Assembly (NCBI GenBank): GCA_902793405.1
Contig: CADBDH010000008.1
Location: forward strand, 82,140 to 146,139
Direction of reading: 5' to 3'
Source: an uncultured Bacteroidales bacterium
Lineage (GTDB): Bacteria; Bacteroidota; Bacteroidia; Bacteroidales; Muribaculaceae
DNA length: 64,000 nucleotides
In this document: positions 1-64,000 of the stretch, piece by piece
Layout: each line of letters starts with the position of its first letter
How positions within the stretch are numbered: position 1 is the stretch's first letter
Made by a program: the position numbers and the translations under genes
Notes under the pieces: model-generated
What the model was told of the DNA's origin: nothing
The model's input: the letters and a program-made list of their open reading frames with translations, nothing else
Databases searched by the model: none

Positions 1-220
1 GATTTTCAACAAACAGAAATCAATTGTCTTTCTTGTCCTTCTTGTCTTCAAATCTGAAAAGTCTTAGCGCTTTATCGCGGCTTCAGGAGCGCGGATGCCA
101 ATTAGCTTAATTCGATTAATTCGTAGACCTTTAAAACTTAGCGGTTTAGAATGAGGCCAAGAGCGCGGATGCCCCTCTAGACCCTAAACCCTAGACCCTA
201 GACTGCGAGCGCAGCTCGCA
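1..220. other. Intergenic spacer with recurrent short repeats
   Basis: No gene is visible. The stretch holds two copies of a GCGGATGCC element (91-100 and 165-174), which recurs in many spacers of this window, a CTTAGCG-type motif near 63 and 138, and four tandem heptamers of the form CCCTARA at 175-202. It lies downstream of the minus-strand BspA gene. No convincing terminator hairpin was seen. Confidence 0.5.
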
Positions 221-1702
221 TTACCACACTCCGTTGAGCAGGTAGTCGATCAGCGCAGTGGCATCGTTGATGTTCACGGTGCCGTCCTGGTTGCAGTCGG
301 TGGCAGGATTGCTGCTGGCGTTGCCGTTGAGCAGGTAGTCAATCAGGATTGTCACGTCGCTGATGTTAACGGCGCCGTCATTGTTCAGGTCGCCACGGAT
401 GAAGGCGGGTTTCTCGCTGAAGTAGCCCGGGTTGTTGGGGCCGCCGTCGATGTGGGCATACTCTTTGTCAACGTGGTTGGCGTCGTAGGTCGTGCCCTGG
501 CCACCCACCAGGCTGGTACAACCCTTGAACATGTCCCAAGTGTAGCGCATGTGAGCCGTCGTCCAGCCATCACCCACATAGATGGTGCGCAGATTATTGC
601 AATTGACGAACATCTGTCGTATCTCGTAGACCTGAGACGTGTTGAAACTGCTCAAATCAAGGCTCGTCAATTTATAACAGCTATCGAACATGAAAGCCAT
701 AACTTCCACCTCACTGGTGTTCAAATACTTGAGGCCCTCGATGATTTCAAGATTCCACATTCTGTAAAACCAACCCCAGGTTGTCGTCGGGCGGGCATCA
801 GCAAACGAGGGGTCAAAGACCACCTTGGTCACCTCGTGGTTGGTATTATCAATGTCCCAACCGGTATCGTATTCTCCCTCGTTCATGTCATAGGTCCTGC
901 CTGGGCGGCCAATGCGCAGGCCGTCGTAGTAGAACGTCAGCGTCGTGTTTTCGGGTGTGTAGCAGGCATAGGCCTCTTTCAGTTCGGTGAAATAGCCCGG
1001 GTTGCTCGTGCCACCGTCGATGTGGGCGTAGCCGGCATCCACATGGCCTGAATCGAAGGTCGTGCCTTGTCCTCCCACCAGGCTGGTACAGTTATAGAAC
1101 ATATTTAAGGACCCGGTCACAGCCGCTGTGCTCCATCCGATGCTGACATAGATGGTTCTCAGATTCGTACAGGCATTGAACATATACTCCATGTTGTCTA
1201 CCGTGGCTGTGTTGAAATGCCTCAAGTCAAGGGTCGTCAAACCAGAGCAGCGAGAGAACATGGCAGACATGCGTTCTACCTTGGCTGTGTTGAAATGACT
1301 CAAGTCGAGGTTTGTCAATCTGTAGCAGTCATAGAACATATAATCCATACGGGTCACCTTACTGGTGTTCAGATGCTCGAAGCCCTCGACGGATTGAAGA
1401 TTCGTCATGCCATAAAACCAGCCGTAGGTGGTCGTCGGGCGGGCATCAGCGAAAGACGGGTCAAACACCACTCGAGTCACATTGGCTTTGGTGCCATCGG
1501 TGTCCCAACCGGCATCGTTGTTATCGGTATTCAGAAAGTAGGTTGTGCCCGGGCGGACATTGCGATCGTCGTCGTAGTAGAACGTCAGCGTAGTGTTATC
1601 CGATGTGAAACAGGCATAGGCCTCTTGGGCGCTGGCGCCGAGGGCGCATGTCATGGCCGCTACCATGACAATCAATCTAGAAAGTAAATAATTAAGTTTC
1701 AT
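221..1702 (-). CDS. Exported BspA/DUF285 repeat protein with C-terminal dockerin repeats
   Basis: A 493-residue exported protein. An N-terminal signal peptide of about 25 residues ends in ALGASAQ. Two modules of roughly 200 residues follow, each beginning with EAYAC and a LTFYYD strand. They contain BspA-like leucine-rich repeats of the DUF285 type (MFYDCYRLTNLDLSHFNT, MFNACTNLRTIYV). Residues about 434-493 form two dockerin-type calcium loops (DLNNDGAVNISD and DCNQDGTVNIND), each followed by a helix ending IDYLL. DUF285 repeats are known in surface proteins of gut bacteria; dockerins bind cohesins, but no cohesin is visible here. A promoter (1734-1765) precedes the start. It is closely related to the next gene, which has four such modules. 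The function is probably surface display or adhesion, by inference. Confidence 0.85.
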   Translation of the reverse strand: MKLNYLLSRLIVMVAAMTCALGASAQEAYACFTSDNTTLTFYYDDDRNVRPGTTYFLNTDNNDAGWDTDGTKANVTRVVFDPSFADARPTTTYGWFYGMTNLQSVEGFEHLNTSKVTRMDYMFYDCYRLTNLDLSHFNTAKVERMSAMFSRCSGLTTLDLRHFNTATVDNMEYMFNACTNLRTIYVSIGWSTAAVTGSLNMFYNCTSLVGGQGTTFDSGHVDAGYAHIDGGTSNPGYFTELKEAYACYTPENTTLTFYYDGLRIGRPGRTYDMNEGEYDTGWDIDNTNHEVTKVVFDPSFADARPTTTWGWFYRMWNLEIIEGLKYLNTSEVEVMAFMFDSCYKLTSLDLSSFNTSQVYEIRQMFVNCNNLRTIYVGDGWTTAHMRYTWDMFKGCTSLVGGQGTTYDANHVDKEYAHIDGGPNNPGYFSEKPAFIRGDLNNDGAVNISDVTILIDYLLNGNASSNPATDCNQDGTVNINDATALIDYLLNGVW

Positions 1703-1733
1703 AACAATACAGGTTTTTAGTTGAAATTTGCCG

Positions 1734-1765
1734 CAAATTTACCAAAAATCCATCAAAAAATGCAA
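1734..1765 (-). promoter_or_regulatory. Bacteroidetes promoter for the 493-residue BspA gene
   Basis: Read on the minus strand, TTG (1765-1763) and TAAATTTG (1741-1734) are separated by 21 nt. This matches the Bacteroidetes sigma-ABfr consensus and lies about 30 nt before the start codon. Confidence 0.6.
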
Positions 1766-1768
1766 TGA

Positions 1769-1812
1769 ACTGCACCCCAAAAGTCTTGTGTCTGACTCTT
1801 GGGGTGCAGTTC
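1769..1812 (-). terminator. Probable intrinsic terminator after the 932-residue BspA gene
   Basis: A 17-bp near-perfect stem with arms AACTGCACCCCAA and TTGGGGTGCAGTT surrounds a loop. On the minus strand a T-run follows within about 10 nt. It sits between the two BspA genes, downstream of the larger one. Confidence 0.6.
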
Positions 1813-1846
1813 AGTAATGCGGATACTAACAATTATCCCATATCCA

Positions 1847-4645
1847 TTAATTCGACCACTGGCCTGAGAGCAGGTAGTCGATCAGCGCAGTGGTATCGTT
1901 GATGTTAACGGTGCCGTCCTGGTTGCAGTCGGCAACCGGACTGGTGATGGCGCCTCCACCAAGCAGCAGGTCAACCAGGGCCGTTACGTCGTTGATGTTC
2001 ACGATGCCGTCACCGTTCACGTCGCCACGGGTGAAGACAGGTTTCTCGCTGAAGTAGCCCGGGTTGTTGGGGCCACCGTCGATGTGGGCATAGTCCGCAT
2101 CCACGTGGTTAGCGTCGTAGGTCGTGCCCTGACCACCCACCAGGCTGGTGCAGTCATTGAACAGATTTCTAGAGACTGTTAGGGCCATGTCACTCATCTG
2201 CCAGCCATCTCCCACGTAGATGGTCTGCAGAGCACTGCTGCCCCTGAACAACTCACTCATGTCCGTCACATTGGCGGTGTTGAAACTGCTCAAGTCAAGG
2301 CTCGTCAATTTATAGCAGCGGTAGAACATGGCATCCATACGTGTCACCTCGCTGGTGTTCAGGTAGTTCATTCCAGTGATGGATTCAAGTTTCTTCATCT
2401 CGTAGAACCAGTAGCAGGTGAACGTCGGGCGGACTTCGGCGAACGAGGGGTCGAAGGCCACATGGGTCACTTTGGCATTGGTGCCATCGGTTGTCCAACC
2501 GGGATTGACAGCGCTATTGTTCAAGTTGTAGGTCATGCCCGTTCGGCCATTGCGATAGTAGTCGTAGTAGAACGTCAGTGTCGTGTTCTCGGCCGTGTAG
2601 CAGGCATAGGCCTGGGGCGCGATATAGCTCAAGTAGCCCGGGTCGCTGGGACCGCCATCCACGTGGGCGTATTCTTTATCCATGTGGTTGCGGTCGTAGC
2701 TCGTGCCTTTGTCGCCCGACAGGTCGATACAGTCATTGAACATTTTCCCGGATTCGGTCACAGCCGCTGTGCTCCATCCGTCGCCCACATAGATAGTTTT
2801 CAGGCTGATACATGCATGGAACATGGAATCCATGGCCGCTACATTGGCAGTGTTGAAGGTGCTCAAGTCAAGGCTCGTCAAGTATACGCAGAGTGAGAAC
2901 ATGCCCGACATGTCTGTCACCTTGGCTGTGTTGAAACGGCTCAAGTCAAGGCTCCTCAATTCATTGCAGTTATAGAACATATGTTTCATGCTGGTCACCT
3001 CACAGGTGTTCAGATACTCTATGCCCTCGATGGGTCGAAGCAACGTCATATTGTCAAACCAACCGCAGGTGGTCGTCGGGCGAGCCTCGGCGAACGACGG
3101 GTCAAACACCACCTTGGACACATTGGCGCTGATGCCATCGGCGCGCCAAGCGGTCTCGTTGTTTTCCGTGTTCAGGTCGTAGGTCTTGCCCGGGCGGGGA
3201 CCGCGCACGTTATCGTAGTAGAATACCAGCGTCGCATCCTCGGCCGTATAGCAGGCATAGGGCGCAGGAGTGATATCGCTCAAGTAACCCGGATTGCTCT
3301 CACCGCCGTCGATGTGGGCGTATTCTGATCCAATGTGGTCCCTGGTATAGGCCGTGCCTTTGCCACCCACCAGGTCCACACAGCCATAGAACATATCATA
3401 GGAATCGTCTACAGACCCGGTGCTCCATCCGTTGCCGACATAGATGGTTTGCAGATTTACACACATCGAGAACATATAATCCACGGCTTCCACATTGGCG
3501 GTGTTGAAGGTGCTCAGGTCAAGGCTCTTAAGTTTCTGGCAGTAGGAGAACAAGCCAGGCATGTGTGTCACCTTGTCTGTGTTGAAATGACTCAAGTCAA
3601 TACTCGTCAAGTCACTGCAGTCATAGAACATATAATTCATAAGAATCACCTCACTGGTGTTCAGATACTCGAGGCCCTCGATGGATTTCATCCACTGCAT
3701 GCCGTAAAACCATCCATAGGTGGTCGTCGGGCGGGCCTCGGCGAACGACGGGTCAAACACCACCTTGCTCACTTTGTCGTTGGTGCCATCGTCTCTCCAA
3801 CCAGAATTGTTTCTCCCCTCGTTCAGGTCATAGGTCTTGCCCGGGCGCGTATTGCGCTGGTTGTCGAAGTAGAACGTCAGCGTCTTGTCAGCCGTCGTGT
3901 AGCAGGCATAGGGCCCGGGAACGATATCGCTCAAGTAGCCCGGTAAGCCATCTTTACCGTCAAGGCGGGCATAGGTCTTATCCACATGGTCGGCATCGTA
4001 GGGGGTGCCCTTGCCGCCCAACAGGCTGGTGCAGTTATAGAACATGTCTGTAGATCTGGTCACAGCCGCTGTGCTCCACTCGGTACCGATATAAATGGTT
4101 GTCAGATTGGTACAAGCATTGAACATGTACTCCATGCTGGTCACATTGGCCGTGTTGAAACTGCTCAAGTCAAGTACCGTCATACCGGAGCAACGCGAGA
4201 ACATGCCCGACATGCTGGTCACATTGGTAGTGTTGAAATAACTCAAGTCAATGCTCGTCAATTTATAGCAGGCATGAAACATGTTATCCATGCGCGTCAC
4301 CTCGCTGGTGTTCAGGTACCTCATCCCAGTGATGGATTCAAGGTTACGCATTTCGTAGAACCAGTGGTAGGTCGACGTCGGGTGGAAATCGGCGAACGAG
4401 TGGTGAAAGGAGACATACTTCACATAGGTGCTGTTGCCATCAGTTATCCAACCTGGCTCGGTGGTGCCATCGTTCAAGTCATAGGTCGTACCTACACAGA
4501 TACTGCGCTCATTGTCGTAGCAGAACGTCAGCGAATTGGAACCCGGCGAGTACCAGGCATAGGCCTCCTGGGCTCTGGCACCGAGGGTACACATCACGGC
4601 CGCTATCAGGACGGCAATCCGAATGAGTAAAGACTGATTATTCAT
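1847..4645 (-). CDS. Exported four-module BspA/DUF285 protein with C-terminal dockerin repeats
   Basis: A 932-residue exported protein with a signal peptide ending TLGARAQ. Four copies of a module of about 215 residues follow, each opening with a segment like PYACYT and LTFYYD, then a RPGKTYDLN turn, then DUF285/BspA leucine-rich repeats (FNTANVTDM, MFYNCTSL) and ending near GGxxxPGYLSD. The last about 60 residues are two dockerin loops (DVNGDGIVNIND and DCNQDGTVNIND). The downstream 493-residue gene is a two-module version, so the pair looks like a tandem duplication with gain or loss of modules. The first module is the most divergent (AWYSPGSNSL, SICVGTTYD). Likely a cell-surface or secreted binding protein; the ligand is unknown. 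Confidence 0.85.
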   Translation of the reverse strand: MNNQSLLIRIAVLIAAVMCTLGARAQEAYAWYSPGSNSLTFCYDNERSICVGTTYDLNDGTTEPGWITDGNSTYVKYVSFHHSFADFHPTSTYHWFYEMRNLESITGMRYLNTSEVTRMDNMFHACYKLTSIDLSYFNTTNVTSMSGMFSRCSGMTVLDLSSFNTANVTSMEYMFNACTNLTTIYIGTEWSTAAVTRSTDMFYNCTSLLGGKGTPYDADHVDKTYARLDGKDGLPGYLSDIVPGPYACYTTADKTLTFYFDNQRNTRPGKTYDLNEGRNNSGWRDDGTNDKVSKVVFDPSFAEARPTTTYGWFYGMQWMKSIEGLEYLNTSEVILMNYMFYDCSDLTSIDLSHFNTDKVTHMPGLFSYCQKLKSLDLSTFNTANVEAVDYMFSMCVNLQTIYVGNGWSTGSVDDSYDMFYGCVDLVGGKGTAYTRDHIGSEYAHIDGGESNPGYLSDITPAPYACYTAEDATLVFYYDNVRGPRPGKTYDLNTENNETAWRADGISANVSKVVFDPSFAEARPTTTCGWFDNMTLLRPIEGIEYLNTCEVTSMKHMFYNCNELRSLDLSRFNTAKVTDMSGMFSLCVYLTSLDLSTFNTANVAAMDSMFHACISLKTIYVGDGWSTAAVTESGKMFNDCIDLSGDKGTSYDRNHMDKEYAHVDGGPSDPGYLSYIAPQAYACYTAENTTLTFYYDYYRNGRTGMTYNLNNSAVNPGWTTDGTNAKVTHVAFDPSFAEVRPTFTCYWFYEMKKLESITGMNYLNTSEVTRMDAMFYRCYKLTSLDLSSFNTANVTDMSELFRGSSALQTIYVGDGWQMSDMALTVSRNLFNDCTSLVGGQGTTYDANHVDADYAHIDGGPNNPGYFSEKPVFTRGDVNGDGIVNINDVTALVDLLLGGGAITSPVADCNQDGTVNINDTTALIDYLLSGQWSN

Positions 4646-4676
4646 AAGAGTATATGATTATTGGATTTATTGGCTG

Positions 4677-4708
4677 CAAATTTAGCAAAAAATTATAATT
4701 ATAATCAA
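4677..4708 (-). promoter_or_regulatory. Bacteroidetes promoter for the 932-residue BspA gene
   Basis: On the minus strand TTG (4708-4706) and TAAATTTG (4684-4677) are 21 nt apart, about 35 nt before the start codon. Confidence 0.6.
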
Positions 4709-4727
4709 GTGTTTTGCCGCAAGTTGG

Positions 4728-5330
4728 CTAATTTTTCTTGACGTGGGTGGCCTGGTCGGCAAAGGCGAGGAGTTCAAGGTCGCCGCGACTGTCGCCGTAG
4801 GCGTGCAGCACGTAGGTATCCCTCTCGGGTTCAACCTTCAGGAGGCGGTCCACCTTCTCCTGGCCAAAACAGTTTTTTGTCTTGAAACGGCCCGTGATGC
4901 GTCCCTGGTCATTGACCTCGATTTCGGTGACCAGCACGGCGTTGACACCCAGTTGCCGGCACCAGGGCTCCACCCACTCGGGCAGGCTGGCCGAGATCAC
5001 ATAGACGGTGTCGCCATGGTCGATGTGTTCTTTCAGCCGACCGATGACGGGCTCGTTGCGCATCGTGTCGAGCTCGGTCGCAAATTCCTCTCCCAGGGCC
5101 TGGAACCAACTGTATTGCCATCCCTTGAAGAAATGGGCAAAGATGCGCTCCTTGGCCTTCCAGTTGGGGTACAGGTGCATGAACATCAGCAGCAGCTGCG
5201 GGGCGAACCTAAGGAAACCGGCATAGTAGCTCACCGGACCACAGGCCCACTTGATGAATGCGAGAAACGAGTCGCGGGTGGTCAATGTCCCGTCAAAATC
5301 AAAAACGGCGATATTCCTTTTCATGCTCAT
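4728..5330 (-). CDS. HAD-superfamily (subclass IB) phosphatase
   Basis: A 200-residue HAD phosphatase of the SerB-like IB group. Motif I is FDFDGT with the nucleophile and acid at about D11 and D13. Motif II is the serine of VISAS near residue 114. The final acidic motif is GDSRGD near residues 179-184. A helical cap lies between motifs I and II. It is the last gene of a four-gene operon and starts 11 nt after the acyltransferase stop. HAD-IB proteins hydrolyse small phosphomonoesters. Because a UbiA-type phosphoribosyltransferase is two genes upstream, I infer that it may remove the 5-phosphate from polyprenyl-phosphoryl phosphoribose, the step a PAP2-type enzyme carries out in mycobacteria. 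The substrate is not proven. An internal ATG two codons downstream (MKRN) is an equally possible start. Confidence 0.8.
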   Translation of the reverse strand: MSMKRNIAVFDFDGTLTTRDSFLAFIKWACGPVSYYAGFLRFAPQLLLMFMHLYPNWKAKERIFAHFFKGWQYSWFQALGEEFATELDTMRNEPVIGRLKEHIDHGDTVYVISASLPEWVEPWCRQLGVNAVLVTEIEVNDQGRITGRFKTKNCFGQEKVDRLLKVEPERDTYVLHAYGDSRGDLELLAFADQATHVKKN

Positions 5331-5341
5331 TGGCTTTTAAC

Positions 5342-6358
5342 TTAGAATCTTAGCTTTTTCATGACGAACCGTTCTATAGGATAGGTCAGATAAGACAGCC
5401 CTGTTGACAATATCAGTACCATGCCGGCATCAAGCAGCGTCCTGACGGGTACCGACAGGTCGCAATAGGTCTTTTGCCTCAACACGTGCACGATGGCAAA
5501 CACGACACTCTGGTACAGGTAGATATTGTAACCCCGCTCGCTCCAAATCCTGAAAAACCGATTGTTGCTGATGGTGAAATGGCTGACAACCAGCGCAATC
5601 AGGCATAGCACAAACAGGTTGTACATGACAAACATCCAGTCGGGCGGGAACTTGTGGCCCTGCATGGGGCAGAAGTCCAAGCCTAGTCCCCAAACACCCA
5701 CGAGCACGAGGGCCAATGCCACTGCTCCCGCCAGCGCTATCGTGGTGTTGTTCAGCTTCCTGTAAAAGAGGTAGCCGCTCACCATAAAGATGTTGTAGCA
5801 CAGCACTTGCCGCAGCAGCGAATTGCTGGTCAATGCCTGCGCGATAAGGAACAGCGCGAGACAGATGGCCAGATACAGCCAGGCGTTCGTTTTCTGCATC
5901 AGCTTGGTCTGCAGGGGGAAGGTGCAGCTCAGTATCAGGTAGGGCGGTATGAACCACAGGTGCCAGATGAAAGGGAATTGCGGGATGTTGTGGCACAACA
6001 GGACGGCTGCGACGTCTTTCCAGCCATAACGGGTGATGTCTATCGGCCAGGATGTGAACCGGCCTGCCTTTGCACACAACAGCGTGACGACCAGGCCGAT
6101 GGCCAGCAGCACGGCGGCATAGATGTAGTAGGGGAGGACCACACGTTTCACCCTGTTGAGGAATGTGGGCCACAGGCCTCGCCTCGACCTGCTGACCGAG
6201 AAAGCGGCCCCCGACAGGAAAAAGACGAGCGGCATCTCCACCAGCAGGAGCGACAGGTAAGGCTCGCTCCCGTTGCCCAGCCAGTACATGACATGGATGA
6301 CGCAGGGGATATACATCATCAGGAGTGCTCGGTAGATGTCCAGCTGGGTGTCTCTCAT
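5342..6358 (-). CDS. Acyltransferase 3 family membrane protein
   Basis: An integral membrane acyltransferase of the OafA/NolL type (acyltransferase 3), about 338 residues with around ten hydrophobic segments. The N-terminus MRDTQLDIYRALLM followed by a histidine (IHVMYW) matches the family start, where the catalytic His and nearby Arg lie. An SRSRRGLWPTFLNRVKRVVLPYY loop follows the second helix. I chose the ATG at 6358; a TTG five codons upstream would extend it to 6373. It lies about 20 nt after the UbiA stop and 11 nt before the HAD gene, so it is co-transcribed. Such enzymes add acetyl or other acyl groups to sugars of surface glycans or lipids. The acceptor here is unknown but probably the glycan made by this operon. 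Confidence 0.8.
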   Translation of the reverse strand: MRDTQLDIYRALLMMYIPCVIHVMYWLGNGSEPYLSLLLVEMPLVFFLSGAAFSVSRSRRGLWPTFLNRVKRVVLPYYIYAAVLLAIGLVVTLLCAKAGRFTSWPIDITRYGWKDVAAVLLCHNIPQFPFIWHLWFIPPYLILSCTFPLQTKLMQKTNAWLYLAICLALFLIAQALTSNSLLRQVLCYNIFMVSGYLFYRKLNNTTIALAGAVALALVLVGVWGLGLDFCPMQGHKFPPDWMFVMYNLFVLCLIALVVSHFTISNNRFFRIWSERGYNIYLYQSVVFAIVHVLRQKTYCDLSVPVRTLLDAGMVLILSTGLSYLTYPIERFVMKKLRF

Positions 6359-6377
6359 CGCGTTGAACAGCAAGTTC

Positions 6378-7262
6378 TTACAGGTACAGGATAAGGGCGA
6401 ACGTCACGAGCCAGCAGATGACGCAGCCCTGGATGAAACGGTCCTTGAGCAGCACCTTGGTGGGACTGCCGCTCTGCATGTCGACGACGGTAATCTGCAG
6501 GTAGCGGATGATGCCAGCCAGCACAAACAGCGACGTGAGATAAACGTATGGGCTGTTGAAGCGCTCCACGACCCTGGGCGAGACGCTGTACATGATGTAG
6601 CACACCATCGTGATGCTGGCGATGATGCTGATGGCCAGGTTCATGAAGGGCAGATTGTAACGGTTCACGCTCTGGCGCATGGCAACGCCGCTCTTCTCGA
6701 GGGCGACCACATCGTCACGACGCTTGGCAAAGGCTAGGAACAGCGTCAGCAGGAAGGTCAAGAGCACAATCCAGTGGCTCAGGAAAATGCCTGTCGCCAT
6801 ACCGCCAGCTAGCACGCGCAGCACAAAACCGATGGCGATGATGAACACGTCGATGATGGCCAGCTGCTTGAGTTTCAGGGAGTAGGCGATGTTCATGACC
6901 ACATAGCCGCCGACGACAAGGTACAGCAGTCCGTTGCGCCCGTCGGGGCGATGGATGAACACCAGCAAGGCCAGCGAGATGATGAAGCAGACGGCCATGA
7001 TGATGTAACCCGCCCGCTTGCTCACGGCGCCGCTGGCGATGGGACGCTTGCACTTCTCGGGATGTTTCCTGTCGGCCTCCACGTCGATGATGTCGTTGAG
7101 GCAGTAGATGCCGCTGGCCGCAAAGCAGAAGGCAAAAAACACCAGCACGCAGGGCAACAGGTACTCGACGTCAAACAGGTGACGGTCAAAGAACAAGGGC
7201 AGGAACACGAACAGATTCTTCACCCATTGCTGGGGGCGCAGTAGTTTGAGTATGGAGGTCAT
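6378..7262 (-). CDS. UbiA-family polyprenyl-phosphate phosphoribosyltransferase
   Basis: A 294-residue UbiA-fold membrane prenyltransferase. The N-terminal LRPQQWVKN, the aspartate-rich motif NDIIDVEADRKHPEKCKRPIASG in segments (near residues 57-79), the second motif YSLKLKQLAIID with RVLAGG, and AKRRDD (near 180) closely resemble mycobacterial decaprenyl-phosphate phosphoribosyltransferase Rv3806c as I recall it, rather than quinone or heme UbiA enzymes. That enzyme transfers phosphoribose from PRPP to a polyprenyl phosphate. The start overlaps the stop of the upstream membrane protein by 4 nt (ATGA), so translation is coupled. The HAD phosphatase and acyltransferase downstream fit a lipid-linked ribose pathway. 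The exact lipid and sugar need biochemical proof. Confidence 0.8.
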   Translation of the reverse strand: MTSILKLLRPQQWVKNLFVFLPLFFDRHLFDVEYLLPCVLVFFAFCFAASGIYCLNDIIDVEADRKHPEKCKRPIASGAVSKRAGYIIMAVCFIISLALLVFIHRPDGRNGLLYLVVGGYVVMNIAYSLKLKQLAIIDVFIIAIGFVLRVLAGGMATGIFLSHWIVLLTFLLTLFLAFAKRRDDVVALEKSGVAMRQSVNRYNLPFMNLAISIIASITMVCYIMYSVSPRVVERFNSPYVYLTSLFVLAGIIRYLQITVVDMQSGSPTKVLLKDRFIQGCVICWLVTFALILYL

Positions 7263-8578
7263 GAGAAGAGGGATGCGAGTTGGTTGAACATATCGAGAAT
7301 TATCGTGAAGAACCGCTGCTGGAAGGTATTGACGTGGTCGAGCGGCGCATTATAGGTGGGCACCGGGGCCAGCAGCACCAGCAGGATGTAGGTGTAGTGG
7401 GAACTCAGCACTTTGCTCTTGGAAATCTTTTCCTGAATCCGGCTTGACATGCTTGTCAGTGGCGACGCAAACGTTGTGGGCTCTTGCTTGAAGACATAGT
7501 AGAACATCAACGACGAAATCACCCAATAGGGTATCGTCCGGCCCCAGTCGCATGACAGGACGGTGAACATGGGCAGCATGGCGACAAACTGTATCAGTGC
7601 CACGTTGCTCATCATGACATGGTTCATGGGCTTGGGACGATACAGCCCCATATCGACGGCATTCAGGCGGGTAACCAGATAATAGCCGGCCAGCAGGTTG
7701 AGCAGGACGAGCGGAATCCTCCAGACGGCGGGCGAGGCGTCACCCATGAGCGATGTGGAGAAGTGGCTGGGGAAAATCATCTCGGGCGACCAGGTCAAGG
7801 CAAACACGCCCCAACCCATCTTCGACACGTCGGCCTGATATCGGCCCACGACAGGCACCCATGAATCCCAGATGGCCTGTGCCACGTTTTCATTGCCCTT
7901 GAAGATGCATGCGGCGCCCATCACCAGTACCACGGGCAGGAACTGCAAGGCGCTGGTGCATAGGCTCCTCACTATCGACAGGCGTTGGCTGCGATGATGA
8001 TGGAAACCGTAGAGCATCAGGATGGGGAAGGTGTAGAAGAAGGAGGCCTCGTGCATCAGCAGCTGCAGTGCCGACAGGATGTAGAAGGCCACCCATGCCA
8101 GCCATTGCCGAGGGTGACGAAGCACATGCCTGAAGAGCAGGAACAGCGAGAACGTCAACATGAGTGAGATGTAGTCGCGTCGCCCCCACAGGTTGAACAG
8201 CGTGAATCCCAGGCAAAATCCCGTGGGAATGATGAGCAGCGACCAGCCTTCTTTCTTGAAAACCCGCAGGATGAGACAGAGGAAGATGGCCGAGGCGATG
8301 ATGCAGATTCCCATCAGCGCCACCCTGATATCGTAGGGGAACCACTGCTCCAGCGACCACAGCAGCTGGCCCGTGAGCCCTCGCCTGACGAAGCCGCCCT
8401 CGTAGTTGATGAGCCACTCGCTGATCTCCCACGACTGATAGCTGGCATGCAGGAATTCGCGATGAAGGATTTTACCGAAACTGTTCAGGCAGGTGGCGGC
8501 AAGAAACAACAGGAAAACCAACCATGAAAAAGCCTTCTCATAGTTGGAACCGTTCTTGAGTTGACGCGTTCTCTTCAT
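7259..8578 (-). CDS. Multipass membrane protein, possibly a glycosyltransferase or polymerase
   Basis: A 439-residue protein with about ten hydrophobic helices and no signal peptide. I do not recognise it firmly. The segment INYEGGFVRRGLTGQLL after the first helix, and a WGRRDY motif near residue 150, resemble conserved parts of uncharacterised Bacteroidetes membrane proteins found in polysaccharide loci. By topology it could be a GT-C-like glycosyltransferase using a lipid-phospho-sugar donor. As first gene of the operon with the UbiA-type phosphoribosyltransferase, it could be the enzyme that uses the lipid-linked pentose; this is inference only. A -7-like TAACTTTG box lies 20 nt upstream. 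Confidence 0.7.
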   Translation of the reverse strand: MKRTRQLKNGSNYEKAFSWLVFLLFLAATCLNSFGKILHREFLHASYQSWEISEWLINYEGGFVRRGLTGQLLWSLEQWFPYDIRVALMGICIIASAIFLCLILRVFKKEGWSLLIIPTGFCLGFTLFNLWGRRDYISLMLTFSLFLLFRHVLRHPRQWLAWVAFYILSALQLLMHEASFFYTFPILMLYGFHHHRSQRLSIVRSLCTSALQFLPVVLVMGAACIFKGNENVAQAIWDSWVPVVGRYQADVSKMGWGVFALTWSPEMIFPSHFSTSLMGDASPAVWRIPLVLLNLLAGYYLVTRLNAVDMGLYRPKPMNHVMMSNVALIQFVAMLPMFTVLSCDWGRTIPYWVISSLMFYYVFKQEPTTFASPLTSMSSRIQEKISKSKVLSSHYTYILLVLLAPVPTYNAPLDHVNTFQQRFFTIILDMFNQLASLFS

Positions 8579-8597
8579 CGGTGCACTGTTCTTGTTA

Positions 8598-8605
8598 CAA
8601 AGTTA
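8598..8605 (-). promoter_or_regulatory. Possible -7 box for the UbiA/HAD operon
   Basis: The minus strand reads TAACTTTG 20-27 nt before the start at 8578. No clear TTG is found at the expected distance, so this is a weak promoter call. Confidence 0.35.
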
Positions 8606-8740
8606 CTGATATTCGTTGATAGAGCCGTTTTTCATGCTGTTTTTAACATATTTTCAGAGTGCAAACGGTGTGATGCTGTTAAATAATATTAAATATTGTG
8701 AATACATCGACTGTTTTATGGCGTCATTTCACCTTAAATA

Positions 8741-8771
8741 TTGCGTGAATGCGGGAAAATGACTACTTTTG
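8741..8771 (+). promoter_or_regulatory. Bacteroidetes promoter for rimP-nusA-infB
   Basis: TTG (8741-8743) and TACTTTTG (8764-8771) are separated by 20 nt, matching the consensus. The start of rimP is about 60 nt downstream. Confidence 0.65.
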
Positions 8772-8833
8772 CGCCAGCATTCGTGAGAGGGGGCACTCGG
8801 GCTTCCTCGTTTTTATTATAATAAACTGAACTG

Positions 8834-9298
8834 ATGATAGACAAGACGGCACTGGAACAAGTGATTAACGAGGCCCTGGAGGGCACCAAGATGTATCTGG
8901 TCACCATCAAGGTGAGCAAGGACAACGTCATCGATGTGGCTCTCGACAGCGACGAGGACATCACCATTGATGACTGTGTGGCGGTAAACGACGCCGTGCT
9001 CGCCGCGTTTGACCGCGACGATGAGGACTACGAGCTCACCGTGGGCTCCTATGGCATTACTTCGCCCTTGCTGCTGCCGCGCCAGTATCGCAAGAATGTG
9101 GGCTACGAGGTCGAGGTGCTTACCGCCGACGGCCGCAAGCTCAAGGGCATTATTGCCGATGCCGACGATGAAGGCTTCACCCTGACCACTACCGTGAAGA
9201 AGAAACTCGAGGGCAAGAAGCGCCCCGAGCTGGTCGAGGAACAGGAGCGGTTCAGCTACAGCGACATTAAACAAACAAAAAATATCATAAAAGTCTGA
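8834..9298 (+). CDS. rimP: Ribosome maturation factor RimP
   Basis: A 154-residue cytoplasmic factor needed for maturation of the 30S ribosomal subunit. The two-domain RimP architecture is visible: an N-terminal alpha/beta domain (DVALDSDEDITIDDCVAVNDAV, read in pieces) and a C-terminal SH3-like domain starting near YRKNVGYEVEVLTADGRKLKG. The N-terminal GSYGITSPL replaces the longer EVSSPGLDRPL of proteobacterial proteins, as is usual in Bacteroidetes. It is the first gene of the conserved rimP-nusA-infB cluster, with nusA starting 11 nt after its stop. Confidence 0.9.
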   Translation: MIDKTALEQVINEALEGTKMYLVTIKVSKDNVIDVALDSDEDITIDDCVAVNDAVLAAFDRDDEDYELTVGSYGITSPLLLPRQYRKNVGYEVEVLTADGRKLKGIIADADDEGFTLTTTVKKKLEGKKRPELVEEQERFSYSDIKQTKNIIKV

Positions 9299-9309
9299 CA
9301 ATTCAAATT

Positions 9310-10566
9310 ATGGCTAAAAGAGAAGAAGCGGTTAACATGACCGCACAGTTTGCCGAGTTCAAGGAACTCAAGGACATCGACAAGACCACACTCATCAGCG
9401 TGCTGGAGGAGTCGTTCCGCAGTGTGTTGTCCAAGATGTTCGGCAACGACGACAACTTTGACGTGATTGTCAACCCCGACAAGGGTGACTGTGAGATTTA
9501 CCAGAACCTGGAAGTGGTCGAGGACGGTGAGGTGGAGAACCCCAACAAGCAAATCTCGTTGAGTGATGCCCAGGCCGACGATGACCCCGACTGTGAGGTG
9601 GGCGAGGAGCACACCCGCAAGATTGACTTCGCCAAGTTTGGTCGCCGTGCCATCCTGAACCTGCGCCAGACCTTAGCCAGCAAGATTCTCGACCTGCAGA
9701 AGGACGCCATCTACAACAAGTTCAAGGCTCTTGAGGGCCAGCTTGTGGCAGGTGAGGTCTATCAGGTGTGGAAGCGCGAGGTGCTGTTGCTCGACGACGA
9801 CAAGAACGAGCTGCTGCTCCCCAAGGAGGAGCAGATTCCCACCGACATCTACCGCAAGGGTGATGTCGTGCGTGCCGTCATCGAGAAGGTGGACAACACC
9901 AACAACAATCCCAAGATTATCGTTTCGCGCACCAGCCAGAACTTCCTGCGCCGCCTGTTTGAGCAGGAGGTGCCCGAGATTCATGACGGCCTGATCGTTA
10001 TCCGCGCCGTTGCCCGCATCCCGGGCGAGCGTGCCAAGATTGCCGTCGAGAGCTATGACGACCGCATCGACCCCGTTGGCGCCTGTGTGGGCGTGAAGGG
10101 TGCCCGCATCCACGGCATCGTGCGCGAGTTGCGCAACGAGAACATCGACGTCATCAACTACACCAGCAATCCTCAGCTGCTCATCCAGCGTGCCTTGAGT
10201 CCTGCCAAGATCTCGTCCATCCGTTTGGACAACGAGAATAAGCACGCCGAGGTGTTCCTCCGTCCCGAGGAGGTTTCGCTGGCCATTGGTAAGGGCGGCT
10301 TGAACATCAAGCTGGCCAGCATCCTGACGGGTTACAGCATCGACGTTTACCGTGACGTGGAGACCGAGGCCGAGGAGGATATCTACCTGGACGAGTTCAA
10401 GGACGAGGTAGATGCTTGGGTAATCGAGGCACTCAAGAATGTGGGTCTCGCCACTGCCAAGTCGGTATTGCGCACCCCGCGCGAGGAACTGATCGACAAG
10501 GCCGACCTCGAGGAGAACACGGTAGACTACGTGCTCGGCGTGCTCCGTGCCGAGTTTGAGGACTAA
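9310..10566 (+). CDS. nusA: Transcription termination/antitermination factor NusA
   Basis: A 418-residue NusA, which binds RNA polymerase and nascent RNA and modulates pausing, termination and antitermination. The N-terminal RNAP-binding domain covers about residues 1-130 with a Bacteroidetes acidic insert (DAQADDDPDCEVGEE). An S1 domain follows at about 135-205, then two KH domains. KH1 begins after IVSRTSQNFLRRLF and contains VGACVGVKGARIHGI; KH2 contains LAIGKGGLNIKLA. The C-terminal part holds one short helical repeat region (LEENTVDYVLGVLRAEFED) and lacks the duplicated acidic repeats of E. coli. It lies between rimP and infB. Confidence 0.95.
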   Translation: MAKREEAVNMTAQFAEFKELKDIDKTTLISVLEESFRSVLSKMFGNDDNFDVIVNPDKGDCEIYQNLEVVEDGEVENPNKQISLSDAQADDDPDCEVGEEHTRKIDFAKFGRRAILNLRQTLASKILDLQKDAIYNKFKALEGQLVAGEVYQVWKREVLLLDDDKNELLLPKEEQIPTDIYRKGDVVRAVIEKVDNTNNNPKIIVSRTSQNFLRRLFEQEVPEIHDGLIVIRAVARIPGERAKIAVESYDDRIDPVGACVGVKGARIHGIVRELRNENIDVINYTSNPQLLIQRALSPAKISSIRLDNENKHAEVFLRPEEVSLAIGKGGLNIKLASILTGYSIDVYRDVETEAEEDIYLDEFKDEVDAWVIEALKNVGLATAKSVLRTPREELIDKADLEENTVDYVLGVLRAEFED

Positions 10567-10677
10567 GCCCCCTGGCAAGAGTAAACTGTTTTACATTAAT
10601 CATCACTTCTCACTAAACAACAAATATTTTTTAGCCGAAGCATATTGCTGAAAGCCAACAGAGATAAATGACATTAT

Positions 10678-13458
10678 ATGGCGATAAAGATAAGTAAAGT
10701 CATTAAAGATTTAAACGTGGGTAGGCAGACCATCGAGGAATTCCTGCACAAGAAGGGCATCGAAATCGACGCCAGCATCAATGCGCGCATCCAGGACGAT
10801 GTCTATGAAATGCTTGTCAAGGAATTCAAGCCCGACATGGACCTGAAATCCAAGTCGGACAAGATGGCCAACGAGCGCCAGAAGGAGAAGGCCAAGCAGA
10901 ACGCTGCCAAGGCAGAATCACACGAGATCAAGACCGAGATTCCGGGCCAGAAGCCCAAAATCCTGGGCAAGATTGACCTGGAAGCTGCCGGCAAGCCTAA
11001 GCCCAAGCCCAAGCCTGCATCCGCTCCTGCACCTGCTCCTGTCGAGGAAACCGTTAAGGAGACTCCCGCTCCCGTCGAGGAGAAGGAGCCTGCACCTGTT
11101 GCTCCCGTTCAGGAACCCGTTGCCGAACCTGCCAAGCCTGCTGAGTCCGTCGAGCCCGCACACCAGGAACCCGAAGTAGCACCCGAGGCTCCCGCCGAGG
11201 AGCCCGTCCAGGAGGAACCCGCTCAGGACGATGAGCCCGAGGTGTTCAAGCCCGTGTCCCAGACGGTGGGCGGCCCGCAGCTCAAGGTGGTGGGCAAGGT
11301 GGACCTGACCTCGCTCAACCAGCAGACCCGTCCCCGCAAGAAAACCAAGGAGGAGAAGCGCAACGAACGCATCGCCAAGGCTCAGGCCGAAGGCGCCGGC
11401 AAGAAGAAGCGCAAACGCATCGGCAAGGAGAAAATCGACATCGAGACCGCCGGCAACCAGCCTGCCCAGCCGGGCAAGAACCGTGGTGGCGGCAAGGACG
11501 ATGCCGGCAAGCGCGGCAAGGACAAGAAGGGCAACCGCAAGCCCTTGCGTCCCGAAGTCAGCGAGGAGGATGTTCAGCGTCAGATGAAGGAGACGCTCGC
11601 ACGCCTCACCGCCAAGACCAGCAAGAAGGCTGCCGCACGTCGCCGTGAGCGCCGTGAGGAGCATCGCGAGGAAGTGCGTGAAGAAGCCGCTCTGGCAGCA
11701 GCACAGAGCAAGATCTTGAAGCTCACCGAGTTTGTGACGGCCAATGACCTGGCCATCATGATGAACGTGCCCATCAACAAGGTTATCGCCACTTGTATGA
11801 ACCTGGGTGTGATGGTGAGCATCAACCAGCGCCTCGACGCCGAGACCATCAACATCGTGGCCGATGAGTTCGGCTTCAAGACCGAATACACCAGTGCCGA
11901 GGTTGCCGAGGCCATCAGCGAGGAAGCCGATGATCCCGCCGACCTGGTACAGCGTCCTCCTGTGGTTACCGTCATGGGCCATGTGGACCACGGTAAGACC
12001 TCGTTGCTGGACTACATCCGCAACTCTAACGTGATTGCCGGTGAGGCTGGTGGTATCACCCAGCACATCGGTGCCTACAACGTGAAGCTGCCCAACGGCC
12101 GCCGCATCACCTTCCTGGATACCCCTGGCCACGAGGCGTTCACCGCTATGCGTGCCCGTGGTGCCAAGGTCACCGACATCGTTATCGTTATCGTCGCTGC
12201 CGACGACAGCGTCATGCCGCAGACCGTCGAGGCGTTGAACCACGCTTCGGCTGCCGGCGTGCCCATCATCTTCGCCATCAACAAGATTGATAAGCCGGGT
12301 GCCAACCCCGAGAAGATCAAAGAGGAGCTGGCCAACATGAACTACCTGGTCGAGGACTGGGGAGGCAAGTACCAGAGCCAGGATATCTCGGCCAAGAAGG
12401 GCATCGGCGTGGAAGAACTGATGGAGAAGGTGCTGCTCGAGGCCGATATGCTCGACCTGAAGGCCAACCCCAACCGCAAGGCTACGGGTTCCATCATCGA
12501 GTCGTCGCTCGACAAGGGCCGTGGCTACATCGCCACCGTCCTCGTCGATAACGGCACCCTGCACGTGGGCGACATCGTGCTGGCCGGTACCCATTACGGT
12601 AAAGTCAAGGCGATGTTCAACGAGCGCAACGTGCGCATCACCGAGAGCGGCCCCTCGACCCCGGCTCTGATTCTGGGTCTGGACGGCGCTCCCACCGCTG
12701 GTGACAAGTTCAACGTCATGGACACCGACCAGGAGGCCCGCCAGATTGCCAACAAGCGCGAGCAGCTGCAGCGTGAGCTCAGCCGCCGCACCCAGACGCG
12801 TGTCAGCCTCGAGGACATCGGCCGTCGCCGTGCCTTGGGTGAGTTCCATGAGCTCAACATCATCGTCAAGGGTGATGTGGACGGTTCGATCGAGGCCTTG
12901 AGCGACTCGCTCATCAAGCTTTCTACCCCCGAGGTACAGGTCAACGTCATCCACAAGGCCGTGGGTGCCATCACCGAGAGCGATGTTACCCTGGCTGCTG
13001 CCAGCGATGCCTACATCGTCGGCTTCCAGGTGCGTCCCGCAGCAGCCGCCAAGCGTGCTGCCGAGCAGGAGGGTGTGGACATCCGTCTGTACTCCATCAT
13101 TTATGACGCCATCGAGGAGGTCAAGAGCGCTATGGAAGGTATGCTCCAGCCCGACATCAAGGAAGAGGTTACCGGTAGCGCCGAGGTGCGCCAGGTTTAC
13201 CACATCAGCAAGGTGGGTACCATCGCCGGTGCCATGGTCATCGAGGGCAAGATCAAGCGTGGCAGCAAGGTGCGCGTGATTCGCGACGGTATCGTTATCC
13301 ACACGGGCGAGTTGGCTTCGCTCAAGCGCTTCAAGGATGATGCCAAGGAGGTCACCAGCGGCTATGACTGCGGTTTGAGCCTCAAGTCCTACAACGACCT
13401 GCAGGAGATGGACATCATCGAGGCCTTTGAGGAAATCGAGGTCCACAAGTCCTTGTAA
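10678..13458 (+). CDS. infB: Translation initiation factor IF-2
   Basis: A 926-residue IF-2 GTPase that brings fMet-tRNA to the 30S initiation complex. An N-terminal IF2_N domain ([19 protein letters not shown]) is followed by a long Pro/Ala/Glu-rich and then Lys/Arg-rich linker (about residues 80-340) and a second IF2_N segment. The G domain starts near residue 425: G1 [10 protein letters not shown]3 DTPGHE near 480, G4 NKID near 534. The EF-Tu-like domain II and the C-terminal fMet-tRNA-binding domain follow, ending IEVHKSL. A 111-nt spacer without an obvious promoter separates it from nusA, and folK starts 1 nt after its stop. Confidence 0.97.
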
Positions 13459-13459
13459 C

Positions 13460-13933
13460 ATGAACTATTACCTGAATATAGGTAGCAATATGGGCGACCG
13501 GCGCGATAATCTTTATCGCGCCGTCGTTGCTTTGGCGGCCCTGGCTGATGACGGCTTTGCCGTCTCGTCAATCGTCGAGAGCGAGCCTTGGGGATTTGAG
13601 AGTGAGCATGGTTTCTTGAATATCGGTATGCATCTGCGCAGCAAGCTGGCCCCGCACAAGATGCTTGACCGCATCCACAAGATAGAGCGCCGCCTGGGCA
13701 GTGCATCACACCGCGACAGCAAGGACAATTACATCGACCGTCTGGTGGATATAGATATTGTGGCTGTGGATGATATGGTTATCGACACGCCCGACTTGCA
13801 GGTGCCGCATGCACACCTGGCCGAGCGCGAATTTTTCCTGCGCCCCATGATGGAGCTGGCTCCCGAATGGGTCCATCCCCTCACAGGCCTCACTGCCGCC
13901 CAAATGCTAGAGTCCTTAGTTTCTAGTCCCTAG
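13460..13933 (+). CDS. folK: 2-amino-4-hydroxy-6-hydroxymethyldihydropteridine diphosphokinase
   Basis: A 157-residue HPPK that transfers pyrophosphate from ATP to 6-hydroxymethyl-dihydropterin in folate synthesis. It begins MNYYLNIGSNMGDR, matching the family LxxGSNxGDR start. The family signature RLVDIDIVAVDD, with catalytic Asp residues, is at about 93-104, and PHAHLAEREFFLRPMMELAP carries the conserved P-H and R-x-F-x-L-x-P positions. I chose the ATG at 13460, one base after the infB stop; an upstream in-frame ATG overlaps infB. The last six residues (SLVSSP) and the stop are read from the heptamer repeat array that follows, so the native C-terminus has probably been replaced by repeat sequence. 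Confidence 0.88.
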   Translation: MNYYLNIGSNMGDRRDNLYRAVVALAALADDGFAVSSIVESEPWGFESEHGFLNIGMHLRSKLAPHKMLDRIHKIERRLGSASHRDSKDNYIDRLVDIDIVAVDDMVIDTPDLQVPHAHLAEREFFLRPMMELAPEWVHPLTGLTAAQMLESLVSSP

Positions 13934-14057
13934 TTTCTAGTCCTTAGTTTCTAGTCCTTAGTTTCTAGTCCCTAGTTTTTAGTCCCTAGTCCCTAGTTCC
14001 TAGTTGTCTTTAAACTTTAAACTTTAAACTTTAAACTGTAAACTATTAACTGTTAAC
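13912..14057. repeat. Two adjacent heptamer tandem arrays
   Basis: Thirteen heptamers of the form GTNNNTA (mainly GTTTCTA and GTCCYTA) fill 13912-14002. Seven more, TTTAAAC then diverging to TGTTAAC, fill 14009-14057. The first array contains the end and stop codon of folK; the second ends 4 nt from the stop of the convergent araC-type gene. No separate terminator is seen between the two convergent genes. Confidence 0.8.
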
Positions 14058-14061
14058 TGCC

Positions 14062-14958
14062 TCACTTTCCGTAGCCGTTGGCTTTGCGGTAGTGGTTGGG
14101 GGAGAGGCCGAGGTGTTTCCGTACGTATTTGCCGAAGAAGGAGAGGTTATCGAATCCCATCTCGCTGGCCACTTCCTTGATGCTCAGGTCGCTATAGAGC
14201 AGCAACTGCTTGATGCGGCTGATGATGGCCGTGGCGATGAGTTCGCTGGCGGTGTAGTCGCTGTGTTTGCGGCACACGCTGGTCAGGTACTTGGGTGAGA
14301 CGCACAGTTCGTCGGCATAGGATTTGACGCTGCGGTTCACGTTGGTGTTGTCGGCCAGCAGCAGCATGAAACGGCGGTAAATGCGGTCGCTCTGGCGCAG
14401 CATGTCGTCATCGTTGCCCTGGTTGAGGTGGCGGTTGATATTGGACAGCAGGTCGTAGGCAAAGCAGCGGATGATGTCTCTCACCGTCTCACGCCCGAAG
14501 TTCATGTCGGGGTGCTCCATTTTGAAGACGAGCAGTTCGTAGTATTTCATCATCAAGTCAGCTTCGGCCTGTTCCAGTTTAATGACGGGGTTGGCCATGA
14601 TGTGCATGATGGATTGCAGCAGACTCTTGTTGAAGAATCCGAATCCGACGTCGGTGCTCATGGCGCAGATGACGCAGTTGAAGTTCTCTGTGTGTTTCAC
14701 GTTGTCAATCACCACCTTGCGGTCAACAAACAGGGAACAGTTCTTGTCCAGCTGGTAAGTCACATTGTTCATGTCAACGGTGAGGCGTCCCTCGGTCACC
14801 ATGACATAGGCGATGAAATTGACCTTGAACTGTTTCATCAGTCCGGGAATGGACGTGATGTTGTCGGCAAAATAGATTTCGCCGTCATTGTACTTGAGGT
14901 TATGGTATACCTGTGGCACGTCATCCAGGTCCAGTTCGGTGATTTTGTGCTGTTGCAT
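14062..14958 (-). CDS. AraC-family transcriptional regulator
   Basis: A 298-residue DNA-binding regulator. The C-terminal 100 residues form the two helix-turn-helix AraC domain (VKSYADELCVSPKYLTSVCR, then IKEVASEMGFDNLSFFGKYV with the closing HLGLSPNHYRK). The N-terminal about 180 residues form a cupin-like sensor (VTEGRLTVDMNNVTYQL) with unknown ligand. It is monocistronic, convergent with folK, and transcribed away from the tRNA-Pro terminator region. Bacteroidales have many such single-copy AraC regulators; the target cannot be inferred from the neighbours. A promoter-like TTG-N20-TAACTTCG lies at 14984-15014 on the minus strand. Confidence 0.85.
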   Translation of the reverse strand: MQQHKITELDLDDVPQVYHNLKYNDGEIYFADNITSIPGLMKQFKVNFIAYVMVTEGRLTVDMNNVTYQLDKNCSLFVDRKVVIDNVKHTENFNCVICAMSTDVGFGFFNKSLLQSIMHIMANPVIKLEQAEADLMMKYYELLVFKMEHPDMNFGRETVRDIIRCFAYDLLSNINRHLNQGNDDDMLRQSDRIYRRFMLLLADNTNVNRSVKSYADELCVSPKYLTSVCRKHSDYTASELIATAIISRIKQLLLYSDLSIKEVASEMGFDNLSFFGKYVRKHLGLSPNHYRKANGYGK

Positions 14959-15032
14959 TGTTTTTCGCTTTTCTATTTGCCTGCGAAGTTATCAACTTTT
15001 TTTCATAATCGCAAGTATGTGACCATGATAAA

Positions 15033-15070
15033 CAAAAAAAGGCTAACGCAGTCAAGACTGCATTAACCTT
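15033..15070 (-). terminator. Intrinsic terminator of the tRNA-Pro transcript
   Basis: On the minus strand GGTTAATGCAGT and ACTGCGTTAGCC form a 12-bp stem with a CTTG loop, followed by seven T. It begins about 10 nt after the tRNA 3' end. Confidence 0.75.
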
Positions 15071-15079
15071 GTGCTTGAG

Positions 15080-15153
15080 TCGGGGTGAGAAGACTCGAAC
15101 TTCCGGCCTCCACGTCCCGAACGTGGCGCGCTAACCAACTGTGCTACACCCCG
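15080..15153 (-). tRNA. tRNA-Pro (anticodon CGG)
   Basis: The minus strand folds into a tRNA: acceptor CGGGGTG with CACCCCG, D-loop AGCACAGTTGGTTAGCGC, anticodon stem CCACG/CGTGG around loop TTCGGGA (anticodon CGG, reading CCG), and a T-arm with GTTCGAGTC. The discriminator is A at 15080. CCA is not encoded. It has its own promoter and terminator. Confidence 0.93.
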
Positions 15154-15171
15154 AATCTCATTTGAGCGGTG

Positions 15172-15203
15172 CAAAAGTACTGCTATTTTTTCAAACAGCG
15201 CAA
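15172..15203 (-). promoter_or_regulatory. Promoter of tRNA-Pro
   Basis: On the minus strand TTG (15203-15201) and TACTTTTG (15179-15172) are 21 nt apart, 19 nt before the mature tRNA 5' end. Confidence 0.65.
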
Positions 15204-15283
15204 GATTTTAGCGAAAATATTTCACTTAGTCATTAAAGACCATGCTCGATTACCCTGCTCCGGATAGGATAACCGCCTGTCCA

Positions 15284-18130
15284 TCAATGGGCGTCGAGCC
15301 AGTTGGTGGCTGCGCCATGGGTGGCCGTGAGTTGCACCTGGCCCTTATAGACACCCTCCATTTCCTCGATGACAATGCGTTGCACTGCCTCCAGCTCGCT
15401 GGGTATGACGTCGAAGTTGAGTTCGTCATGCACTTGCAGAATCATCTTGGACTGGATGCCTTCCTGCTCAAAACGACGGTAGATGCGCACCATGGCCAGC
15501 TTGATGACGTCGGCAGCGGTGCCCTGGATGGGAGCGTTGATGGCGTTGCGCTCGCTGAAGGCCCTCACCACGGCATTCCTCGAATTGATGTCAGGTAACA
15601 TGCGGCGACGGCCGTAAACGGTTGTCACATAGCCTTTCTCGCGCGCCTGGGCAATGCTGCGGTCGATGTACTCCCTCACCTGTGGGAATGTCGTGTAGTA
15701 GCCGTCGATGAGCATCTTGGCCTCGTCACGCGGGATATTCAGGCGTTGGGCCAGACCAAAGGCGCTGATGCCGTACAGGATGCCGAAGTTGGCCGTCTTG
15801 GCCTTGCGTCGCTCGTCACTGGTGACCTCTTCCAGCGGTTTATGGTAGATGCGTGCGGCGGTGATGGCGTGGATGTCGTGATCATGGGCAAAGGCATCGA
15901 GCATCGTCTTGTCATGACTCAAATCGGCGACCAGGCGCAACTCAATCTGCGAATAGTCGGCGCTGAAGAACACGTTGCCCTCGGCGGGGATGAATGCGCG
16001 GCGAATTTCCTTGCCGTCGTCAGAGCGCACGGGAATATTCTGCAGGTTGGGATTGGTCGAGGACAGGCGGCCCGTGGCGGTCACGGTCTGGTTGTAGGTC
16101 GTGTGGATGCGGCCTGTCTGCGGGTTGATAAGGGCAGGTAAGGCGTTGACATAGGTGGACAACAGCTTGCGTATGCCTCTCAGTTCCAATATTTTGTCAA
16201 TCAGCGGATGGCGGTTGCGCAGTTTCAGCAGGATATCCTCGGTGGTGCTGTATTGGCCCGTTTTGGTCTTCTTGGCCTTGGGGTCGATTTTCAAGTGATC
16301 GAACAGCACCTCGCCCACCTGGGCGGGCGACGCGGTATTGAAGGGCACGCCGGCCAACTCATGGCATTCGGCTTCCAGACGGTTCATCTGCTCGGTCAGG
16401 GTAACGGAGTAGTCATTGAGTGCCTTCACGTCGATACGCGCACCGGCCAGTTCCATGCTTGCCAGCACCTTGATGAGCGGCAACTCGATGTCGGTCAGCA
16501 AGGTGTACAATCCCTGCTCCTTGAGCGCCTTGTCGAGTTCATCAGGCAGTTGCAGGGTTACGTCGGCTGCCTCACAGGCCCATCGTGTGATGGCTTCGGG
16601 CGACAGCTGGCTGGGCTTGAGCTGATTGCGTCCCTTGGGGCCCAGCAGGCTCTCGGGAGAGATGACGGTGTAATGCAGCAGCTCATAGGCTACTTCGGCC
16701 GTGGAGTGGCCTCGCTCGGGCTGTAGCAGGTAATGGGCGACGGCCGTATCGTAGTAGGGTGCCGTGAACGCGATGCCGTGGCGGTCCAGAGCGACCATCG
16801 TGCGCTTGACATCGCTGCTCACGATGCAAGATTGCCCTGCAAACAATGGCGCCAGTGCCCGCAGCATGTCCTGCTTGCCGTCACACTTAACAAAGGCGGC
16901 CTCGTGCTGCTGTGCACAGATGGCGATGCCCATTATCTTGAGCTGCATGGCGTTGTCACCGCTTCCCAGCAGACTGATGGCCACACGTGGCTGATCTTGT
17001 ACGGCGCTCACCAGCGTGGCTGCCTCGATGGGCGTGGTGATGAGCCGGTAGTTGTGAGGTATATCGGCCAGCGACTGATAGGCTGGTGCGGGTTCTTGTG
17101 CTGGTGCGGGTTCTTCCAGGTCAAAGAGTGACATCTGCTGGCCGCTGGCGGGTTTGGCTGCCTGGCTGGGCTGTACGGGCTGAGCCGGCTGTACTGATGG
17201 GGCGGACGGAACGGGCTCGATAGGCTGTGCGGCAGGGTTTTCTAATCCTGCGTTGGCCTCGCCGCCGTCAATCAGGCGCTGGGTGAGGGTGCGGAATTCC
17301 AACTCGTTGAATACCTCACGCAGGGCAGCCATGTCGACGGGCTTGCGGCTCAACTTGTCGGCATCGAGTGTGATGGGAACATCGGTGATGATGGTCGCCA
17401 ACCACTTTGACATGCGTATCTGGTCGGCGTTCTCGACGACTTTTTTCTGTTGTGCGCCCTTGAGTTCATCGGTGTGCGCGAGCAGGTTCTCGATGGAGCC
17501 GAACTGCTGGATGAGTTTCTCGGCGTTCTTGGGGCCCACGCCCGGGCAGCCGGGGATGTTGTCGGCGGTGTCGCCCATCAGTCCAAGGATGTCGATGAGT
17601 TGTGTGGGGGTCTGGATGCCGTATTTGGCCTTGACTTCCTCCACTCCCAGAATTTCCTTCTTGAGCGGGTCAAGAACTTTGATATTGGGGGTGACCAGCT
17701 GGCCGAAGTCCTTGTCGCCAGTGACCATATAAGTGAAAAATCCCTGTTGCTCGGCCTGGTGCGATAGGGTACCGATGACATCATCGGCCTCATAGCCCTC
17801 GACCTCAAAGATGGGAATGCCGTAGGCCTGCAGGATGCGCTTGATGTAGGGGACGGCTATAAGGATGCCCTCGGGCGTTTTCTCGCGGTTGGCCTTGTAG
17901 GGCTCGTAGTTCTCGTGCCTGAAGGTCTTGCCGCCCGGCGGGTCAAAGCACACGGCGATGTGCGACGGCTGTTCCCGTTTGAGTAGGTCTTGCAGGGTGT
18001 TGACAAAGCCGAATACAGCCGATGTGTCGATACCCGTCGAGGTGACGCGGGGATTGCGTATCATTGCATAGAATGCCCTGAAGATCAATGCATAGGCATC
18101 CAGTAACAACAGTTTCTTGTTTGGTTCCAT
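15284..18130 (-). CDS. polA: DNA polymerase I
   Basis: A 948-residue DNA polymerase I for gap filling and RNA-primer removal. The 5' nuclease domain covers about residues 1-300 (LLLLDAYALIFRAFYAM, then GYEADDVIGTL). A Pro/Gln-rich linker follows, then a degenerate 3'-5' exonuclease-like domain, then the polymerase domain with motif A DYSQIELRL, motif B RRKAKTANFGILYG and motif C LQVHDELNFD. In the exonuclease-like domain the DxE of motif I is not found (VAISLLGSGDNA in its place) and the motif II acid also appears missing, so proofreading is probably lost. I chose the ATG of MEPNKKLLLL at 18130; an upstream GTG would add 22 residues without family similarity. Confidence 0.95.
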   Translation of the reverse strand: MEPNKKLLLLDAYALIFRAFYAMIRNPRVTSTGIDTSAVFGFVNTLQDLLKREQPSHIAVCFDPPGGKTFRHENYEPYKANREKTPEGILIAVPYIKRILQAYGIPIFEVEGYEADDVIGTLSHQAEQQGFFTYMVTGDKDFGQLVTPNIKVLDPLKKEILGVEEVKAKYGIQTPTQLIDILGLMGDTADNIPGCPGVGPKNAEKLIQQFGSIENLLAHTDELKGAQQKKVVENADQIRMSKWLATIITDVPITLDADKLSRKPVDMAALREVFNELEFRTLTQRLIDGGEANAGLENPAAQPIEPVPSAPSVQPAQPVQPSQAAKPASGQQMSLFDLEEPAPAQEPAPAYQSLADIPHNYRLITTPIEAATLVSAVQDQPRVAISLLGSGDNAMQLKIMGIAICAQQHEAAFVKCDGKQDMLRALAPLFAGQSCIVSSDVKRTMVALDRHGIAFTAPYYDTAVAHYLLQPERGHSTAEVAYELLHYTVISPESLLGPKGRNQLKPSQLSPEAITRWACEAADVTLQLPDELDKALKEQGLYTLLTDIELPLIKVLASMELAGARIDVKALNDYSVTLTEQMNRLEAECHELAGVPFNTASPAQVGEVLFDHLKIDPKAKKTKTGQYSTTEDILLKLRNRHPLIDKILELRGIRKLLSTYVNALPALINPQTGRIHTTYNQTVTATGRLSSTNPNLQNIPVRSDDGKEIRRAFIPAEGNVFFSADYSQIELRLVADLSHDKTMLDAFAHDHDIHAITAARIYHKPLEEVTSDERRKAKTANFGILYGISAFGLAQRLNIPRDEAKMLIDGYYTTFPQVREYIDRSIAQAREKGYVTTVYGRRRMLPDINSRNAVVRAFSERNAINAPIQGTAADVIKLAMVRIYRRFEQEGIQSKMILQVHDELNFDVIPSELEAVQRIVIEEMEGVYKGQVQLTATHGAATNWLDAH

Positions 18131-18289
18131 AATGTAGCGTTTGTTTTGCAGGGCATAAAGATAATCATTTTTTTTCAGTTGCGGGTTTCCAGTCACAGGT
18201 TTTCAGTGCCAAACTGCCCGAATCGTCAATCCTTGTTTCAATTTCTCAAAATTACTCTTAAAAATGGTGGCATACACAGGAATTATTGC

Positions 18290-18297
18290 TACCTTTG
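18290..18297 (+). promoter_or_regulatory. -7 box for the polyprenyl synthase gene, near-leaderless
   Basis: TACCTTTG matches the Bacteroidetes -7 consensus. Only 7 nt separate it from the ATG at 18305, so the mRNA would start at or within a few bases of the start codon. The -33 region is weak (GTGG near 18267). Confidence 0.5.
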
Positions 18298-18304
18298 CAC
18301 TCTA

Positions 18305-19282
18305 ATGGCAATCACGCTGACATATCTGCAAGAACAACTGAGACCGCAACTCGATGCGCTCAACGAGATTATCGTTACCACTCTGACCAGTGGCAGCGAG
18401 CTAACTAACAGCATTGTATCAACTTATCTCAAGAACAAAGGCAAGCTGCTGAGGCCCATCGTGACACTGCTCAGTGCCCAATTCTTTGGTGGCATCAACA
18501 ACAAGGCCCTCTTGGGCGCTGCTGCCCTCGAGATGCTGCACAATGCATCGCTCATCCACGACGATGTCATCGACGAGGCGACCGAGCGGCGCGGCAAGCC
18601 CACCATCAACAGTGTGTGGAGCAATCATGTGGCCGTGCTTGTGGGCGACTTCTTTGTCACGGGCGCCCTGCGCTGCGGTGTCGAGGCCGGTGACGGCCGC
18701 ATCCTGAGTGCGTTGGCCGATATGGGCCGTGACCTGTCGCTAGGTGAGATTGACCAGGTGGATTTTGCACGCAACCACAACATCGACGAGGCCACCTATA
18801 TGGAGATTATCCGTGCCAAGACCGCCTCGTTGTTTGAGTGCTGCGCTGCCGTGGGCGGCTATGCCAACGATGCGCCCCAGACGGCCATCGACGAGTTGCG
18901 CCGTTACGCACGCCTGCTAGGCATCTGCTTCCAGATCAAGGACGACACGTTCGACTACTACAACGACCCCATCATCGGCAAGCCCACGGGCAACGACCTG
19001 CGCGAGGGCAAGGTGACATTACCGCTGATTTATGCCCTGCGTCGCGACGACATGCCCGAGCGTGACGAGATGCTTGCGCTCATCAACAAGGAGACGCTCA
19101 CCTGCGAGGACATCGACCGCCTGGTGGACTATGCCAAGCGTGCCGGCGGCATCGAGTATGCCTACGAGACCATGGAACGCCTGCGCGACGAAGCCAGTGC
19201 GATCCTCTCGCCCTATCAGCCCGATGAAACGGTGGACCGTTTCCGCGAAATCTTTGACTACGTCATCGAGCGCAAACTCTAG
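18305..19282 (+). CDS. ispB: Long-chain polyprenyl diphosphate synthase
   Basis: A 325-residue trans-prenyltransferase that extends farnesyl or geranyl diphosphate with IPP to a long chain for menaquinone side chains or lipid carriers. The first aspartate-rich motif is in LIHDDVIDEATERRG and the second in QIKDDTFDY, with KGKLLRP as the IPP-binding lysine-arginine region. Residues just before DDVID (LEMLHNAS) lack a bulky aromatic, consistent with a long product. I chose the ATG at 18305 because the upstream in-frame extension covers the promoter. The gene name is by family; the chain length is not determinable. Confidence 0.88.
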   Translation: MAITLTYLQEQLRPQLDALNEIIVTTLTSGSELTNSIVSTYLKNKGKLLRPIVTLLSAQFFGGINNKALLGAAALEMLHNASLIHDDVIDEATERRGKPTINSVWSNHVAVLVGDFFVTGALRCGVEAGDGRILSALADMGRDLSLGEIDQVDFARNHNIDEATYMEIIRAKTASLFECCAAVGGYANDAPQTAIDELRRYARLLGICFQIKDDTFDYYNDPIIGKPTGNDLREGKVTLPLIYALRRDDMPERDEMLALINKETLTCEDIDRLVDYAKRAGGIEYAYETMERLRDEASAILSPYQPDETVDRFREIFDYVIERKL

Positions 19283-19380
19283 GTTTTAGGCTTTAGGTGT
19301 TAGGTGTTAGGTTTTAGGTGCGGATGCCAACTAGGGACTAGGGACTAGAAACTAGAAACTAACAACTAACAACTAACAAC
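19283..19380. repeat. Heptamer tandem arrays between the prenyl synthase and rnhB
   Basis: Five GNNTTAG heptamers (19283-19317) begin directly after the stop codon. A GCGGATGCC element (19320-19329) follows, then seven CTANNNA heptamers (CTAGGGA x2, CTAGAAA x2, CTAACAA x3) run up to the rnhB start. No promoter box is visible, so rnhB may be expressed by read-through. Confidence 0.8.
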
Positions 19381-19381
19381 T

Positions 19382-19981
19382 ATGTTGCAACAGTATCTGA
19401 TAGCTGGACGTGTCGAGGCAGGCTGTGACGAGGCAGGCCGCGGTTGCCTTGCCGGGCCCGTGACAGCAGCTGCAGTCATTCTGCCTCCCGATTTTCACAA
19501 CGACTTAATCAACGACAGCAAGCAGCTGACCGAGCGCCAGCGCGAGTTGTTGCGCCCCATCATCGAGCATGAGGCGGTGGCTTGGGCCGTGGCAATGGTC
19601 TCGCCCGAGGAGATTGACCGCATCAACATCCTGCGGGCATCCATTACAGCCATGCACCGTGCCCTGGATCAGCTCCAGGTGCGTCCCGAGGGCATTCTCG
19701 TCGACGGCAACCGCTTTTTCCCTTATCATGACATCCCTCACACGACCATCATCAAGGGCGACGGCAAGATGTTGAGCATTGCTGCGGCATCTATCCTTGC
19801 CAAAACGCACCGTGACGAACTCATGCGCCAGCTGGACAAGGAATACCCGCAATATGGCTGGGCCAAGAACAAGGGTTACCCCACGCCCGACCATCGCGCC
19901 GCCATAGCACAATACGGCGCCACCCCCCATCACCGCCACACCTTCCAACTCCTCCCGCAGCCCACCCTCTTCGATTTATAG
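19382..19981 (+). CDS. rnhB: Ribonuclease HII
   Basis: A 199-residue RNase HII that cuts RNA-DNA hybrids and single ribonucleotides in DNA. The signature [12 protein letters not shown] near residues 18-29 carries the first two acidic catalytic residues. ILVDGNRF (about 107) holds the third. [15 protein letters not shown] and [16 protein letters not shown] are the conserved C-terminal blocks. The start is the ATG directly after the CTAACAA heptamers. A bidirectional terminator lies 43 nt after the stop. Confidence 0.95.
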
Positions 19982-20023
19982 AGGAAGGCTTGAGTAGGAT
20001 AAGCCAATTATTAGCTACACGAC

Positions 20024-20060
20024 AAAAAAACAGGACCCTTTAAAAGGATCCTGTTTTTTT
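20024..20060. terminator. Bidirectional intrinsic terminator
   Basis: Stem CAGGAYCC/GGATCCTG with a TTTTAAAA centre, flanked by seven A on the left and seven T on the right. It serves rnhB on plus and the dockerin gene on minus. Confidence 0.8.
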
Positions 20061-20080
20061 AATGTTATCACTGATGTCGA

Positions 20081-22618
20081 TTACTTGGCGGGCCAAGCGT
20101 TGGTCAGCAGGTAGTCAACCAGAATAGCTACATCGCTGATGTTGATGTCGGTGCTCAGGTCAACGTCTGCATTGTCCAGGTTGATGCTGGAAGCATCATG
20201 GGTCAGCAGGTAGTCGATCAGGTCAGCAACGTCGCTGATGTTCACGGCCTCGTCATTGTTCACGTCACCACGCAAGCCAGCGGCAACAGACTCGGTCATC
20301 TCGGTGATGTAAACCTGTGCAGCGCCGAAGTAGATGGTCACGATACCGGTAACGTCATAGGTCTTGCCTTCCTCAACCGTGGGAATCTCAACATTGAAGC
20401 TGTTGAAGATAACCAGGCTGTCGGTAGCGTTGTAGAAGCGCTTTGCGTTCGTTGTATCGGGAAGCAGGGTGAGACCCTTCATGATGATGTACTCGTTTAC
20501 GTTGTCGTTGGTGATGGCAGTGCGCTCATAGGGAGCAGCCTCGCGGGTGTTGGTGCCGTCGGGCTCAACGCCTTCAGGATTGGTGAACTCGGGAACGTCA
20601 TTGTAGATAGCGTAGGTTGCGCTCCAACCGTCGGTCAGAACCTGGCCGTTCTCCAGAGCGTTTTCCAGACCCAGGTCACCATAGATCATACCGCTGGTGC
20701 CCTCGGTGTCGCGGATCCACAGGCGGTTACCCTTCTGATAGGTAACAACCATCTCGTCAAACATAGTGAAGGTAGCATTCTCGGGCAGAGCATAAGCCTC
20801 GGCAATGCTGTTCACGTTGTGCTCCTCAGGAACATAACCCTCGATGCTGAGGATGTAGAGCTGCAGGTTCTCGTTGTACTTGCCAACAGCACCCTCGACG
20901 GTATAGTTACCCTCGGTGGTGGGAACCTCAACGTTGAACTGGTTGTACATTACCATGGTGGTGCCATCCTCAAAGTTAGCGGTAACGTTCTTGCCGCTAA
21001 CGGTGAAGCTGGTCACGTTCTTAACCAATACATAGGCGTTGATCATATCCTCGCTCAGAGCGGTGATCTCCTGTGCAGCAGCGAGAGCAGTGTTGGTAAC
21101 ACCGCTGGCGCTCAGGTTAGCAGCATTGGTGTACTCGGTCAGGCCCCTGAAGGTGGTTTTCTTAGCAGTCCAGTTCTGGCTCAGAACCTGACCGTTGGTG
21201 AACTCACCGTCGATGGTGCCGTAGATCAAGCCGTAGCCAGTTGCGTCGCGCAGCCACAGGTACTGACCCTCTTGTGCGGTAACAACGGCATCGCCCTTGA
21301 ACTCGAATTCGGTGTTGTCGTCCAAAGCGTTAACCTGTGCCAGGGTGGTGATGTCCTCGGCGGGCTCATTCTTGGTGTAGGTAGCTACAACAACAGAGCT
21401 CTCGTTCTCGCCCTTAACGGCCTTGGCCTGGAGGGTAGTGGTCTCAGTGAAGGTCAGAGGCTCGGTGTAAGCCGTCCAGGTCTCACCATCGGTGTTGTAC
21501 ATCACGGTAGCGCCCTCGGCGTTGTTGGTGATCTCGACGGTGATGCTCTCGTCAAAGTTCTGTGAAGCGGGAATGCTGGGAGCAGCAACGAAGTCGCTGG
21601 GCAGCTCGCCATCAACATAAACACGGATCTCGGTGCAACGAACCTGGTTGGAGCTAGCTGTGAAGGTCACGTTAGTGGCGCTACCGGTCCATGTACCCTT
21701 ATTGCCTTCATAAGAATAGTCACCATTGTTGTCATTAACGGTAAAGCAGCCAGGACCATACTGTGCTGTGCCGTTTGCAGTGCAGTCAAACTCGATGCGG
21801 ATGATGTTACCAGCGGTCGAAGTGAAGGCAATGGTCTGGCTCTTGTAGATGCGGTAGTGACCATTGATCATACCATTGGAAACGGTGAAAGAAGCACCAA
21901 CACGGCTGACTGTGTACTCCTGAGCAGTGGTGATGGGCTCATCGTCTTCATAGTTGAAGACGATGCAAGTACCGGTAACGGGAGTGTTCTTGGTGTACTT
22001 GGCACTAACGACTTCGCTCTCGATTTCACCCTTGACAGCCTTGGCATAAACCGTGGTGGTCTCGGTGATGGTGAAGGGAGCGGTGTAGGTCTGCCAAGCC
22101 AGTCCGTCGGTGCTGTACATAGCGGTTGCACCCTCGGCAATGTCGGTGATCTCTACCACGAAGCTGTCGTCAAAGTTCTGAGCGGCAGGCAGAGTGGGAG
22201 CGGCTACGGTCTCAACGACCTCGCCACCAATGGTCACGTCAATTTGAGTGGCACGAACCTGCTTGTTAGCGGTGAAGGTTACGGATTCAGCATTGCCATT
22301 CCAAACACCGGTCGAGGTGTTGAAACCATCGAGAGCATAGAAGTTGCTGGCGGGGTTACCGCTAGTGCAAGTGAATGCAATCTCGGTGATGTTGCCAACA
22401 GTCGATGAGATGGTCAGCGTAGAACCAGCATAGACACGATAGGCAGCATTAATAGTACCATTGCTGAAAGACAGCGTAACACCATCCTTGGTGACGGTGA
22501 ATTCGCCAGCAGCAGTCCAATCTCCCGTGTCTTCATTGTAATCAAAGGTCACGGTCGTCTGAGCCCAAGCCGACATGGTCAGCAGGGCAAGCGTGAGGAG
22601 AGAAAATAATTTCTTCAT
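20081..22618 (-). CDS. Exported repeat protein with chitobiase-like and OB-like domains and dockerin
   Basis: An 845-residue exported protein with a signal peptide ending MSAWAQ. Two copies of a unit follow (about 20-210 and 213-415). Each joins a beta-rich segment (SNGTINAAYRVYAG, SNGMINGHYRIYKS) to a chitobiase C-terminal-like module (EGATAMYSTDGLAWQTYTAP with TTTVYAKAVKGE). Two OB-like segments come next (YLWLRDATGYGLIYG and RLWIRDTEGTSGMIYG). Residues about 780-845 form two dockerin loops (DVNNDEAVNISD and DVDLSTDINISD) ending IDYLL and VDYLL. I do not know its function; such modules occur in extracellular carbohydrate-active or cell-wall proteins. The first dockerin loop has E in place of the usual G after NND. 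Confidence 0.78.
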   Translation of the reverse strand: MKKLFSLLTLALLTMSAWAQTTVTFDYNEDTGDWTAAGEFTVTKDGVTLSFSNGTINAAYRVYAGSTLTISSTVGNITEIAFTCTSGNPASNFYALDGFNTSTGVWNGNAESVTFTANKQVRATQIDVTIGGEVVETVAAPTLPAAQNFDDSFVVEITDIAEGATAMYSTDGLAWQTYTAPFTITETTTVYAKAVKGEIESEVVSAKYTKNTPVTGTCIVFNYEDDEPITTAQEYTVSRVGASFTVSNGMINGHYRIYKSQTIAFTSTAGNIIRIEFDCTANGTAQYGPGCFTVNDNNGDYSYEGNKGTWTGSATNVTFTASSNQVRCTEIRVYVDGELPSDFVAAPSIPASQNFDESITVEITNNAEGATVMYNTDGETWTAYTEPLTFTETTTLQAKAVKGENESSVVVATYTKNEPAEDITTLAQVNALDDNTEFEFKGDAVVTAQEGQYLWLRDATGYGLIYGTIDGEFTNGQVLSQNWTAKKTTFRGLTEYTNAANLSASGVTNTALAAAQEITALSEDMINAYVLVKNVTSFTVSGKNVTANFEDGTTMVMYNQFNVEVPTTEGNYTVEGAVGKYNENLQLYILSIEGYVPEEHNVNSIAEAYALPENATFTMFDEMVVTYQKGNRLWIRDTEGTSGMIYGDLGLENALENGQVLTDGWSATYAIYNDVPEFTNPEGVEPDGTNTREAAPYERTAITNDNVNEYIIMKGLTLLPDTTNAKRFYNATDSLVIFNSFNVEIPTVEEGKTYDVTGIVTIYFGAAQVYITEMTESVAAGLRGDVNNDEAVNISDVADLIDYLLTHDASSINLDNADVDLSTDINISDVAILVDYLLTNAWPAK

Positions 22619-22714
22619 AAATGATTGAATGAATTTAGAAGTTAATGAAATATGTGAATAAACAAAAAGTGTTCATTTTTAGCGCTTTAGCAAAGCGAGG
22701 TCCATTTCATGCCG

Positions 22715-22745
22715 CAAAGGTAGTGACATTTTCATTAATGTGCAA
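22715..22745 (-). promoter_or_regulatory. Promoter of the 845-residue dockerin gene
   Basis: On the minus strand TTG (22745-22743) and TACCTTTG (22722-22715) are 20 nt apart. The implied 5' leader is about 90 nt. Confidence 0.6.
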
Positions 22746-22828
22746 CTCTTTCACGGGATTTTCAAGATGGCCCCGATGAAATTCATCAATCCTTAGGTTT
22801 GCCACATTTTATAATATAAGGGGAGACG

Positions 22829-22867
22829 CAAAAATGGGGAGGCTGCCCTTGACTGGGCGCCTCCCCT
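22829..22867 (-). terminator. Intrinsic terminator of the 962-residue gene
   Basis: On the minus strand GGGGAGGCGCCC and GGGCAGCCTCCCC pair, followed by ATTTTTG. It lies 44 nt after the stop. Confidence 0.8.
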
Positions 22868-22910
22868 GTGAGTGAATTGTTTCAGCTAGCAGCTGATTCA
22901 GCTTAATCGC

Positions 22911-25799
22911 TTAGCGAACAATCTTGGTGGTCTTGGTGCTGCCATCGCTGTAGCGGGTAACAACGATGTTCACGCCGTCGAAGGGCTTGTCGCTCTTCAG
23001 ACCCTGAGCGTTGTAATAGGTGTTCACACCCTCGCCAGCAATACTGATCTCGGCTACGCCAGTCTCGATGTTGTCCCAAGGAATGAACTTCTCAACAACG
23101 TAGTACTTGAACTCGCCATCAGCCTTGGCTGCATCGGGCACCTTGTAGTAGAAGCGTACCAGGAAGCCGATGGTGGCGTTGTAGGTAGCACCGAAGGCGA
23201 GCGTGTTGGCCTCGGCATCACCAAAGGTGAACTGGGTACCGTCAACAAACTCATCAACGATGAGCAGGTCGGCGGGACGGGGCGACCACCAGTCGTTAGC
23301 CCTCTGGCCATTTTCTACAATGATCGAGTTACGGATCTGGTTGCACTGTCTCCAAACGCGAACCATGAAGGGCTCATACTCTACGCTGGCGTCTTCGGGC
23401 ATCTGAGCGGTTACGGTGATTACAGGATTGAAGATGCTGCAAAGTTCGTCATTCTCGTCCTTCCAGTTGGTGTACTTACCCTCGCTGCGGGTACCTTTAA
23501 CCGTAGCATTCAGGCCAGCAACGCCGGTCTTCATGATCTCGCTACCATAGCTGTTCAAGTTGTCAATGTGTTCGGGAGGATCGTTTTTCACACGGTCATC
23601 ACCGAAGGTCCAGATCAGAGTCTGATAGGTCATGTAGTTACCAAAATCACCAGTAACGGTCAGAGGATCCTTGAAGTTGTTGGGACCAGCATTGATAATC
23701 ATGCCTTCCATGCCCAGGGCATCCGACATCTCCATGAAGGTACCGTCGGTACGCAGCTGCATCTTGGAGAACTCGGTTACGGGCAGAGCGTTGTCACCAC
23801 GACCTACAGTGTAGTAGTAAATCGAGGGATTGGGCTGCAGGTTAACATCTACCGAACCGTTCTTCACACCAGCGAGGAGCTCGTGCTCGTCAGCCAGAAC
23901 CTCTTCCTCGGTGTAGTAGCCACCGAGCTTGGCATTTGTCTTGAAGACGGGAACCTCTACGGTGTTGGTGCCCTTGTCTCCATTGGTGAGCATCAGCACG
24001 TATGCGTAACGTACGGGATGATCATTGAGAGCAGTGCTTGCAGCGAACTGGTCAACGAACAGGATATTGCTCATGTCGATGACACCACCAGCGCCAACGC
24101 TCAGGTTGCCGCTCGTGGTCACGTTCACATTGTAGCTGGCCAGGGGCTCCTGGTTCTGATAAGTAATGTTGTAACGGGTGTTGTTGCCTGCAGTGATGGC
24201 CATCGTGGCAACGGGAACCATGGCGTCGGGAGCAGCAACGTCATAGCGATAGAGCGTGAAGTTGTTCTCACCGGCGTTAACGCGGGCGGTGGTCAGGCCG
24301 TTAGCGGCATCGTCGTTCATCACGTTCAGGAAGTTGCGGTAGTAGTTCTTCTCGGTCTCGATCTTGTAGTCGCTCTCATAGTGGTTGAGCTTCAAGGTCA
24401 GGAAGTCGTTCCAGCCGGGGATAACAACGTCAACCTGGTTAGACCATGCAACGAACATGTCATGCTCGCCATCGTTGGGCTGACCAAAGACGATGTAGCT
24501 CAAGGTGTAGCTGTGCTCATCCTGAGGCACGGGATAGGTGTAAGTGGTCTCGGTCGTCGTGATGATCTCCTCACGGGTCTCATTGCCATACTCGTCGGTA
24601 AGAACGAGGTAGAGAATGTAGTCCTGGCCTACAGTACCATGGGCCATGTCGTCGAGCGACGAGGTCCAGTCGAGAGTCACATTGTAGGTCTTCTCCTCGG
24701 CAGCGGGTTCAGCCTTGCCTTCTAGCTTGATGGTATAGATACCAACCTCGGGAGCATAATCGGGGTTGTACTGTGCATAGTCAACCTCGAAGTAGCTGTG
24801 TCTGCTACGGATCTGGTTGCCATTCAGGTCATAATAGGGATTCATCATACGACCGGCAACGTGATTGATAGCGGTCACCCATCCCCAATCATTTTTAATG
24901 GTATCATATCTCTCCCAGTACAACAGACGATAGTCGGGGATGAAGATGTTAAGGCCAGTCAGCGACCTGCTCTCGTGTCTGTTTTTACCAGCCATCGAGA
25001 AGTAGTGCTCGTTTTGGAGAACTGAAGCACAGTCGTGAACAACGGGATAAGCAGCGCCTGCTACCATCTGGAAATAGAAGTCGGTAATTTCGCTGTTCAC
25101 TGAGCCGTCGGTGGGGCTGAACTCTTCAAACATGGACTTGAAGGGTACGCGCTCGCCGTAGGTTCGATTATCGTCTTCCTCTTCATCAGTCACCCACTTG
25201 GTCTTTTGGCGAGCCTGGCCCTTGCCGAGCATGAAGAAGCGGTTAAATTCACCGCTGATGTTGAAAGTGGTACCTGCACGCATTCCTTCACCGATACGCA
25301 GACCATCGGTAAGCAACTGCACCGCGTCAATGTTGTTGCCAATGTAGGTAACCAGTGCTTCGGCATTGGGGAACTCGTAGCTACCGTAATCGTCATTGGT
25401 ACGCAGCGTAAGGTTTTCTTTAACAGAAACCATCAGCAGGGTGTAACCATCCTCGTAGGGCTTGATCACGTCATCAGCGCTGATGTTCCAGCCGCCGCCC
25501 ACGGCGCCGTAGTCAACTTCGCGCTCACGGGTGATGCCGTCTTCTTTATAGGCGCTGTAATGGGGACCCGGGATGTTGGGGTCGCAGTACACCTTCTTCA
25601 ACAGGGCAACGATCTGATAAGGATTGGTTGCCACATCGGTGATAGCATTTTCATGCGTAGCACCGCTAGCGTCGGTCCACTGATAGGTGATGGCATCGTA
25701 ATATGCCTTGGGGTGAACCGCAGGCTGAGCTTGGGCGCTCAAGACTCCAAGCGTCATCAACATGGCTGCAAAAAGCCTCAAAAAGTTTTTAGTCATCAT
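22911..25799 (-). CDS. Large exported protein of an unrecognised family with PFDG C-terminal tail
   Basis: A 962-residue exported protein with a signal peptide ending LSAQAQ. I do not recognise the family. Three loci in this window encode it. The N-terminal half has the shared blocks TNPYQIVALL, PGPHYSAY, LLTDGLRIGEG, NRFFMLGKGQARQK and PVVHDC. The middle has APEVGIYTIKL, QDEHSYTLSYIV and IPGWNDFLTLKLNHYESD. The C-terminal half has LFVDQF with NDHP, then YEPFMVRVW. It ends in the tail YYNAQG...PFDGVNIVV...TTKIVR, which resembles a T9SS type A sorting signal. It is monocistronic with a leader of about 215 nt. This copy is the shortest and lacks the inserted modules of its paralogs, so it may be close to the ancestral form. 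Confidence 0.75.
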   Translation of the reverse strand: MMTKNFLRLFAAMLMTLGVLSAQAQPAVHPKAYYDAITYQWTDASGATHENAITDVATNPYQIVALLKKVYCDPNIPGPHYSAYKEDGITREREVDYGAVGGGWNISADDVIKPYEDGYTLLMVSVKENLTLRTNDDYGSYEFPNAEALVTYIGNNIDAVQLLTDGLRIGEGMRAGTTFNISGEFNRFFMLGKGQARQKTKWVTDEEEDDNRTYGERVPFKSMFEEFSPTDGSVNSEITDFYFQMVAGAAYPVVHDCASVLQNEHYFSMAGKNRHESRSLTGLNIFIPDYRLLYWERYDTIKNDWGWVTAINHVAGRMMNPYYDLNGNQIRSRHSYFEVDYAQYNPDYAPEVGIYTIKLEGKAEPAAEEKTYNVTLDWTSSLDDMAHGTVGQDYILYLVLTDEYGNETREEIITTTETTYTYPVPQDEHSYTLSYIVFGQPNDGEHDMFVAWSNQVDVVIPGWNDFLTLKLNHYESDYKIETEKNYYRNFLNVMNDDAANGLTTARVNAGENNFTLYRYDVAAPDAMVPVATMAITAGNNTRYNITYQNQEPLASYNVNVTTSGNLSVGAGGVIDMSNILFVDQFAASTALNDHPVRYAYVLMLTNGDKGTNTVEVPVFKTNAKLGGYYTEEEVLADEHELLAGVKNGSVDVNLQPNPSIYYYTVGRGDNALPVTEFSKMQLRTDGTFMEMSDALGMEGMIINAGPNNFKDPLTVTGDFGNYMTYQTLIWTFGDDRVKNDPPEHIDNLNSYGSEIMKTGVAGLNATVKGTRSEGKYTNWKDENDELCSIFNPVITVTAQMPEDASVEYEPFMVRVWRQCNQIRNSIIVENGQRANDWWSPRPADLLIVDEFVDGTQFTFGDAEANTLAFGATYNATIGFLVRFYYKVPDAAKADGEFKYYVVEKFIPWDNIETGVAEISIAGEGVNTYYNAQGLKSDKPFDGVNIVVTRYSDGSTKTTKIVR

Positions 25800-25938
25800 G
25801 TTTTCCTAAATATTAAAAGTTAATAATAAAAAGATTGAATTCTATAGGATTATTAAATCAATCAATTGTATTGATGCATTACGTATATCGAAGAACATTA
25901 CCTTTCGTAGAACCACGTCTTGGTATTGGATTCTTATT

Positions 25939-25956
25939 CAGATACCTTTACTTATC
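25939..25956 (-). promoter_or_regulatory. Leader block shared with the 1846-residue paralog gene
   Basis: The plus-strand text GATACCTTTACTTATC in this leader matches GATACCTTTTACTTATC at 46051-46067 in the leader of the paralog. The AAGGTATCTG core also occurs in the 39735-39747 leader. Confidence 0.4.
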
Positions 25957-26021
25957 GCTTCTTTGTCGAGCGTAACGTGCTTGAATGGAAATAAAAGTCA
26001 ATATTTGTAATTTATCGTTTG

Positions 26022-26052
26022 CAAAGTTAGGAATTATTAATGACATAACCAA
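26022..26052 (-). promoter_or_regulatory. Promoter of the 962-residue gene
   Basis: On the minus strand TTG (26052-26050) and TAACTTTG (26029-26022) are 20 nt apart. The start codon is about 220 nt downstream, giving a long leader. Confidence 0.6.
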
Positions 26053-26157
26053 AGGTTTTCAGTAAAAAAAGTAAAAATTTATTAGCAAAAAATACTTGCT
26101 GGCGGAAACCTGCATACAATCGTTTTTTTTATTCGTTTTTTTGGCATCCTCGGGACC

Positions 26158-26195
26158 TAAAAAGGGGGACGCACCGTTGATGGCACGTCCCCCGA
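26158..26195 (-). terminator. Intrinsic terminator of the subtilase operon
   Basis: On the minus strand GGGGGACGTGCC and GGTGCGTCCCCC pair, followed by TTTTT. It lies about 70 nt after the stop at 26265. Confidence 0.8.
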
Positions 26196-26264
26196 CATTT
26201 TTATTGGGATTCTAGTCAAAAATTGCTGGTAAACAGGCGTTAAAGCCCGTTCGTTCAACAACTG

Positions 26265-29200
26265 TTACCTGATGACCTTGCTGGTCATGATGGAACCGTC
26301 GTTGTAGCGGGTGACAACGATGTTCACGCCATCGAACGGCTGGCTCGACTGCATGCCCAGGGTGTTGACATAGGTCACGCTCACCACCTGCCTGTCGCCA
26401 ATGAGGTCGATGATGCCTGTGGGCAGGTCAAAGTAGCCCTCGGTGCCCTCTTGTGAGAATCTGAACATGGGCGTTTCATCGTTGGCGTCGCGCAGCATGT
26501 TGGCATTACTGTTCACCAGGTGATAGTAGGCGCGGACAACAATTTCGATTCTGGCGTTGCTGACGGGAGCGCCAAAAGCGTTCTGCAACCTCACGGGCGA
26601 GGTCTCGGGATCCCAATTCTCGCCGATGACCACTTGCTGAACCGACGGAACGTCTGTCAGCACTTGTTCACCCAGCAGATAGGGGCTCTCGAGCGGCGTG
26701 GTGCCCACGATGCCGGTCGTTTCGGGATCACGGTCAAAGTTGTAGGCCCCCTCGCTGATGAGCCATACACGGAACATGTAAGGCACGCGTGTCTCACCGT
26801 CCAGGTCACTGGTGGTAATGGTGATCACTGGCGTATAGACGCAGTAGTCGGCCGTTGTGCCGTCGGGTAAGGCCTGATTCCAGTGGCCGCCCCAGCGTTT
26901 GTCACTCTTTGAACCGCCCACGTGAATGGTCATCGCGATGTCGTCGGTAGCCCTGGTGCGGCGAGCCGCGCCATAGGTGTTGTCCTGGGTGATCTTGCCA
27001 TGGGCTACGGTGACGGGCACATACATGGTCACGGTCTTGGCGTTGGGGACATTGTCCTGCACGGGCAGCCACATCTCGGTCGCGCCGCCGTCAAATGTCA
27101 CGGCATCGCCTTGGGCCGTCATGTCGTTGTTGCGGGGCATGAACGTGTTGCCCTCCTCGTGGGTGGCCATGGCTACCACGGTCCACTCGTCTTCGTTATT
27201 GGCCTTGCGCTCAACATTATAGCGGGTAACGGCTTCCTCGTCTTTGACAATTACTTTCACATAGTCGCCGCAGTTGGCTTTGAGCGCCATGTGCTCGTCA
27301 TTGGCGATGTCGTTGGCCGAGTAGATGTTGTGGGCCGCCGACTCCAGGTCGCTCTTGTAAACGGGCACCATAATCTCGTTGCTGACCAGGATGGTGTTAA
27401 CGACAATGCCGTTACCGGTCACAGTCACGGTGTAGGTCTGGTCGCCGATGGTCACGGTGAACGAGCCGTTGTGCGGTCCCTCATCGGTGGGTGAGTAGGT
27501 AACCGTCAGGTTGATACTGCCGTTGGGCAATACCTCGCCGTTGCCCGTCACGGTGAATTGGCTGGGCAGACCCGTCGTGTCGATAACAGGGGTGAAGTTC
27601 TGGTTGCCCGTGTTGGTCACGGTCACCGTCTGCGTCCTGCTCTTGCCGATGATGACATCGCTATAAGCCAACGTGTTGGGGCTAACAGTGCCGGCAGTAA
27701 CAGGATCCACTTCGACCTCCCACTCAAAGGTCACCTTGGGCAGGAACTGGCGACGAGAACCACTGCCATACCTGCCATTGTTGTTGATGCTTGTACCATA
27801 AGAGTTGAATGATGTATAACCTCCAGGATTGATGCCGTAGAAATACGTTGTGCTACTGGTTCCCGTTGATGTCACTTCAAATTCAATCACCAGGTTTCCA
27901 CCATTGTACTCATATGGTTCATCGAATGTGATGACCAGTTCCGTCCCGCCACTCACGGCAACTTGCCCGGTCTTAACCGTTGTGAGGCCAGTGATGCGGG
28001 AGTAATTGGTTTGAGGGAATGTTGTCAATGTTGTCGTGCCCATTGACACATTGAATGCTCCGCCCGAGAAGTTGATACCCGTAGAGTAGAACTTCATGGA
28101 TTTCAGCTTTTTGCCCTCAATCTCTGCCAACATGGTGGCAGGATAAATCATTTGGTTGATCTGCTTATTTCTATACTGATTTCCATAGATAGGCAAATAA
28201 TAATTGGTTGCGGTTCCATCGGCTATGGTCGCGTCGGTCTTGATGGCGCATGTGCCGTTGATGGTGATGGTCACAGGGGTGGCGCCTGGGCTGGTCAGCG
28301 TGATAGTGGCATTGTGGGTGCCCTCATTATCAGGCGAGTAGGTAATCACCAGGTTGCCACCGGTGCCCAGGCTGGTCGTGTTGATGCTGTATGTGCCGGT
28401 GTTGTCGTTGAGCGTGGCGGTGATATTGCCCGTGAGCATCAAGCCGCTAACGGCCACCGTCTGCGTGTTGGTCGTGCCAGGTTCTACCTCAAAGGTCACG
28501 CTGGCAGGATTGGCATAGATGGTGGGCACGGCATAATGGTTTAAAATGTATTCGACGCCTGCCAGCGCGTTAATCTTGCCGTTGCCAAAATGGCTGGCGT
28601 TGGGTCCGTTATCGGTCCAGTAGTCATGGATGGCAGTCTCGGCCATGATTTGCTTGATCTCGCTATGGGTGAGCTGGTGGCCACATTGTGCCGCAGCCTG
28701 CATCCACAGTGCCACGATACCGGCTGCCGCGGGTGTCGCCATCGACGTTCCCTGGGCTGCGCCGTAGGGATAGTTGGCATTGTTGATCAGCGGGGTAGAG
28801 GAGCGCCCGGTGTTCAAGTGGTTGAATGCCGAAACGATGAGCTGTCCAGGGGCCGAAATCCAGGGGATATCAATACCACCAGGACTCACACTGGCGATAG
28901 CGTAGCCCGAGAACGGGCTGATGTCGCCCACTTCGTTGCCGCTTGAGCCTCCCTCGCGGGTAATATATGAACCTATCGAGATGACCTCGGGCCACATGGA
29001 GTTATCACTCGCACTGCAGTCATCAGTGCCCTGCAGCCAGTTGTGACCGCTGGTGGTCAAAGAGTTATTGAAATAGGCAATGGTACCGCCCCACATGTCC
29101 ACGATGCAGCTGCCGCTCGTGGGGTACACCTCAACGGCGAGCGTGTAATTACTGTGATAATAATTATCTTCGTAGTCATAGCTTTTCGATTTAAGGGCGT

Positions 29201-30614
29201 TTGCGTTTAAGCGTATTTGCCTTTTGCCGGTTACGGAGTTTGAACCAACATAAATCGTTAATGTGCCTTCATAATAATCGCTCAAGCCAGATACTGTGGT
29301 TGTGACTGAGGGCGTGTAGCTCACGCTCTTGAGCACTTCGCCTGTATAGCAGTCGAGCACATAGATGGTAATACCCAGCTGGGTCGTCGAGCGTCCCCAC
29401 GCATCAAGCACATAACCGTTATAACAATATCCGCCGTCGGCATTGCTGTATCGTTCATATCGCAGAATGGAACCGACAGGGTTGTTCATGCTCGAGGTGC
29501 CGCTTACAAAGAGTCCGCCGCCCTCGCCGGGGATGGCATTGCCGGCCCTGTTCGAGGCCGCAAAGAGGCAGACCCTGTTGGGGTGGCTGTCACCAAAATT
29601 ATTGTGGATGAAGGTTTCCATGGTGCTACCCAAGTGGCCGTCGCGGGGACCGGTGGTAGTACTCCAGCTGTTGCTTACCACAAGGGGTTTCCCCTGAGCG
29701 TTGGCATAATCAATCGCCTGCTGATAGGCCGTGGCCATGTGCACGTTGTTTAGCCCATAGAAGCCTCCCAGGTACAGGTCGGCGCCAGGAGCCATACCGC
29801 CATAGGTGGCATTGGCGTGGTCGTCGGTAACAGTGATGTTAGTGCCGTTGACAATGACGCTCGAGCCGCCGGCAATCGAGCTGGTGTGCGTGCCGTGGTC
29901 CGAGTCCGAAGAGTCGGTAGTGGGCAACGAGCCGCTGCCGGTCCAGTTGGCGGTGACCGATGAGCCGTTGTAGCAATAAGCACCCTTGATGCGGGAGTTG
30001 CCGTTCTTGTCCTTGAAGGCGATGTGCTGGAAGTCGATGCCGCTGTCCATGATGGCGAGAATCACATCTTTACCGTCATATATCTGCTGCAAACCAGCCA
30101 GTTGCGCGTCTTGTGACAGCGTCAGCAAGTCGTCCACATTGCTGGCCTGGCGGGACAGGTTGGTTTCCTCTTGCATGAGTTCGCCCACCTCGACGAGGAT
30201 TACACCCTCGATAGCGGCAACCTCTTCAATCATGTCGATGGGGATGTAGGTGGTCAACAATCCGTCGCCCAGGTTGGCCAGGATGTCAACCCCCAAGTTC
30301 TCAAGGTCGGCGATGAATTCATCACCGGTCACTTGGATGAAGGACGTGATATATACCTTGCCGTTGATGGTGTCGGGCTTGGCGATGGGGCGCTTGTTGC
30401 GTGCCTCGGGCAAGGGAATCAAGTCAGGCTGTCCTGCCTTGATGGTGGGCGTGGGCTCGTCAAAGCTGATGCGGCCTGCCATCTCGTCCAGGAACATCAG
30501 GGTCGAGATAGACATTTTCTCGGCATTAGGAATGCTTTGCGCCAGCGCTGTCAGGCCGATGGCCATAAAGCCGAGCAACAGCGCGAAACGTATTTTGTTC
30601 ACTATCGTTTTCAT
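26265..30614 (-). CDS. Exported subtilisin-like (S8) serine protease with PFDG C-terminal tail
   Basis: A 1449-residue exported protease with a signal peptide ending LTALAQ. The S8 catalytic triad is visible: Asp in AIMDSGIDF (near 191), His in HGTHTSSIAGG (near 241) and Ser in GTSMATPAAAG (near 625). An insert between His and Ser contains a beta-rich region. After the protease domain come choice-of-anchor-like repeats (VTFEVEPGTTNTQTVAVSG, VTITINGTCAI and a second set near 1010-1100). The C-terminal third shares DNTYGA and VPYMFRVWL with the unrecognised large exported family, and ends PFDGVNIVVTRYNDGS...SKVIR. It starts 14 nt after the 513-residue gene and is co-transcribed with it. Likely an extracellular or surface protease, possibly maturing its exported neighbours. 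Confidence 0.88.
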   Translation of the reverse strand: MKTIVNKIRFALLLGFMAIGLTALAQSIPNAEKMSISTLMFLDEMAGRISFDEPTPTIKAGQPDLIPLPEARNKRPIAKPDTINGKVYITSFIQVTGDEFIADLENLGVDILANLGDGLLTTYIPIDMIEEVAAIEGVILVEVGELMQEETNLSRQASNVDDLLTLSQDAQLAGLQQIYDGKDVILAIMDSGIDFQHIAFKDKNGNSRIKGAYCYNGSSVTANWTGSGSLPTTDSSDSDHGTHTSSIAGGSSVIVNGTNITVTDDHANATYGGMAPGADLYLGGFYGLNNVHMATAYQQAIDYANAQGKPLVVSNSWSTTTGPRDGHLGSTMETFIHNNFGDSHPNRVCLFAASNRAGNAIPGEGGGLFVSGTSSMNNPVGSILRYERYSNADGGYCYNGYVLDAWGRSTTQLGITIYVLDCYTGEVLKSVSYTPSVTTTVSGLSDYYEGTLTIYVGSNSVTGKRQIRLNANALKSKSYDYEDNYYHSNYTLAVEVYPTSGSCIVDMWGGTIAYFNNSLTTSGHNWLQGTDDCSASDNSMWPEVISIGSYITREGGSSGNEVGDISPFSGYAIASVSPGGIDIPWISAPGQLIVSAFNHLNTGRSSTPLINNANYPYGAAQGTSMATPAAAGIVALWMQAAAQCGHQLTHSEIKQIMAETAIHDYWTDNGPNASHFGNGKINALAGVEYILNHYAVPTIYANPASVTFEVEPGTTNTQTVAVSGLMLTGNITATLNDNTGTYSINTTSLGTGGNLVITYSPDNEGTHNATITLTSPGATPVTITINGTCAIKTDATIADGTATNYYLPIYGNQYRNKQINQMIYPATMLAEIEGKKLKSMKFYSTGINFSGGAFNVSMGTTTLTTFPQTNYSRITGLTTVKTGQVAVSGGTELVITFDEPYEYNGGNLVIEFEVTSTGTSSTTYFYGINPGGYTSFNSYGTSINNNGRYGSGSRRQFLPKVTFEWEVEVDPVTAGTVSPNTLAYSDVIIGKSRTQTVTVTNTGNQNFTPVIDTTGLPSQFTVTGNGEVLPNGSINLTVTYSPTDEGPHNGSFTVTIGDQTYTVTVTGNGIVVNTILVSNEIMVPVYKSDLESAAHNIYSANDIANDEHMALKANCGDYVKVIVKDEEAVTRYNVERKANNEDEWTVVAMATHEEGNTFMPRNNDMTAQGDAVTFDGGATEMWLPVQDNVPNAKTVTMYVPVTVAHGKITQDNTYGAARRTRATDDIAMTIHVGGSKSDKRWGGHWNQALPDGTTADYCVYTPVITITTSDLDGETRVPYMFRVWLISEGAYNFDRDPETTGIVGTTPLESPYLLGEQVLTDVPSVQQVVIGENWDPETSPVRLQNAFGAPVSNARIEIVVRAYYHLVNSNANMLRDANDETPMFRFSQEGTEGYFDLPTGIIDLIGDRQVVSVTYVNTLGMQSSQPFDGVNIVVTRYNDGSIMTSKVIR

Positions 30615-30628
30615 ATCTTGATGGTGTT

Positions 30629-32170
30629 TTAGTCGTTAATTCTGATCATGCTGTTTGACTCGGTTTTGCTCTCCCCAACGGGTTCCATCATAGTCTTGCC
30701 GTCGATGCCCTTGAACTGGTCACTTTGGGACTCGGTGATATCGTGGTGGGGGGCTCCCGTGGGGGCGCCGTTGCCGCTGCTGATGACAATCTTGGTGAAG
30801 TCGATCGAGAAGGTGGTAGCGATGCCCCTGAACTCGATGGCGCCGCCAGCGGTAACGGGAATCGTCCACGTGTAGGTTTCTCCGGCACTGAAATTGTGCA
30901 ACACGCCATTGACGTACATCTCGCCGGCACCGTCGCTACCCGTGCTCGAGGTCATGGTCACATTCACGCTCTTGCCCATAAAGTAGGCAGGCATCATGTA
31001 AACGATCCTGCCGTAGGCGGTCATGTAGGCACACTGGCCGGCCGAGGGCGAATAGACGTTGGTATTGTAGAAATTCCAGTTGTTTTCGCCGACAAAGGCT
31101 GCAGCGCTCGGGGTGGCCGAGGTGGCGGCGGCAAAATCGGCGCTGGCATAGTAGTCCGTGCCCGCCGCGCTGCCGGCAGGAATCTCGATATTGGCATTGA
31201 AGTCGGCCTTGTAATTATAGTAACCCGGGTGGTCGTTGTTGGCCGTGCTCTCGGCGAAGGTGTCACTCACCTGCAACTCGTCCAGGTCAATCAGGTCATT
31301 GACCGTGTAGGTGCGGGGCTGCACGTCGAGCGGGCTCTCGTCACTCCATCCATCGTCACCCATCTGGCTGGCGGTGGGTGTCACCGTCATCAGGGGAATG
31401 TAGGAATCAGGCATAAGGCGGAAGCCGATTTGAGTGATATCGGGCGACTGATTAAGATAGTAGGAGCCATTCTGTTGGATGCCACCATAGATCGAGATGG
31501 TCTGACCGCTGCTCACATTGTAGAAAGTCTTGACAATGTATGAACCACCCGCGCTTACTTCTGAGCTGACATACCATCCCTCACCATTGAGGTTGGTGCC
31601 GAAGTAACCGCCTCGCACATTCGTGCCCACATAGACGATGAGCTGCACCGTGGCATTACTGTAGCCCTCGGGGATGGTGTAGGTGAGGCCTCCTTGAGCG
31701 GCGATATAGGCCGACCCGTTGGTCTGCCAGATCAGGCCATTGGACGTGGTTCCCCAGTTGGCGGGCAACATGCTGGCGGTGATAGTCGTCTCGCTCGAGG
31801 GAGCGTTTGTGAAACTCAGCGCACTGATGTACTTAGGCTCGGGAATGCTGTCTTTGGCCGAGAGGTTCAGGCGGACGGCAGGGCTGAATTCGCTGTCGTT
31901 CTCGCTCTGGCGGTAGATGGTGACAAGGTTGTCACCCTGGTTGAGCATGCCGGCGGTAATAGGGTAGTCCTTGTTGAGCTGATAGAAGCCCAGGACGTTC
32001 TCATACTCATTGCGCTCGGCATCGCTGACAAAGGTGCTCTTGTTGTCAACCAGCCTGAGCCCGATGCGTTGAGCCGCTGGCGAGGTTCCGGCAGGCGCTT
32101 GAGCCCACGCGCCATTCCAGCCCACTGCCAGCAGCAGGCTGCACACGATGGTAGTCATTAATTGTTTCAT
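30629..32170 (-). CDS. Exported protein of unknown function preceding the subtilase
   Basis: A 513-residue exported protein. The signal peptide contains SLLLAVGW, the same core as in two of the large exported proteins nearby. I do not recognise a named domain. A beta-rich module (YTIPEGYSNATVQLIVYVG) and a segment VSDTFAESTANNDHPGYYNY match parts of the large family (compare LFVDQFAASTALNDHP). A second beta-rich module follows (YMMPAYFMGKSVNVTM with MYVNGVLHNF). It ends without the PFDG tail or dockerin. It is first in a two-gene operon with the subtilase, 14 nt apart, so it may be a partner, substrate or inhibitor of that protease; this is inference. Confidence 0.7.
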   Translation of the reverse strand: MKQLMTTIVCSLLLAVGWNGAWAQAPAGTSPAAQRIGLRLVDNKSTFVSDAERNEYENVLGFYQLNKDYPITAGMLNQGDNLVTIYRQSENDSEFSPAVRLNLSAKDSIPEPKYISALSFTNAPSSETTITASMLPANWGTTSNGLIWQTNGSAYIAAQGGLTYTIPEGYSNATVQLIVYVGTNVRGGYFGTNLNGEGWYVSSEVSAGGSYIVKTFYNVSSGQTISIYGGIQQNGSYYLNQSPDITQIGFRLMPDSYIPLMTVTPTASQMGDDGWSDESPLDVQPRTYTVNDLIDLDELQVSDTFAESTANNDHPGYYNYKADFNANIEIPAGSAAGTDYYASADFAAATSATPSAAAFVGENNWNFYNTNVYSPSAGQCAYMTAYGRIVYMMPAYFMGKSVNVTMTSSTGSDGAGEMYVNGVLHNFSAGETYTWTIPVTAGGAIEFRGIATTFSIDFTKIVISSGNGAPTGAPHHDITESQSDQFKGIDGKTMMEPVGESKTESNSMIRIND

Positions 32171-32367
32171 TTCAATTGAGAATTATATGAATAATGTACA
32201 GAATTCAATTTGAAGCTCTGTCGGATTTTGGTTATGTCGAGCACCTCTTTACTTGGCATCACAGTTTTGGGGGTCCATGAGGCATCGTTTTGGTCTCCTG
32301 CCACATTTTAGTATTCAAACGGGCGGGATATGAGCATTCACTTGTCAAGAGGTTGCTGCTCAGGCTG

Positions 32368-32399
32368 CAAAGATAACTAAATCTTTCGAAACTACACAA
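32368..32399 (-). promoter_or_regulatory. Promoter of the subtilase operon
   Basis: On the minus strand TTG (32399-32397) and TATCTTTG (32375-32368) are 21 nt apart, with a leader of about 190 nt. Confidence 0.6.
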
Positions 32400-32433
32400 T
32401 TAATCTCAGAGAGTTGGCCCCCGATAGCCAGTA

Positions 32434-32519
32434 AAACGCAAAATCTGTACAAACCGAACACCATAATGCCTCCATCGATGGTTGAGATGCCGCCAAATTT
32501 ATCTAAGATTTTGCGTCTC
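32434..32519. repeat. Degenerate copy of the GAGACGCAA inverted repeat
   Basis: ACGCAAAATCT (32436-32446) and AAGATTTTGCGTCT (32505-32518) form an inverted pair. The intact version stands at 39957-40038 in the equivalent position of the next spacer. Confidence 0.5.
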
Positions 32520-32606
32520 ATGCCCAGCAATAGAAAAACAAATCCAGTCCGTCCAGCAAAGCCGCTTCAGCGGCGGTCCAGCAGGTCCAGTCCATCCAGC
32601 AGGAGT

Positions 32607-32646
32607 AAAAAAAACAGGGGACACGCTGTCGACAGCGACCCCCTGG
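32607..32646 (-). terminator. Intrinsic terminator of the split-family operon
   Basis: On the minus strand CCAGGGGG, an inner palindrome CGCTGTCGACAGCG and CCCCTG form a strong hairpin followed by eight T. It is nearly identical to the terminator at 40122-40161. Confidence 0.85.
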
Positions 32647-32684
32647 ATCAAAATCCTCATTTTTTAACTGTGGTATAAATAATT

Positions 32685-32697
32685 ACTATGAAACAAT
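32685..32697 (+). repeat. 13-bp inverted repeat, left arm of unit 1
   Basis: ACTATGAAACAAT. Its reverse complement is at 39676-39688 in the leader of the operon, so the operon is bracketed by the pair. Confidence 0.7.
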
Positions 32698-32751
32698 TAC
32701 TAATTTAAGTATTTTGGGATTTTATTTCGTTTTTAGGCCTCTAGCCCTCCG

Positions 32752-32796
32752 CCTTTAGTCTTTAGCTAACTGGGCGAAAGCCCGCTAAAGACCAAA
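32752..32796. repeat. Strong hairpin with GAAA tetraloop
   Basis: CTTTAGTCTTTAGC pairs with GCTAAAGACCAAAG around an inner GGGC-GAAA-GCCC hairpin. It lies 25-69 nt after the stop at 32821, before the terminator, so it would sit in the 3' UTR. Confidence 0.55.
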
Positions 32797-32820
32797 GACG
32801 TCGAGACTAAAGATAGGGCG

Positions 32821-35800
32821 TTACTTGGTGATAACCTTGGTCACCGAAATGGCACCGTCGCTGTAGCGGTTAACAACGATGTTAATGCCATCGAACGGCT
32901 TGTTGCTGGTCATACCCTGCATGTTGTAGTACATGGTCTCTACAATCTCGCCATGGTTGGCAATCTCAATCACGCCGGTAGCGGGATCCGGAGCCTTACC
33001 AGGCGACTGGGTACCATAACCTGCAGGATCACCTTCGGCATTGGCCCTGGTGGGAATCCACGGGGTGTGGCCTTCGCCAGTGCCCTTCACGATGTAGTAG
33101 AAGCGAACGAACACTTCCAGGTCAGCGAGGCTGATGCTGGACATGTAGGCCAACTCATCCAGAGCACCGAACATGGCATTCACGTCGTCCTGATCCCACG
33201 GGCCAAGAGGCTTGCCATTTTCATCATAGCCGGCAGGTCTGTCAACCTTCATCTTCTTGAAGGTGTAGGTAACAGCACCACCATCACCAGTTCCTTCGGT
33301 GATCTCAACGCCGTTGTAATCAGGATTGTCAATCTCGCCATCCTCGGTGGTCAACTTCTTCGGTTGATTGTTCTTCGGGTCGTTGATATAGCCGCTCCAA
33401 ACGCAGATCGGGCCCTTGGTCGTACCCTCACCGGCATCCAGGTGCTCGCCATCATAGGGGCCATCACCTGCAGGAACAACGGTGTAGGGACGCAGCTTGT
33501 TGTTATCACTCTTGACGAAGATGCGGAACATGTAAGGCTCATAATCCAGCGTGTTCACCGTGGGCATGGTAGCGGTAGCCACAACGTTGTCCAGGATGTA
33601 GAGGCTGGCGGGACCACCCTCGGCTGTCCAGTTTACAGAGTTCCAACTGTTCGTCTGGCGCTCAGCCTTCGGGGCTTCGCTAGAAGACATAGCTACGTCG
33701 GCAACACCAGTTGTCCAAACCGAAGCACCATAGCTGTTGTGGGTAGGATTGTTCTCGTCGTAGTTCACGCGGTCAAATCCCATGGTCCAGACAACGGGCA
33801 CATAAGCCTTGTAGTCGTTATAGTCACCAGTGATGGTGTCAAGGTCAAGCTGCACGTGCGGGCCGGGAGCAACCGAGTCATTGTAGTTGTAAACCAGATT
33901 ACCCTTGGCGTCGTATTTCAGCGTCTGGCGGTAGTTACCGATAGACGTGCGCTGCAAGATGGCATTCCAGCCCCAGTAACGTTCACCATCAGCTTCTTCC
34001 TCACGCTCAACAGTGTAGAAGAAGGGTGATGACAGCTCTGACAGGTTGAAGTCCATAGCGGCATTCTCAACGTCCATTGTGAGCTTGGCATCCTTGTCGT
34101 CGTCAATCTGCTTCAAGGTGTAGAAGCCCTGGCCCTTCGAGCCGGTCTTCTCTACATATACCTCGACATCGTTCGACGAGCGTTGACGCACCTGGGTCTC
34201 CTTCAGTGTATACTTGTACATGAAGGGGTGGCTGTTGTCCTCGGGGATGTCCACCGAGAAGCGGTCAACAAACATCAGCTTGCTCATGTCGATAGGAGTA
34301 GAAGCATTCTCGGGCTGAGGATCCAGCAGAGTGTAGCCGCTCATGTTCATGGCGGGAATGGTATAAGTCTCCTCGGCCGTGCGGCTGACGGCCAGGTCAC
34401 CCTCTTGGTTGGTGGCCTGGACGGTGATGGTCATCTCGCGAGAGTGCTCCTCAACAGTGAACGAAACACTGCCATTACCGGTGGCAATCGGGTCGCCGGC
34501 GGTACCGCCGTGTTCAGCATCATCGATATATACCGATACCTCACCAGTACCGGTTACAGTGATGGTGTAAGTACCGTCACCGTTGTTGGTCATGGTGATG
34601 TTAGGCATCGGGCTGCGGCCAAACTCGGGAATATTAATGGTCTCGGTGGCCGTTGCACTGCGCTGATGGTTGGGCTCAATGGCGGTAGCCGTAGCGGTCA
34701 CGGTGCGCTCGTCATTGCCGAGCGGGATGATGATCTGTGCCGAGCCGTCACCACTGGCGCTCTGGCCATCGGCTTCAAGGGTCACCGTGCCGTTACCGGT
34801 AGCGGTAATCACCATATTGTTACCAACAACCTCATAGGTGATAACGGGCGTAGCTGTGATGGGCAGCGCGGGAACATATACCGGTGCGGTTGCCTCATCG
34901 CTGACGCGTTTGCCGTCTTCCTGTGCGGTAGCGGTAGCGGTCAGGTTCTGATCAGCGGTGCCACGGTCAATAGTGATGCTGACACTTCCAATACCCGTTT
35001 CGGTGCGGTCACCAATCGTCAAAGTTACCTCAGCAGTGGGATCGGTAGCCGTGGCGGTTACGGTAACATCAGTAGCAGTGGGATCACCAACGGTAATCGT
35101 CGGCTTCTCTGTCTTGGGAATCTGGCTCTTGAAGATCAGCTGCACGGTCAGGTCGCCACGTTCACTATAGTCAGCAGTGTACCATTGCTGAACGTAAGTG
35201 GTGGTTGTTACTTGGCCAACGATACTTATGGACATAATGCTCACATAAGAGTCTCCCAAGGATATGGTGATACCATTGGTCGCATCAACATTATTCCATG
35301 TGAAATCACTGAAGGTCGTTGAAGAAAGAGTCTGGCTAGCACCATTCACGCTCAAAGTACGGTTACTGCCTGAATATTTCGCGGCGTTAATGATGACTTG
35401 AACAGTACTATTGCCATTCAACATGCTGGCAGGAATGGTGATGGTACCGCCACCACTTAGCCACATACTGCCATCATCGTTATCAGAAAATGAGGTTACG
35501 GTTCCACTGCCGTTGCGTGCTGACCATCCATTAGGTACAGCATAGCTGCCCGAAGATGCATACCACCCCGTCAATTCTCCAGTACTTGTTGATGTTTCAG
35601 GTCCATACCTGAAAACGTAGTGGTTGTGACCGGTGCTTTGGTCATTCAAGCCAATCGGGAAACGGTAATAGGTCTCTTCGTTGGTGGGATACTGCAGAAC
35701 GGTGTAACCCATCCTCAGGGCCTCGACATCGCTAGCCACATTGAACACAATCGGCTCGGGCAGGTAGAACTCATGCCAATTGCCTCCATCTCCAGTGTAA

Positions 35801-36804
35801 CCACCATTCAGCTCAACATAATTGGGAGTCGTCGAGCCGGTAGGAGGTATGGTCCATGTGAAATCTTGGAACGAAGGATTCTCGTTTGTAACGGTTTTCT
35901 CTGTTCCATTTACAGTGATTCCTAAGTTTTGAGTGCCGTATCCAGCATCAACGCCAGCATTGATGACAACTGTGAGATCGCCACTATAGCCTCTATCATT
36001 GAACAAGCTTGAGGGAATGGTAATAATACCACCACCACTAGAGCTGCCATAGGTCATGAAATAACTGCCATCGTTGTTGCTTGCAAAGTGGCTAGTACTT
36101 GTCCATACCCAACTAGAGGGAGTTGTGGTCTCATCGGTGGCTCCTACCCATTGTGTAACCACAGTAGAGCCGCTATATACAATAATTGACTTGAAACCGA
36201 CATAACCATTATTGGCTTCAATGACGATGTCACCGTAAGAGTCAACTGAAGCTGCACCGGCTATGTTGGGCAGGTTCCAGGTATGAATATTGTCCATATC
36301 GAAACTTGATGCAGTGCGGGGATAGGCAATGAAGTCACTCACCTTATGGATGCGTGAAGTGTTGCCACCCAGTGCAAGGCGGAAGCCGACAATCTCATCA
36401 CCCACATAGTTGATGAACTCGTCTCGTGTCAATTCGGTTGTAACAGTAATCCATTGGGGATCGGGATAAGCTGAATGGTAACCCATGGCTGTGCTACCCA
36501 CGTTGTCTCCCTCAAAGGGACCAACGGTATATTCATCGGCGTTGATCTTGAGCGGGGCGCGCCATGCACCGGCTGCCGATGAGGCAGCATCGGTGTTGCT
36601 TGCTGCCTGCAGGATGCTCGACATGCCATTGATGCCCGAGAGCAACTCGTTCATCGTCGGAATCTGGGCCTTGGTCTTTGCGACTGTTGTCGTTTGGGTC
36701 GGGTGCACACCACTCTTGTTAAAAGCCTTGGATTCCACAACTTGCGCATTAAGCGACAGTGAGAGCAGCGAGATGGCTGCCAGAATCATATATATCTTTT
36801 TCAT
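32821..36804 (-). CDS. Large exported protein, C-terminal-half paralog with PFDG tail
   Basis: A 1327-residue exported protein with a signal peptide ending LSLNAQ. The N-terminal about 800 residues hold beta-rich modules (ITIPSSLFNDRGYSGDL, ITIPASMLNGNSTVQVIIN) and several Ig-like or bacterial repeat units (ITATPVITYEV, NITMTNNGDGTYTITVTGTG). From about residue 855 it matches only the C-terminal half of the unrecognised family: LMFVDRFSVDIPEDNSHP, NSYGASVWTTGVA, YEPYMFRIFV and GPICVWSGYI. It ends in YYNMQG...PFDGINIVV...TKVITK. The missing N-terminal half is encoded by the gene just upstream, 3 nt away. The two together therefore correspond to a single paralog such as the 962-residue protein. 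Function unknown; probably extracellular. Confidence 0.75.
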   Translation of the reverse strand: MKKIYMILAAISLLSLSLNAQVVESKAFNKSGVHPTQTTTVAKTKAQIPTMNELLSGINGMSSILQAASNTDAASSAAGAWRAPLKINADEYTVGPFEGDNVGSTAMGYHSAYPDPQWITVTTELTRDEFINYVGDEIVGFRLALGGNTSRIHKVSDFIAYPRTASSFDMDNIHTWNLPNIAGAASVDSYGDIVIEANNGYVGFKSIIVYSGSTVVTQWVGATDETTTPSSWVWTSTSHFASNNDGSYFMTYGSSSGGGIITIPSSLFNDRGYSGDLTVVINAGVDAGYGTQNLGITVNGTEKTVTNENPSFQDFTWTIPPTGSTTPNYVELNGGYTGDGGNWHEFYLPEPIVFNVASDVEALRMGYTVLQYPTNEETYYRFPIGLNDQSTGHNHYVFRYGPETSTSTGELTGWYASSGSYAVPNGWSARNGSGTVTSFSDNDDGSMWLSGGGTITIPASMLNGNSTVQVIINAAKYSGSNRTLSVNGASQTLSSTTFSDFTWNNVDATNGITISLGDSYVSIMSISIVGQVTTTTYVQQWYTADYSERGDLTVQLIFKSQIPKTEKPTITVGDPTATDVTVTATATDPTAEVTLTIGDRTETGIGSVSITIDRGTADQNLTATATAQEDGKRVSDEATAPVYVPALPITATPVITYEVVGNNMVITATGNGTVTLEADGQSASGDGSAQIIIPLGNDERTVTATATAIEPNHQRSATATETINIPEFGRSPMPNITMTNNGDGTYTITVTGTGEVSVYIDDAEHGGTAGDPIATGNGSVSFTVEEHSREMTITVQATNQEGDLAVSRTAEETYTIPAMNMSGYTLLDPQPENASTPIDMSKLMFVDRFSVDIPEDNSHPFMYKYTLKETQVRQRSSNDVEVYVEKTGSKGQGFYTLKQIDDDKDAKLTMDVENAAMDFNLSELSSPFFYTVEREEEADGERYWGWNAILQRTSIGNYRQTLKYDAKGNLVYNYNDSVAPGPHVQLDLDTITGDYNDYKAYVPVVWTMGFDRVNYDENNPTHNSYGASVWTTGVADVAMSSSEAPKAERQTNSWNSVNWTAEGGPASLYILDNVVATATMPTVNTLDYEPYMFRIFVKSDNNKLRPYTVVPAGDGPYDGEHLDAGEGTTKGPICVWSGYINDPKNNQPKKLTTEDGEIDNPDYNGVEITEGTGDGGAVTYTFKKMKVDRPAGYDENGKPLGPWDQDDVNAMFGALDELAYMSSISLADLEVFVRFYYIVKGTGEGHTPWIPTRANAEGDPAGYGTQSPGKAPDPATGVIEIANHGEIVETMYYNMQGMTSNKPFDGINIVVNRYSDGAISVTKVITK

Positions 36805-36807
36805 CGC

Positions 36808-39579
36808 TTACTGGTTGTTTAAGAGTTGATTAATAATGTTTACAAGCTCCGTGTTGTCGAAGTTGGGAGCATGATAATTCTCATGGTCGTCGACATAGGA
36901 AATCTTGTAACGAACCTTACCCTGCTCGTCCACAGCAAACTTGAGCTTAGCGACAGCTTCATTAACCTGTACGCCATCTACAGTGTAAGAGCGGTAGAGC
37001 ATGAACGAGTCATAACCGCCCAGGATGCTCTCTGCCGAGATACCGTTAACGATGTCATTCTCGGGCTGCAGGTAGTTGCGGTAGTAGTTCTTCTCGTCAT
37101 AAGTTCCATTTTCGGCGTTGTAGTCTTCATCGCCTACTTCCCTGATCTCGAAGTCGCTCTCGTAGTGGTGCAACTTGAGAATCATAAAGTCGTCATAGCC
37201 CGGGATAATCAACTTGACCTCGTTACTCCAAGCGATAAACTCGGGATGGTCGCTATCGACGGGAGATCCCTCGATGATGTAGGTCAGGGTGTAGCTGTGG
37301 GCCTGCTGCTGATAGAGCGTGTCAAGCTGCAGATGGGGACGGAAGTCGGTGCAGTTCTTGACGGTGTCGATGGCAACTCTCCTGCGGATGCCAGTCTCTG
37401 GGTCGGTAACTACTTGATAGATGATATATGTCTGCTCAACGGCAGAGCCAGCCATCTCGTTGAGTGATGACCTCCAATAGAGATCCACATTATAATATCT
37501 GTTGTCAGGCTCACTGTAGTCGCTCACCTTGTTGGCCTCACCCTGCAATGTGAGCAGGTAGATACCAGTCACGGGAGCATGGTGAGCTGTATCGTACTGT
37601 GCGTACCATACTGCAAGATTACTGGCTGACTTGTGGAAGGTGGAAGGATCATTTGATTTGTTGGCACTCGCTGGCTGATAGGGGTTCATATCGCGACCAT
37701 CAACAGTGTAGACTACGGGTTGACCATTTTCTTTGATGGTGTCAGTCAGCTCCCAGTACTGAAGGCGACGGTCGGGGATAAAGAAGTTCATACCCGGCAT
37801 TGCATAAGCAGTCGTACCATCGTGACCCGACATCGAGAACTCGTGCTGATTCTGGATAACCGAGAGGCAGTCATGAACTACAGGGAATACTTGACCCTTC
37901 ATCATCTTGCTGTAGAAGTCCTTTACGTCGTCACCTTTCTTACCACCAGTGGGGCTGAACTGCTCAAACATCTGACGGAACGGAACGGACTCGCCTAGCA
38001 GATGCTCTTTATAAACTTGCATATTGTGGACTATGTCGGATTTTTGGCGAGCCTGTCCCTTACCCAGGAAGAAGAAGCGGTTGTAATCGCTCTCACCAGG
38101 GCAGTTAAATACGGTACCTACGTTCTCACCTTCACCGATACGCAGACCGTCGGTCAACAGTTGGATGGACCTGACGTTCTTCGAGAAGTATTGGATAATC
38201 TCTTCCTTGGTGCTATAGAGGCTAGCATCAAATTCATCATCATCCTCCTCAAGTTGCAAGTTGTTTTTGAGCTTTACTACTAGTGCAGTATAGCCTTCCT
38301 CGTTTGGCTTGTAGGTGTCAGCTTCATACATCACAGGAGCAACACGACCCTTTGCGTCGATGGTCCAAGTATAATTTACATTAGAGTTGGTTGTGAAAGT
38401 CTTTTCTTCACCATTGACAATCAATGAGGAATTGTCGCCGTTGGCTGCTCGTGCATTTATAGTTACGGTAACTGTGTTGTATCCATCAAATAGGTAGCCG
38501 TCTAATATAATGGGGTCATTTTCATGTAATGCGAGAGCAACATAATTTCCAGAGCTGCCCCAGTTGCCCCACTGCATATAATGCATGCCAACGGGCCAAT
38601 GGCCAGTGCTGGTTTCAGCCGCCGTACCATCGTTGGCATAGCTCCAACTGAAGAGCGTCGTGCTGCCTGATGTTACGGTGATTGAGTAAATCATTGCATT
38701 TGTATTATTTCCGCCGACACTAATGTCACCTATGGCCAGGGTGCCGCCAGTGACGATGGTTCTGGTAACACGCTTGTACAGCTGAGGGTAGGCGACATTA
38801 TAGGAGGTCGTTCCATAGTAGCGGAAGCGGTTGTCGCTAGTATTATAACGCAAGTAACGTGTAGTCGTACCCTTAATCGATACAGTACCATTGGTTATCT
38901 GGATGGTGTTATACAGATTAGTGCTTACCGTTGTGCTGGTTGAGATACCGTTCGAGTTGGTGCTACGGCCCATGTAGTAGCCGCTTGCACTTTGAATGGT
39001 GTAATTGTTATTACCAACAGACGTGATGGTGAATGTTGCAGCATCGATTGTCGCATTGGAAGCAATTGTGCCGTCGTTAATGGTGACATTGATGTAGTTG
39101 CTTGTAGCATCAAGATTTGTCAGACTACCGTTCATGATGCGATTGCCACCCTCATACACGATGAGGTATTTTTCACCACTAGTCAGTTCGCTTATTGAGT
39201 TGATCTTAACATACTCCACAACGGTTGTTGTCGTCGTGGGTGGGGCAGGAAGAGCAGTGCCGGGGATTTCCCAGCCGCCGTCCATACCGCCGTAATAGAC
39301 CTCACGCTCACGATTGCCGTTCTTGTCATAAGCACTGTAGTAGGGGCCAGGGAAGCGCTTGTCCATGTAGATCCAGCGCAACAACCCATACATCTGGTAG
39401 GGGTCAGTGACCTCGTCGATGTACTTACCCGTCTGAGTGTTGCCACCGGCATCCTCCCACGTGTAAGTCCAGTCTTTAATGTCTTCGGCCTTGTACGTTG
39501 CCGATTGGGCGAAGACATTACTGGTCCAGCCCACCGCTAGCAGCAGGCCGAACAACAAAGTTGTTAGTTTCATTTTCAT
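36808..39579 (-). CDS. Large exported protein, N-terminal-half paralog without sorting tail
   Basis: A 923-residue exported protein with a signal peptide containing LLLAVGW and ending NVFAQ. It starts with the family blocks TDPYQMYGLL, PGPYYSAY and YYGGMDGGWEI. A module of about 140 residues common in Bacteroidales exported proteins is inserted (EKYLIVYEGGNRIMNGSL, SGYYMGRSTNSNGIS, RFRYYGTTSY), then a beta-rich unit (YNTVTVTINARAANGD). The family resumes with LLTDGLRIGEG, NRFFFLGKGQARQK, PVVHDC, QAHSYTLTYII and IPGYDDFMILKLHHYESD. It stops at HAPNFDNTELVNIINQLLNNQ, where the family N-terminal half ends, with no PFDG tail. The next gene, 3 nt downstream, supplies the C-terminal half. Confidence 0.75.
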   Translation of the reverse strand: MKMKLTTLLFGLLLAVGWTSNVFAQSATYKAEDIKDWTYTWEDAGGNTQTGKYIDEVTDPYQMYGLLRWIYMDKRFPGPYYSAYDKNGNREREVYYGGMDGGWEIPGTALPAPPTTTTTVVEYVKINSISELTSGEKYLIVYEGGNRIMNGSLTNLDATSNYINVTINDGTIASNATIDAATFTITSVGNNNYTIQSASGYYMGRSTNSNGISTSTTVSTNLYNTIQITNGTVSIKGTTTRYLRYNTSDNRFRYYGTTSYNVAYPQLYKRVTRTIVTGGTLAIGDISVGGNNTNAMIYSITVTSGSTTLFSWSYANDGTAAETSTGHWPVGMHYMQWGNWGSSGNYVALALHENDPIILDGYLFDGYNTVTVTINARAANGDNSSLIVNGEEKTFTTNSNVNYTWTIDAKGRVAPVMYEADTYKPNEEGYTALVVKLKNNLQLEEDDDEFDASLYSTKEEIIQYFSKNVRSIQLLTDGLRIGEGENVGTVFNCPGESDYNRFFFLGKGQARQKSDIVHNMQVYKEHLLGESVPFRQMFEQFSPTGGKKGDDVKDFYSKMMKGQVFPVVHDCLSVIQNQHEFSMSGHDGTTAYAMPGMNFFIPDRRLQYWELTDTIKENGQPVVYTVDGRDMNPYQPASANKSNDPSTFHKSASNLAVWYAQYDTAHHAPVTGIYLLTLQGEANKVSDYSEPDNRYYNVDLYWRSSLNEMAGSAVEQTYIIYQVVTDPETGIRRRVAIDTVKNCTDFRPHLQLDTLYQQQAHSYTLTYIIEGSPVDSDHPEFIAWSNEVKLIIPGYDDFMILKLHHYESDFEIREVGDEDYNAENGTYDEKNYYRNYLQPENDIVNGISAESILGGYDSFMLYRSYTVDGVQVNEAVAKLKFAVDEQGKVRYKISYVDDHENYHAPNFDNTELVNIINQLLNNQ

Positions 39580-39673
39580 AATGTCAGAAATAAAAATTAT
39601 AAAGTTAGAAATTGCAATTCTCGTTTTGGTTATGCAGGTATTCTGGTTGTAATTTGCACAGTGACACCACTTT

Positions 39674-39748
39674 GCATTGTTTCATAGTCCGCATTTACCT
39701 AGGTAATGTTTGGGCAATCGAAATCGTCAAACGGCCAGATACCTTTTC
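39674..39748 (-). promoter_or_regulatory. Conserved 5' leader element, copy 1
   Basis: Three blocks match the leader at 45965-46037: GCATTGTTTCATAGTCC, TGGGCAATCGAAAT and CCAGATACCTTTT (plus-strand text), with spacers of 20 and 10 nt against 19 and 9 nt there. It lies in the 5' UTR of the split-family operon. Candidate cis-acting RNA or DNA element; no known riboswitch was recognised. Confidence 0.55.
39676..39688 (-). repeat. 13-bp inverted repeat, right arm of unit 1
   Basis: ATTGTTTCATAGT, the reverse complement of 32685-32697. It is part of the leader element. Confidence 0.7.
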
Positions 39749-39781
39749 TCCAGCATTGTTAATGCAATTGTTTCACGGCGG

Positions 39782-39812
39782 CAAAAATATACAAAGATTT
39801 TGTACTATACAA
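39782..39812 (-). promoter_or_regulatory. Promoter of the split-family operon
   Basis: On the minus strand TTG (39812-39810) and TATTTTTG (39789-39782) are 20 nt apart, with a leader of about 195 nt. Confidence 0.6.
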
Positions 39813-39956
39813 TAAAATGATAAAAAACTACTATTTTCGATATGTTTTTGCAAAACCTATAAATTTCGGTAAACAGGCCCCTCTTTTCCCTTGATTTCCA
39901 GCCACCTGCGCCCCCCACATTAATCATGAGAGGAGAGAAGCCACCCCCGTCAATCC

Positions 39957-40038
39957 AGTAGAGACGCAAAATCTTGCGTCTCCAATCGTTAAACATTACC
40001 AACTGCTGACCAAGAGACGCAAGATTTTGCGTCTCTAC
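39957..40038. repeat. Paired palindromes GAGACGCAA
   Basis: GTAGAGACGCAAAATCTTGCGTCTC and, inverted, AGACGCAAGATTTTGCGTCTCTAC stand about 30 bp apart. Each arm is itself palindromic. Elements of this type recur in intergenic DNA of many bacteria; no function is known to me. Confidence 0.7.
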
Positions 40039-40121
40039 ATAGCGAACGAATTGAGTATCAGTAGTTTGTTTTCATCGAACTCACATCCCATCCATCCCGT
40101 CGAGCCATCTCGGGTGGGAAT

Positions 40122-40161
40122 AAAAAAACCAGGGGACGCGCTGTCAACAGCGACCCCCTGG
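40122..40161 (-). terminator. Intrinsic terminator of the 1846-residue gene
   Basis: On the minus strand CCAGGGGG and CCCCTGG close a hairpin containing CGCTGTTGACAGCG, followed by seven T. Nearly identical to 32607-32646. Confidence 0.85.
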
Positions 40162-40200
40162 CTCATAATCCTCATTTTCTAACTGTGGTTATGAAAAATT

Positions 40201-40213
40201 ACTATGAAACAAT
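40201..40213 (+). repeat. 13-bp inverted repeat, left arm of unit 2
   Basis: ACTATGAAACAAT, with its reverse complement at 45967-45979 in the leader of the same gene. Confidence 0.7.
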
Positions 40214-40326
40214 TACTATTTAACTTTTAAAAAATGAATAATCGTTTTGATGTCCAGTCTCTCGTTCCCAGTCCCCGGTTGGAGGTTGCCCGCGCAACCA
40301 GGGACCAAGAACCGATGACTGTTCGA

Positions 40327-43300
40327 TTAGCGGATGACCTTGCTGATCGAGGTAGCACCATCGCTGTAGCGGGTAACAACGATGTTCACACCGTCGAACG
40401 GCTGGTCACTCTCCATACCCTGGATATTGTAGTAGGTCTGACCTACAACCTCACCATGGTAAGCAATCTCCTTCACGGCAGTAACGACACCACCTGCTGC
40501 ACTACCGTCCGACTCAGCGCCGTTACCAGAGCGGCTGCCTTCGGAACGTGTCCAAATGGTGTGGTCAGCAGCCTCGCCCTTCACGCTGAAGTAGAAGCGA
40601 ACGAAGATTCTCAGGTCTTCCTCGGGGATGTCCTTGTAGATGGGCTTGCCTTGAGCGTCATAGCCGGTGATTTGGAGCAGATCATCGAGTGCACCAAAGA
40701 TGGCATTGTTCTCATCCTTATCCCATTCACCAAGCGGATCGGCATCAGAACCACCAGTCCTATCCACTTTATTCTTGGTATAGGTGTAGGGGCCATCGGC
40801 GCCGATACGGTCAACAGTAACACCGTTCTCGGGATCATTGATGATCTCACCGTCGCTGTTGCGCTTGATGTAGCCGCTCCATACGCAGATGGGACCGTTG
40901 GTTGAGCCTTCACCAGCAGTGATGACATCATTGCCATTGTCGTCTTTCACAAACGTGTAGGGACGCAACTTGCCGTTGTCACTTTCAACGAATACGCGGA
41001 ACATGTAAGGTTCAAACTCAACCTTGGTCAAGTTCTTGGGAGGCAGATAACCGAGAGCATTGATGTTGTCAAGCATGTACAGGTTAGAGCCCACATTATT
41101 AGCATCCTTCCAGCTGGTGTTCCAACCCTCCTGGAACTCAACAATCGGTTTATACTCCTTAGCGTCGGGATCATCAGGATTAAGACCCATCTGAGCCTTA
41201 CCGACGGCAGTCTTCCAGATGGGACCACCATAGGTGTTGTCCTTACCGTCAAGCTCGAAGTAGCGACGCTGGATACCCCATGTCGATACCGAGGGAGCGT
41301 AGCTTACATACTTCTTTTCATTACCATATTCACCGATAATAGGCTCATCGGTGCTGTTGAAGTAGTGATGCTCGCCACTGTTAACCACATGGTCAAACTC
41401 AGGTGAGCCCTCCAACATCTCACGATAGGTGAAGTCTTCCTGGCGGTGGAGCTGGCTCAGGTAATCCTCACCCAGTTCGGGAGCGCGGTCCTTTGCACCC
41501 TGCAGGTAGTAGTAGTTAAGCATGTCGTTGGTGCTCGTCAGGTTATATTCCACGTCTGCAGTGAGGACGTCCATAGCCAGGCCACGGTCGGTATCGCGGT
41601 CAATCTGGCCCAGGGTGTAATAACCCATTACCTCACAGTCGGTCTTCTGGATGTTAACCCTGACTTTACCACTCTCCTTGTTGTCGCCGCTTTCGGGCTC
41701 ATACCTCAGGATATAGCCATAAGCATCGGGATGGCTATTGTCTTCCTTAATTTCCTCCTTGAGTTGGTCGGCGAACAGTACGTGCAGACGCAGCAGACCA
41801 CCTTCTACACCAGGCGTGGGAGGCACGTCACCAGAAGGATCGCCATAGACCCTAATGGATTTAATGTTCTCCCAACCGCTATTGGGCTTAATTGTTATTC
41901 CATTGGTAGCATCCACATTTGACCATTCATAGGTGTTGAATTTAATGGCAGAATTGCTTCCATCAACATTGTTGACAGATACATTCAACGAATTAGAACC
42001 AGTGTAAGAAATCTCAGTTCCGTACATGACAACTACCTTGATATTCTCATAGTTCTCAACAACGTTTGCAGGAATTGTGATATAGCCTTCAGGATTAATA
42101 TAGATGCTGTTACCGTTGTCACCCCAACCCAGAGGAGTAGCAGTAGTAGCGTCACCACCCGTTATTGTCCAACCCGTGGGCATGGTCGTTCCATCTACAT
42201 TATAATCCCAATCGTCAATCAGATTGTCATACGCAGGAGTCTCTTCGGTTTCCCAAGTCACCTCAATGGAATTGATGTAAACAGCACCACTATTTGAGCG
42301 AATACCAAAATACTGATAATCATCAGTAAAGGTAATAGTGCCGTCATTACTCAGCGAACCAATTTTGGTGCCTCGAGTTGAATTTGAATAAAGATCAGCA
42401 GCGCTTGAATAAGCTGTGTTCTTGCCATACACATCAATGGTGTTGGTGCCACCAGCGACATCAATCTTAATGCTCTTGATCTTTCCACCAGATGTGGTGG
42501 AAACAATTCCGCTGCTATTACTGTTCCTCATCTGAATACTGTTTCCATAAGTGGAATTGCTTCTTGCAGTATTTCCGGCAATGATAGCGCCACTATTAAG
42601 AGTTTTATTTGTGAAACCAGTATATTGAGTGGTCGTAGCTCCTAAGTAGGAGGATGTGAAAATGTCCGTAATCTCAATCGGCAAGTTGATGCTGGTTGCG
42701 CGTCTGGGCGCTGCATTGGGCGACAGGGGATTGTCGCCGGTGGGCCAGGTGTAGGTGGTTCCGCCAGCAGTGGCGTTGATGTCCTTAGAGGCATCGTTGA
42801 CACTGATGCGGTTCACGTTACCAGCCTCACCAAAGGCCTCAATCACTACCGTTGCGTTAGGATAGGTCTTCAGCACACCGGGGATGTACAGGTAGCCACC
42901 GCCCTCCATGTAGCAAACCTTCTCGTTGCCCGTCGAAGTGGTGTAAGGCAAGAACTTCGAACCGGGTGAAACATCCCACTTATAGGGAGTAGTGGGCAGG
43001 TTGGGATTCTGGGTGGCCACGTTGGCACTCGAGGCGTTCCAGCTGGTGATGGTGGTGTTACCGTTCTTGACGGTGATGGACTTGAGGTTCACCGTGTAAC
43101 GGTTCGGCCAGATGACGATGTCACCATTGCCCTTAACACGCACCCAACCACTGGTGGGAATATCCAGATTCTCGTGCGTGTAAGCATTGTTTACCGTATA
43201 TGTCTGATTATTCTCCTTATACGTGAGGGTGTAGTTCTCAACCTCCTGGTTCTCATAGACAACGTTGAAGTGTACCTGATCGGCAGTTGCCTGGTCGAAG

Positions 43301-45867
43301 GTGATGGTAGCCACCTTGGTCTCGGTAGTGGGGTTACCTTGAGCGTCAGGCAGGAAGCGGTACAGGTTGAACTTGTCCATCTTCTCCAGCGGAGTGGAGG
43401 GATCAGCCTCATTATAGCCGGTGATCTTGGAAATGGTCAGACCGTTGTAGATGTCCTCGTTAACCATTGCCAGGAAGTTGCGGTAGAAGTTCACACGATT
43501 GCCCTCAAACTCGGGGTCAAAGTCACTCTCGTGGTGGTCGAGCTTCAGGCCGACAAAGTCGTTCCAACCGGGGATGACCACGCTGGCACGGTTACTCGTT
43601 GCATGGAATCCGGGGCCCTCTTGAGCCACGCCATCAACCTGATATTCGAGGGTGTAGCTGTGCTCGTTCTGAGGCACTTTATAAACCACCTGGGTAATAA
43701 CGAAGGGGTTGTTGCTGTAGTCACCGGTCAGTTCGTTGCCGTCGATGTCATAGAATTTAACGCTCTCGGGCTCAAGCAGGCTGCGGTTGCCGTTCTCGTC
43801 CACGAGATAGACGGTGTAAATCTGGGGCACGGTGTGGCCCGACATCTGGTCAAGTGAGGAAACCCAAGTCAGGGTGACATCAAAGTTCAGGTTGTCAGGG
43901 TTGTGAGTGGTGCCCGTCTGAGTAGCGGTGGCATCCAGGGTGATCCTGTAGATACCCACCTTGGGGGCATGGGTCTTGTTGTAAACTGCATAATAGGCCG
44001 ACCATGCACTATACCAGGTTGCTGAGTTATAACCAGAATCATCATCGCTTACGCCAGAGAAGTAGCTGCCATGAGACCCCTCAGGTGTAGTATAATTTGT
44101 ATTGGCGCTCTCATAAGGAACATTGTCACGACCGTCAACGGTGTAGCTGTTAAATGTGTTGGGCCAGAACAGCAGGCGGTAGTCAGGGCAGAAGAAGTTC
44201 AGACCCGAGAACGGGTAGTGCTCGGTGCCGTCTTTGCCTGACAGTGAGAATTCGTGCTCGGCCTGCATGACAGAACCGCAGTCGTGCTGCACGTCATAGA
44301 CGTTACCTTCCCTCAGTTTGTCAAAGAGGTCAGTGGTTTGGCTCTCGTCACTAACAGTGGTGCTGGTGGGGCTAAACTGCTCGAACATCTCCTCAAAGGG
44401 CACATCCTCGCCGAACCAGTCATAGTAACGTATGTTTCCGTAATATGATTGATCGTTTTCGGCAGTGAATCTGGCGAAATAAACAGTGCCTCTGTTGATG
44501 AAGTCCAGGATTCGCGGTGCCTTCTTGCGCGCTTTACCCTTACCTAGGAAGAAGAACCTGTTAAGGCGGCCGTCGCAATTGAAGACGGTACCACTGGTGT
44601 GGTCAGCCTCGCTACCGATGCGCAGACCGTCGGTCAGCAGTCTCACGTATTCGATGTTGTTCTTGAAATAGGTGATCAACTGAGACTTCTGCTCAAAGTG
44701 GGTTGAGCTGGCAGGGTAGATCTCATCCTCAAGATGCCATGTGACAACATCTCCTTCTTCTTTTGCTTTGCGGTCCTTCAGAGCAACTACCACGACGGTA
44801 TAACCATCCTCGTAGGGAGGAACTACGGTGCCCTGTACAAAGGCACCCTGCTCGGGCTGCTCGGCAACGATGGGAGTCCAAGTGAAATCAGCAAAATCCA
44901 CACCTAGAGCCTTCTCTTCACCATTTACTGTTATCGTCTGGTTTGCGTCACCTTCATCACCTTCCTCATAGTCATGATTAGCATTAATGACAACGCGCAC
45001 CTGCGTTTGGCCATTCAACAGGCTATAAGGGATAGTAATGGTACCAGGGGTAGTTGTGCCGCTTGCGAGATAGCCTACATAGATTATATTGCTTTCGGTG
45101 CCAGCGTTAAGGATGCCCATGTAGTAATCACTGCTCCAACCGGGCATAGTGTAGCGATAACGGGTACCGTCAGTTGCGGTATAAGTTGTGTACTCTCCAT
45201 TATCGATAGCTGTTTGTGCATCCCAGCTGGTCAACACGTTACCATCCATGTCATAGACTGTGATGGACTTGAACGATGCATAATAACTGCTTGCAGTGAT
45301 GGTGATGTCATGGGTGATCATTGCTGCACCACCGCTACCAGCGGTGATGTCCCAACCACCATTAATGGCACCATAGTACACCTCGTCCTCGCGCTGATAG
45401 TTAGGTGTGTAGGCGCTGTAGGTGGGACCGGGGAAGTTGGGGTTACCATAGACAAAGCGCAGTAACTCGTAAATCTGATAGGCGTTGGTTGCAGGCTCGG
45501 TGGGATCCACATTGGTGTGGGTCTCACCTGTCTCGTCATCAGTCCAATTGTACTTGTACTGCTGATAGTAAGCCTTGTTCTTCACAACCGAAGAAACACC
45601 GGTAGCGCGCCTTGGAGCCATCATCGGGGTGCTCTCCTGAGTGCTCTCTTGGGTGTTCACCTGGGTGCTCATGGGCAGCGTTTGGAACGAAGCCACCTTC
45701 TTCTTTTGTGTCTTCACGATGTCCTTGACACTCTGGGTGGCAGTGACGTCGTCAAGACCCAATCGCTCGGCATAGCCGCCTTGGGGCAAGGCCTGTGCCG
45801 AAGCATGACTTGTCCAGCCTACTGCTAGCAGAAGACTGAACATCAAAGTTGTTAATTTCATTTTCAT
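40327..45867 (-). CDS. Giant exported protein of the unrecognised family with PFDG tail
   Basis: A 1846-residue exported protein. I chose the ATG at 45867 because MKMKLTTLMFSLLLAVGW gives a signal peptide almost identical to the 923-residue paralog; an upstream ATG at 45915 adds 16 unlikely residues. The family N-terminal half carries TNAYQIYELL, PGPTYSAY, LLTDGLRIG, NRFFFLGKGKARKK, VQHDCGSV, NEHSYTLEYQV and IPGWNDFVGLKLDHHESD. The C-terminal half has LFADQL with NSHP, FEPYMFRVFV and GPICVWSGYI, and ends YYNIQG...PFDGVNIVV...SKVIR. Inserted between them are beta-rich modules and a unit with KIKSIKIDVAGGTNTIDVYG, seen in other Bacteroidales exported proteins. Monocistronic with a conserved leader. 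Function unknown; size and modularity suggest a surface or extracellular binding protein. Confidence 0.75.
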   Translation of the reverse strand: MKMKLTTLMFSLLLAVGWTSHASAQALPQGGYAERLGLDDVTATQSVKDIVKTQKKKVASFQTLPMSTQVNTQESTQESTPMMAPRRATGVSSVVKNKAYYQQYKYNWTDDETGETHTNVDPTEPATNAYQIYELLRFVYGNPNFPGPTYSAYTPNYQREDEVYYGAINGGWDITAGSGGAAMITHDITITASSYYASFKSITVYDMDGNVLTSWDAQTAIDNGEYTTYTATDGTRYRYTMPGWSSDYYMGILNAGTESNIIYVGYLASGTTTPGTITIPYSLLNGQTQVRVVINANHDYEEGDEGDANQTITVNGEEKALGVDFADFTWTPIVAEQPEQGAFVQGTVVPPYEDGYTVVVVALKDRKAKEEGDVVTWHLEDEIYPASSTHFEQKSQLITYFKNNIEYVRLLTDGLRIGSEADHTSGTVFNCDGRLNRFFFLGKGKARKKAPRILDFINRGTVYFARFTAENDQSYYGNIRYYDWFGEDVPFEEMFEQFSPTSTTVSDESQTTDLFDKLREGNVYDVQHDCGSVMQAEHEFSLSGKDGTEHYPFSGLNFFCPDYRLLFWPNTFNSYTVDGRDNVPYESANTNYTTPEGSHGSYFSGVSDDDSGYNSATWYSAWSAYYAVYNKTHAPKVGIYRITLDATATQTGTTHNPDNLNFDVTLTWVSSLDQMSGHTVPQIYTVYLVDENGNRSLLEPESVKFYDIDGNELTGDYSNNPFVITQVVYKVPQNEHSYTLEYQVDGVAQEGPGFHATSNRASVVIPGWNDFVGLKLDHHESDFDPEFEGNRVNFYRNFLAMVNEDIYNGLTISKITGYNEADPSTPLEKMDKFNLYRFLPDAQGNPTTETKVATITFDQATADQVHFNVVYENQEVENYTLTYKENNQTYTVNNAYTHENLDIPTSGWVRVKGNGDIVIWPNRYTVNLKSITVKNGNTTITSWNASSANVATQNPNLPTTPYKWDVSPGSKFLPYTTSTGNEKVCYMEGGGYLYIPGVLKTYPNATVVIEAFGEAGNVNRISVNDASKDINATAGGTTYTWPTGDNPLSPNAAPRRATSINLPIEITDIFTSSYLGATTTQYTGFTNKTLNSGAIIAGNTARSNSTYGNSIQMRNSNSSGIVSTTSGGKIKSIKIDVAGGTNTIDVYGKNTAYSSAADLYSNSTRGTKIGSLSNDGTITFTDDYQYFGIRSNSGAVYINSIEVTWETEETPAYDNLIDDWDYNVDGTTMPTGWTITGGDATTATPLGWGDNGNSIYINPEGYITIPANVVENYENIKVVVMYGTEISYTGSNSLNVSVNNVDGSNSAIKFNTYEWSNVDATNGITIKPNSGWENIKSIRVYGDPSGDVPPTPGVEGGLLRLHVLFADQLKEEIKEDNSHPDAYGYILRYEPESGDNKESGKVRVNIQKTDCEVMGYYTLGQIDRDTDRGLAMDVLTADVEYNLTSTNDMLNYYYLQGAKDRAPELGEDYLSQLHRQEDFTYREMLEGSPEFDHVVNSGEHHYFNSTDEPIIGEYGNEKKYVSYAPSVSTWGIQRRYFELDGKDNTYGGPIWKTAVGKAQMGLNPDDPDAKEYKPIVEFQEGWNTSWKDANNVGSNLYMLDNINALGYLPPKNLTKVEFEPYMFRVFVESDNGKLRPYTFVKDDNGNDVITAGEGSTNGPICVWSGYIKRNSDGEIINDPENGVTVDRIGADGPYTYTKNKVDRTGGSDADPLGEWDKDENNAIFGALDDLLQITGYDAQGKPIYKDIPEEDLRIFVRFYFSVKGEAADHTIWTRSEGSRSGNGAESDGSAAGGVVTAVKEIAYHGEVVGQTYYNIQGMESDQPFDGVNIVVTRYSDGATSISKVIR

Positions 45868-45964
45868 AACTGCAATTTTTATATAAGTTAAAAGTGAATT
45901 GTGTATATACCACATAGTTTATGTTGAGGTGGTCTGGTGCTACTTGCTGGGTGTTAATCACTTA

Positions 45965-46037
45965 GCATTGTTTCATAGTCCATTCATCACTATCGATGGC
46001 TGGGCAATGGAAATAGAAGACATCCAGATACCTTTTC
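45965..46037 (-). promoter_or_regulatory. Conserved 5' leader element, copy 2
   Basis: The same three blocks as 39674-39748 with nearly the same spacing. It lies about 100-170 nt before the start codon, inside the leader. Confidence 0.55.
45967..45979 (-). repeat. 13-bp inverted repeat, right arm of unit 2
   Basis: ATTGTTTCATAGT, the reverse complement of 40201-40213. Confidence 0.7.
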
Positions 46038-46074
46038 CATTGTGCTAATAGATACCTTTTACTTATCCAAGCTG

Positions 46075-46105
46075 CAAAATAATACATTATTTTTGACGTG
46101 TGCAA
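46075..46105 (-). promoter_or_regulatory. Probable promoter of the 1846-residue gene
   Basis: On the minus strand TTG (46105-46103) and TTATTTTG (46082-46075) are 20 nt apart. The -7 box has T instead of A at its second position, so this is a weaker match. Confidence 0.45.
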
Positions 46106-46171
46106 GAAAATAAACAAGAATTTTTATTTAAGATGTGTTTATCTGGTATAGTTGGGGTTCGGGTAAAAACG

Positions 46172-46229
46172 CAAAAAACGGCTTCTACGCCCCTGCCATT
46201 ATTGGAAATGGTGGGATGCAGAGCCGTTA
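46172..46229 (-). terminator. Probable intrinsic terminator of the beta-barrel gene
   Basis: On the minus strand AACGGCT and AGCCGTT pair around an inner CCATT/AATGG hairpin, followed by TTTT and a second T-run. It lies about 46 nt after the stop at 46275. Confidence 0.55.
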
Positions 46230-46274
46230 GGGGGCGCGTTTGGCTACGCGATAGGGTGGGGGCGATGCCCTGGA

Positions 46275-46742
46275 TCAGAAGGTGTACTTCAGTCCCAGAA
46301 CGGTGACCGACTGGTTAAAGTTCTCGATGATCTGGAAGCGTTCCTCGCTATAGAAGTAGAGCCTGTCCTGGACACGGTATTGAGCACCCACACCCACGTT
46401 GGCACCGCAGCGGTCAATATTGCCGCCATAATCAACCTTGTAGCTGGCATAGGTGAAGCCCAGCAGCGGGTATATGGCAAAGGCGCTGCTGGTGGGAATC
46501 ACGTAGTGCAGGTTGACGTTGGCGTTGATGGCGCTCACACCGTCGTTCTTGAAGTAGTACATGAACTCGGGAGCGATGCGGAAGCGGTTCACGGGTTCCA
46601 CCTGCAGCTGCAGGCCCAGGCCCGCCATGGAATGCTTGGAGGCATAGGCGAACTGTGCGCCCAGCGAGATGTCACCCTTCTCGGCGCTGGCGCCCAGAGC
46701 AGTAACGATGGCCAATACGGCCAAAAAGATAAACTTTTTCAT
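46275..46742 (-). CDS. Small outer-membrane beta-barrel protein
   Basis: A 155-residue protein with a signal peptide ending LGASA. The rest is alternating beta strands with aromatic ends (LGLQLQVEPVNRFRIAPEF, YAIYPLLGFTYASYKVDYGG-like), and it ends in VLGLKYTF with the C-terminal phenylalanine typical of outer-membrane barrels. It fits the eight-strand porin-like/OmpW-type families of Bacteroidetes. It stands alone. Role unknown; it may stabilise the membrane or pass small molecules. Confidence 0.75.
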   Translation of the reverse strand: MKKFIFLAVLAIVTALGASAEKGDISLGAQFAYASKHSMAGLGLQLQVEPVNRFRIAPEFMYYFKNDGVSAINANVNLHYVIPTSSAFAIYPLLGFTYASYKVDYGGNIDRCGANVGVGAQYRVQDRLYFYSEERFQIIENFNQSVTVLGLKYTF

Positions 46743-46975
46743 TCTCTTTTGTTTTTTAATCGCCCTGGCGGGCGAGAAATCTATAAAAATATTATTTGTC
46801 GGCTAATTGAATCAAATTGAGATAATTATGTTTAATTTCTTGTGAGCGTTGGGTTATATGATCCTTAGCGGTTTAGCACGAGACCCAAGAGCGGATGCCA
46901 TAAAAACAAAAAGTTGTTACCGTTGTTTAACCAGGTCATTGTGTAAGTTGTTTGAAAACTTAGCGGCTTAGCGAC

Positions 46976-48100
46976 TTAGCGTGGGGCGTTGGTGCCCGCG
47001 GCCAGGAGGCCAATGGCGGCGTCGAGAATGGCGTCGTGGGTGCGGTCGGTGTCGTCCATGTCGATGCGCACGTCAGGGGCCACGCCGAACTCGGTGAGTC
47101 GTCCCTGGGCGTCCATGATGGGACAGGACGAGAAGCGTACACGCCAGCCGTTGGGCAGCTCGCTCGTGAAGGGCAGTCCGCAGCCGCCGCCCGTGGTGTC
47201 GCCCACGATGGTGACCTGACCCAGCGACTTCATGATGGACACGAAGTTGTTGGTGGCGCTGAACGAACCGCGGTTGGCCAGCACGACAACGGGTTTGAGA
47301 TAGTGGATATGGTTCTTGGTAGGCTCGAAGTAGTAGGCATAGGGCTCGCTCAGGTCGTTATGGCCTGGGCCGGTCTTGTGTCTGATGTAGCCAGCAAGGG
47401 TCTTTTCCTTGATAAAGCGCGAGACGAGGGTCTCGACATTGGTCAGCAGGCCGCCGCCGTTGTTGCGCACATCGATGATGAGGCCGTCGGCGGTACTCAG
47501 GTAGCTCAGGATGAGGTCCAGGTTGCCTTCGCCGATGTTCGACGAGAAGGATCCGTAGTACATATAGCCGAAGTTGCCGGGCAGAATCTGGTACTTGATG
47601 CCCGAGGCCATCTTGTAGTCGAAGTTCAGGTAATGCTCGTCGATGATGCGCTCATCGTAGTTGACCGGCCACTGCTCCCAAATCCAGTAACGCGACACGT
47701 CGTGGCTGGCAATCAGGTTGGTATGGCCGTCGCGCAGCTCCTTGAGCATATCGCCGCAGACGTCGAATAACTCCCTGTCGGTCATTTCGTTAGACACCAG
47801 TGCGCGGTAACGCTGGTGCACCGCGTTCCAGTCCACCTGCTTGTAGTCAAAGAAGCTGTAATGCTCGTCCATGATTGACCACAACGCCTCGAAATTCCCC
47901 ACCTGGTCATGTTCAAATTCATCCTTCTCGGCACATCCTACACAACACAATAACAAACAGATAAAAGGAAGACAATAAGTACAATAAATACTATGGCTTC
48001 CGCGCTCTTTTTTCAATGCGAATTTCGCGAATTTTAATAACCAATTCGTGAAATCAGCGTAATTCGCATCAGCTCCGCAGGATATGAATCTGGATAGCAT
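46976..48100 (-). CDS. S41-family (tail-specific-like) serine protease, probable lipoprotein
   Basis: A protein of up to 374 residues. The S41 domain includes DVCGDMLKELRDGHTNL, GYMYYGSF, GLIIDVRNNGGG and the catalytic serine block NRGSFSATNNFV, followed by GDTTGGGCGLPF and FGVAPDV. A hydrophobic segment LPFICLLLCCVGCAEKD near residues 44-60 looks like a lipoprotein signal. The first about 35 residues are doubtful: their DNA is the recurrent AATTCG-rich spacer element, and the true start may be a non-ATG codon just before the hydrophobic segment. The stop codon also falls in a CTTAGCG spacer repeat. Such exported S41 proteins are common in Bacteroidales; the substrate is unknown. Confidence 0.8.
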   Translation of the reverse strand: MLSRFISCGADANYADFTNWLLKFAKFALKKERGSHSIYCTYCLPFICLLLCCVGCAEKDEFEHDQVGNFEALWSIMDEHYSFFDYKQVDWNAVHQRYRALVSNEMTDRELFDVCGDMLKELRDGHTNLIASHDVSRYWIWEQWPVNYDERIIDEHYLNFDYKMASGIKYQILPGNFGYMYYGSFSSNIGEGNLDLILSYLSTADGLIIDVRNNGGGLLTNVETLVSRFIKEKTLAGYIRHKTGPGHNDLSEPYAYYFEPTKNHIHYLKPVVVLANRGSFSATNNFVSIMKSLGQVTIVGDTTGGGCGLPFTSELPNGWRVRFSSCPIMDAQGRLTEFGVAPDVRIDMDDTDRTHDAILDAAIGLLAAGTNAPR

Positions 48101-48128
48101 AGTTGTTATAGTTGTTTGAGTTGTTTTT

Positions 48129-48887
48129 TTATAAAGAGAGGCCCAGGACGAGGGAGTGGCTGACGTCGTGGACGTGGAGGTGGTTAACGGTCCAGTGCTC
48201 CAGGCGGTTGCGGTAGCCCAGGCGCAGCGTGGTCTTGCCCATCTTGAGGTCGGCGCCCAGGTAGTTGGTCATGTCCAGGCGGTTGCCCCACCAGCCCAGG
48301 TGGGCCAGGTTCTTGTGGTTGCCCAGGTAGATCTCGTAGTAGCTCTCGTCATACTCGGGTGCAAAAAACACCCCCGCAACGGGCAGCTGCAGCTGGTAGC
48401 GCAGCGTGATGGGCTTGCGCCCCAGACGCGTGTTGAACCAGGCCATGCCCGTTGCACCCACGTTGGCGTGGGCACGCACCGTGACTGGGTTGTTGCTGTT
48501 CACCTCGTCATAGACGATGCCGGCACGCAGCTGGGCCATCGGTCCGGCCGACAGGTTGAGTTTGGGGTTGAACACGCCCTTCCAGCACCGTTGCATGTCA
48601 AAGGCGATGTCACCCATCAGTTTGTGCAGGTCATTGTTCTTGCTCGGGTTCTCCACGAAGTTGTAGTCAGCCCCCACATTCAGCTGCCACAACCACTGGC
48701 CCTGCCGCATGGGACGCACTGCCTCAACACTCAACGCCAGGTCCACCCCGTCATAGGTGATGGGCGTGAGATAACTGTCATGCACCGATGCATATCCCGC
48801 ATCAAGCATCAACACCGACTGCGCCTCCTGCCCCCCAGCATTCAACGCCGTAAAAACTACTAATAATATTAATAATTTCCTCGTCAT
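48129..48887 (-). CDS. Outer-membrane protein, DUF3316-like
   Basis: A 252-residue exported protein with a signal peptide ending ALNAGGQ. It is rich in amphipathic beta strands (YRNRLEHWTVNHLHVHDV, GTTLRLGYRN-like) and ends SLVLGLSL. The block YYEIYLGNHKNLAHLGWWGN with RLDMTNYLGADL matches my recollection of the Bacteroidales DUF3316 family; a profile search would settle this. It starts upstream of the S41 gene, 28 nt away, and may be transcribed with it. Probably an outer-membrane barrel; function unknown. Confidence 0.7.
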   Translation of the reverse strand: MTRKLLILLVVFTALNAGGQEAQSVLMLDAGYASVHDSYLTPITYDGVDLALSVEAVRPMRQGQWLWQLNVGADYNFVENPSKNNDLHKLMGDIAFDMQRCWKGVFNPKLNLSAGPMAQLRAGIVYDEVNSNNPVTVRAHANVGATGMAWFNTRLGRKPITLRYQLQLPVAGVFFAPEYDESYYEIYLGNHKNLAHLGWWGNRLDMTNYLGADLKMGKTTLRLGYRNRLEHWTVNHLHVHDVSHSLVLGLSL

Positions 48888-48967
48888 TAACTACAAATTT
48901 CACGAATTAAGCAAATTATTAGCATCCGCAAACTTTATTATTTCGAATTTAACTAATCACATCAGCA

Positions 48968-49345
48968 CTACTTGTGGATGTTGCAAAAACGTTCAGTTTT
49001 TAAACTCGTTTCACCAAAATTAGCAAGAATCCCAAGTTGATAGCCAGTCGCTTTCAGATAGTTGATTATTTGAGCTTTCTCGATATCTGATAATCTGTTG
49101 AGAGCCTTCAACTCCACAATAATCTTATCATAACATACAAAGTCAGCGATATAATCTTGTTGTAGAGGAATTCCTTTATAGAAAATCTTCAGATTGGCTT
49201 CTCTCTTAAAAGGAATTCCTTTATCCATGAATTCGCGCTCTAGCGCTTCTTGGTAGACTTTCTCCAAAAAGCCGCATCCCAGTTCACGATGAACGGTCAT
49301 CATGCATCCAATGATATCGTATGACTCTTTAGGATAGATTATCAT
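48968..49345 (-). CDS. GxxExxY family protein
   Basis: A 125-residue cytoplasmic protein of the GxxExxY family. The name motif is seen as GCGFLEKVYQEAL near residues 23-35, preceded by CMMTVHRELG, and followed by YIADFVCYDKIIVELKAL with the D...ExK arrangement of PD-(D/E)XK nuclease folds. The family is common in Bacteroidetes and cyanobacteria and is of unknown function; nuclease activity is only suggested by fold. It stands alone between repeat-rich spacers. Confidence 0.88.
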   Translation of the reverse strand: MIIYPKESYDIIGCMMTVHRELGCGFLEKVYQEALEREFMDKGIPFKREANLKIFYKGIPLQQDYIADFVCYDKIIVELKALNRLSDIEKAQIINYLKATGYQLGILANFGETSLKTERFCNIHK

Positions 49346-49363
49346 ATATCATGCAGTTTATTT

Positions 49364-49465
49364 AATTCGCTACAATTGAAAGCGGATGCCCATTCGTAAA
49401 ATTCGCGATTCGTTATTTGAGTAATTCGCCACAATTGAGTGCGGATGCCTATTCGTAAAATTCGC
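49364..49465. repeat. Two direct copies of the AATTCG/GCGGATGCC spacer element
   Basis: Copies at 49364-49406 and 49422-49465 share AATTCGC-ACAATTGA, GCGGATGCC and ATTCGTAAAATTCGC. Related pieces occur near 91-125, 48040-48075, 48900-48930, 57935-57955 and 63181-63216. Confidence 0.75.
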
Positions 49466-49477
49466 TTAATTCGTAGT

Positions 49478-52234
49478 TTAGTCTTCGTCGAATGGGATGC
49501 GCTGCTGGCCGGTGAAGCTGTCGAGCACCTCGTCCTGGCTGATGCCGTCGGCGGGCGGGGTGTTATCGTCCGCCTCGTCGGTCTCGGCCACGGTGGGCGT
49601 CTGCTCCTCGACGGGTGCCGGCTCGCGCGGCTCGACCTCGGTGATGCTGTCCACCTGCCAGTTGGTCACGCGGCGGCCCTTGGCCTTGAAGGTCTTGACG
49701 CCGATAAACTCCTCGGCATCAATGATGAACGGTTCGCGGTGGGCATCATCGCCACCCATCTTCACCTCGAAGCGCGGGCAGGGCTCATCGCTCAGCAGCA
49801 GCAACTTCGACTCGGGATTGGCACCGATGAAGCTCTGCTTCTTGTTGTTGTCCTCGAGGGTAAAGCGCTTGACGTAGGGGTGACCCTGGTCGGCATCGTC
49901 GAGCACGGCGGTCCATACCTTGCCCGGGACATACTTCTCGATACGCAAGATGCCCTCGTCGTAGTGGTTGCTGGCCTCGGTGCTCGTGGTGTAGAACTCG
50001 CCAGTCTTCATCACTACCAGGATGCGGTCGTCGCCGCCAAACAGGCCCAGCGAGCGGCCGTGCTTCTCGTAGTTGATGCGCAGGATGTCCGGGTCGAACC
50101 ACACCTCGCGGTCGCCCAGCGTCGACTGGCCCGCTTCCTTGAGCGAGATGCGGTGCACCTCGTTCTTGGTGACGATATTGCCGCGGGCCTGCTTGCCCTT
50201 GATGGCCAGGTCGGCCAGATTGACGTCAAACTGCAGGATCTTGAGCCTGAACTTGGGCTTGAGGGTAATGCGCAGCACCTCGGCTTCGCCGTTGGGGTTG
50301 GCCGTGAACCACACGACCTTGCTGCCCGGCTTGCCCATGGTGATGTCATACTCCTTGTCGCGGGTGATGCCGGTGACAGCAAAGCGCTTCATGTAGGTGG
50401 TGCCTCCGCGGCCGTCCTGGTACAACACATTATATATTGTGCGGTCATCGCCCTTCTTGAACACGTTCAGGTAGATGATGTTCTTGCCCACATAGATCTT
50501 CTCGGCGACCTTGGTGACCTTGAACTTGCCGTCCTTGTAGAAGATGATGATATCGTCGATGTCCGAGCAGTTGCACACAAACTCGTCCTTCTTCAGGCCC
50601 GTGCCGATGAAGCCGTCGGCGCGGTTGATGTAGAGCTTCTGGTTGGCTTCGGCGACCTTGCTGGCCACGATGGTGTCAAACTCGCGGATGATGGTGCGGC
50701 GCGGGTACTTGGCGCCGTATTTGGTCTTCAGGCCCTCAAACCACTCGATGGTGTAGTCGGTCAGGTGGGCCAGCTTGTTGTCGATGTCCTCGATGCGGTC
50801 CTTCAGGCGCGCGATGTTCTCGTCGGCCTTGTCGCTGTTGTACTTGATGATGCGCTTCATCGGGATTTCCAGCAGGCGCAGCAGGTCGTCCTGGGTAATC
50901 TCGCGGTAGAATTGGGGCTTGAAGGGCTTCAGGCGCTTGTCGATGTGCTTGAGGGCACGTTCCTGGTCCTTGGCGTTCTCAAACTCCTTGTCCTTGTAGA
51001 TGCGCTCCTCGATGAAGATTTTCTCCAGCGACACGTTGTGCAGCATCTCCATGGTCTCGCCGCGTGTGATTTCGAGTTCCTGGCGCAGGATGTCGCGCGT
51101 GCGGTCCACGCTGTAGCGCAGCACGTCGCTCACGGTCAGGAACTGGGGCTTCTGGTCCTTGATGACGCAGCAGTTGGGCCAGATGGAGATTTCGCAGTCG
51201 GTGAAGGCGTACAGCGCATCGATGGCGATGTCGCTGCTCGTGCCAGCCTGCAGCGAGACGATGATCTCGGCCGTGGCGCTGGTGTTGTCCTCGACCTTGC
51301 GGATTTTGATCTTGCCGCGCTCGCCGGCCTTGAGGATGCTCTCGATGACGGTGCCGGTGGTCTTGCCGTAGGGCACGTCCTTGACCAGCAGGGTCTTGTT
51401 GTCGAGTTTCTCGATTTTGGCGCGCACGCGCACATAGCCGCCGCGCTCGCCGTCGTTGTAGTGGCCCACGTCGATGTAGCCGCCCGTCTGGAAGTCGGGG
51501 TAGAGGTGGAACTCCTCGTCGCGCAAGTAATGAACAGCGGCATCGATTACCTCGTTGAAGTTGTGCGGCAGGATCTTGCACGACAGACCCACCGCGATAC
51601 CCTCGGCGCCCTGGGTGAGCAGCAGCGGGAACTTGGCGGGCAGCGTGAGCGGCTCGCGCTTGCGGCCGTCATAGGAAAGGCCCCAGTCGGTCACCTTGGC
51701 GTTATAGACCGCATCCAGGGCAAATTCGCTTAGGCGGGCCTCGATGTAACGGCCGGCAGCCGCACCGTCGCCGGTGAGGATGTTACCCCAGTTACCCTGG
51801 GTGTCGATAAGCAGCTCCTTTTGTCCCAGCTGGACCAGCGCACTGTAGATCGACGCGTCGCCGTGGGGGTGATACTGCATCGTCAGACCCACGATGTTGG
51901 CCACCTTGTTGAAGTGGCCGTCGTCGGCCTCCTTCATGGCGTGCATGATGCGTCGCTGCACGGGCTTGAAGCCGTCCTCGATGTGGGGAACGGCGCGCTC
52001 GAGTATTACGTAGGAGGCATAGTCGAGAAACCAGTTCTCGTACATGCCGCTCAGTTGCAGTTTCTTATCTTTGGGCACCTGGTAAGAGGAATGGGCCTGC
52101 GGCTCACCGCTACCGTCGCCGTCATCACCGCCATCGGGGGCTCCGGCTCCGGCACCGTTGTCAATGTCTTGGGCACTGCCCTCGGCAGGGTCTTGCTGCT
52201 CCATGCCTTCCAGTTCGTCGTCGTCTTTCTTCAT
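49478..52234 (-). CDS. parC: DNA gyrase/topoisomerase IV subunit A
   Basis: A 918-residue type IIA topoisomerase subunit. An acidic, Gly-rich N-terminal tail (about 1-55) precedes the breakage-reunion domain: DGFKPVQRRIMHAM, YHPHGDASIYSALV and the catalytic tyrosine in GRYIEARLSEFA. A coiled-coil and the C-terminal beta-pinwheel follow. The pinwheel shows degenerate GyrA boxes (QARGNIVTKNEVHRISL) rather than the strict QRRGGKG, consistent with ParC rather than GyrA. The tail is acidic. It relaxes supercoils and unlinks daughter chromosomes with a ParE partner, which is not in this window. A TACCTTTG box at 52257-52264 lies just before the start. Confidence 0.9.
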   Translation of the reverse strand: MKKDDDELEGMEQQDPAEGSAQDIDNGAGAGAPDGGDDGDGSGEPQAHSSYQVPKDKKLQLSGMYENWFLDYASYVILERAVPHIEDGFKPVQRRIMHAMKEADDGHFNKVANIVGLTMQYHPHGDASIYSALVQLGQKELLIDTQGNWGNILTGDGAAAGRYIEARLSEFALDAVYNAKVTDWGLSYDGRKREPLTLPAKFPLLLTQGAEGIAVGLSCKILPHNFNEVIDAAVHYLRDEEFHLYPDFQTGGYIDVGHYNDGERGGYVRVRAKIEKLDNKTLLVKDVPYGKTTGTVIESILKAGERGKIKIRKVEDNTSATAEIIVSLQAGTSSDIAIDALYAFTDCEISIWPNCCVIKDQKPQFLTVSDVLRYSVDRTRDILRQELEITRGETMEMLHNVSLEKIFIEERIYKDKEFENAKDQERALKHIDKRLKPFKPQFYREITQDDLLRLLEIPMKRIIKYNSDKADENIARLKDRIEDIDNKLAHLTDYTIEWFEGLKTKYGAKYPRRTIIREFDTIVASKVAEANQKLYINRADGFIGTGLKKDEFVCNCSDIDDIIIFYKDGKFKVTKVAEKIYVGKNIIYLNVFKKGDDRTIYNVLYQDGRGGTTYMKRFAVTGITRDKEYDITMGKPGSKVVWFTANPNGEAEVLRITLKPKFRLKILQFDVNLADLAIKGKQARGNIVTKNEVHRISLKEAGQSTLGDREVWFDPDILRINYEKHGRSLGLFGGDDRILVVMKTGEFYTTSTEASNHYDEGILRIEKYVPGKVWTAVLDDADQGHPYVKRFTLEDNNKKQSFIGANPESKLLLLSDEPCPRFEVKMGGDDAHREPFIIDAEEFIGVKTFKAKGRRVTNWQVDSITEVEPREPAPVEEQTPTVAETDEADDNTPPADGISQDEVLDSFTGQQRIPFDED

Positions 52235-52256
52235 ATAAAATCAGCGTTTTAACCTG

Positions 52257-52264
52257 CAAAGGTA
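52257..52264 (-). promoter_or_regulatory. -7 box for the topoisomerase gene
   Basis: On the minus strand TACCTTTG lies 23-30 nt before the start at 52234. No TTG is seen at the expected distance. Confidence 0.4.
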
Positions 52265-52267
52265 ATA

Positions 52268-52305
52268 AAAATCCCCGACACATGAGCCACGTGCGGGGGA
52301 TTTTG
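52268..52305 (-). terminator. Intrinsic terminator of the UGSC-like/FGE-like operon
   Basis: On the minus strand AAAATCCCCCGCACGTG and CATGTGTCGGGGATTTTT pair, followed by a T-rich tail, 30 nt after the stop at 52335. Confidence 0.75.
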
Positions 52306-52334
52306 AAGAAATTATACTGCCTAAGGTCGCTTTG

Positions 52335-53339
52335 TCATAGGGCCAGCCTCATGCCGATGCCGTAGCTGCGGTAGGTGGGTGAGAACTGGTTGCGGAACGA
52401 CACACGGCAGAACCACTCGTCAAAGTACCAGCTGCCGCCACGGTAAACCCGGCCAGTGCCGCCTGCAGGACCAGTGGGGTCGGTAACGGCCGCGCTGCTG
52501 TAGTCGCCATACCAGTCCTGGCACCACTCGTGCACATTACCGCTCATGTCGTGGAGCATCAGTTCGTTGGGCAACCGGGTGGCTACGGCATGAGTGCCAT
52601 AGTAACCCGTTCCTCTCAGTTCCCAGGAGTCATTGTAGGAGTACCACGCAACGCTGGCGGGGTCGTTGCCGCCGGCATATTTGTAGCCCTGGCTCTCGTT
52701 GCCGCCACGGGCAGCGAATTCCCATTCGGCCTCGGTGGGCAGGCGGAAGGTGCAGCCCGTCAGCCGGTTGAGTTGTGCGATAAAGGCTTGGCAGTCTTCC
52801 CACGAGATTTGCTCGACGGGTAAATCCGGGCCATGGAAATAACTGGGATTGTCGCCCATGACCGCTTGCCACAGTGCCTGGGTGACTTCGGTCTGGCCGA
52901 TGTAGAACGATGACACGGTCACCTGGTGAACGGGCAGTTCCCGGCTGTTGGCGTCGCTGCCCTGTTCGCTGGTGGCGCCCATCATGAATGTGCCCCCCTC
53001 GACGGGCACCATGGCAAACGTCACGTCGCCCACGGTAAATTCCTCTGCCTCTGGTTCGTCGGGCGGAAATTCGACGCCGCCCAGCAGGTAGTCGATGAGC
53101 ATGGTCACGTCGGCGATGTTGATGCCGCCGTTACGGTCCACGTCGGCACTGGCCGGGTCCACCTCGCCCTGTCCGCTCAGCAGGTAATCAATCAGGAAGG
53201 TCACATCGGCGATATTGACGTTGCCGTCGCTGTTCACGTCACCCCGCTGGCTGCCCGTCGCCGATGCCGTCAACGGCCACACCAGCATCATGAGCAATGA
53301 GATGATGGCCAAGAGGTTGTATTTATGATTGCGTTTCAT
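52335..53339 (-). CDS. Exported FGE/SUMF1-like protein with N-terminal dockerin repeats
   Basis: A 334-residue exported protein with a signal peptide ending LTASATG. Two dockerin loops follow directly (DVNSDGNVNIAD and DVDRNGGINIAD), each with an IDYLL helix; in other dockerin proteins of this window they are C-terminal. Residues about 100-334 are a formylglycine-generating-enzyme-type domain (FMMGATSEQG, EVTQALWQAVMG, FRLPTEAEWEFAARGG, GNVHEWCQDWYGDY, RVYRGGSWYFDEWFCR). Compared with true FGE, the first of the two active-site cysteines after GGS is F and only the second (WFC) is kept, so sulfatase activation is unlikely. Many Bacteroidetes use this fold for binding. It follows the UGSC-like gene by 12 nt. 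Confidence 0.85.
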   Translation of the reverse strand: MKRNHKYNLLAIISLLMMLVWPLTASATGSQRGDVNSDGNVNIADVTFLIDYLLSGQGEVDPASADVDRNGGINIADVTMLIDYLLGGVEFPPDEPEAEEFTVGDVTFAMVPVEGGTFMMGATSEQGSDANSRELPVHQVTVSSFYIGQTEVTQALWQAVMGDNPSYFHGPDLPVEQISWEDCQAFIAQLNRLTGCTFRLPTEAEWEFAARGGNESQGYKYAGGNDPASVAWYSYNDSWELRGTGYYGTHAVATRLPNELMLHDMSGNVHEWCQDWYGDYSSAAVTDPTGPAGGTGRVYRGGSWYFDEWFCRVSFRNQFSPTYRSYGIGMRLAL

Positions 53340-53351
53340 CCTGAGTCCTAT

Positions 53352-55451
53352 TTAGTGTTTTGTCCTCAGCACCTTCCTGGCGCTGCGGGTATTGTCGCTG
53401 TTGGTGGTCACCTCGATGTTCACTCCGTCAAACGGACGGGCGCTCTCATGTCCGCTCAGGTTGTAGTAATGTACCTTGGACTTGACGTCGGGCGTCGGTG
53501 TCACGGGCACTTCATCGACCGATGTCATGGGGTCGATGCCCATGTCATCGATGGGCTCGAGATAGAACGAGCGCAGGGGCTCATAGCCGAGTTCTTCCAT
53601 CAGGTCATCCCACGCCTGGGGCAGTTCGACGGCTACGGTCGACATGGCACCGCCGGGCATGGTCTGTATCTTGTTGCGCGAGGGGTCGCCGGTGATGATG
53701 AACGCCGTTTCGCCCTTGACCATGGTGGGGATGGTCAGCATCTGGGCGGCATCGCTGGAATACCACTCGGGCGTGTTGGTCATCTCGGCGTCTTCCTCGT
53801 CCTGCAGCTGGGCCATATATTCATCCAGCGAAGTGTGGTCGGGATTGATGGCACTTCCCGGATTGGCATAGTAGTGGGCATAGGCCCGCTCATACAGTGG
53901 CCGGCGCGCTGTGGCGATGAGCTGGTCCTCGAGATTGTCAACCGTGCCGTAGGTGTCCTTGAGGTGGGCAGCGACCTCTTCGGTCATGAGGATGGTGCGG
54001 TGGGTGTACTGAACGCCGCTGCCCAGAGCCAGCTGGCAACGCTCGGTGATGTCCCATGCCAGTAGCTGCATGATTTTCTCGCCGTCGGTGGTGGCGGGAG
54101 GCATGTTATTGCCCCACAGCAGGGTAGAGGCAGCTGTGACGGCACTCTCGTTGAGGTCGATGCCCTGGCGCACATGGTAGGGGTTCCACCCCACGCGCAG
54201 GCATGCCTCATCGTCCTCGGCCAGGCACCATGACACGGGATAGCCGAAGGTGCCCATGCGGTCCTGTTTCACATAGTATCCCGCCAGGTTGAGCATTGCC
54301 AGGTTGAGGAAACGGCCGATGGCCACGTTGGCCTTCTCGTTGATTTGTCCCTGCCCATGGTCCAGACCCAGCTGGCGGGCCACTGGGCCGTTGACCCAGC
54401 AGTAGGGAACCCAGGCATGGGTGCTGCCCAAGGTGCGGCGAAAGTCGCTCGAGGTCATCGCCTTGGTCAAGGCAATCAGCAACGGCATGTATTCAGGTTT
54501 GCAGCCGGCCATCACGCCGTTGACGGCCACATGCCACACCAGTGTCGAGCGGTAGGACGGCGACAGCACGGCAATGGTGCGGTTCCAGCGGTAGTCGGTA
54601 TAATTCATGAACTCCTGCACGCGGTCCAGCGTGGGCGGGATGATGGGCATGCCGTCGCTCCACAGCATGTCGTTGTAAAACTCGTTCACCTCGTCGATGG
54701 TGCCGCTGAAGACGGGTTCCTGAGGGTCGGTGGGCTCCAGTTGCTGGTTCTCGATGATTTCCTGGGCTGTAATCTGTGTGGTAGCCATCTCCAGAATCTG
54801 TGGCCATAGCACTTCGCGGGTGTTCTGCCTGAGCTCTTCATCGGTATGCGAGGCAAAGGCGCCAGGATAGACAGCGACACGCAGGACTGGAACACCGTTG
54901 TTATAGGCGGTGGTTTTGGCCTGTGTGTCAAATCCTGGTGCAGCGATCATCACCGACGGGATGCCGATGTACTCGGCGGCGATGCAGTTGCCGGTCTCCT
55001 TGGGCGTGCAGATGCCGCAACCGCCGTTACCCGAGATGACGAGGTCAACGCCATACTCCTGCAACCGCTGCTGGAAACGCTCCACCTGGGGCTTGCGCAC
55101 CCGGGGACCGGGAAACAAGCCTGCCGACCCGATTTCGTTCAGGAGATAGACCGTTGCTGTCGGGTATAATTCCTGGATGATTCTCCTGAGCTCCACATGG
55201 GTCACGCTGGCCATGAACGACCCGCCCACCAGGGCAATGGTCTTGCCCTCGAGGGTCTCCAGTCGGGGTGCCAACTCAATCATCTCGACCGATGACTGGC
55301 CCACAGGCGCCAACACGTTATACACGCCCGGAGTCTCGTCCTCGCCGCACCCTCCGCCGGGATCGCACGACGAGGTCTGGGCTTGGACGCTCAGGGCCAT
55401 AAGACACATGCTCGTCAAGAGCAGTAAAATACGCAAGGATTTGTGTACCAT
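53352..55451 (-). CDS. Exported UGSC-family-like protein with PFDG C-terminal tail
   Basis: A 699-residue exported protein with a signal peptide ending LSVQAQ. Residues about 35-230 resemble the UGSC (seleno)protein domain: the motif position reads GNGGCGICT, with cysteine (TGC) in place of selenocysteine, followed by IAAEYIGIPSVMI. Residues about 260-620 match the long region I associate with the same family (WSDGMPIIPPTLDRV, NGVMAGCKPEYMPLL, WVNGPVARQLG, ANVAIGRFLNLAMLNLAG). The end is YYNLSG...PFDGVNIEV...RKVLRTKH. UGSC proteins are redox-type proteins of unknown function and usually lack such tails. Co-transcribed with the FGE-like gene. The fold of the second half is unknown to me. Confidence 0.72.
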   Translation of the reverse strand: MVHKSLRILLLLTSMCLMALSVQAQTSSCDPGGGCGEDETPGVYNVLAPVGQSSVEMIELAPRLETLEGKTIALVGGSFMASVTHVELRRIIQELYPTATVYLLNEIGSAGLFPGPRVRKPQVERFQQRLQEYGVDLVISGNGGCGICTPKETGNCIAAEYIGIPSVMIAAPGFDTQAKTTAYNNGVPVLRVAVYPGAFASHTDEELRQNTREVLWPQILEMATTQITAQEIIENQQLEPTDPQEPVFSGTIDEVNEFYNDMLWSDGMPIIPPTLDRVQEFMNYTDYRWNRTIAVLSPSYRSTLVWHVAVNGVMAGCKPEYMPLLIALTKAMTSSDFRRTLGSTHAWVPYCWVNGPVARQLGLDHGQGQINEKANVAIGRFLNLAMLNLAGYYVKQDRMGTFGYPVSWCLAEDDEACLRVGWNPYHVRQGIDLNESAVTAASTLLWGNNMPPATTDGEKIMQLLAWDITERCQLALGSGVQYTHRTILMTEEVAAHLKDTYGTVDNLEDQLIATARRPLYERAYAHYYANPGSAINPDHTSLDEYMAQLQDEEDAEMTNTPEWYSSDAAQMLTIPTMVKGETAFIITGDPSRNKIQTMPGGAMSTVAVELPQAWDDLMEELGYEPLRSFYLEPIDDMGIDPMTSVDEVPVTPTPDVKSKVHYYNLSGHESARPFDGVNIEVTTNSDNTRSARKVLRTKH

Positions 55452-55527
55452 AACAAAATAGTTTTTGAGGTTTTTACACTCAAAGGATGCAGATTTCCGC
55501 TGAAAGTTAAATGCCTAGGCAGAAAAA

Positions 55528-55558
55528 TTGCTTTCGCGATTTAACTTTTGTACTTTTG
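55528..55558 (+). promoter_or_regulatory. Promoter of the sigma factor operon
   Basis: TTG (55528-55530) and TACTTTTG (55551-55558) are 20 nt apart, 17 nt before the ATG at 55576. It also rules out an in-frame start at 55528. Confidence 0.65.
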
Positions 55559-55575
55559 TCTCATCATTATATCGC

Positions 55576-56133
55576 ATGACAACCATGACCGACGACAGTG
55601 CGTTGCAAGAGATGCTCCACGACCCCGTTCGCCGCGACCAGGGGTTCAGGGTGCTCATGAAGCAGTACGGGCAAGCGCTCTACTGGCACATTCGCCGCAT
55701 CGTTGTGGGACATGACGATGCCGAGGACGTCATGCAGGAGACCTGTATCAGGGTCTTGAACGGCATCGCCTCGTTCAAGGGCGACGGCCCGCTGGCGACC
55801 TGGCTTTACCGCGTCGCCACCAACGAGGCCTTGCAGCACCTGCGGCGGCAGACGCACCTGTTCCAGAGCATCGACTCGCTGAATGGCACCCTCACGGCAA
55901 AGCTGCAAGCCGAGTCGTCGCTCGATGGCAACGAGGCCGCAATGCTCTTCCAGCAGGCCCTGCTCGCCTTGCCCACGCAGCAGCGCATCGCGTTCAACCT
56001 GCGCTACTACGATGAGTTGAGCTATGAGGAAATTGCGCGCATCACCGGTAAGTCGGTGAACACGTTAAAGACCAATTACCATTATGCCACCCAAAAGGTG
56101 AAAAGTTACATCACTGAACACTTGACGAGATGA
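55576..56133 (+). CDS. RNA polymerase sigma-70 family (ECF) sigma factor
   Basis: A 185-residue extracytoplasmic-function sigma factor. Region 2 includes LYWHIRRIVVGHDDAEDVMQ and WLYRVATNEALQHLRR (read in parts); region 4 includes LPTQQRIAFNLRYYDELSYEEIA and TLKTNYHYATQKVK. I chose the ATG at 55576; the longer frame starts inside the promoter. Its stop overlaps the next start by 4 nt (ATGA), so the next protein, a small single-pass membrane protein, is probably its anti-sigma factor. A Spy-like protein follows. Similar three-gene operons are common in Bacteroidales and are thought to sense envelope state. Confidence 0.9.
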   Translation: MTTMTDDSALQEMLHDPVRRDQGFRVLMKQYGQALYWHIRRIVVGHDDAEDVMQETCIRVLNGIASFKGDGPLATWLYRVATNEALQHLRRQTHLFQSIDSLNGTLTAKLQAESSLDGNEAAMLFQQALLALPTQQRIAFNLRYYDELSYEEIARITGKSVNTLKTNYHYATQKVKSYITEHLTR

Positions 56134-56462
56134 AAGACTTATTGAACGACATAGGCAAGAAGATGCCCTACAGCGAGAGCCAGGAGTATCTCGACAGCCT
56201 GATTGACCGCGCTACCGAGCAGGCCGTCAAGCGGCATGCTGTGGCAGGGGGCAAGCGCCGTTGGGGGGTGATGGCGGCATCGGCCGCAGCCGTGGCCTTG
56301 CTGCTCGTCAGCATCGGCTTTTCGGTCATGAACAATGAAAGCCAGCGCCCAGCCGTGACCCTCCAGACCCAGAGCCCCATCGACGAGTTCCTGGGCTCCC
56401 TGACCGACGAGGAAGTGGCCCAGTTACCCTACATAGAGATTGAAGAAATCCCAGAATATTAA
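56130..56462 (+). CDS. Small single-pass membrane protein, putative anti-sigma factor
   Basis: A 110-residue protein: a cytoplasmic N-terminal part (about 1-45, LLNDIGKKMPYSESQEYLDS), one transmembrane helix (VMAASAAAVALLLVSIGFSV, about 50-70) and a short acidic outer part ending EEIPEY. I do not recognise a domain. The 4-nt overlap with the sigma gene and the topology suggest it holds the sigma factor at the membrane. It lacks a clear zinc-binding HxxxCxxC motif. Confidence 0.65.
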   Translation: MKDLLNDIGKKMPYSESQEYLDSLIDRATEQAVKRHAVAGGKRRWGVMAASAAAVALLLVSIGFSVMNNESQRPAVTLQTQSPIDEFLGSLTDEEVAQLPYIEIEEIPEY

Positions 56463-56475
56463 AACCTACAGAACG

Positions 56476-56910
56476 ATGAAGACGACAAGATACCTATTGA
56501 TAACGATGGTCATGGCTTTAGTCACCTTGAGCGCGATGGCCAGTGACAATAACGCCAACTCACTCAACGAGCGTTTTTATAAAGCCAAGTTAAGGGAAAT
56601 GGTCTATAGGCTGCACATCACCACCGAGCAGCAAAAGAAGTTTGAGCCCATGTACCGCGCCTATTGCGAGGAAATGACCGCCTTATGGAACGACCGCAAG
56701 AAACCCATCAAGCCCAGCACGAGCACCGATGCCGCGGCCATAGCCAAGCGCAAGATGGAGATGCAGCAGCGCGCCCAGGGCATCCGCATGAAGTACATCG
56801 ACAAATTTGCCACCGTGTTGAATGCCCGTCAGATTGACCGCTTCTTTGACGTGGAATCAGCTATCCAAAAGAAACTCAAGGAACGCCGCGAACAAGCCCG
56901 CGGCCAGTAA
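56476..56910 (+). CDS. Periplasmic Spy/CpxP-like protein
   Basis: A 144-residue exported protein with a signal peptide (LLITMVMALVTLSAMAS). The mature part is all-helical and charged (FYKAKLREMVYRLHITTEQQKKFEPMYRAY in pieces; YIDKFATVLNARQIDRFFDVE), with spacing like the Spy/CpxP/LTxxQ family: a first T-x-E-Q-Q segment and a second A-R-Q-I-D segment. I chose the ATG at 56476 at the signal peptide; the stop of the upstream gene is 14 nt before it. It probably senses or chaperones unfolded envelope proteins as target or regulator of the sigma factor; this is inference. Confidence 0.7.
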   Translation: MKTTRYLLITMVMALVTLSAMASDNNANSLNERFYKAKLREMVYRLHITTEQQKKFEPMYRAYCEEMTALWNDRKKPIKPSTSTDAAAIAKRKMEMQQRAQGIRMKYIDKFATVLNARQIDRFFDVESAIQKKLKERREQARGQ

Positions 56911-57263
56911 AAAAGCATTTTAAATCAAACCCGTGGGCAGAAACAATTTTTCTGTGCTCAATATCGATTTGTACTGGTTTTCAGGCGATAGCGTCGAAGA
57001 CGCAAGCGGGTCGGAGACCCGATTTCTAAGATAAAGACCATGCCAGAACCTCGTAGAGGTTCGCAGCTTGGTCTTATGGCTGAAAGTGGTAAGTGCGTCG
57101 AAGACGAACTTCAAGACAATCAACACGTTTCGACATTTTTTAGCTCAACGTTTTGTTCCGACAACGGTCTAATTCAAATAAAAGTGAATGCCGGCAAGGG
57201 GACTTCCCCTCGTCGGCATTCATGTTGCTTCTGTTTTTAGACCTAAAACCTAAAGCCTAAAAA
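56911..57263. other. Gene-free spacer with several hairpins
   Basis: Short hairpins with three-base loops: GCGTC-GAA-GACGC (56991-57003), CGGGTC-GGA-GACCCG (57007-57021), GAACCTC-GTA-GAGGTTC (57046-57062) inside an outer AAGACCA/TGGTCTT stem (57034-57075), and GCGTC-GAA-GACG (57095-57106). Near 57185-57222 a longer hairpin (GAATGCCG/CGGCATTC) may terminate the rubrerythrin transcript. Three CCTAAAR heptamers stand at 57242-57262. No gene is visible. Confidence 0.6.
57185..57222 (-). terminator. Possible terminator of the rubrerythrin gene
   Basis: GAATGCCG-CGGCATTC arms with an inner AGGGG/CCCCT stem. On the minus strand it is followed by ACTTTTATTT. It is about 42 nt after the stop. Confidence 0.5.
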
Positions 57264-57806
57264 TCAATAATTCTCGGCCTTGATCTGGAAGTAGGCCTGC
57301 GGATGGTTGCACACGGGGCACATCTCGGGAGCCTTCTTGCCGATGACCACGTGGCCGCAGTTGCTGCACTGCCAGATGGTGTCACCGTCGCGCGAGAACA
57401 CGATGCCCTCCTTGATGTTGTTCAACAGCTTCAGGTAGCGCTCCTCGTGCAGCTTCTCGATGGCAGCAACGCCTTCCATCTGCTCGGCGATTTCGATAAA
57501 GCCTTCCTCGCGGGCTTCCTCGGCCATGCGCTTGTACATGTCGGTCCACTCAAAGTTCTCGCCGGCGGCAGCGTCCTCCAGGTTCTCGATGGTACCCTTC
57601 ACGGCACCGCCCTGCAGGTGCTTGAACCACAATTTGGCGTGCTCCTTTTCCTGGTTGGCTGTCTCCTCAAAGATGGCGGCAATCTGTACATAGCCGTCCT
57701 TCTTGGCCTTAGAGGCATAGTAGGTGTACTTGTTACGGGCCTGTGACTCGCCAGCAAAAGCTTCCATCAGGTTCTTCTCAGTCTTGGTTCCTTTTAATTC
57801 TTTCAT
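57264..57806 (-). CDS. rbr: Rubrerythrin
   Basis: A 180-residue rubrerythrin, a non-heme iron peroxidase protecting anaerobes from hydrogen peroxide. The ferritin-like diiron domain has its ligands in [31 protein letters not shown] and, further on, [15 protein letters not shown]. The C-terminal rubredoxin-like domain has WQCSNCGHV and CPVCNHPQ, giving a four-cysteine iron site. I chose the ATG at 57806 ([13 protein letters not shown]); the upstream in-frame part has no family match and lies over the promoter. Expressed alone. Confidence 0.93.
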
Positions 57807-57847
57807 TGTGATAGTGTTATTAGTTGATAATGCTTGATTTGTGCCCA

Positions 57848-57878
57848 CAAATTTAGCTAAAAAACCGCACAACACCAA
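57848..57878 (-). promoter_or_regulatory. Promoter of rubrerythrin
   Basis: On the minus strand TTG (57878-57876) and TAAATTTG (57855-57848) are 20 nt apart, about 42 nt before the ATG. Confidence 0.6.
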
Positions 57879-57985
57879 AATAACAACAACTTTTCCTCTC
57901 GCCCGCCCACGTTTTTAATGCTAATTAATATGATATCAACGAATTACGCAAACATAATATCAGTCCCATCAGCCAGGCATCAAAA

Positions 57986-58075
57986 AAAAGTAAGCAACCT
58001 CTTAGTAAGAAGTTGCTTAGTAAGAATCCTCTTAGTAATAACTTTCTTAGTAATAAGTTTGTTACTAAGAGAATT
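57986..58075. repeat. 15-bp tandem repeats before the ATPase promoter
   Basis: Exact 15-bp register: CTTAGTAAGAAGTTG, CTTAGTAAGAATCCT, CTTAGTAATAACTTT, CTTAGTAATAAGTTT (58001-58060), a fifth unit GTTACTAAGAGAATT, and a degraded unit before 58001. The last units overlap the TTTG of the promoter. Confidence 0.8.
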
Positions 58076-58089
58076 ATTACCTAACTTTG
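58058..58089 (+). promoter_or_regulatory. Promoter of the ATPase gene
   Basis: TTTG (58058-58061) and TAACTTTG (58082-58089) are 20 nt apart, matching the consensus well. The repeats run into the -33 box. Confidence 0.7.
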
Positions 58090-58114
58090 CAGCGTAATTA
58101 AATAAAAAGAAACT

Positions 58115-59251
58115 ATGGCAACAGACAATCCATTTGTGTTCGGTAAAGCCGCAGAGGGCTCCTATTTTACTGATAGGCAAGAAGATGCTAAGCGCTTGAC
58201 CGCTAACTTGACCCACGGTATCAACACGATTCTCATCTCACCGCGGCGATGGGGCAAGACGTCATTGGTCAAGAAAGTCATCGCCGAAATTGATCATCCT
58301 GAGATTAAGACAGTGTTTCTTGACATATTCCAGTGCAAATCGGAATGGGAGTTTTATCGCGCTTTTGCGACTGCGGTTATTAAGCAAACAGCTTCCAAAT
58401 TGGAGGAATGGGTCGAAATGGCCAAGACCTTCCTGGCTAACATTTCACCCAAATTCACCTTTGGGCCCGACCCGATGACCGATTTCTCCATCTCGTTTGA
58501 ATGGGATAAAAAGAATGATACCATTCTTGATGTCTTACAGTTGCCTGAGAAAATTGCACAGCGGCGGGGAATCCGTCTGCTCGTTTGCTTGGACGAGTTC
58601 CAGCAGATGGCAGAATTTGCCGATTCGGTCACTTTTCAAAAGAAATTGCGCTCGGTGTGGCAGCACCAGCAGCACGTCACCTATTGCATGTTTGGCAGCA
58701 AGAAGCATCTGTTGGAAAACATCTTTAATGACAAGAGTATGCCGTTCTACAAGTTTGGCGACCTGATGTTCTTGAAGAAGATACCAACCGACGAATGGAT
58801 ACCCTTCATTTGTGATAAGTTCAGTGAGACGGGAAAAAGCATTACGCCAGAGCAGGCAGATCGAATTTGTGAAGCCACCGACAACCTGTCATCCTATGTA
58901 CAACAGCTCTCATGGGTGGTGTGGTATAAATCGGGCGACACCGTCATTGATGCCGACGTAGAAGAGGCCATTAACGACCTGTTGGAGCAGAATAAGGTGT
59001 TTTTCCAGCGTGAGGTCGAGCAACTAACCGAGCTGCAATTGAATTTCCTGCGAGCGGTAGCCGATGGAGTAACCAGTGGCCAAACCCGCAAGGAGGTCAT
59101 CAGGAAATACCGGCTTGAAACCTCGGCCAATGTCCAAGCCATCAAGAAATCACTTGTAAAGCGTGACTTGATTGAAGTGAACGATGATGAAGTCACTTTC
59201 AATGATTCCCTTTTCAAGCTATGGCTTAAACGCCAACGTTACTACAGTTGA
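58115..59251 (+). CDS. AAA/STAND-like ATPase of the archaeal ATPase family
   Basis: A 378-residue cytoplasmic ATP-binding protein. The start NPFVFGKAAEGSYFTDR is followed by the P-loop region ILISPRRWGKTSLVKK, and the Walker B LLVCLDEFQQM near residues 152-162. The C-terminal about 80 residues look like a winged helix (KEVIRKYRLETSANVQAIKKSL, VNDDEVTFNDSLFKLWL). This is the PF01637-like ATPase arrangement common in Bacteroidales, whose role is not well known. It is monocistronic, with 15-bp repeats across its promoter. It could be a regulatory or stress ATPase; no neighbour suggests a substrate. Confidence 0.82.
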   Translation: MATDNPFVFGKAAEGSYFTDRQEDAKRLTANLTHGINTILISPRRWGKTSLVKKVIAEIDHPEIKTVFLDIFQCKSEWEFYRAFATAVIKQTASKLEEWVEMAKTFLANISPKFTFGPDPMTDFSISFEWDKKNDTILDVLQLPEKIAQRRGIRLLVCLDEFQQMAEFADSVTFQKKLRSVWQHQQHVTYCMFGSKKHLLENIFNDKSMPFYKFGDLMFLKKIPTDEWIPFICDKFSETGKSITPEQADRICEATDNLSSYVQQLSWVVWYKSGDTVIDADVEEAINDLLEQNKVFFQREVEQLTELQLNFLRAVADGVTSGQTRKEVIRKYRLETSANVQAIKKSLVKRDLIEVNDDEVTFNDSLFKLWLKRQRYYS

Positions 59252-59383
59252 TGCCACAACATCATCAGCTTCTCTGACGTGTCCTTGATAATACCTCGTT
59301 TGTTATCTATCATGAGAATTATAGAGATATTTTCACGGTGAGGTATTTTCATCCGAACCGTCTTATATTTTCACTATGATGAA

Positions 59384-59415
59384 ACAAAAGGCCCACCGAG
59401 GTCATCGGTGAGCCA
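59384..59415 (-). terminator. Intrinsic terminator of the LRR gene pair
   Basis: On the minus strand GGCTCACCGA and TCGGTGGGCC pair, followed by TTTTG, about 80 nt after the stop at 59492. Confidence 0.7.
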
Positions 59416-59491
59416 ACAAGACTGTAATAAAGTATTCTGGTTTAGAACTCTTTTTGCAACTCAACAAGGATTATCTTGCCGTTCTCGATGA

Positions 59492-61648
59492 TTATTCGCC
59501 TGATAGAATGTAGTCGATGATGGCGTTGACGTCGGCGATGTTGACCTCGCCGTCACCGTTGACGTCACCAACCAGTGTACCGTCATCATCACCGGGAGAA
59601 TGGCCGTGTCCGCCGCCACCGCCGTTTATGATAATATGGATCACATTGTTGACATCGGCAATGTTGACCTCGCCGTCACCATTCACGTCTCCCATGATGA
59701 TATCTTCCACAATCTGTTCGAAATACGGATACCAGTTCTCATCAGCCCGGTAGGCATCAGCCGTCCCCGGCAGCACATGAAGCGTACGGCCAGAGTAATC
59801 ACCATCATACAAATAGAATTGATAATCCCCGCTCGATACTCTTGAGAGGTCAGCAATGTGGCAATACACATCCGTCAGTCCCGAGCAGCCAGAGAACGCC
59901 TCGTAACCGATAGAAGTTACCGAGTTGGGGATGTCGATGCTGGTCAGACCAGTGCAGCCAAAGAACGCCCAGAAACCGATAGAAGTTACAGAGTTGGGGA
60001 TAATCGTGTTCTTGCAGCCAAAAATTAAAGTATTAGAGGCGGTCTCAATAATTGCATTGGAGTTGTTGCGCGAATCATATTTTGGATTGCCATTTTCTAC
60101 CACGATGCTGGTCAGGCCAGTGCAGTCCTCGAACGCCCCATAATCGATAGAAGTTACCGAGTTGGAAATGACGATGCTGGTCAGACCAGTGCAGCCATAG
60201 AACGCCTCGTAACCGATAGAAGTTACCGAGTTGGGGATGACGATGCTGGTCAGACCAGTGCAGCCATAGAACGCAGATTTGCCGATATTTGTTACCGAGT
60301 TGGGGATGTCGATGCTGGTCAGAGCAGTGCAGCCATAGAACGTCCAATCATCGATAGAAGTTACCGAGTTGGGGATGACGATGCTAGTCAGACCAGTGCA
60401 GGCCTCGAACGCCTTGGGACCAATAACAGTTACCGAGTTGGGGATGACGATGCTGGTCAGACCAGTGCAGTTCTCGAACGCCCTGGGACCGATAGAAGTT
60501 ACCGAGTTGGGGACAACTACGCTGGTCAGGCTAATGCACCTCAAGAACGCCCCGTTATCGATAGTAGTTACCGAGTTGGGGATGACGATGCTGGTCAGAC
60601 TAGTGCAGTCAGCGAACGTCCAATCATCGATAGAAGATACCGAGTTGGGGATATCTATGCTAGTCAGGTCTCTACAGGCCTCGAACGCACTTTTACCGAT
60701 AGAAGTTACCGAGTTGGGGATGACGAAGCTGGTCAACTTATTGCAGTCATAGAACGCATAGTCGCCGATAGTAGTTACTGAGTTAGGGATGTCGATACTG
60801 GTTAGAGCAGTGCATTCAGCGAACGTCCAATCTTCGATAGAAGTTATCAAGTTAGGGATGTCGATACTGGTTAGACGAGTACATTTCCAGAACGCCCTGG
60901 AACCAATAACAGTTACCGAGTTAGGGATGTCGATGCTGGTCAGACCAGTGCACCAAGAGAACGCAGATACGCCGATATTTGTTACCGAGTCAGGGATGAC
61001 AATGCTGGTCAGACCCCTGCAGCCAGAGAACGCAGATTCGCCGATCTGAGTTACCGAGTTGGGGATGACGATGCTGGTTAGGCGAGTACATTCAGCGAAC
61101 GTCCAACCCTCGATAGAAGTTACAGAATTAGAAATGACGATGCTGGTCAGGCCCGAGCAGCTTCCGAACGCCCTGAGACCGATAGAAGTAACCGAGTTAG
61201 GGATGACGATGCTGGTCAGACCAGAGCAGGCCTCGAACGCCCTGGTACCGATATAAGTTACCGAGTCGGGGATGTCGATGCTAGTCAGCCCCGTGCAGCC
61301 ATCGAACGCAGATTCACCGATCCCAGTTACCGTGTTGGGGATGTCGATGCTGGTCAGACCAACACATTTATAGAACGCATCGGCACGGATAGCAGTTACC
61401 GGGTAGGTGGTTCCATTGTAGGTGACGGTGGACGGGATGACGACAGAGCCTGAATACTCATTTTCATATGTATTATAATATGCACCTTTGAAGGTCACGG
61501 CGACCACGTTGCCATTGATCTTGTAATAGATGCCATCAACTTCAAAGTCATGGGCCATCGAAGACAGACTGCTCATGAGCAGCGCCATCAGCACAGAAAT
61601 TCTAGCCCAGAGGGGCGACATCGAAGATTTAGTCTTAGTCTTGTTCAT
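59492..61648 (-). CDS. Exported BspA-type leucine-rich repeat protein with dockerin repeats (long)
   Basis: A 718-residue exported protein with a signal peptide ending SLSSMA, an N-terminal DFEVDGIYYKI cap, then about twenty 23-residue LRR_5 repeats (consensus LTSIVIPNSVTSIGxxAF), broken by one insert near KYDSRNNSNAIIETASN, and a closing DYSGRTLHVLPG segment. The C-terminus has two dockerin loops (DVNGDGEVNIAD) separated by a His/Gly-rich linker. LRR_5 proteins of the BspA type bind host matrix proteins or other bacteria. The 69-bp DNA repeats are highly similar, so copy number may vary. It follows the shorter paralog by 44 nt without a promoter of its own and is likely co-transcribed with it. 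Confidence 0.88.
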   Translation of the reverse strand: MNKTKTKSSMSPLWARISVLMALLMSSLSSMAHDFEVDGIYYKINGNVVAVTFKGAYYNTYENEYSGSVVIPSTVTYNGTTYPVTAIRADAFYKCVGLTSIDIPNTVTGIGESAFDGCTGLTSIDIPDSVTYIGTRAFEACSGLTSIVIPNSVTSIGLRAFGSCSGLTSIVISNSVTSIEGWTFAECTRLTSIVIPNSVTQIGESAFSGCRGLTSIVIPDSVTNIGVSAFSWCTGLTSIDIPNSVTVIGSRAFWKCTRLTSIDIPNLITSIEDWTFAECTALTSIDIPNSVTTIGDYAFYDCNKLTSFVIPNSVTSIGKSAFEACRDLTSIDIPNSVSSIDDWTFADCTSLTSIVIPNSVTTIDNGAFLRCISLTSVVVPNSVTSIGPRAFENCTGLTSIVIPNSVTVIGPKAFEACTGLTSIVIPNSVTSIDDWTFYGCTALTSIDIPNSVTNIGKSAFYGCTGLTSIVIPNSVTSIGYEAFYGCTGLTSIVISNSVTSIDYGAFEDCTGLTSIVVENGNPKYDSRNNSNAIIETASNTLIFGCKNTIIPNSVTSIGFWAFFGCTGLTSIDIPNSVTSIGYEAFSGCSGLTDVYCHIADLSRVSSGDYQFYLYDGDYSGRTLHVLPGTADAYRADENWYPYFEQIVEDIIMGDVNGDGEVNIADVNNVIHIIINGGGGGHGHSPGDDDGTLVGDVNGDGEVNIADVNAIIDYILSGE

Positions 61649-61692
61649 AGCGTTTAGTATTTTGTTGCTATTGTTATCTGATGGGAATACCT

Positions 61693-62865
61693 TTAGTGGC
61701 TTAGGATGATGTTGATGATGGCGTTGACGTCGGCCATGTTCACCTCGCCGTCACCGTTCACGTCGCCGTAGATGTCATTGCCTTCTCGGCAAGGTGCATG
61801 GCCATGGCCGCTACCGCCTCCGTTGATGATGATGTGGATCACGCTGTTGGCGTCGGCAATGTTGACCTCGCCGTCGCCGTTCACGTCGCCAGACGGAGTT
61901 TCAGGGATTAAGTCTTCCACAATCTGTCCGAAATACGGATACCAGTTCTCGTCAGCCCGGTAGGCATCAGCCGTCCCCTGCAGTACATGGAGCGTACGAC
62001 CAGAGTAATCACCATCCTCCGAATAGGAATAGAATTGTCCATTCCCGCTCGATACTCTCGAGAGGTCAGCAATGTAGCAATATACATCCGACAGCCCAGA
62101 ACAGCCTTGGAACGCCCCGTTACCGATAGCAGTCACCGAGTTTGGGATGACGATGCTGGTCAGACTAGTGCAGTTAGCGAACGCCCAGTCACCGATAGAA
62201 TTTACCGAGTTGGGGATGACAATGCTGGTCAGACCAGAGCAGGACTCGAACACCGAGGGACCGATCTCAGTTACCGAGTTGGATATGTCGATGCTGGTCA
62301 GACTAGTGCAGTTAGCGAACGCCAAGTCACCGATAGAAGTAACCGAGTTGGGGATGACAATGCCTGTCAGCCTGGAGCAGCCTTGGAACGCACTGAAACC
62401 GATAGAAGTTACCGAGTTGGGGATATCGATGCTGATCAGGCCTGTGCAGGCCTCGAACGCCCTGAGACCGATAGAAGTAACCGAGTTAGGGATGACTATG
62501 TTGGTCAGGCCTGTGCAGCCCTCGAACGCCCTGGTACCGATAGAAGTTACCGAGTTAGGGATGTCGATGCTGGTCAGTCCAACACATTTATAGAACGCAT
62601 CGGTACCGATAGCAGTTACCGGGTAGGTGGTTCCATTGTAGGTGACGGTGGCCGGGATGATGACAGAGCCTGAATACCAATGCTCATTGTCAAATTGATT
62701 TCCTTTGAAGGTCACAGCGGCCACGTTGCCATTGATCTTGTAATATATGCCATCGACCTCGAAGTCGTGGGCCATTGGTGACAGACTGCTCATGAGCAGC
62801 GCCATCAGCACAGAAATTCTCGCCCAACGAGACGAAAAATAAGATTTAGTTTTAATCATGTTCAT
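61693..62865 (-). CDS. Exported BspA-type leucine-rich repeat protein with dockerin repeats (short)
   Basis: A 390-residue paralog of the following gene with the same signal peptide, the same DFEVDGIYYKI cap, about seven 23-residue LRR_5 repeats, the DYSGRTLHVLQG closing segment and two dockerin loops (DVNGDGEVNIAD and DVNGDGEVNMAD) around a Gly/His linker. The two genes differ mainly in repeat number. First gene of the pair, with a consensus promoter about 40 nt upstream. Confidence 0.88.
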   Translation of the reverse strand: MNMIKTKSYFSSRWARISVLMALLMSSLSPMAHDFEVDGIYYKINGNVAAVTFKGNQFDNEHWYSGSVIIPATVTYNGTTYPVTAIGTDAFYKCVGLTSIDIPNSVTSIGTRAFEGCTGLTNIVIPNSVTSIGLRAFEACTGLISIDIPNSVTSIGFSAFQGCSRLTGIVIPNSVTSIGDLAFANCTSLTSIDISNSVTEIGPSVFESCSGLTSIVIPNSVNSIGDWAFANCTSLTSIVIPNSVTAIGNGAFQGCSGLSDVYCYIADLSRVSSGNGQFYSYSEDGDYSGRTLHVLQGTADAYRADENWYPYFGQIVEDLIPETPSGDVNGDGEVNIADANSVIHIIINGGGSGHGHAPCREGNDIYGDVNGDGEVNMADVNAIINIILSH

Positions 62866-62904
62866 AGCGTTATCTGATTTATTGTTATTGTTTCTTTATC
62901 GTGG

Positions 62905-62934
62905 CAAAAGTACAGAATGCAGTTCTTCCAACAA
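62905..62934 (-). promoter_or_regulatory. Promoter of the LRR gene pair
   Basis: On the minus strand TTG (62934-62932) and TACTTTTG (62912-62905) are 19 nt apart. Confidence 0.55.
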
Positions 62935-63403
62935 TACCCATTTGGGCGTTTATGCTCTGTATCGTGATGTAGCGGTCACTGCGTGGTAACCAGTCACTGC
63001 AAAGTTACGGTAAATAATCGGTTTTTTGATGAAAAACGGGCTTCATTGTGACTTCATTTTGACGGTCATAAACCATTGATTACCAGATGCCCGAAAAATA
63101 AAAAGTTCATTTTGGCATAATTCGGCCAGTTGAGGGTGAAATTGTTGCCAAAAAATGAAGTAATTTTGTGAGTAGAAAACTACGAATTACGCGTATTTTA
63201 CTAATTTGGCATCCGCGTTCAATTGCTACGAACCTTTAGCTCGGCGAAGCCAATTTAACCAATAATTGAATGGCGAACCTCACGCTAAGGCGCGAAGTCG
63301 CTAAGTTTTTTTATAATCATTTAGAGCAAAATAAAACGGCTTGGCGCCTTAGCGGCTTAGCGTGATGCATATAGGCAGAATTGACATAGTAACCACAAGA
63401 AAT
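62935..63403. other. Spacer with repeat elements before the TPR gene
   Basis: No gene visible. A possible -7 box TAATTTTG is at 63161-63168. An AATTCG/GCGGATGCC element is at 63181-63216 in inverted orientation. A long imperfect inverted repeat with CTTAGCG-type arms fills 63281-63364. Confidence 0.5.
63281..63364. repeat. Imperfect inverted repeat of CTTAGCG arms
   Basis: CACGCTAAGGCGCGAAGTCGC and CTTAGCGTG with GGCGCCTTAGCGG form arms of about 24 bp around an AT-rich loop, 40 nt before the TPR gene. The same arm type occurs alone near 46957-46984 and 46865. Confidence 0.6.
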
Positions 63404-64000
63404 ATGAAACAGGGAAATATCATTATTGCGATAGTTGTTCTCGCTCTGGCGTTGGCCTGCTGCGACGGCGGCGGTGATACTGCCACCATGCGTGAGCTAT
63501 CAGCCATCGACTCGCTGTTGTCAAAGGCTCGCCAGTATGATTTGGCGCAGCATCGTTTGGATTCTCTCCATCCCGACGGCATGAACCAGGCCGAGCGCGC
63601 CTATTATAGCCTGCTCCTCACCCAATCGCACTACAAGAACTATATCGACGACACGACCGATGCCGTGATCAACGTGGCGGTGGACTACTTTGAGCACCAC
63701 GGCGACCGTGAGAAATACACCCGTTCCCTGCTCTATCAGGGCTGTGTCTATCAGATGATGGGCGATGCCGAAAAGGCGATAGCGTCCTATAAAGATGCCG
63801 AGAATGCGGCCAAAGATGGTGACCTGGAGAACAAAGCCTTCGCCAAGCTGCGGTTGGCGACCCTCTATGCCGACAATTCAAACTATGCCGACCTGAAGAT
63901 TAGGAAATACAAGGAGGCCCTTGACCTGTACAACCAGCTGGGCGACAAGCACTATCAGATTGTGTGTCTGACCGACATGGGCGGTTATTACCGCAGTTTG
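63404..64000 (+). CDS. TPR-repeat lipoprotein, 5' part only
   Basis: The first 199 codons of a gene that runs off the window. MKQGNIIIAIVVLALALACCDGG is a lipoprotein-type signal (cut here into MKQGNIII and ALALAC). The rest is helical with tetratricopeptide repeats (YTRSLLYQGCVYQMMGDAEK, YKEALDLYNQLGDKHYQIV). Bacteroidales encode many such TPR lipoproteins, often with a C-terminal transmembrane helix and DNA-binding or sensor part, but the end is not visible. Function unknown. Confidence 0.75.
   Translation, partial: MKQGNIIIAIVVLALALACCDGGGDTATMRELSAIDSLLSKARQYDLAQHRLDSLHPDGMNQAERAYYSLLLTQSHYKNYIDDTTDAVINVAVDYFEHHGDREKYTRSLLYQGCVYQMMGDAEKAIASYKDAENAAKDGDLENKAFAKLRLATLYADNSNYADLKIRKYKEALDLYNQLGDKHYQIVCLTDMGGYYRSL

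Follow-up and report, generated by a model that had tools for sequence, protein, structure and literature searches.

The window, a stretch of 64,000 nucleotides, carries on its minus strand the four very large proteins that the initial annotation had placed there (P0001 to P0004; Table 1), all of them present as given. By BLASTP, P0001 is 43% identical to P0003 over residues 110-547 (E 1e-105) and 38% identical to P0004 over residues 111-551 (E 2e-80), while P0002 matches the C half of P0004 at 40% (E 7e-84) and the C half of P0001 at 31% (E 2e-24); on these E values, the likeness of the four proteins is far above chance. P0004 comprises 1862 residues as an ORF (40327-45915) and 1846 residues when read from the Met of signal peptide A (SP-A) at 45867. 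The conserved blocks by which the proteins had been grouped held in part: two ordered halves are indeed common to them, whereas several block spellings differ between members, namely (i) NDHP, which reads NSHP in the 1327- and 1862-residue proteins; (ii) HYESD, which reads HHESD in the 1862-residue protein; (iii) IPGWNDF, which reads IPGYDDF in the 923-residue protein; and (iv) EPYMFRV, which reads EPFMVRV in the 962-residue and EPYMFRI in the 1327-residue protein. Two further genes, P0005 (with a Peptidase_S8 domain, E 6e-25) and P0006, carry parts of the same halves, and therefore six neighbouring genes belong together. The membership of P0005 and P0006 in the cluster had been missed in the initial annotation.

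Table 1. Features of the gene cluster within the window
Feature	Position	Strand	Basis
P0001, 962 aa, compact fused member: SP, N1, N2, C1, C2, tag, no INS	22911..25799	-	module HMMs, AF2 model
Tag of P0001	22914..23063	-	module HMM; profile-profile comparison
N-terminal domain, P0001 residues 25-347, apparently new fold	24759..25727	-	AlphaFold2 + Foldseek
Invariant H255-D256-C257 of P0001	25029..25037	-	73/73 rows
P0005, 1449 aa: subtilase S8, Ig-like domains, C1 positions 31-261, tag	26265..30614	-	module HMMs + Pfam
Tag of P0005	26268..26420	-	module HMM
P0006, 513 aa: SP-A, tail of N2, C1 positions 3-38, no tag	30629..32170	-	module HMMs
P0002, 1327 aa, C-only subunit: SP-B, two INS, repeat-like stretch (by eye), C1, tag	32821..36804	-	module HMMs
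Tag of P0002	32830..32979	-	module HMM
INS module in P0002	35293..35538	-	module HMM
INS module in P0002	35851..36120	-	module HMM
Conserved junction: TAAGCG, start codon, SP-B codons	36742..36810	-	junction alignment
3' arm (GUCGCUUA) of proposed hairpin, within SP-B	36750..36757	-	RNAalifold, junction alignment
5' arm (UAAGCGAU) of proposed hairpin, holds P0003 stop codon	36803..36810	-	RNAalifold, junction alignment
P0003, 923 aa, N-only subunit: SP-A, N1, INS, N2, no tag	36808..39579	-	module HMMs
SP-A signal peptide of P0003	39505..39579	-	pattern, alignment
P0004, large fused member: SP-A, N1, INS, N2, INS, INS, C1, tag	40327..45867	-	module HMMs
Tag of P0004	40330..40482	-	module HMM
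INS module in P0004	41920..42183	-	module HMM
INS module in P0004	42742..42987	-	module HMM
INS module in P0004	44875..45141	-	module HMM

Module HMMs grown from P0001 (for INS, from P0004) were run against the ORFs of the window and of 50 fetched loci, which gave the order signal peptide, N1, (INS), N2, (INS), C1, C2, tag. The INS modules are variable and are placed at fixed positions, with none in P0001 and three in P0004, and the split pair P0003/P0002 is divided between N2 and C1. A match of INS to a spore filament protein (E 0.009) was too weak to be accepted as a relationship. Among the alignments, A1 consists of 31 hand-picked rows, mostly compact; A2 to A5 took in 28/55, 26/60, 32/65, and 38/58 of the listed stretches, respectively; and A7 is a 73-row N-domain set minus three rows (a near-copy of P0004 and two rows that partly repeat window proteins), with P0001 taken from the window.

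The proteins had been called an unrecognised family, which our searches bear out: nothing in the shared N or C half of P0001-P0004 exceeded a curated Pfam or NCBIfam cut-off, and a profile that would put the blocks in a described family was looked for and not found. The weak matches below cut-off were PF03440 in P0003 (0.028) as well as PF08244 (0.051) and PF20009 (0.075) in P0004; for P0003, NCBIfam with its T9SS signal families matched nothing at E ≤ 1. In 31 relatives, Pfam and NCBIfam added a dockerin in three (at the C-terminal end), CBM26 in one, and NF049990 in one (E 3e-6, reported without a cut-off), whereas 70 N-domain rows reached a best family E of 0.0066, in a single row. Sequence searches of the PDB gave no relatives, all E values being above 0.1.

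Searched with P0001, all 37 drawn genomes of the genus gave some match, many of these being matches to the tag, and one of 24 genomes from other families gave a weak one. The N2 profile (A2) was found in 91 of 101 genus genomes (44 of the 48 of better quality), in one of 295 genomes drawn from the order, namely the window's own, and in none of three genomes from other genera of the same family; the N-domain profile (A7) was found in one of 395 genomes drawn from the phylum, which again was its own. Because the distribution searches begin with a permissive screening step, they may have passed over very distant relatives. As judged by these sequence searches, the family is confined to one genus of gut and rumen bacteria among the groups searched. 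The named relatives are metagenome-assembled genomes (MAGs) labelled Bacteroidales, Prevotellaceae, Porphyromonadaceae, or Muribaculaceae, some with RUG in the MAG name, which we take to stand for rumen. A mobile origin was considered and set aside, the P0004 region having no near-identity match in phages and P0001 no match in plasmids, and a viral relative of the N domain was likewise dropped, as none of 62 pattern stretches was confirmed.

The N-terminal domain of P0001 (residues 25-347) was modelled by AlphaFold2 from 70 rows with a pLDDT of 95.0 and a pTM of 0.93. When this model was compared with 350,542 PDB chains by Foldseek, 74 matches were returned at E ≤ 10 and none at E ≤ 0.001, the best having an E of 2.0 and a probability of 0.02; "new fold" here means that this one program found no PDB match. 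Across 73 aligned rows, among them the two that partly repeat window proteins, K193, E225, P229, H255, D256, C257, H265, F267, and R291 (P0001 numbering) are fixed in every row, and D289 is D in 71 rows and E in two. These invariant residues may cluster in space, and the domain probably has a new fold and a site that binds a ligand or metal or is catalytic.

Past residue ~350, the whole P0001 model (pLDDT 84.2, pTM 0.76) is nearly all beta. Foldseek searches with whole models brought up Ig/Fn3-stalk proteins, which share a chain of beta-sandwich domains, but their TM-score by query was ≤0.13 among the matches listed and the N domain alone is unmatched in the PDB; the Ig/Fn3-like chains were not taken as homologs. 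The last ~50 residues form the tag, which occurs at 34 places in its own genome (E ≤ 0.01) on ORFs of 54 to 2024 residues, many of these copies being the C-terminal end of otherwise different ORFs. Compared by hhalign with 20 T9SS signals of the genus, all of them found by TIGR04183, the tag gave a probability of 87% and an E of 3.9e-6, whereas not one of the 32 tag rows searched against NCBIfam, which contains TIGR04183, had a match at E ≤ 1; of nine TIGR04183 places in genome G000, none lies inside the cluster. We regard a relation of the tag to T9SS signals as moderately supported. Tag matches at E ≤ 1e-6 were found in 22 of 295 order genomes including its own, the other 21 having one to four each. 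All six genomes tested contained (i) SprA over cut-off, (ii) a PorU-like T9SS sortase, with two to four T9SS-sortase-like genes each over cut-off, and (iii) canonical T9SS signals. One tagged relative (L062) carries a Cleaved_Adhesin domain, which is found in T9SS cargo. By eye, a sequence at locus L158 is intermediate between the tag and T9SS signals. Three C-half proteins (L080 in the window's own genome, L081, and L085) have a type I dockerin where the others have the tag, so the stalk can carry either C-terminal end. A Sec-type signal peptide was recognised by a simple pattern in 17/17 N-only, 20/21 C-only (the remaining ORF being cut by the locus end), and 34/37 fused ORFs; with the tag, this upholds the earlier description of the proteins as exported.

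The ORFs of the window and the loci comprised 37 fused, 17 N-only, 21 C-only, and 14 partial or other rows, counts that describe loci picked for matching and are no census. The 21 C-only rows consist of 17 main-kind partners and four of the P0005 kind; among the latter, L061 and L050 are pieces of a single gene. The tag is present in 0/17 N-only, 21/21 C-only, and 36/37 fused rows; in the untagged fused case (L054), it sits on the next ORF, which opens with a C-type signal peptide. P0003 and P0002 are separated by 3 nt, as had been claimed, and sequencing error had rightly been dismissed as the cause of the split: in the loci examined, 17 N-only ORFs and 17 C-only partners share the same boundary, 15 complete pairs have correlated distances, 24/24 near-exact junctions lie behind a family ORF, ORF2 opens with a separate signal peptide, and further genomes carry the split as well. 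It is thus real and recurrent. The distances of N2 and C1 correlate across the 15 complete split pairs (Pearson 0.84, Spearman 0.74) and across the 37 fused proteins (0.89), with 0/999 permutations as high in either case; linkage alone can yield such correlation, and it explains part of it. On an N2 tree of 55 rows, a quick tree with some long branches, the fused or split state changed at least four times. The split with its SP-B junction (0-1 mismatch) was found in 27 of 101 genus genomes and is therefore not universal.

Each half has a signal peptide of its own kind, which hardly varies between members. SP-A (core LLLAVGW) is common to the N-only and most INS-bearing proteins, and the DNA pattern of its core occurs at three places in the whole genome, all in the cluster (control 0); SP-B (MKKIY...LSLNAQ) is common to the main-kind C-only partners. 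At shared fourfold codons, third-base identity is 0.89 in SP-B, compared with 0.49 in C1, 0.54 in the tag, and 0.34 in the next 60 residues of the same ORFs, and it is 0.58 in SP-A and 0.45 in N2, indicating that SP-A is kept mainly as protein and SP-B as DNA. TAAGCG stands ahead of the ATG in 19/19 junctions. The junction pattern was found at 42 places in 33 of 101 genus genomes with up to two mismatches (control 0) and at 34 places in 27 of them with 0-1 mismatch; among 30 fetched junctions, those with 0-1 mismatch follow a family ORF in 24/24 cases (23 N2, 1 C1) and those with two mismatches in 0/6. The gap at the SP-B junction is 3 nt in the window and 3 to about 15 nt in relatives, always on the same strand. 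Junction difference tracks N2 distance weakly (r 0.24; 20/999 permutations as high). Two junctions within one genome differ by 25 and 27% (two genomes) versus a mean of 19% over 104 distant pairs; these two cases disfavour gene conversion of the junction within a genome. The N-only proteins often have Asn-rich C-terminal tails, for which A-rich codons before the next start, a feature of initiation in Bacteroidota, are a possible reason.

The junction could also form a hairpin around the ORF2 start codon. Two arms, TAAGCGAT and GTCGCTTA, the latter at the end of SP-B, are complementary over eight pairs (one G-U) in 19/19 aligned rows, and the 3' arm is kept in 32/32 distinct junctions (the 5' arm was part of the selection). 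RNAalifold on the 19 rows predicted two stems, of which stem 1 never varies and therefore exhibits no covariation; in stem 2, both bases of one pair have changed in six rows. The covariation score and the double-change cells exceed shuffles (0/500 as high), whereas the numbers of double-change pairs and of pair types do not, being reached by 459/500 and 492/500 shuffles, respectively. Stem 1 is part of the minimum-energy fold in 8 of 10 junctions folded (of 19), with a stability no greater than that of shuffles (z -1.0 to +1.2), and third-base conservation of SP-B outside stem 1 is also 0.90. With no folding excess, no covariation in stem 1, and high conservation outside it, the hairpin is a candidate only.

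To these computed features we fit a model in which the family comprises genus-restricted two-subunit surface proteins that are translationally coupled and whose tagless half is co-exported by the tagged half via the T9SS, an explanation to which we give an even chance. The T9SS would bring the family proteins to the cell surface. Their N half would provide a domain of ~320 residues with a constant K/E/H-D-C/H/R set followed by beta domains, and their C half a beta stalk with the short T9SS-type tag at its end. In split members, these halves would be separate subunits, namely the untagged ORF1 product with SP-A and the tagged ORF2 product with SP-B. The hairpin would mask the ORF2 start codon until a ribosome completes ORF1, thereby coupling their synthesis; both products would reach the periplasm by Sec and then associate, and the tagless subunit would exit alongside the tagged one through the wide T9SS channel. 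We infer assembly, co-export, hairpin function, surface display, and any activity from these features. A bolder version, comprising a new fold with an enzymatic or metal site, the first T9SS "hitchhiker" export by hairpin-controlled coupling, and repeated fission and fusion at one boundary, we consider unlikely as a whole.

Modular surface proteins with T9SS signals are already known; new here are the family and its N domain, the signal peptides specific to each half, and the division into a tagless and a tagged protein. Like T9SS type A CTD cargo (TIGR04183, Por_Secre_tail), the family has a Sec-type signal peptide, a C-terminal beta tag, T9SS genes in the genome, and a tag on many different proteins, but its tag has ~50 residues and is unreached by TIGR04183, one subunit of split members is untagged, and three C-half proteins end in dockerin. 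The T9SS translocon is described in PMC10202324 as a very large 36-strand barrel. Piggyback transport of signal-less partners is described for peroxisomes in PMC9251779, which also cites a paper whose title reports it for the Tat system; in such hitchhiking, as in our proposal, one partner bears the signal and the other would ride folded, but here the system is the T9SS and the case is a proposal only. In the literature searches made on T9SS piggyback, absent CTD, and coupling, we met no case in which the T9SS exports a partner that lacks the tag. A recent review (PMC12548453) gives two models of translational coupling, RNA unfolding among them; the start of gene 2 would similarly lie in a stem opened by ribosomes ending gene 1, except that the stem is predicted here and an otherwise ordinary mechanism is linked to a surface protein in two parts. 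With the type B T9SS substrates and their dedicated shuttles (PMC12618676), the family has in common the idea that distinct partners serve distinct signal classes, and the six genomes tested have two to four sortase-like genes each; the comparison of the family tag covered genus signals found by TIGR04183. If the model is true, the T9SS moves pre-assembled complexes, beyond single tagged chains, which changes genome-based cargo prediction, and the N domain adds a fold, and possibly an activity, that most examined species of one gut and rumen genus have and that no other group searched was found to share. With its fused and split forms of one protein, the family is also a natural series in which subunit assembly can be studied.

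Several alternatives bear on parts of this model. The N domain might be purely structural or an adhesin, its invariant residues holding the fold and forming no site, as the remainder of the protein resembles Ig/Fn3 stalks and no enzyme relative was found by PDB sequence or fold searches; we regard this as quite possible, though short of an even chance, given that nine columns, of which K, E, H, D, C, H, and R make up seven, are fixed in 73/73 rows at identities to P0001 that fall to 27%. That the tag is an unrelated C-terminal module and no T9SS signal seems to us very improbable: while NCBIfam with TIGR04183 reaches none of the 32 tag rows and the profile-profile probability lies below 95%, the tag ends many different ORFs among its 34 genome places, has an intermediate sequence at L158 (by eye), and accompanies a Cleaved_Adhesin domain in L062. 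It is also doubtful that the tagless N subunit stays in the periplasm, as a chaperone-like or sensing half, with the N domain outside in fused members only. The tag is on none of the 17 N-only ORFs, and P0003 has nothing in NCBIfam, its T9SS signal families among them, at E ≤ 1; against this, the same N domain is found on 36/37 fused tagged proteins, which makes a place with the tag its usual one, and at least four changes of state on the N2 tree suit an exchangeable condition.

The coupling step has a competitor of its own, in which the junction is kept by recombination spread or by a coding or initiation constraint, and not by a hairpin, the halves being merely neighbouring genes. We grant this a considerable chance, yet less than an even one. 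The conservation of SP-B third bases throughout (0.90), the weak tracking of N2 distance, and the folding and stem 1 results described above all suit it. By contrast, the 25 and 27% differences between same-genome junctions, against the mean of 19%, mean that junctions are not homogenised within a genome, and the eight-pair complementarity is unbroken in the 19 rows. Two codons in the arms are the same in 31/31 rows, namely Leu CTT (12.6% of Leu in ORF2 bodies) and Ser TCG (14.5% of Ser), and arm pairings drop from 99% to 19-52% when slid, a comparison in which the consensus-derived structure favours itself.

A second kind of split occurs in the window, L050, L062, and L082, where P0006-like ORFs (SP-A, no tag) precede P0005-like ORFs. 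The front part of the second ORF is a subtilase in the window and L050, Cleaved_Adhesin and CARDB in L062, and Ig-like matches only in L082, where this ORF is tagged and has no C1 match; with a front part that varies, a constant tagless partner would pair with different tagged cargo. In the window, L050, and L062, the two neighbouring ORFs share one C1 domain, with the break near position 38, and their products would meet if C1 folds there.

The start of the gene for the dockerin protein P0007, together with the non-coding DNA upstream of it (22542-22764), shows 86-92% DNA identity across eleven loci with repeats left out, and at these same loci P0001, the 962-residue fused member of the family, is covered by no match of at least 85% identity. 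The stretch 22542-22764 is a candidate conserved leader or promoter.

Among the three window proteins with type I dockerin domains, one carries an FGE-sulfatase domain and another BspA-type leucine-rich repeats; the family's tag, a short C-terminal module probably related to T9SS signals, also occurs on a UGSC-family protein. The Asn-rich tail of P0003, which has the N half only, recurs in many of its N-only relatives. A different split is seen at L054:858-6797, where the first ORF spans N1 to C2 without the tag and the second (358 residues) comprises SP-B, the signal peptide of C-only partners, and the tag.

Features and their coordinates (bare positions refer to the window)
Feature	Position	Strand	Method
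Type I dockerin domains, three window proteins	20081-22618, 52335-53339, 59492-61648		
UGSC-family protein with the tag	53352-55451		
C-half proteins with C-terminal type I dockerin in the tag's place	L080:6142-7800, L081:11200-12891, L085:6365-8377		
tRNA-His call within the subtilase gene	28284-28373	+	ARAGORN
Asn-rich C-terminal tail of P0003	36808-36852		
Three clustered T9SS-sortase-like (PorU-like) genes, outside the window	G000:C3:83919-95845		

Between the second fused protein, P0004 (40327-45915), and the matching protein of the related genome G021 (L060:1296-7039), N2 shows 97% identity, whereas P0001 and its G021 counterpart share 71% identity. The reading frame of the P0004 counterpart is broken near its start, perhaps through an assembly error.

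The tRNA-His call within the subtilase gene is probably spurious. Besides the PorU-like cluster of the window's own genome, two to four T9SS-sortase-like genes scored over the cut-off in each of five other genomes tested, each set on a single contig; such multiple genes could have different signal classes as their targets.
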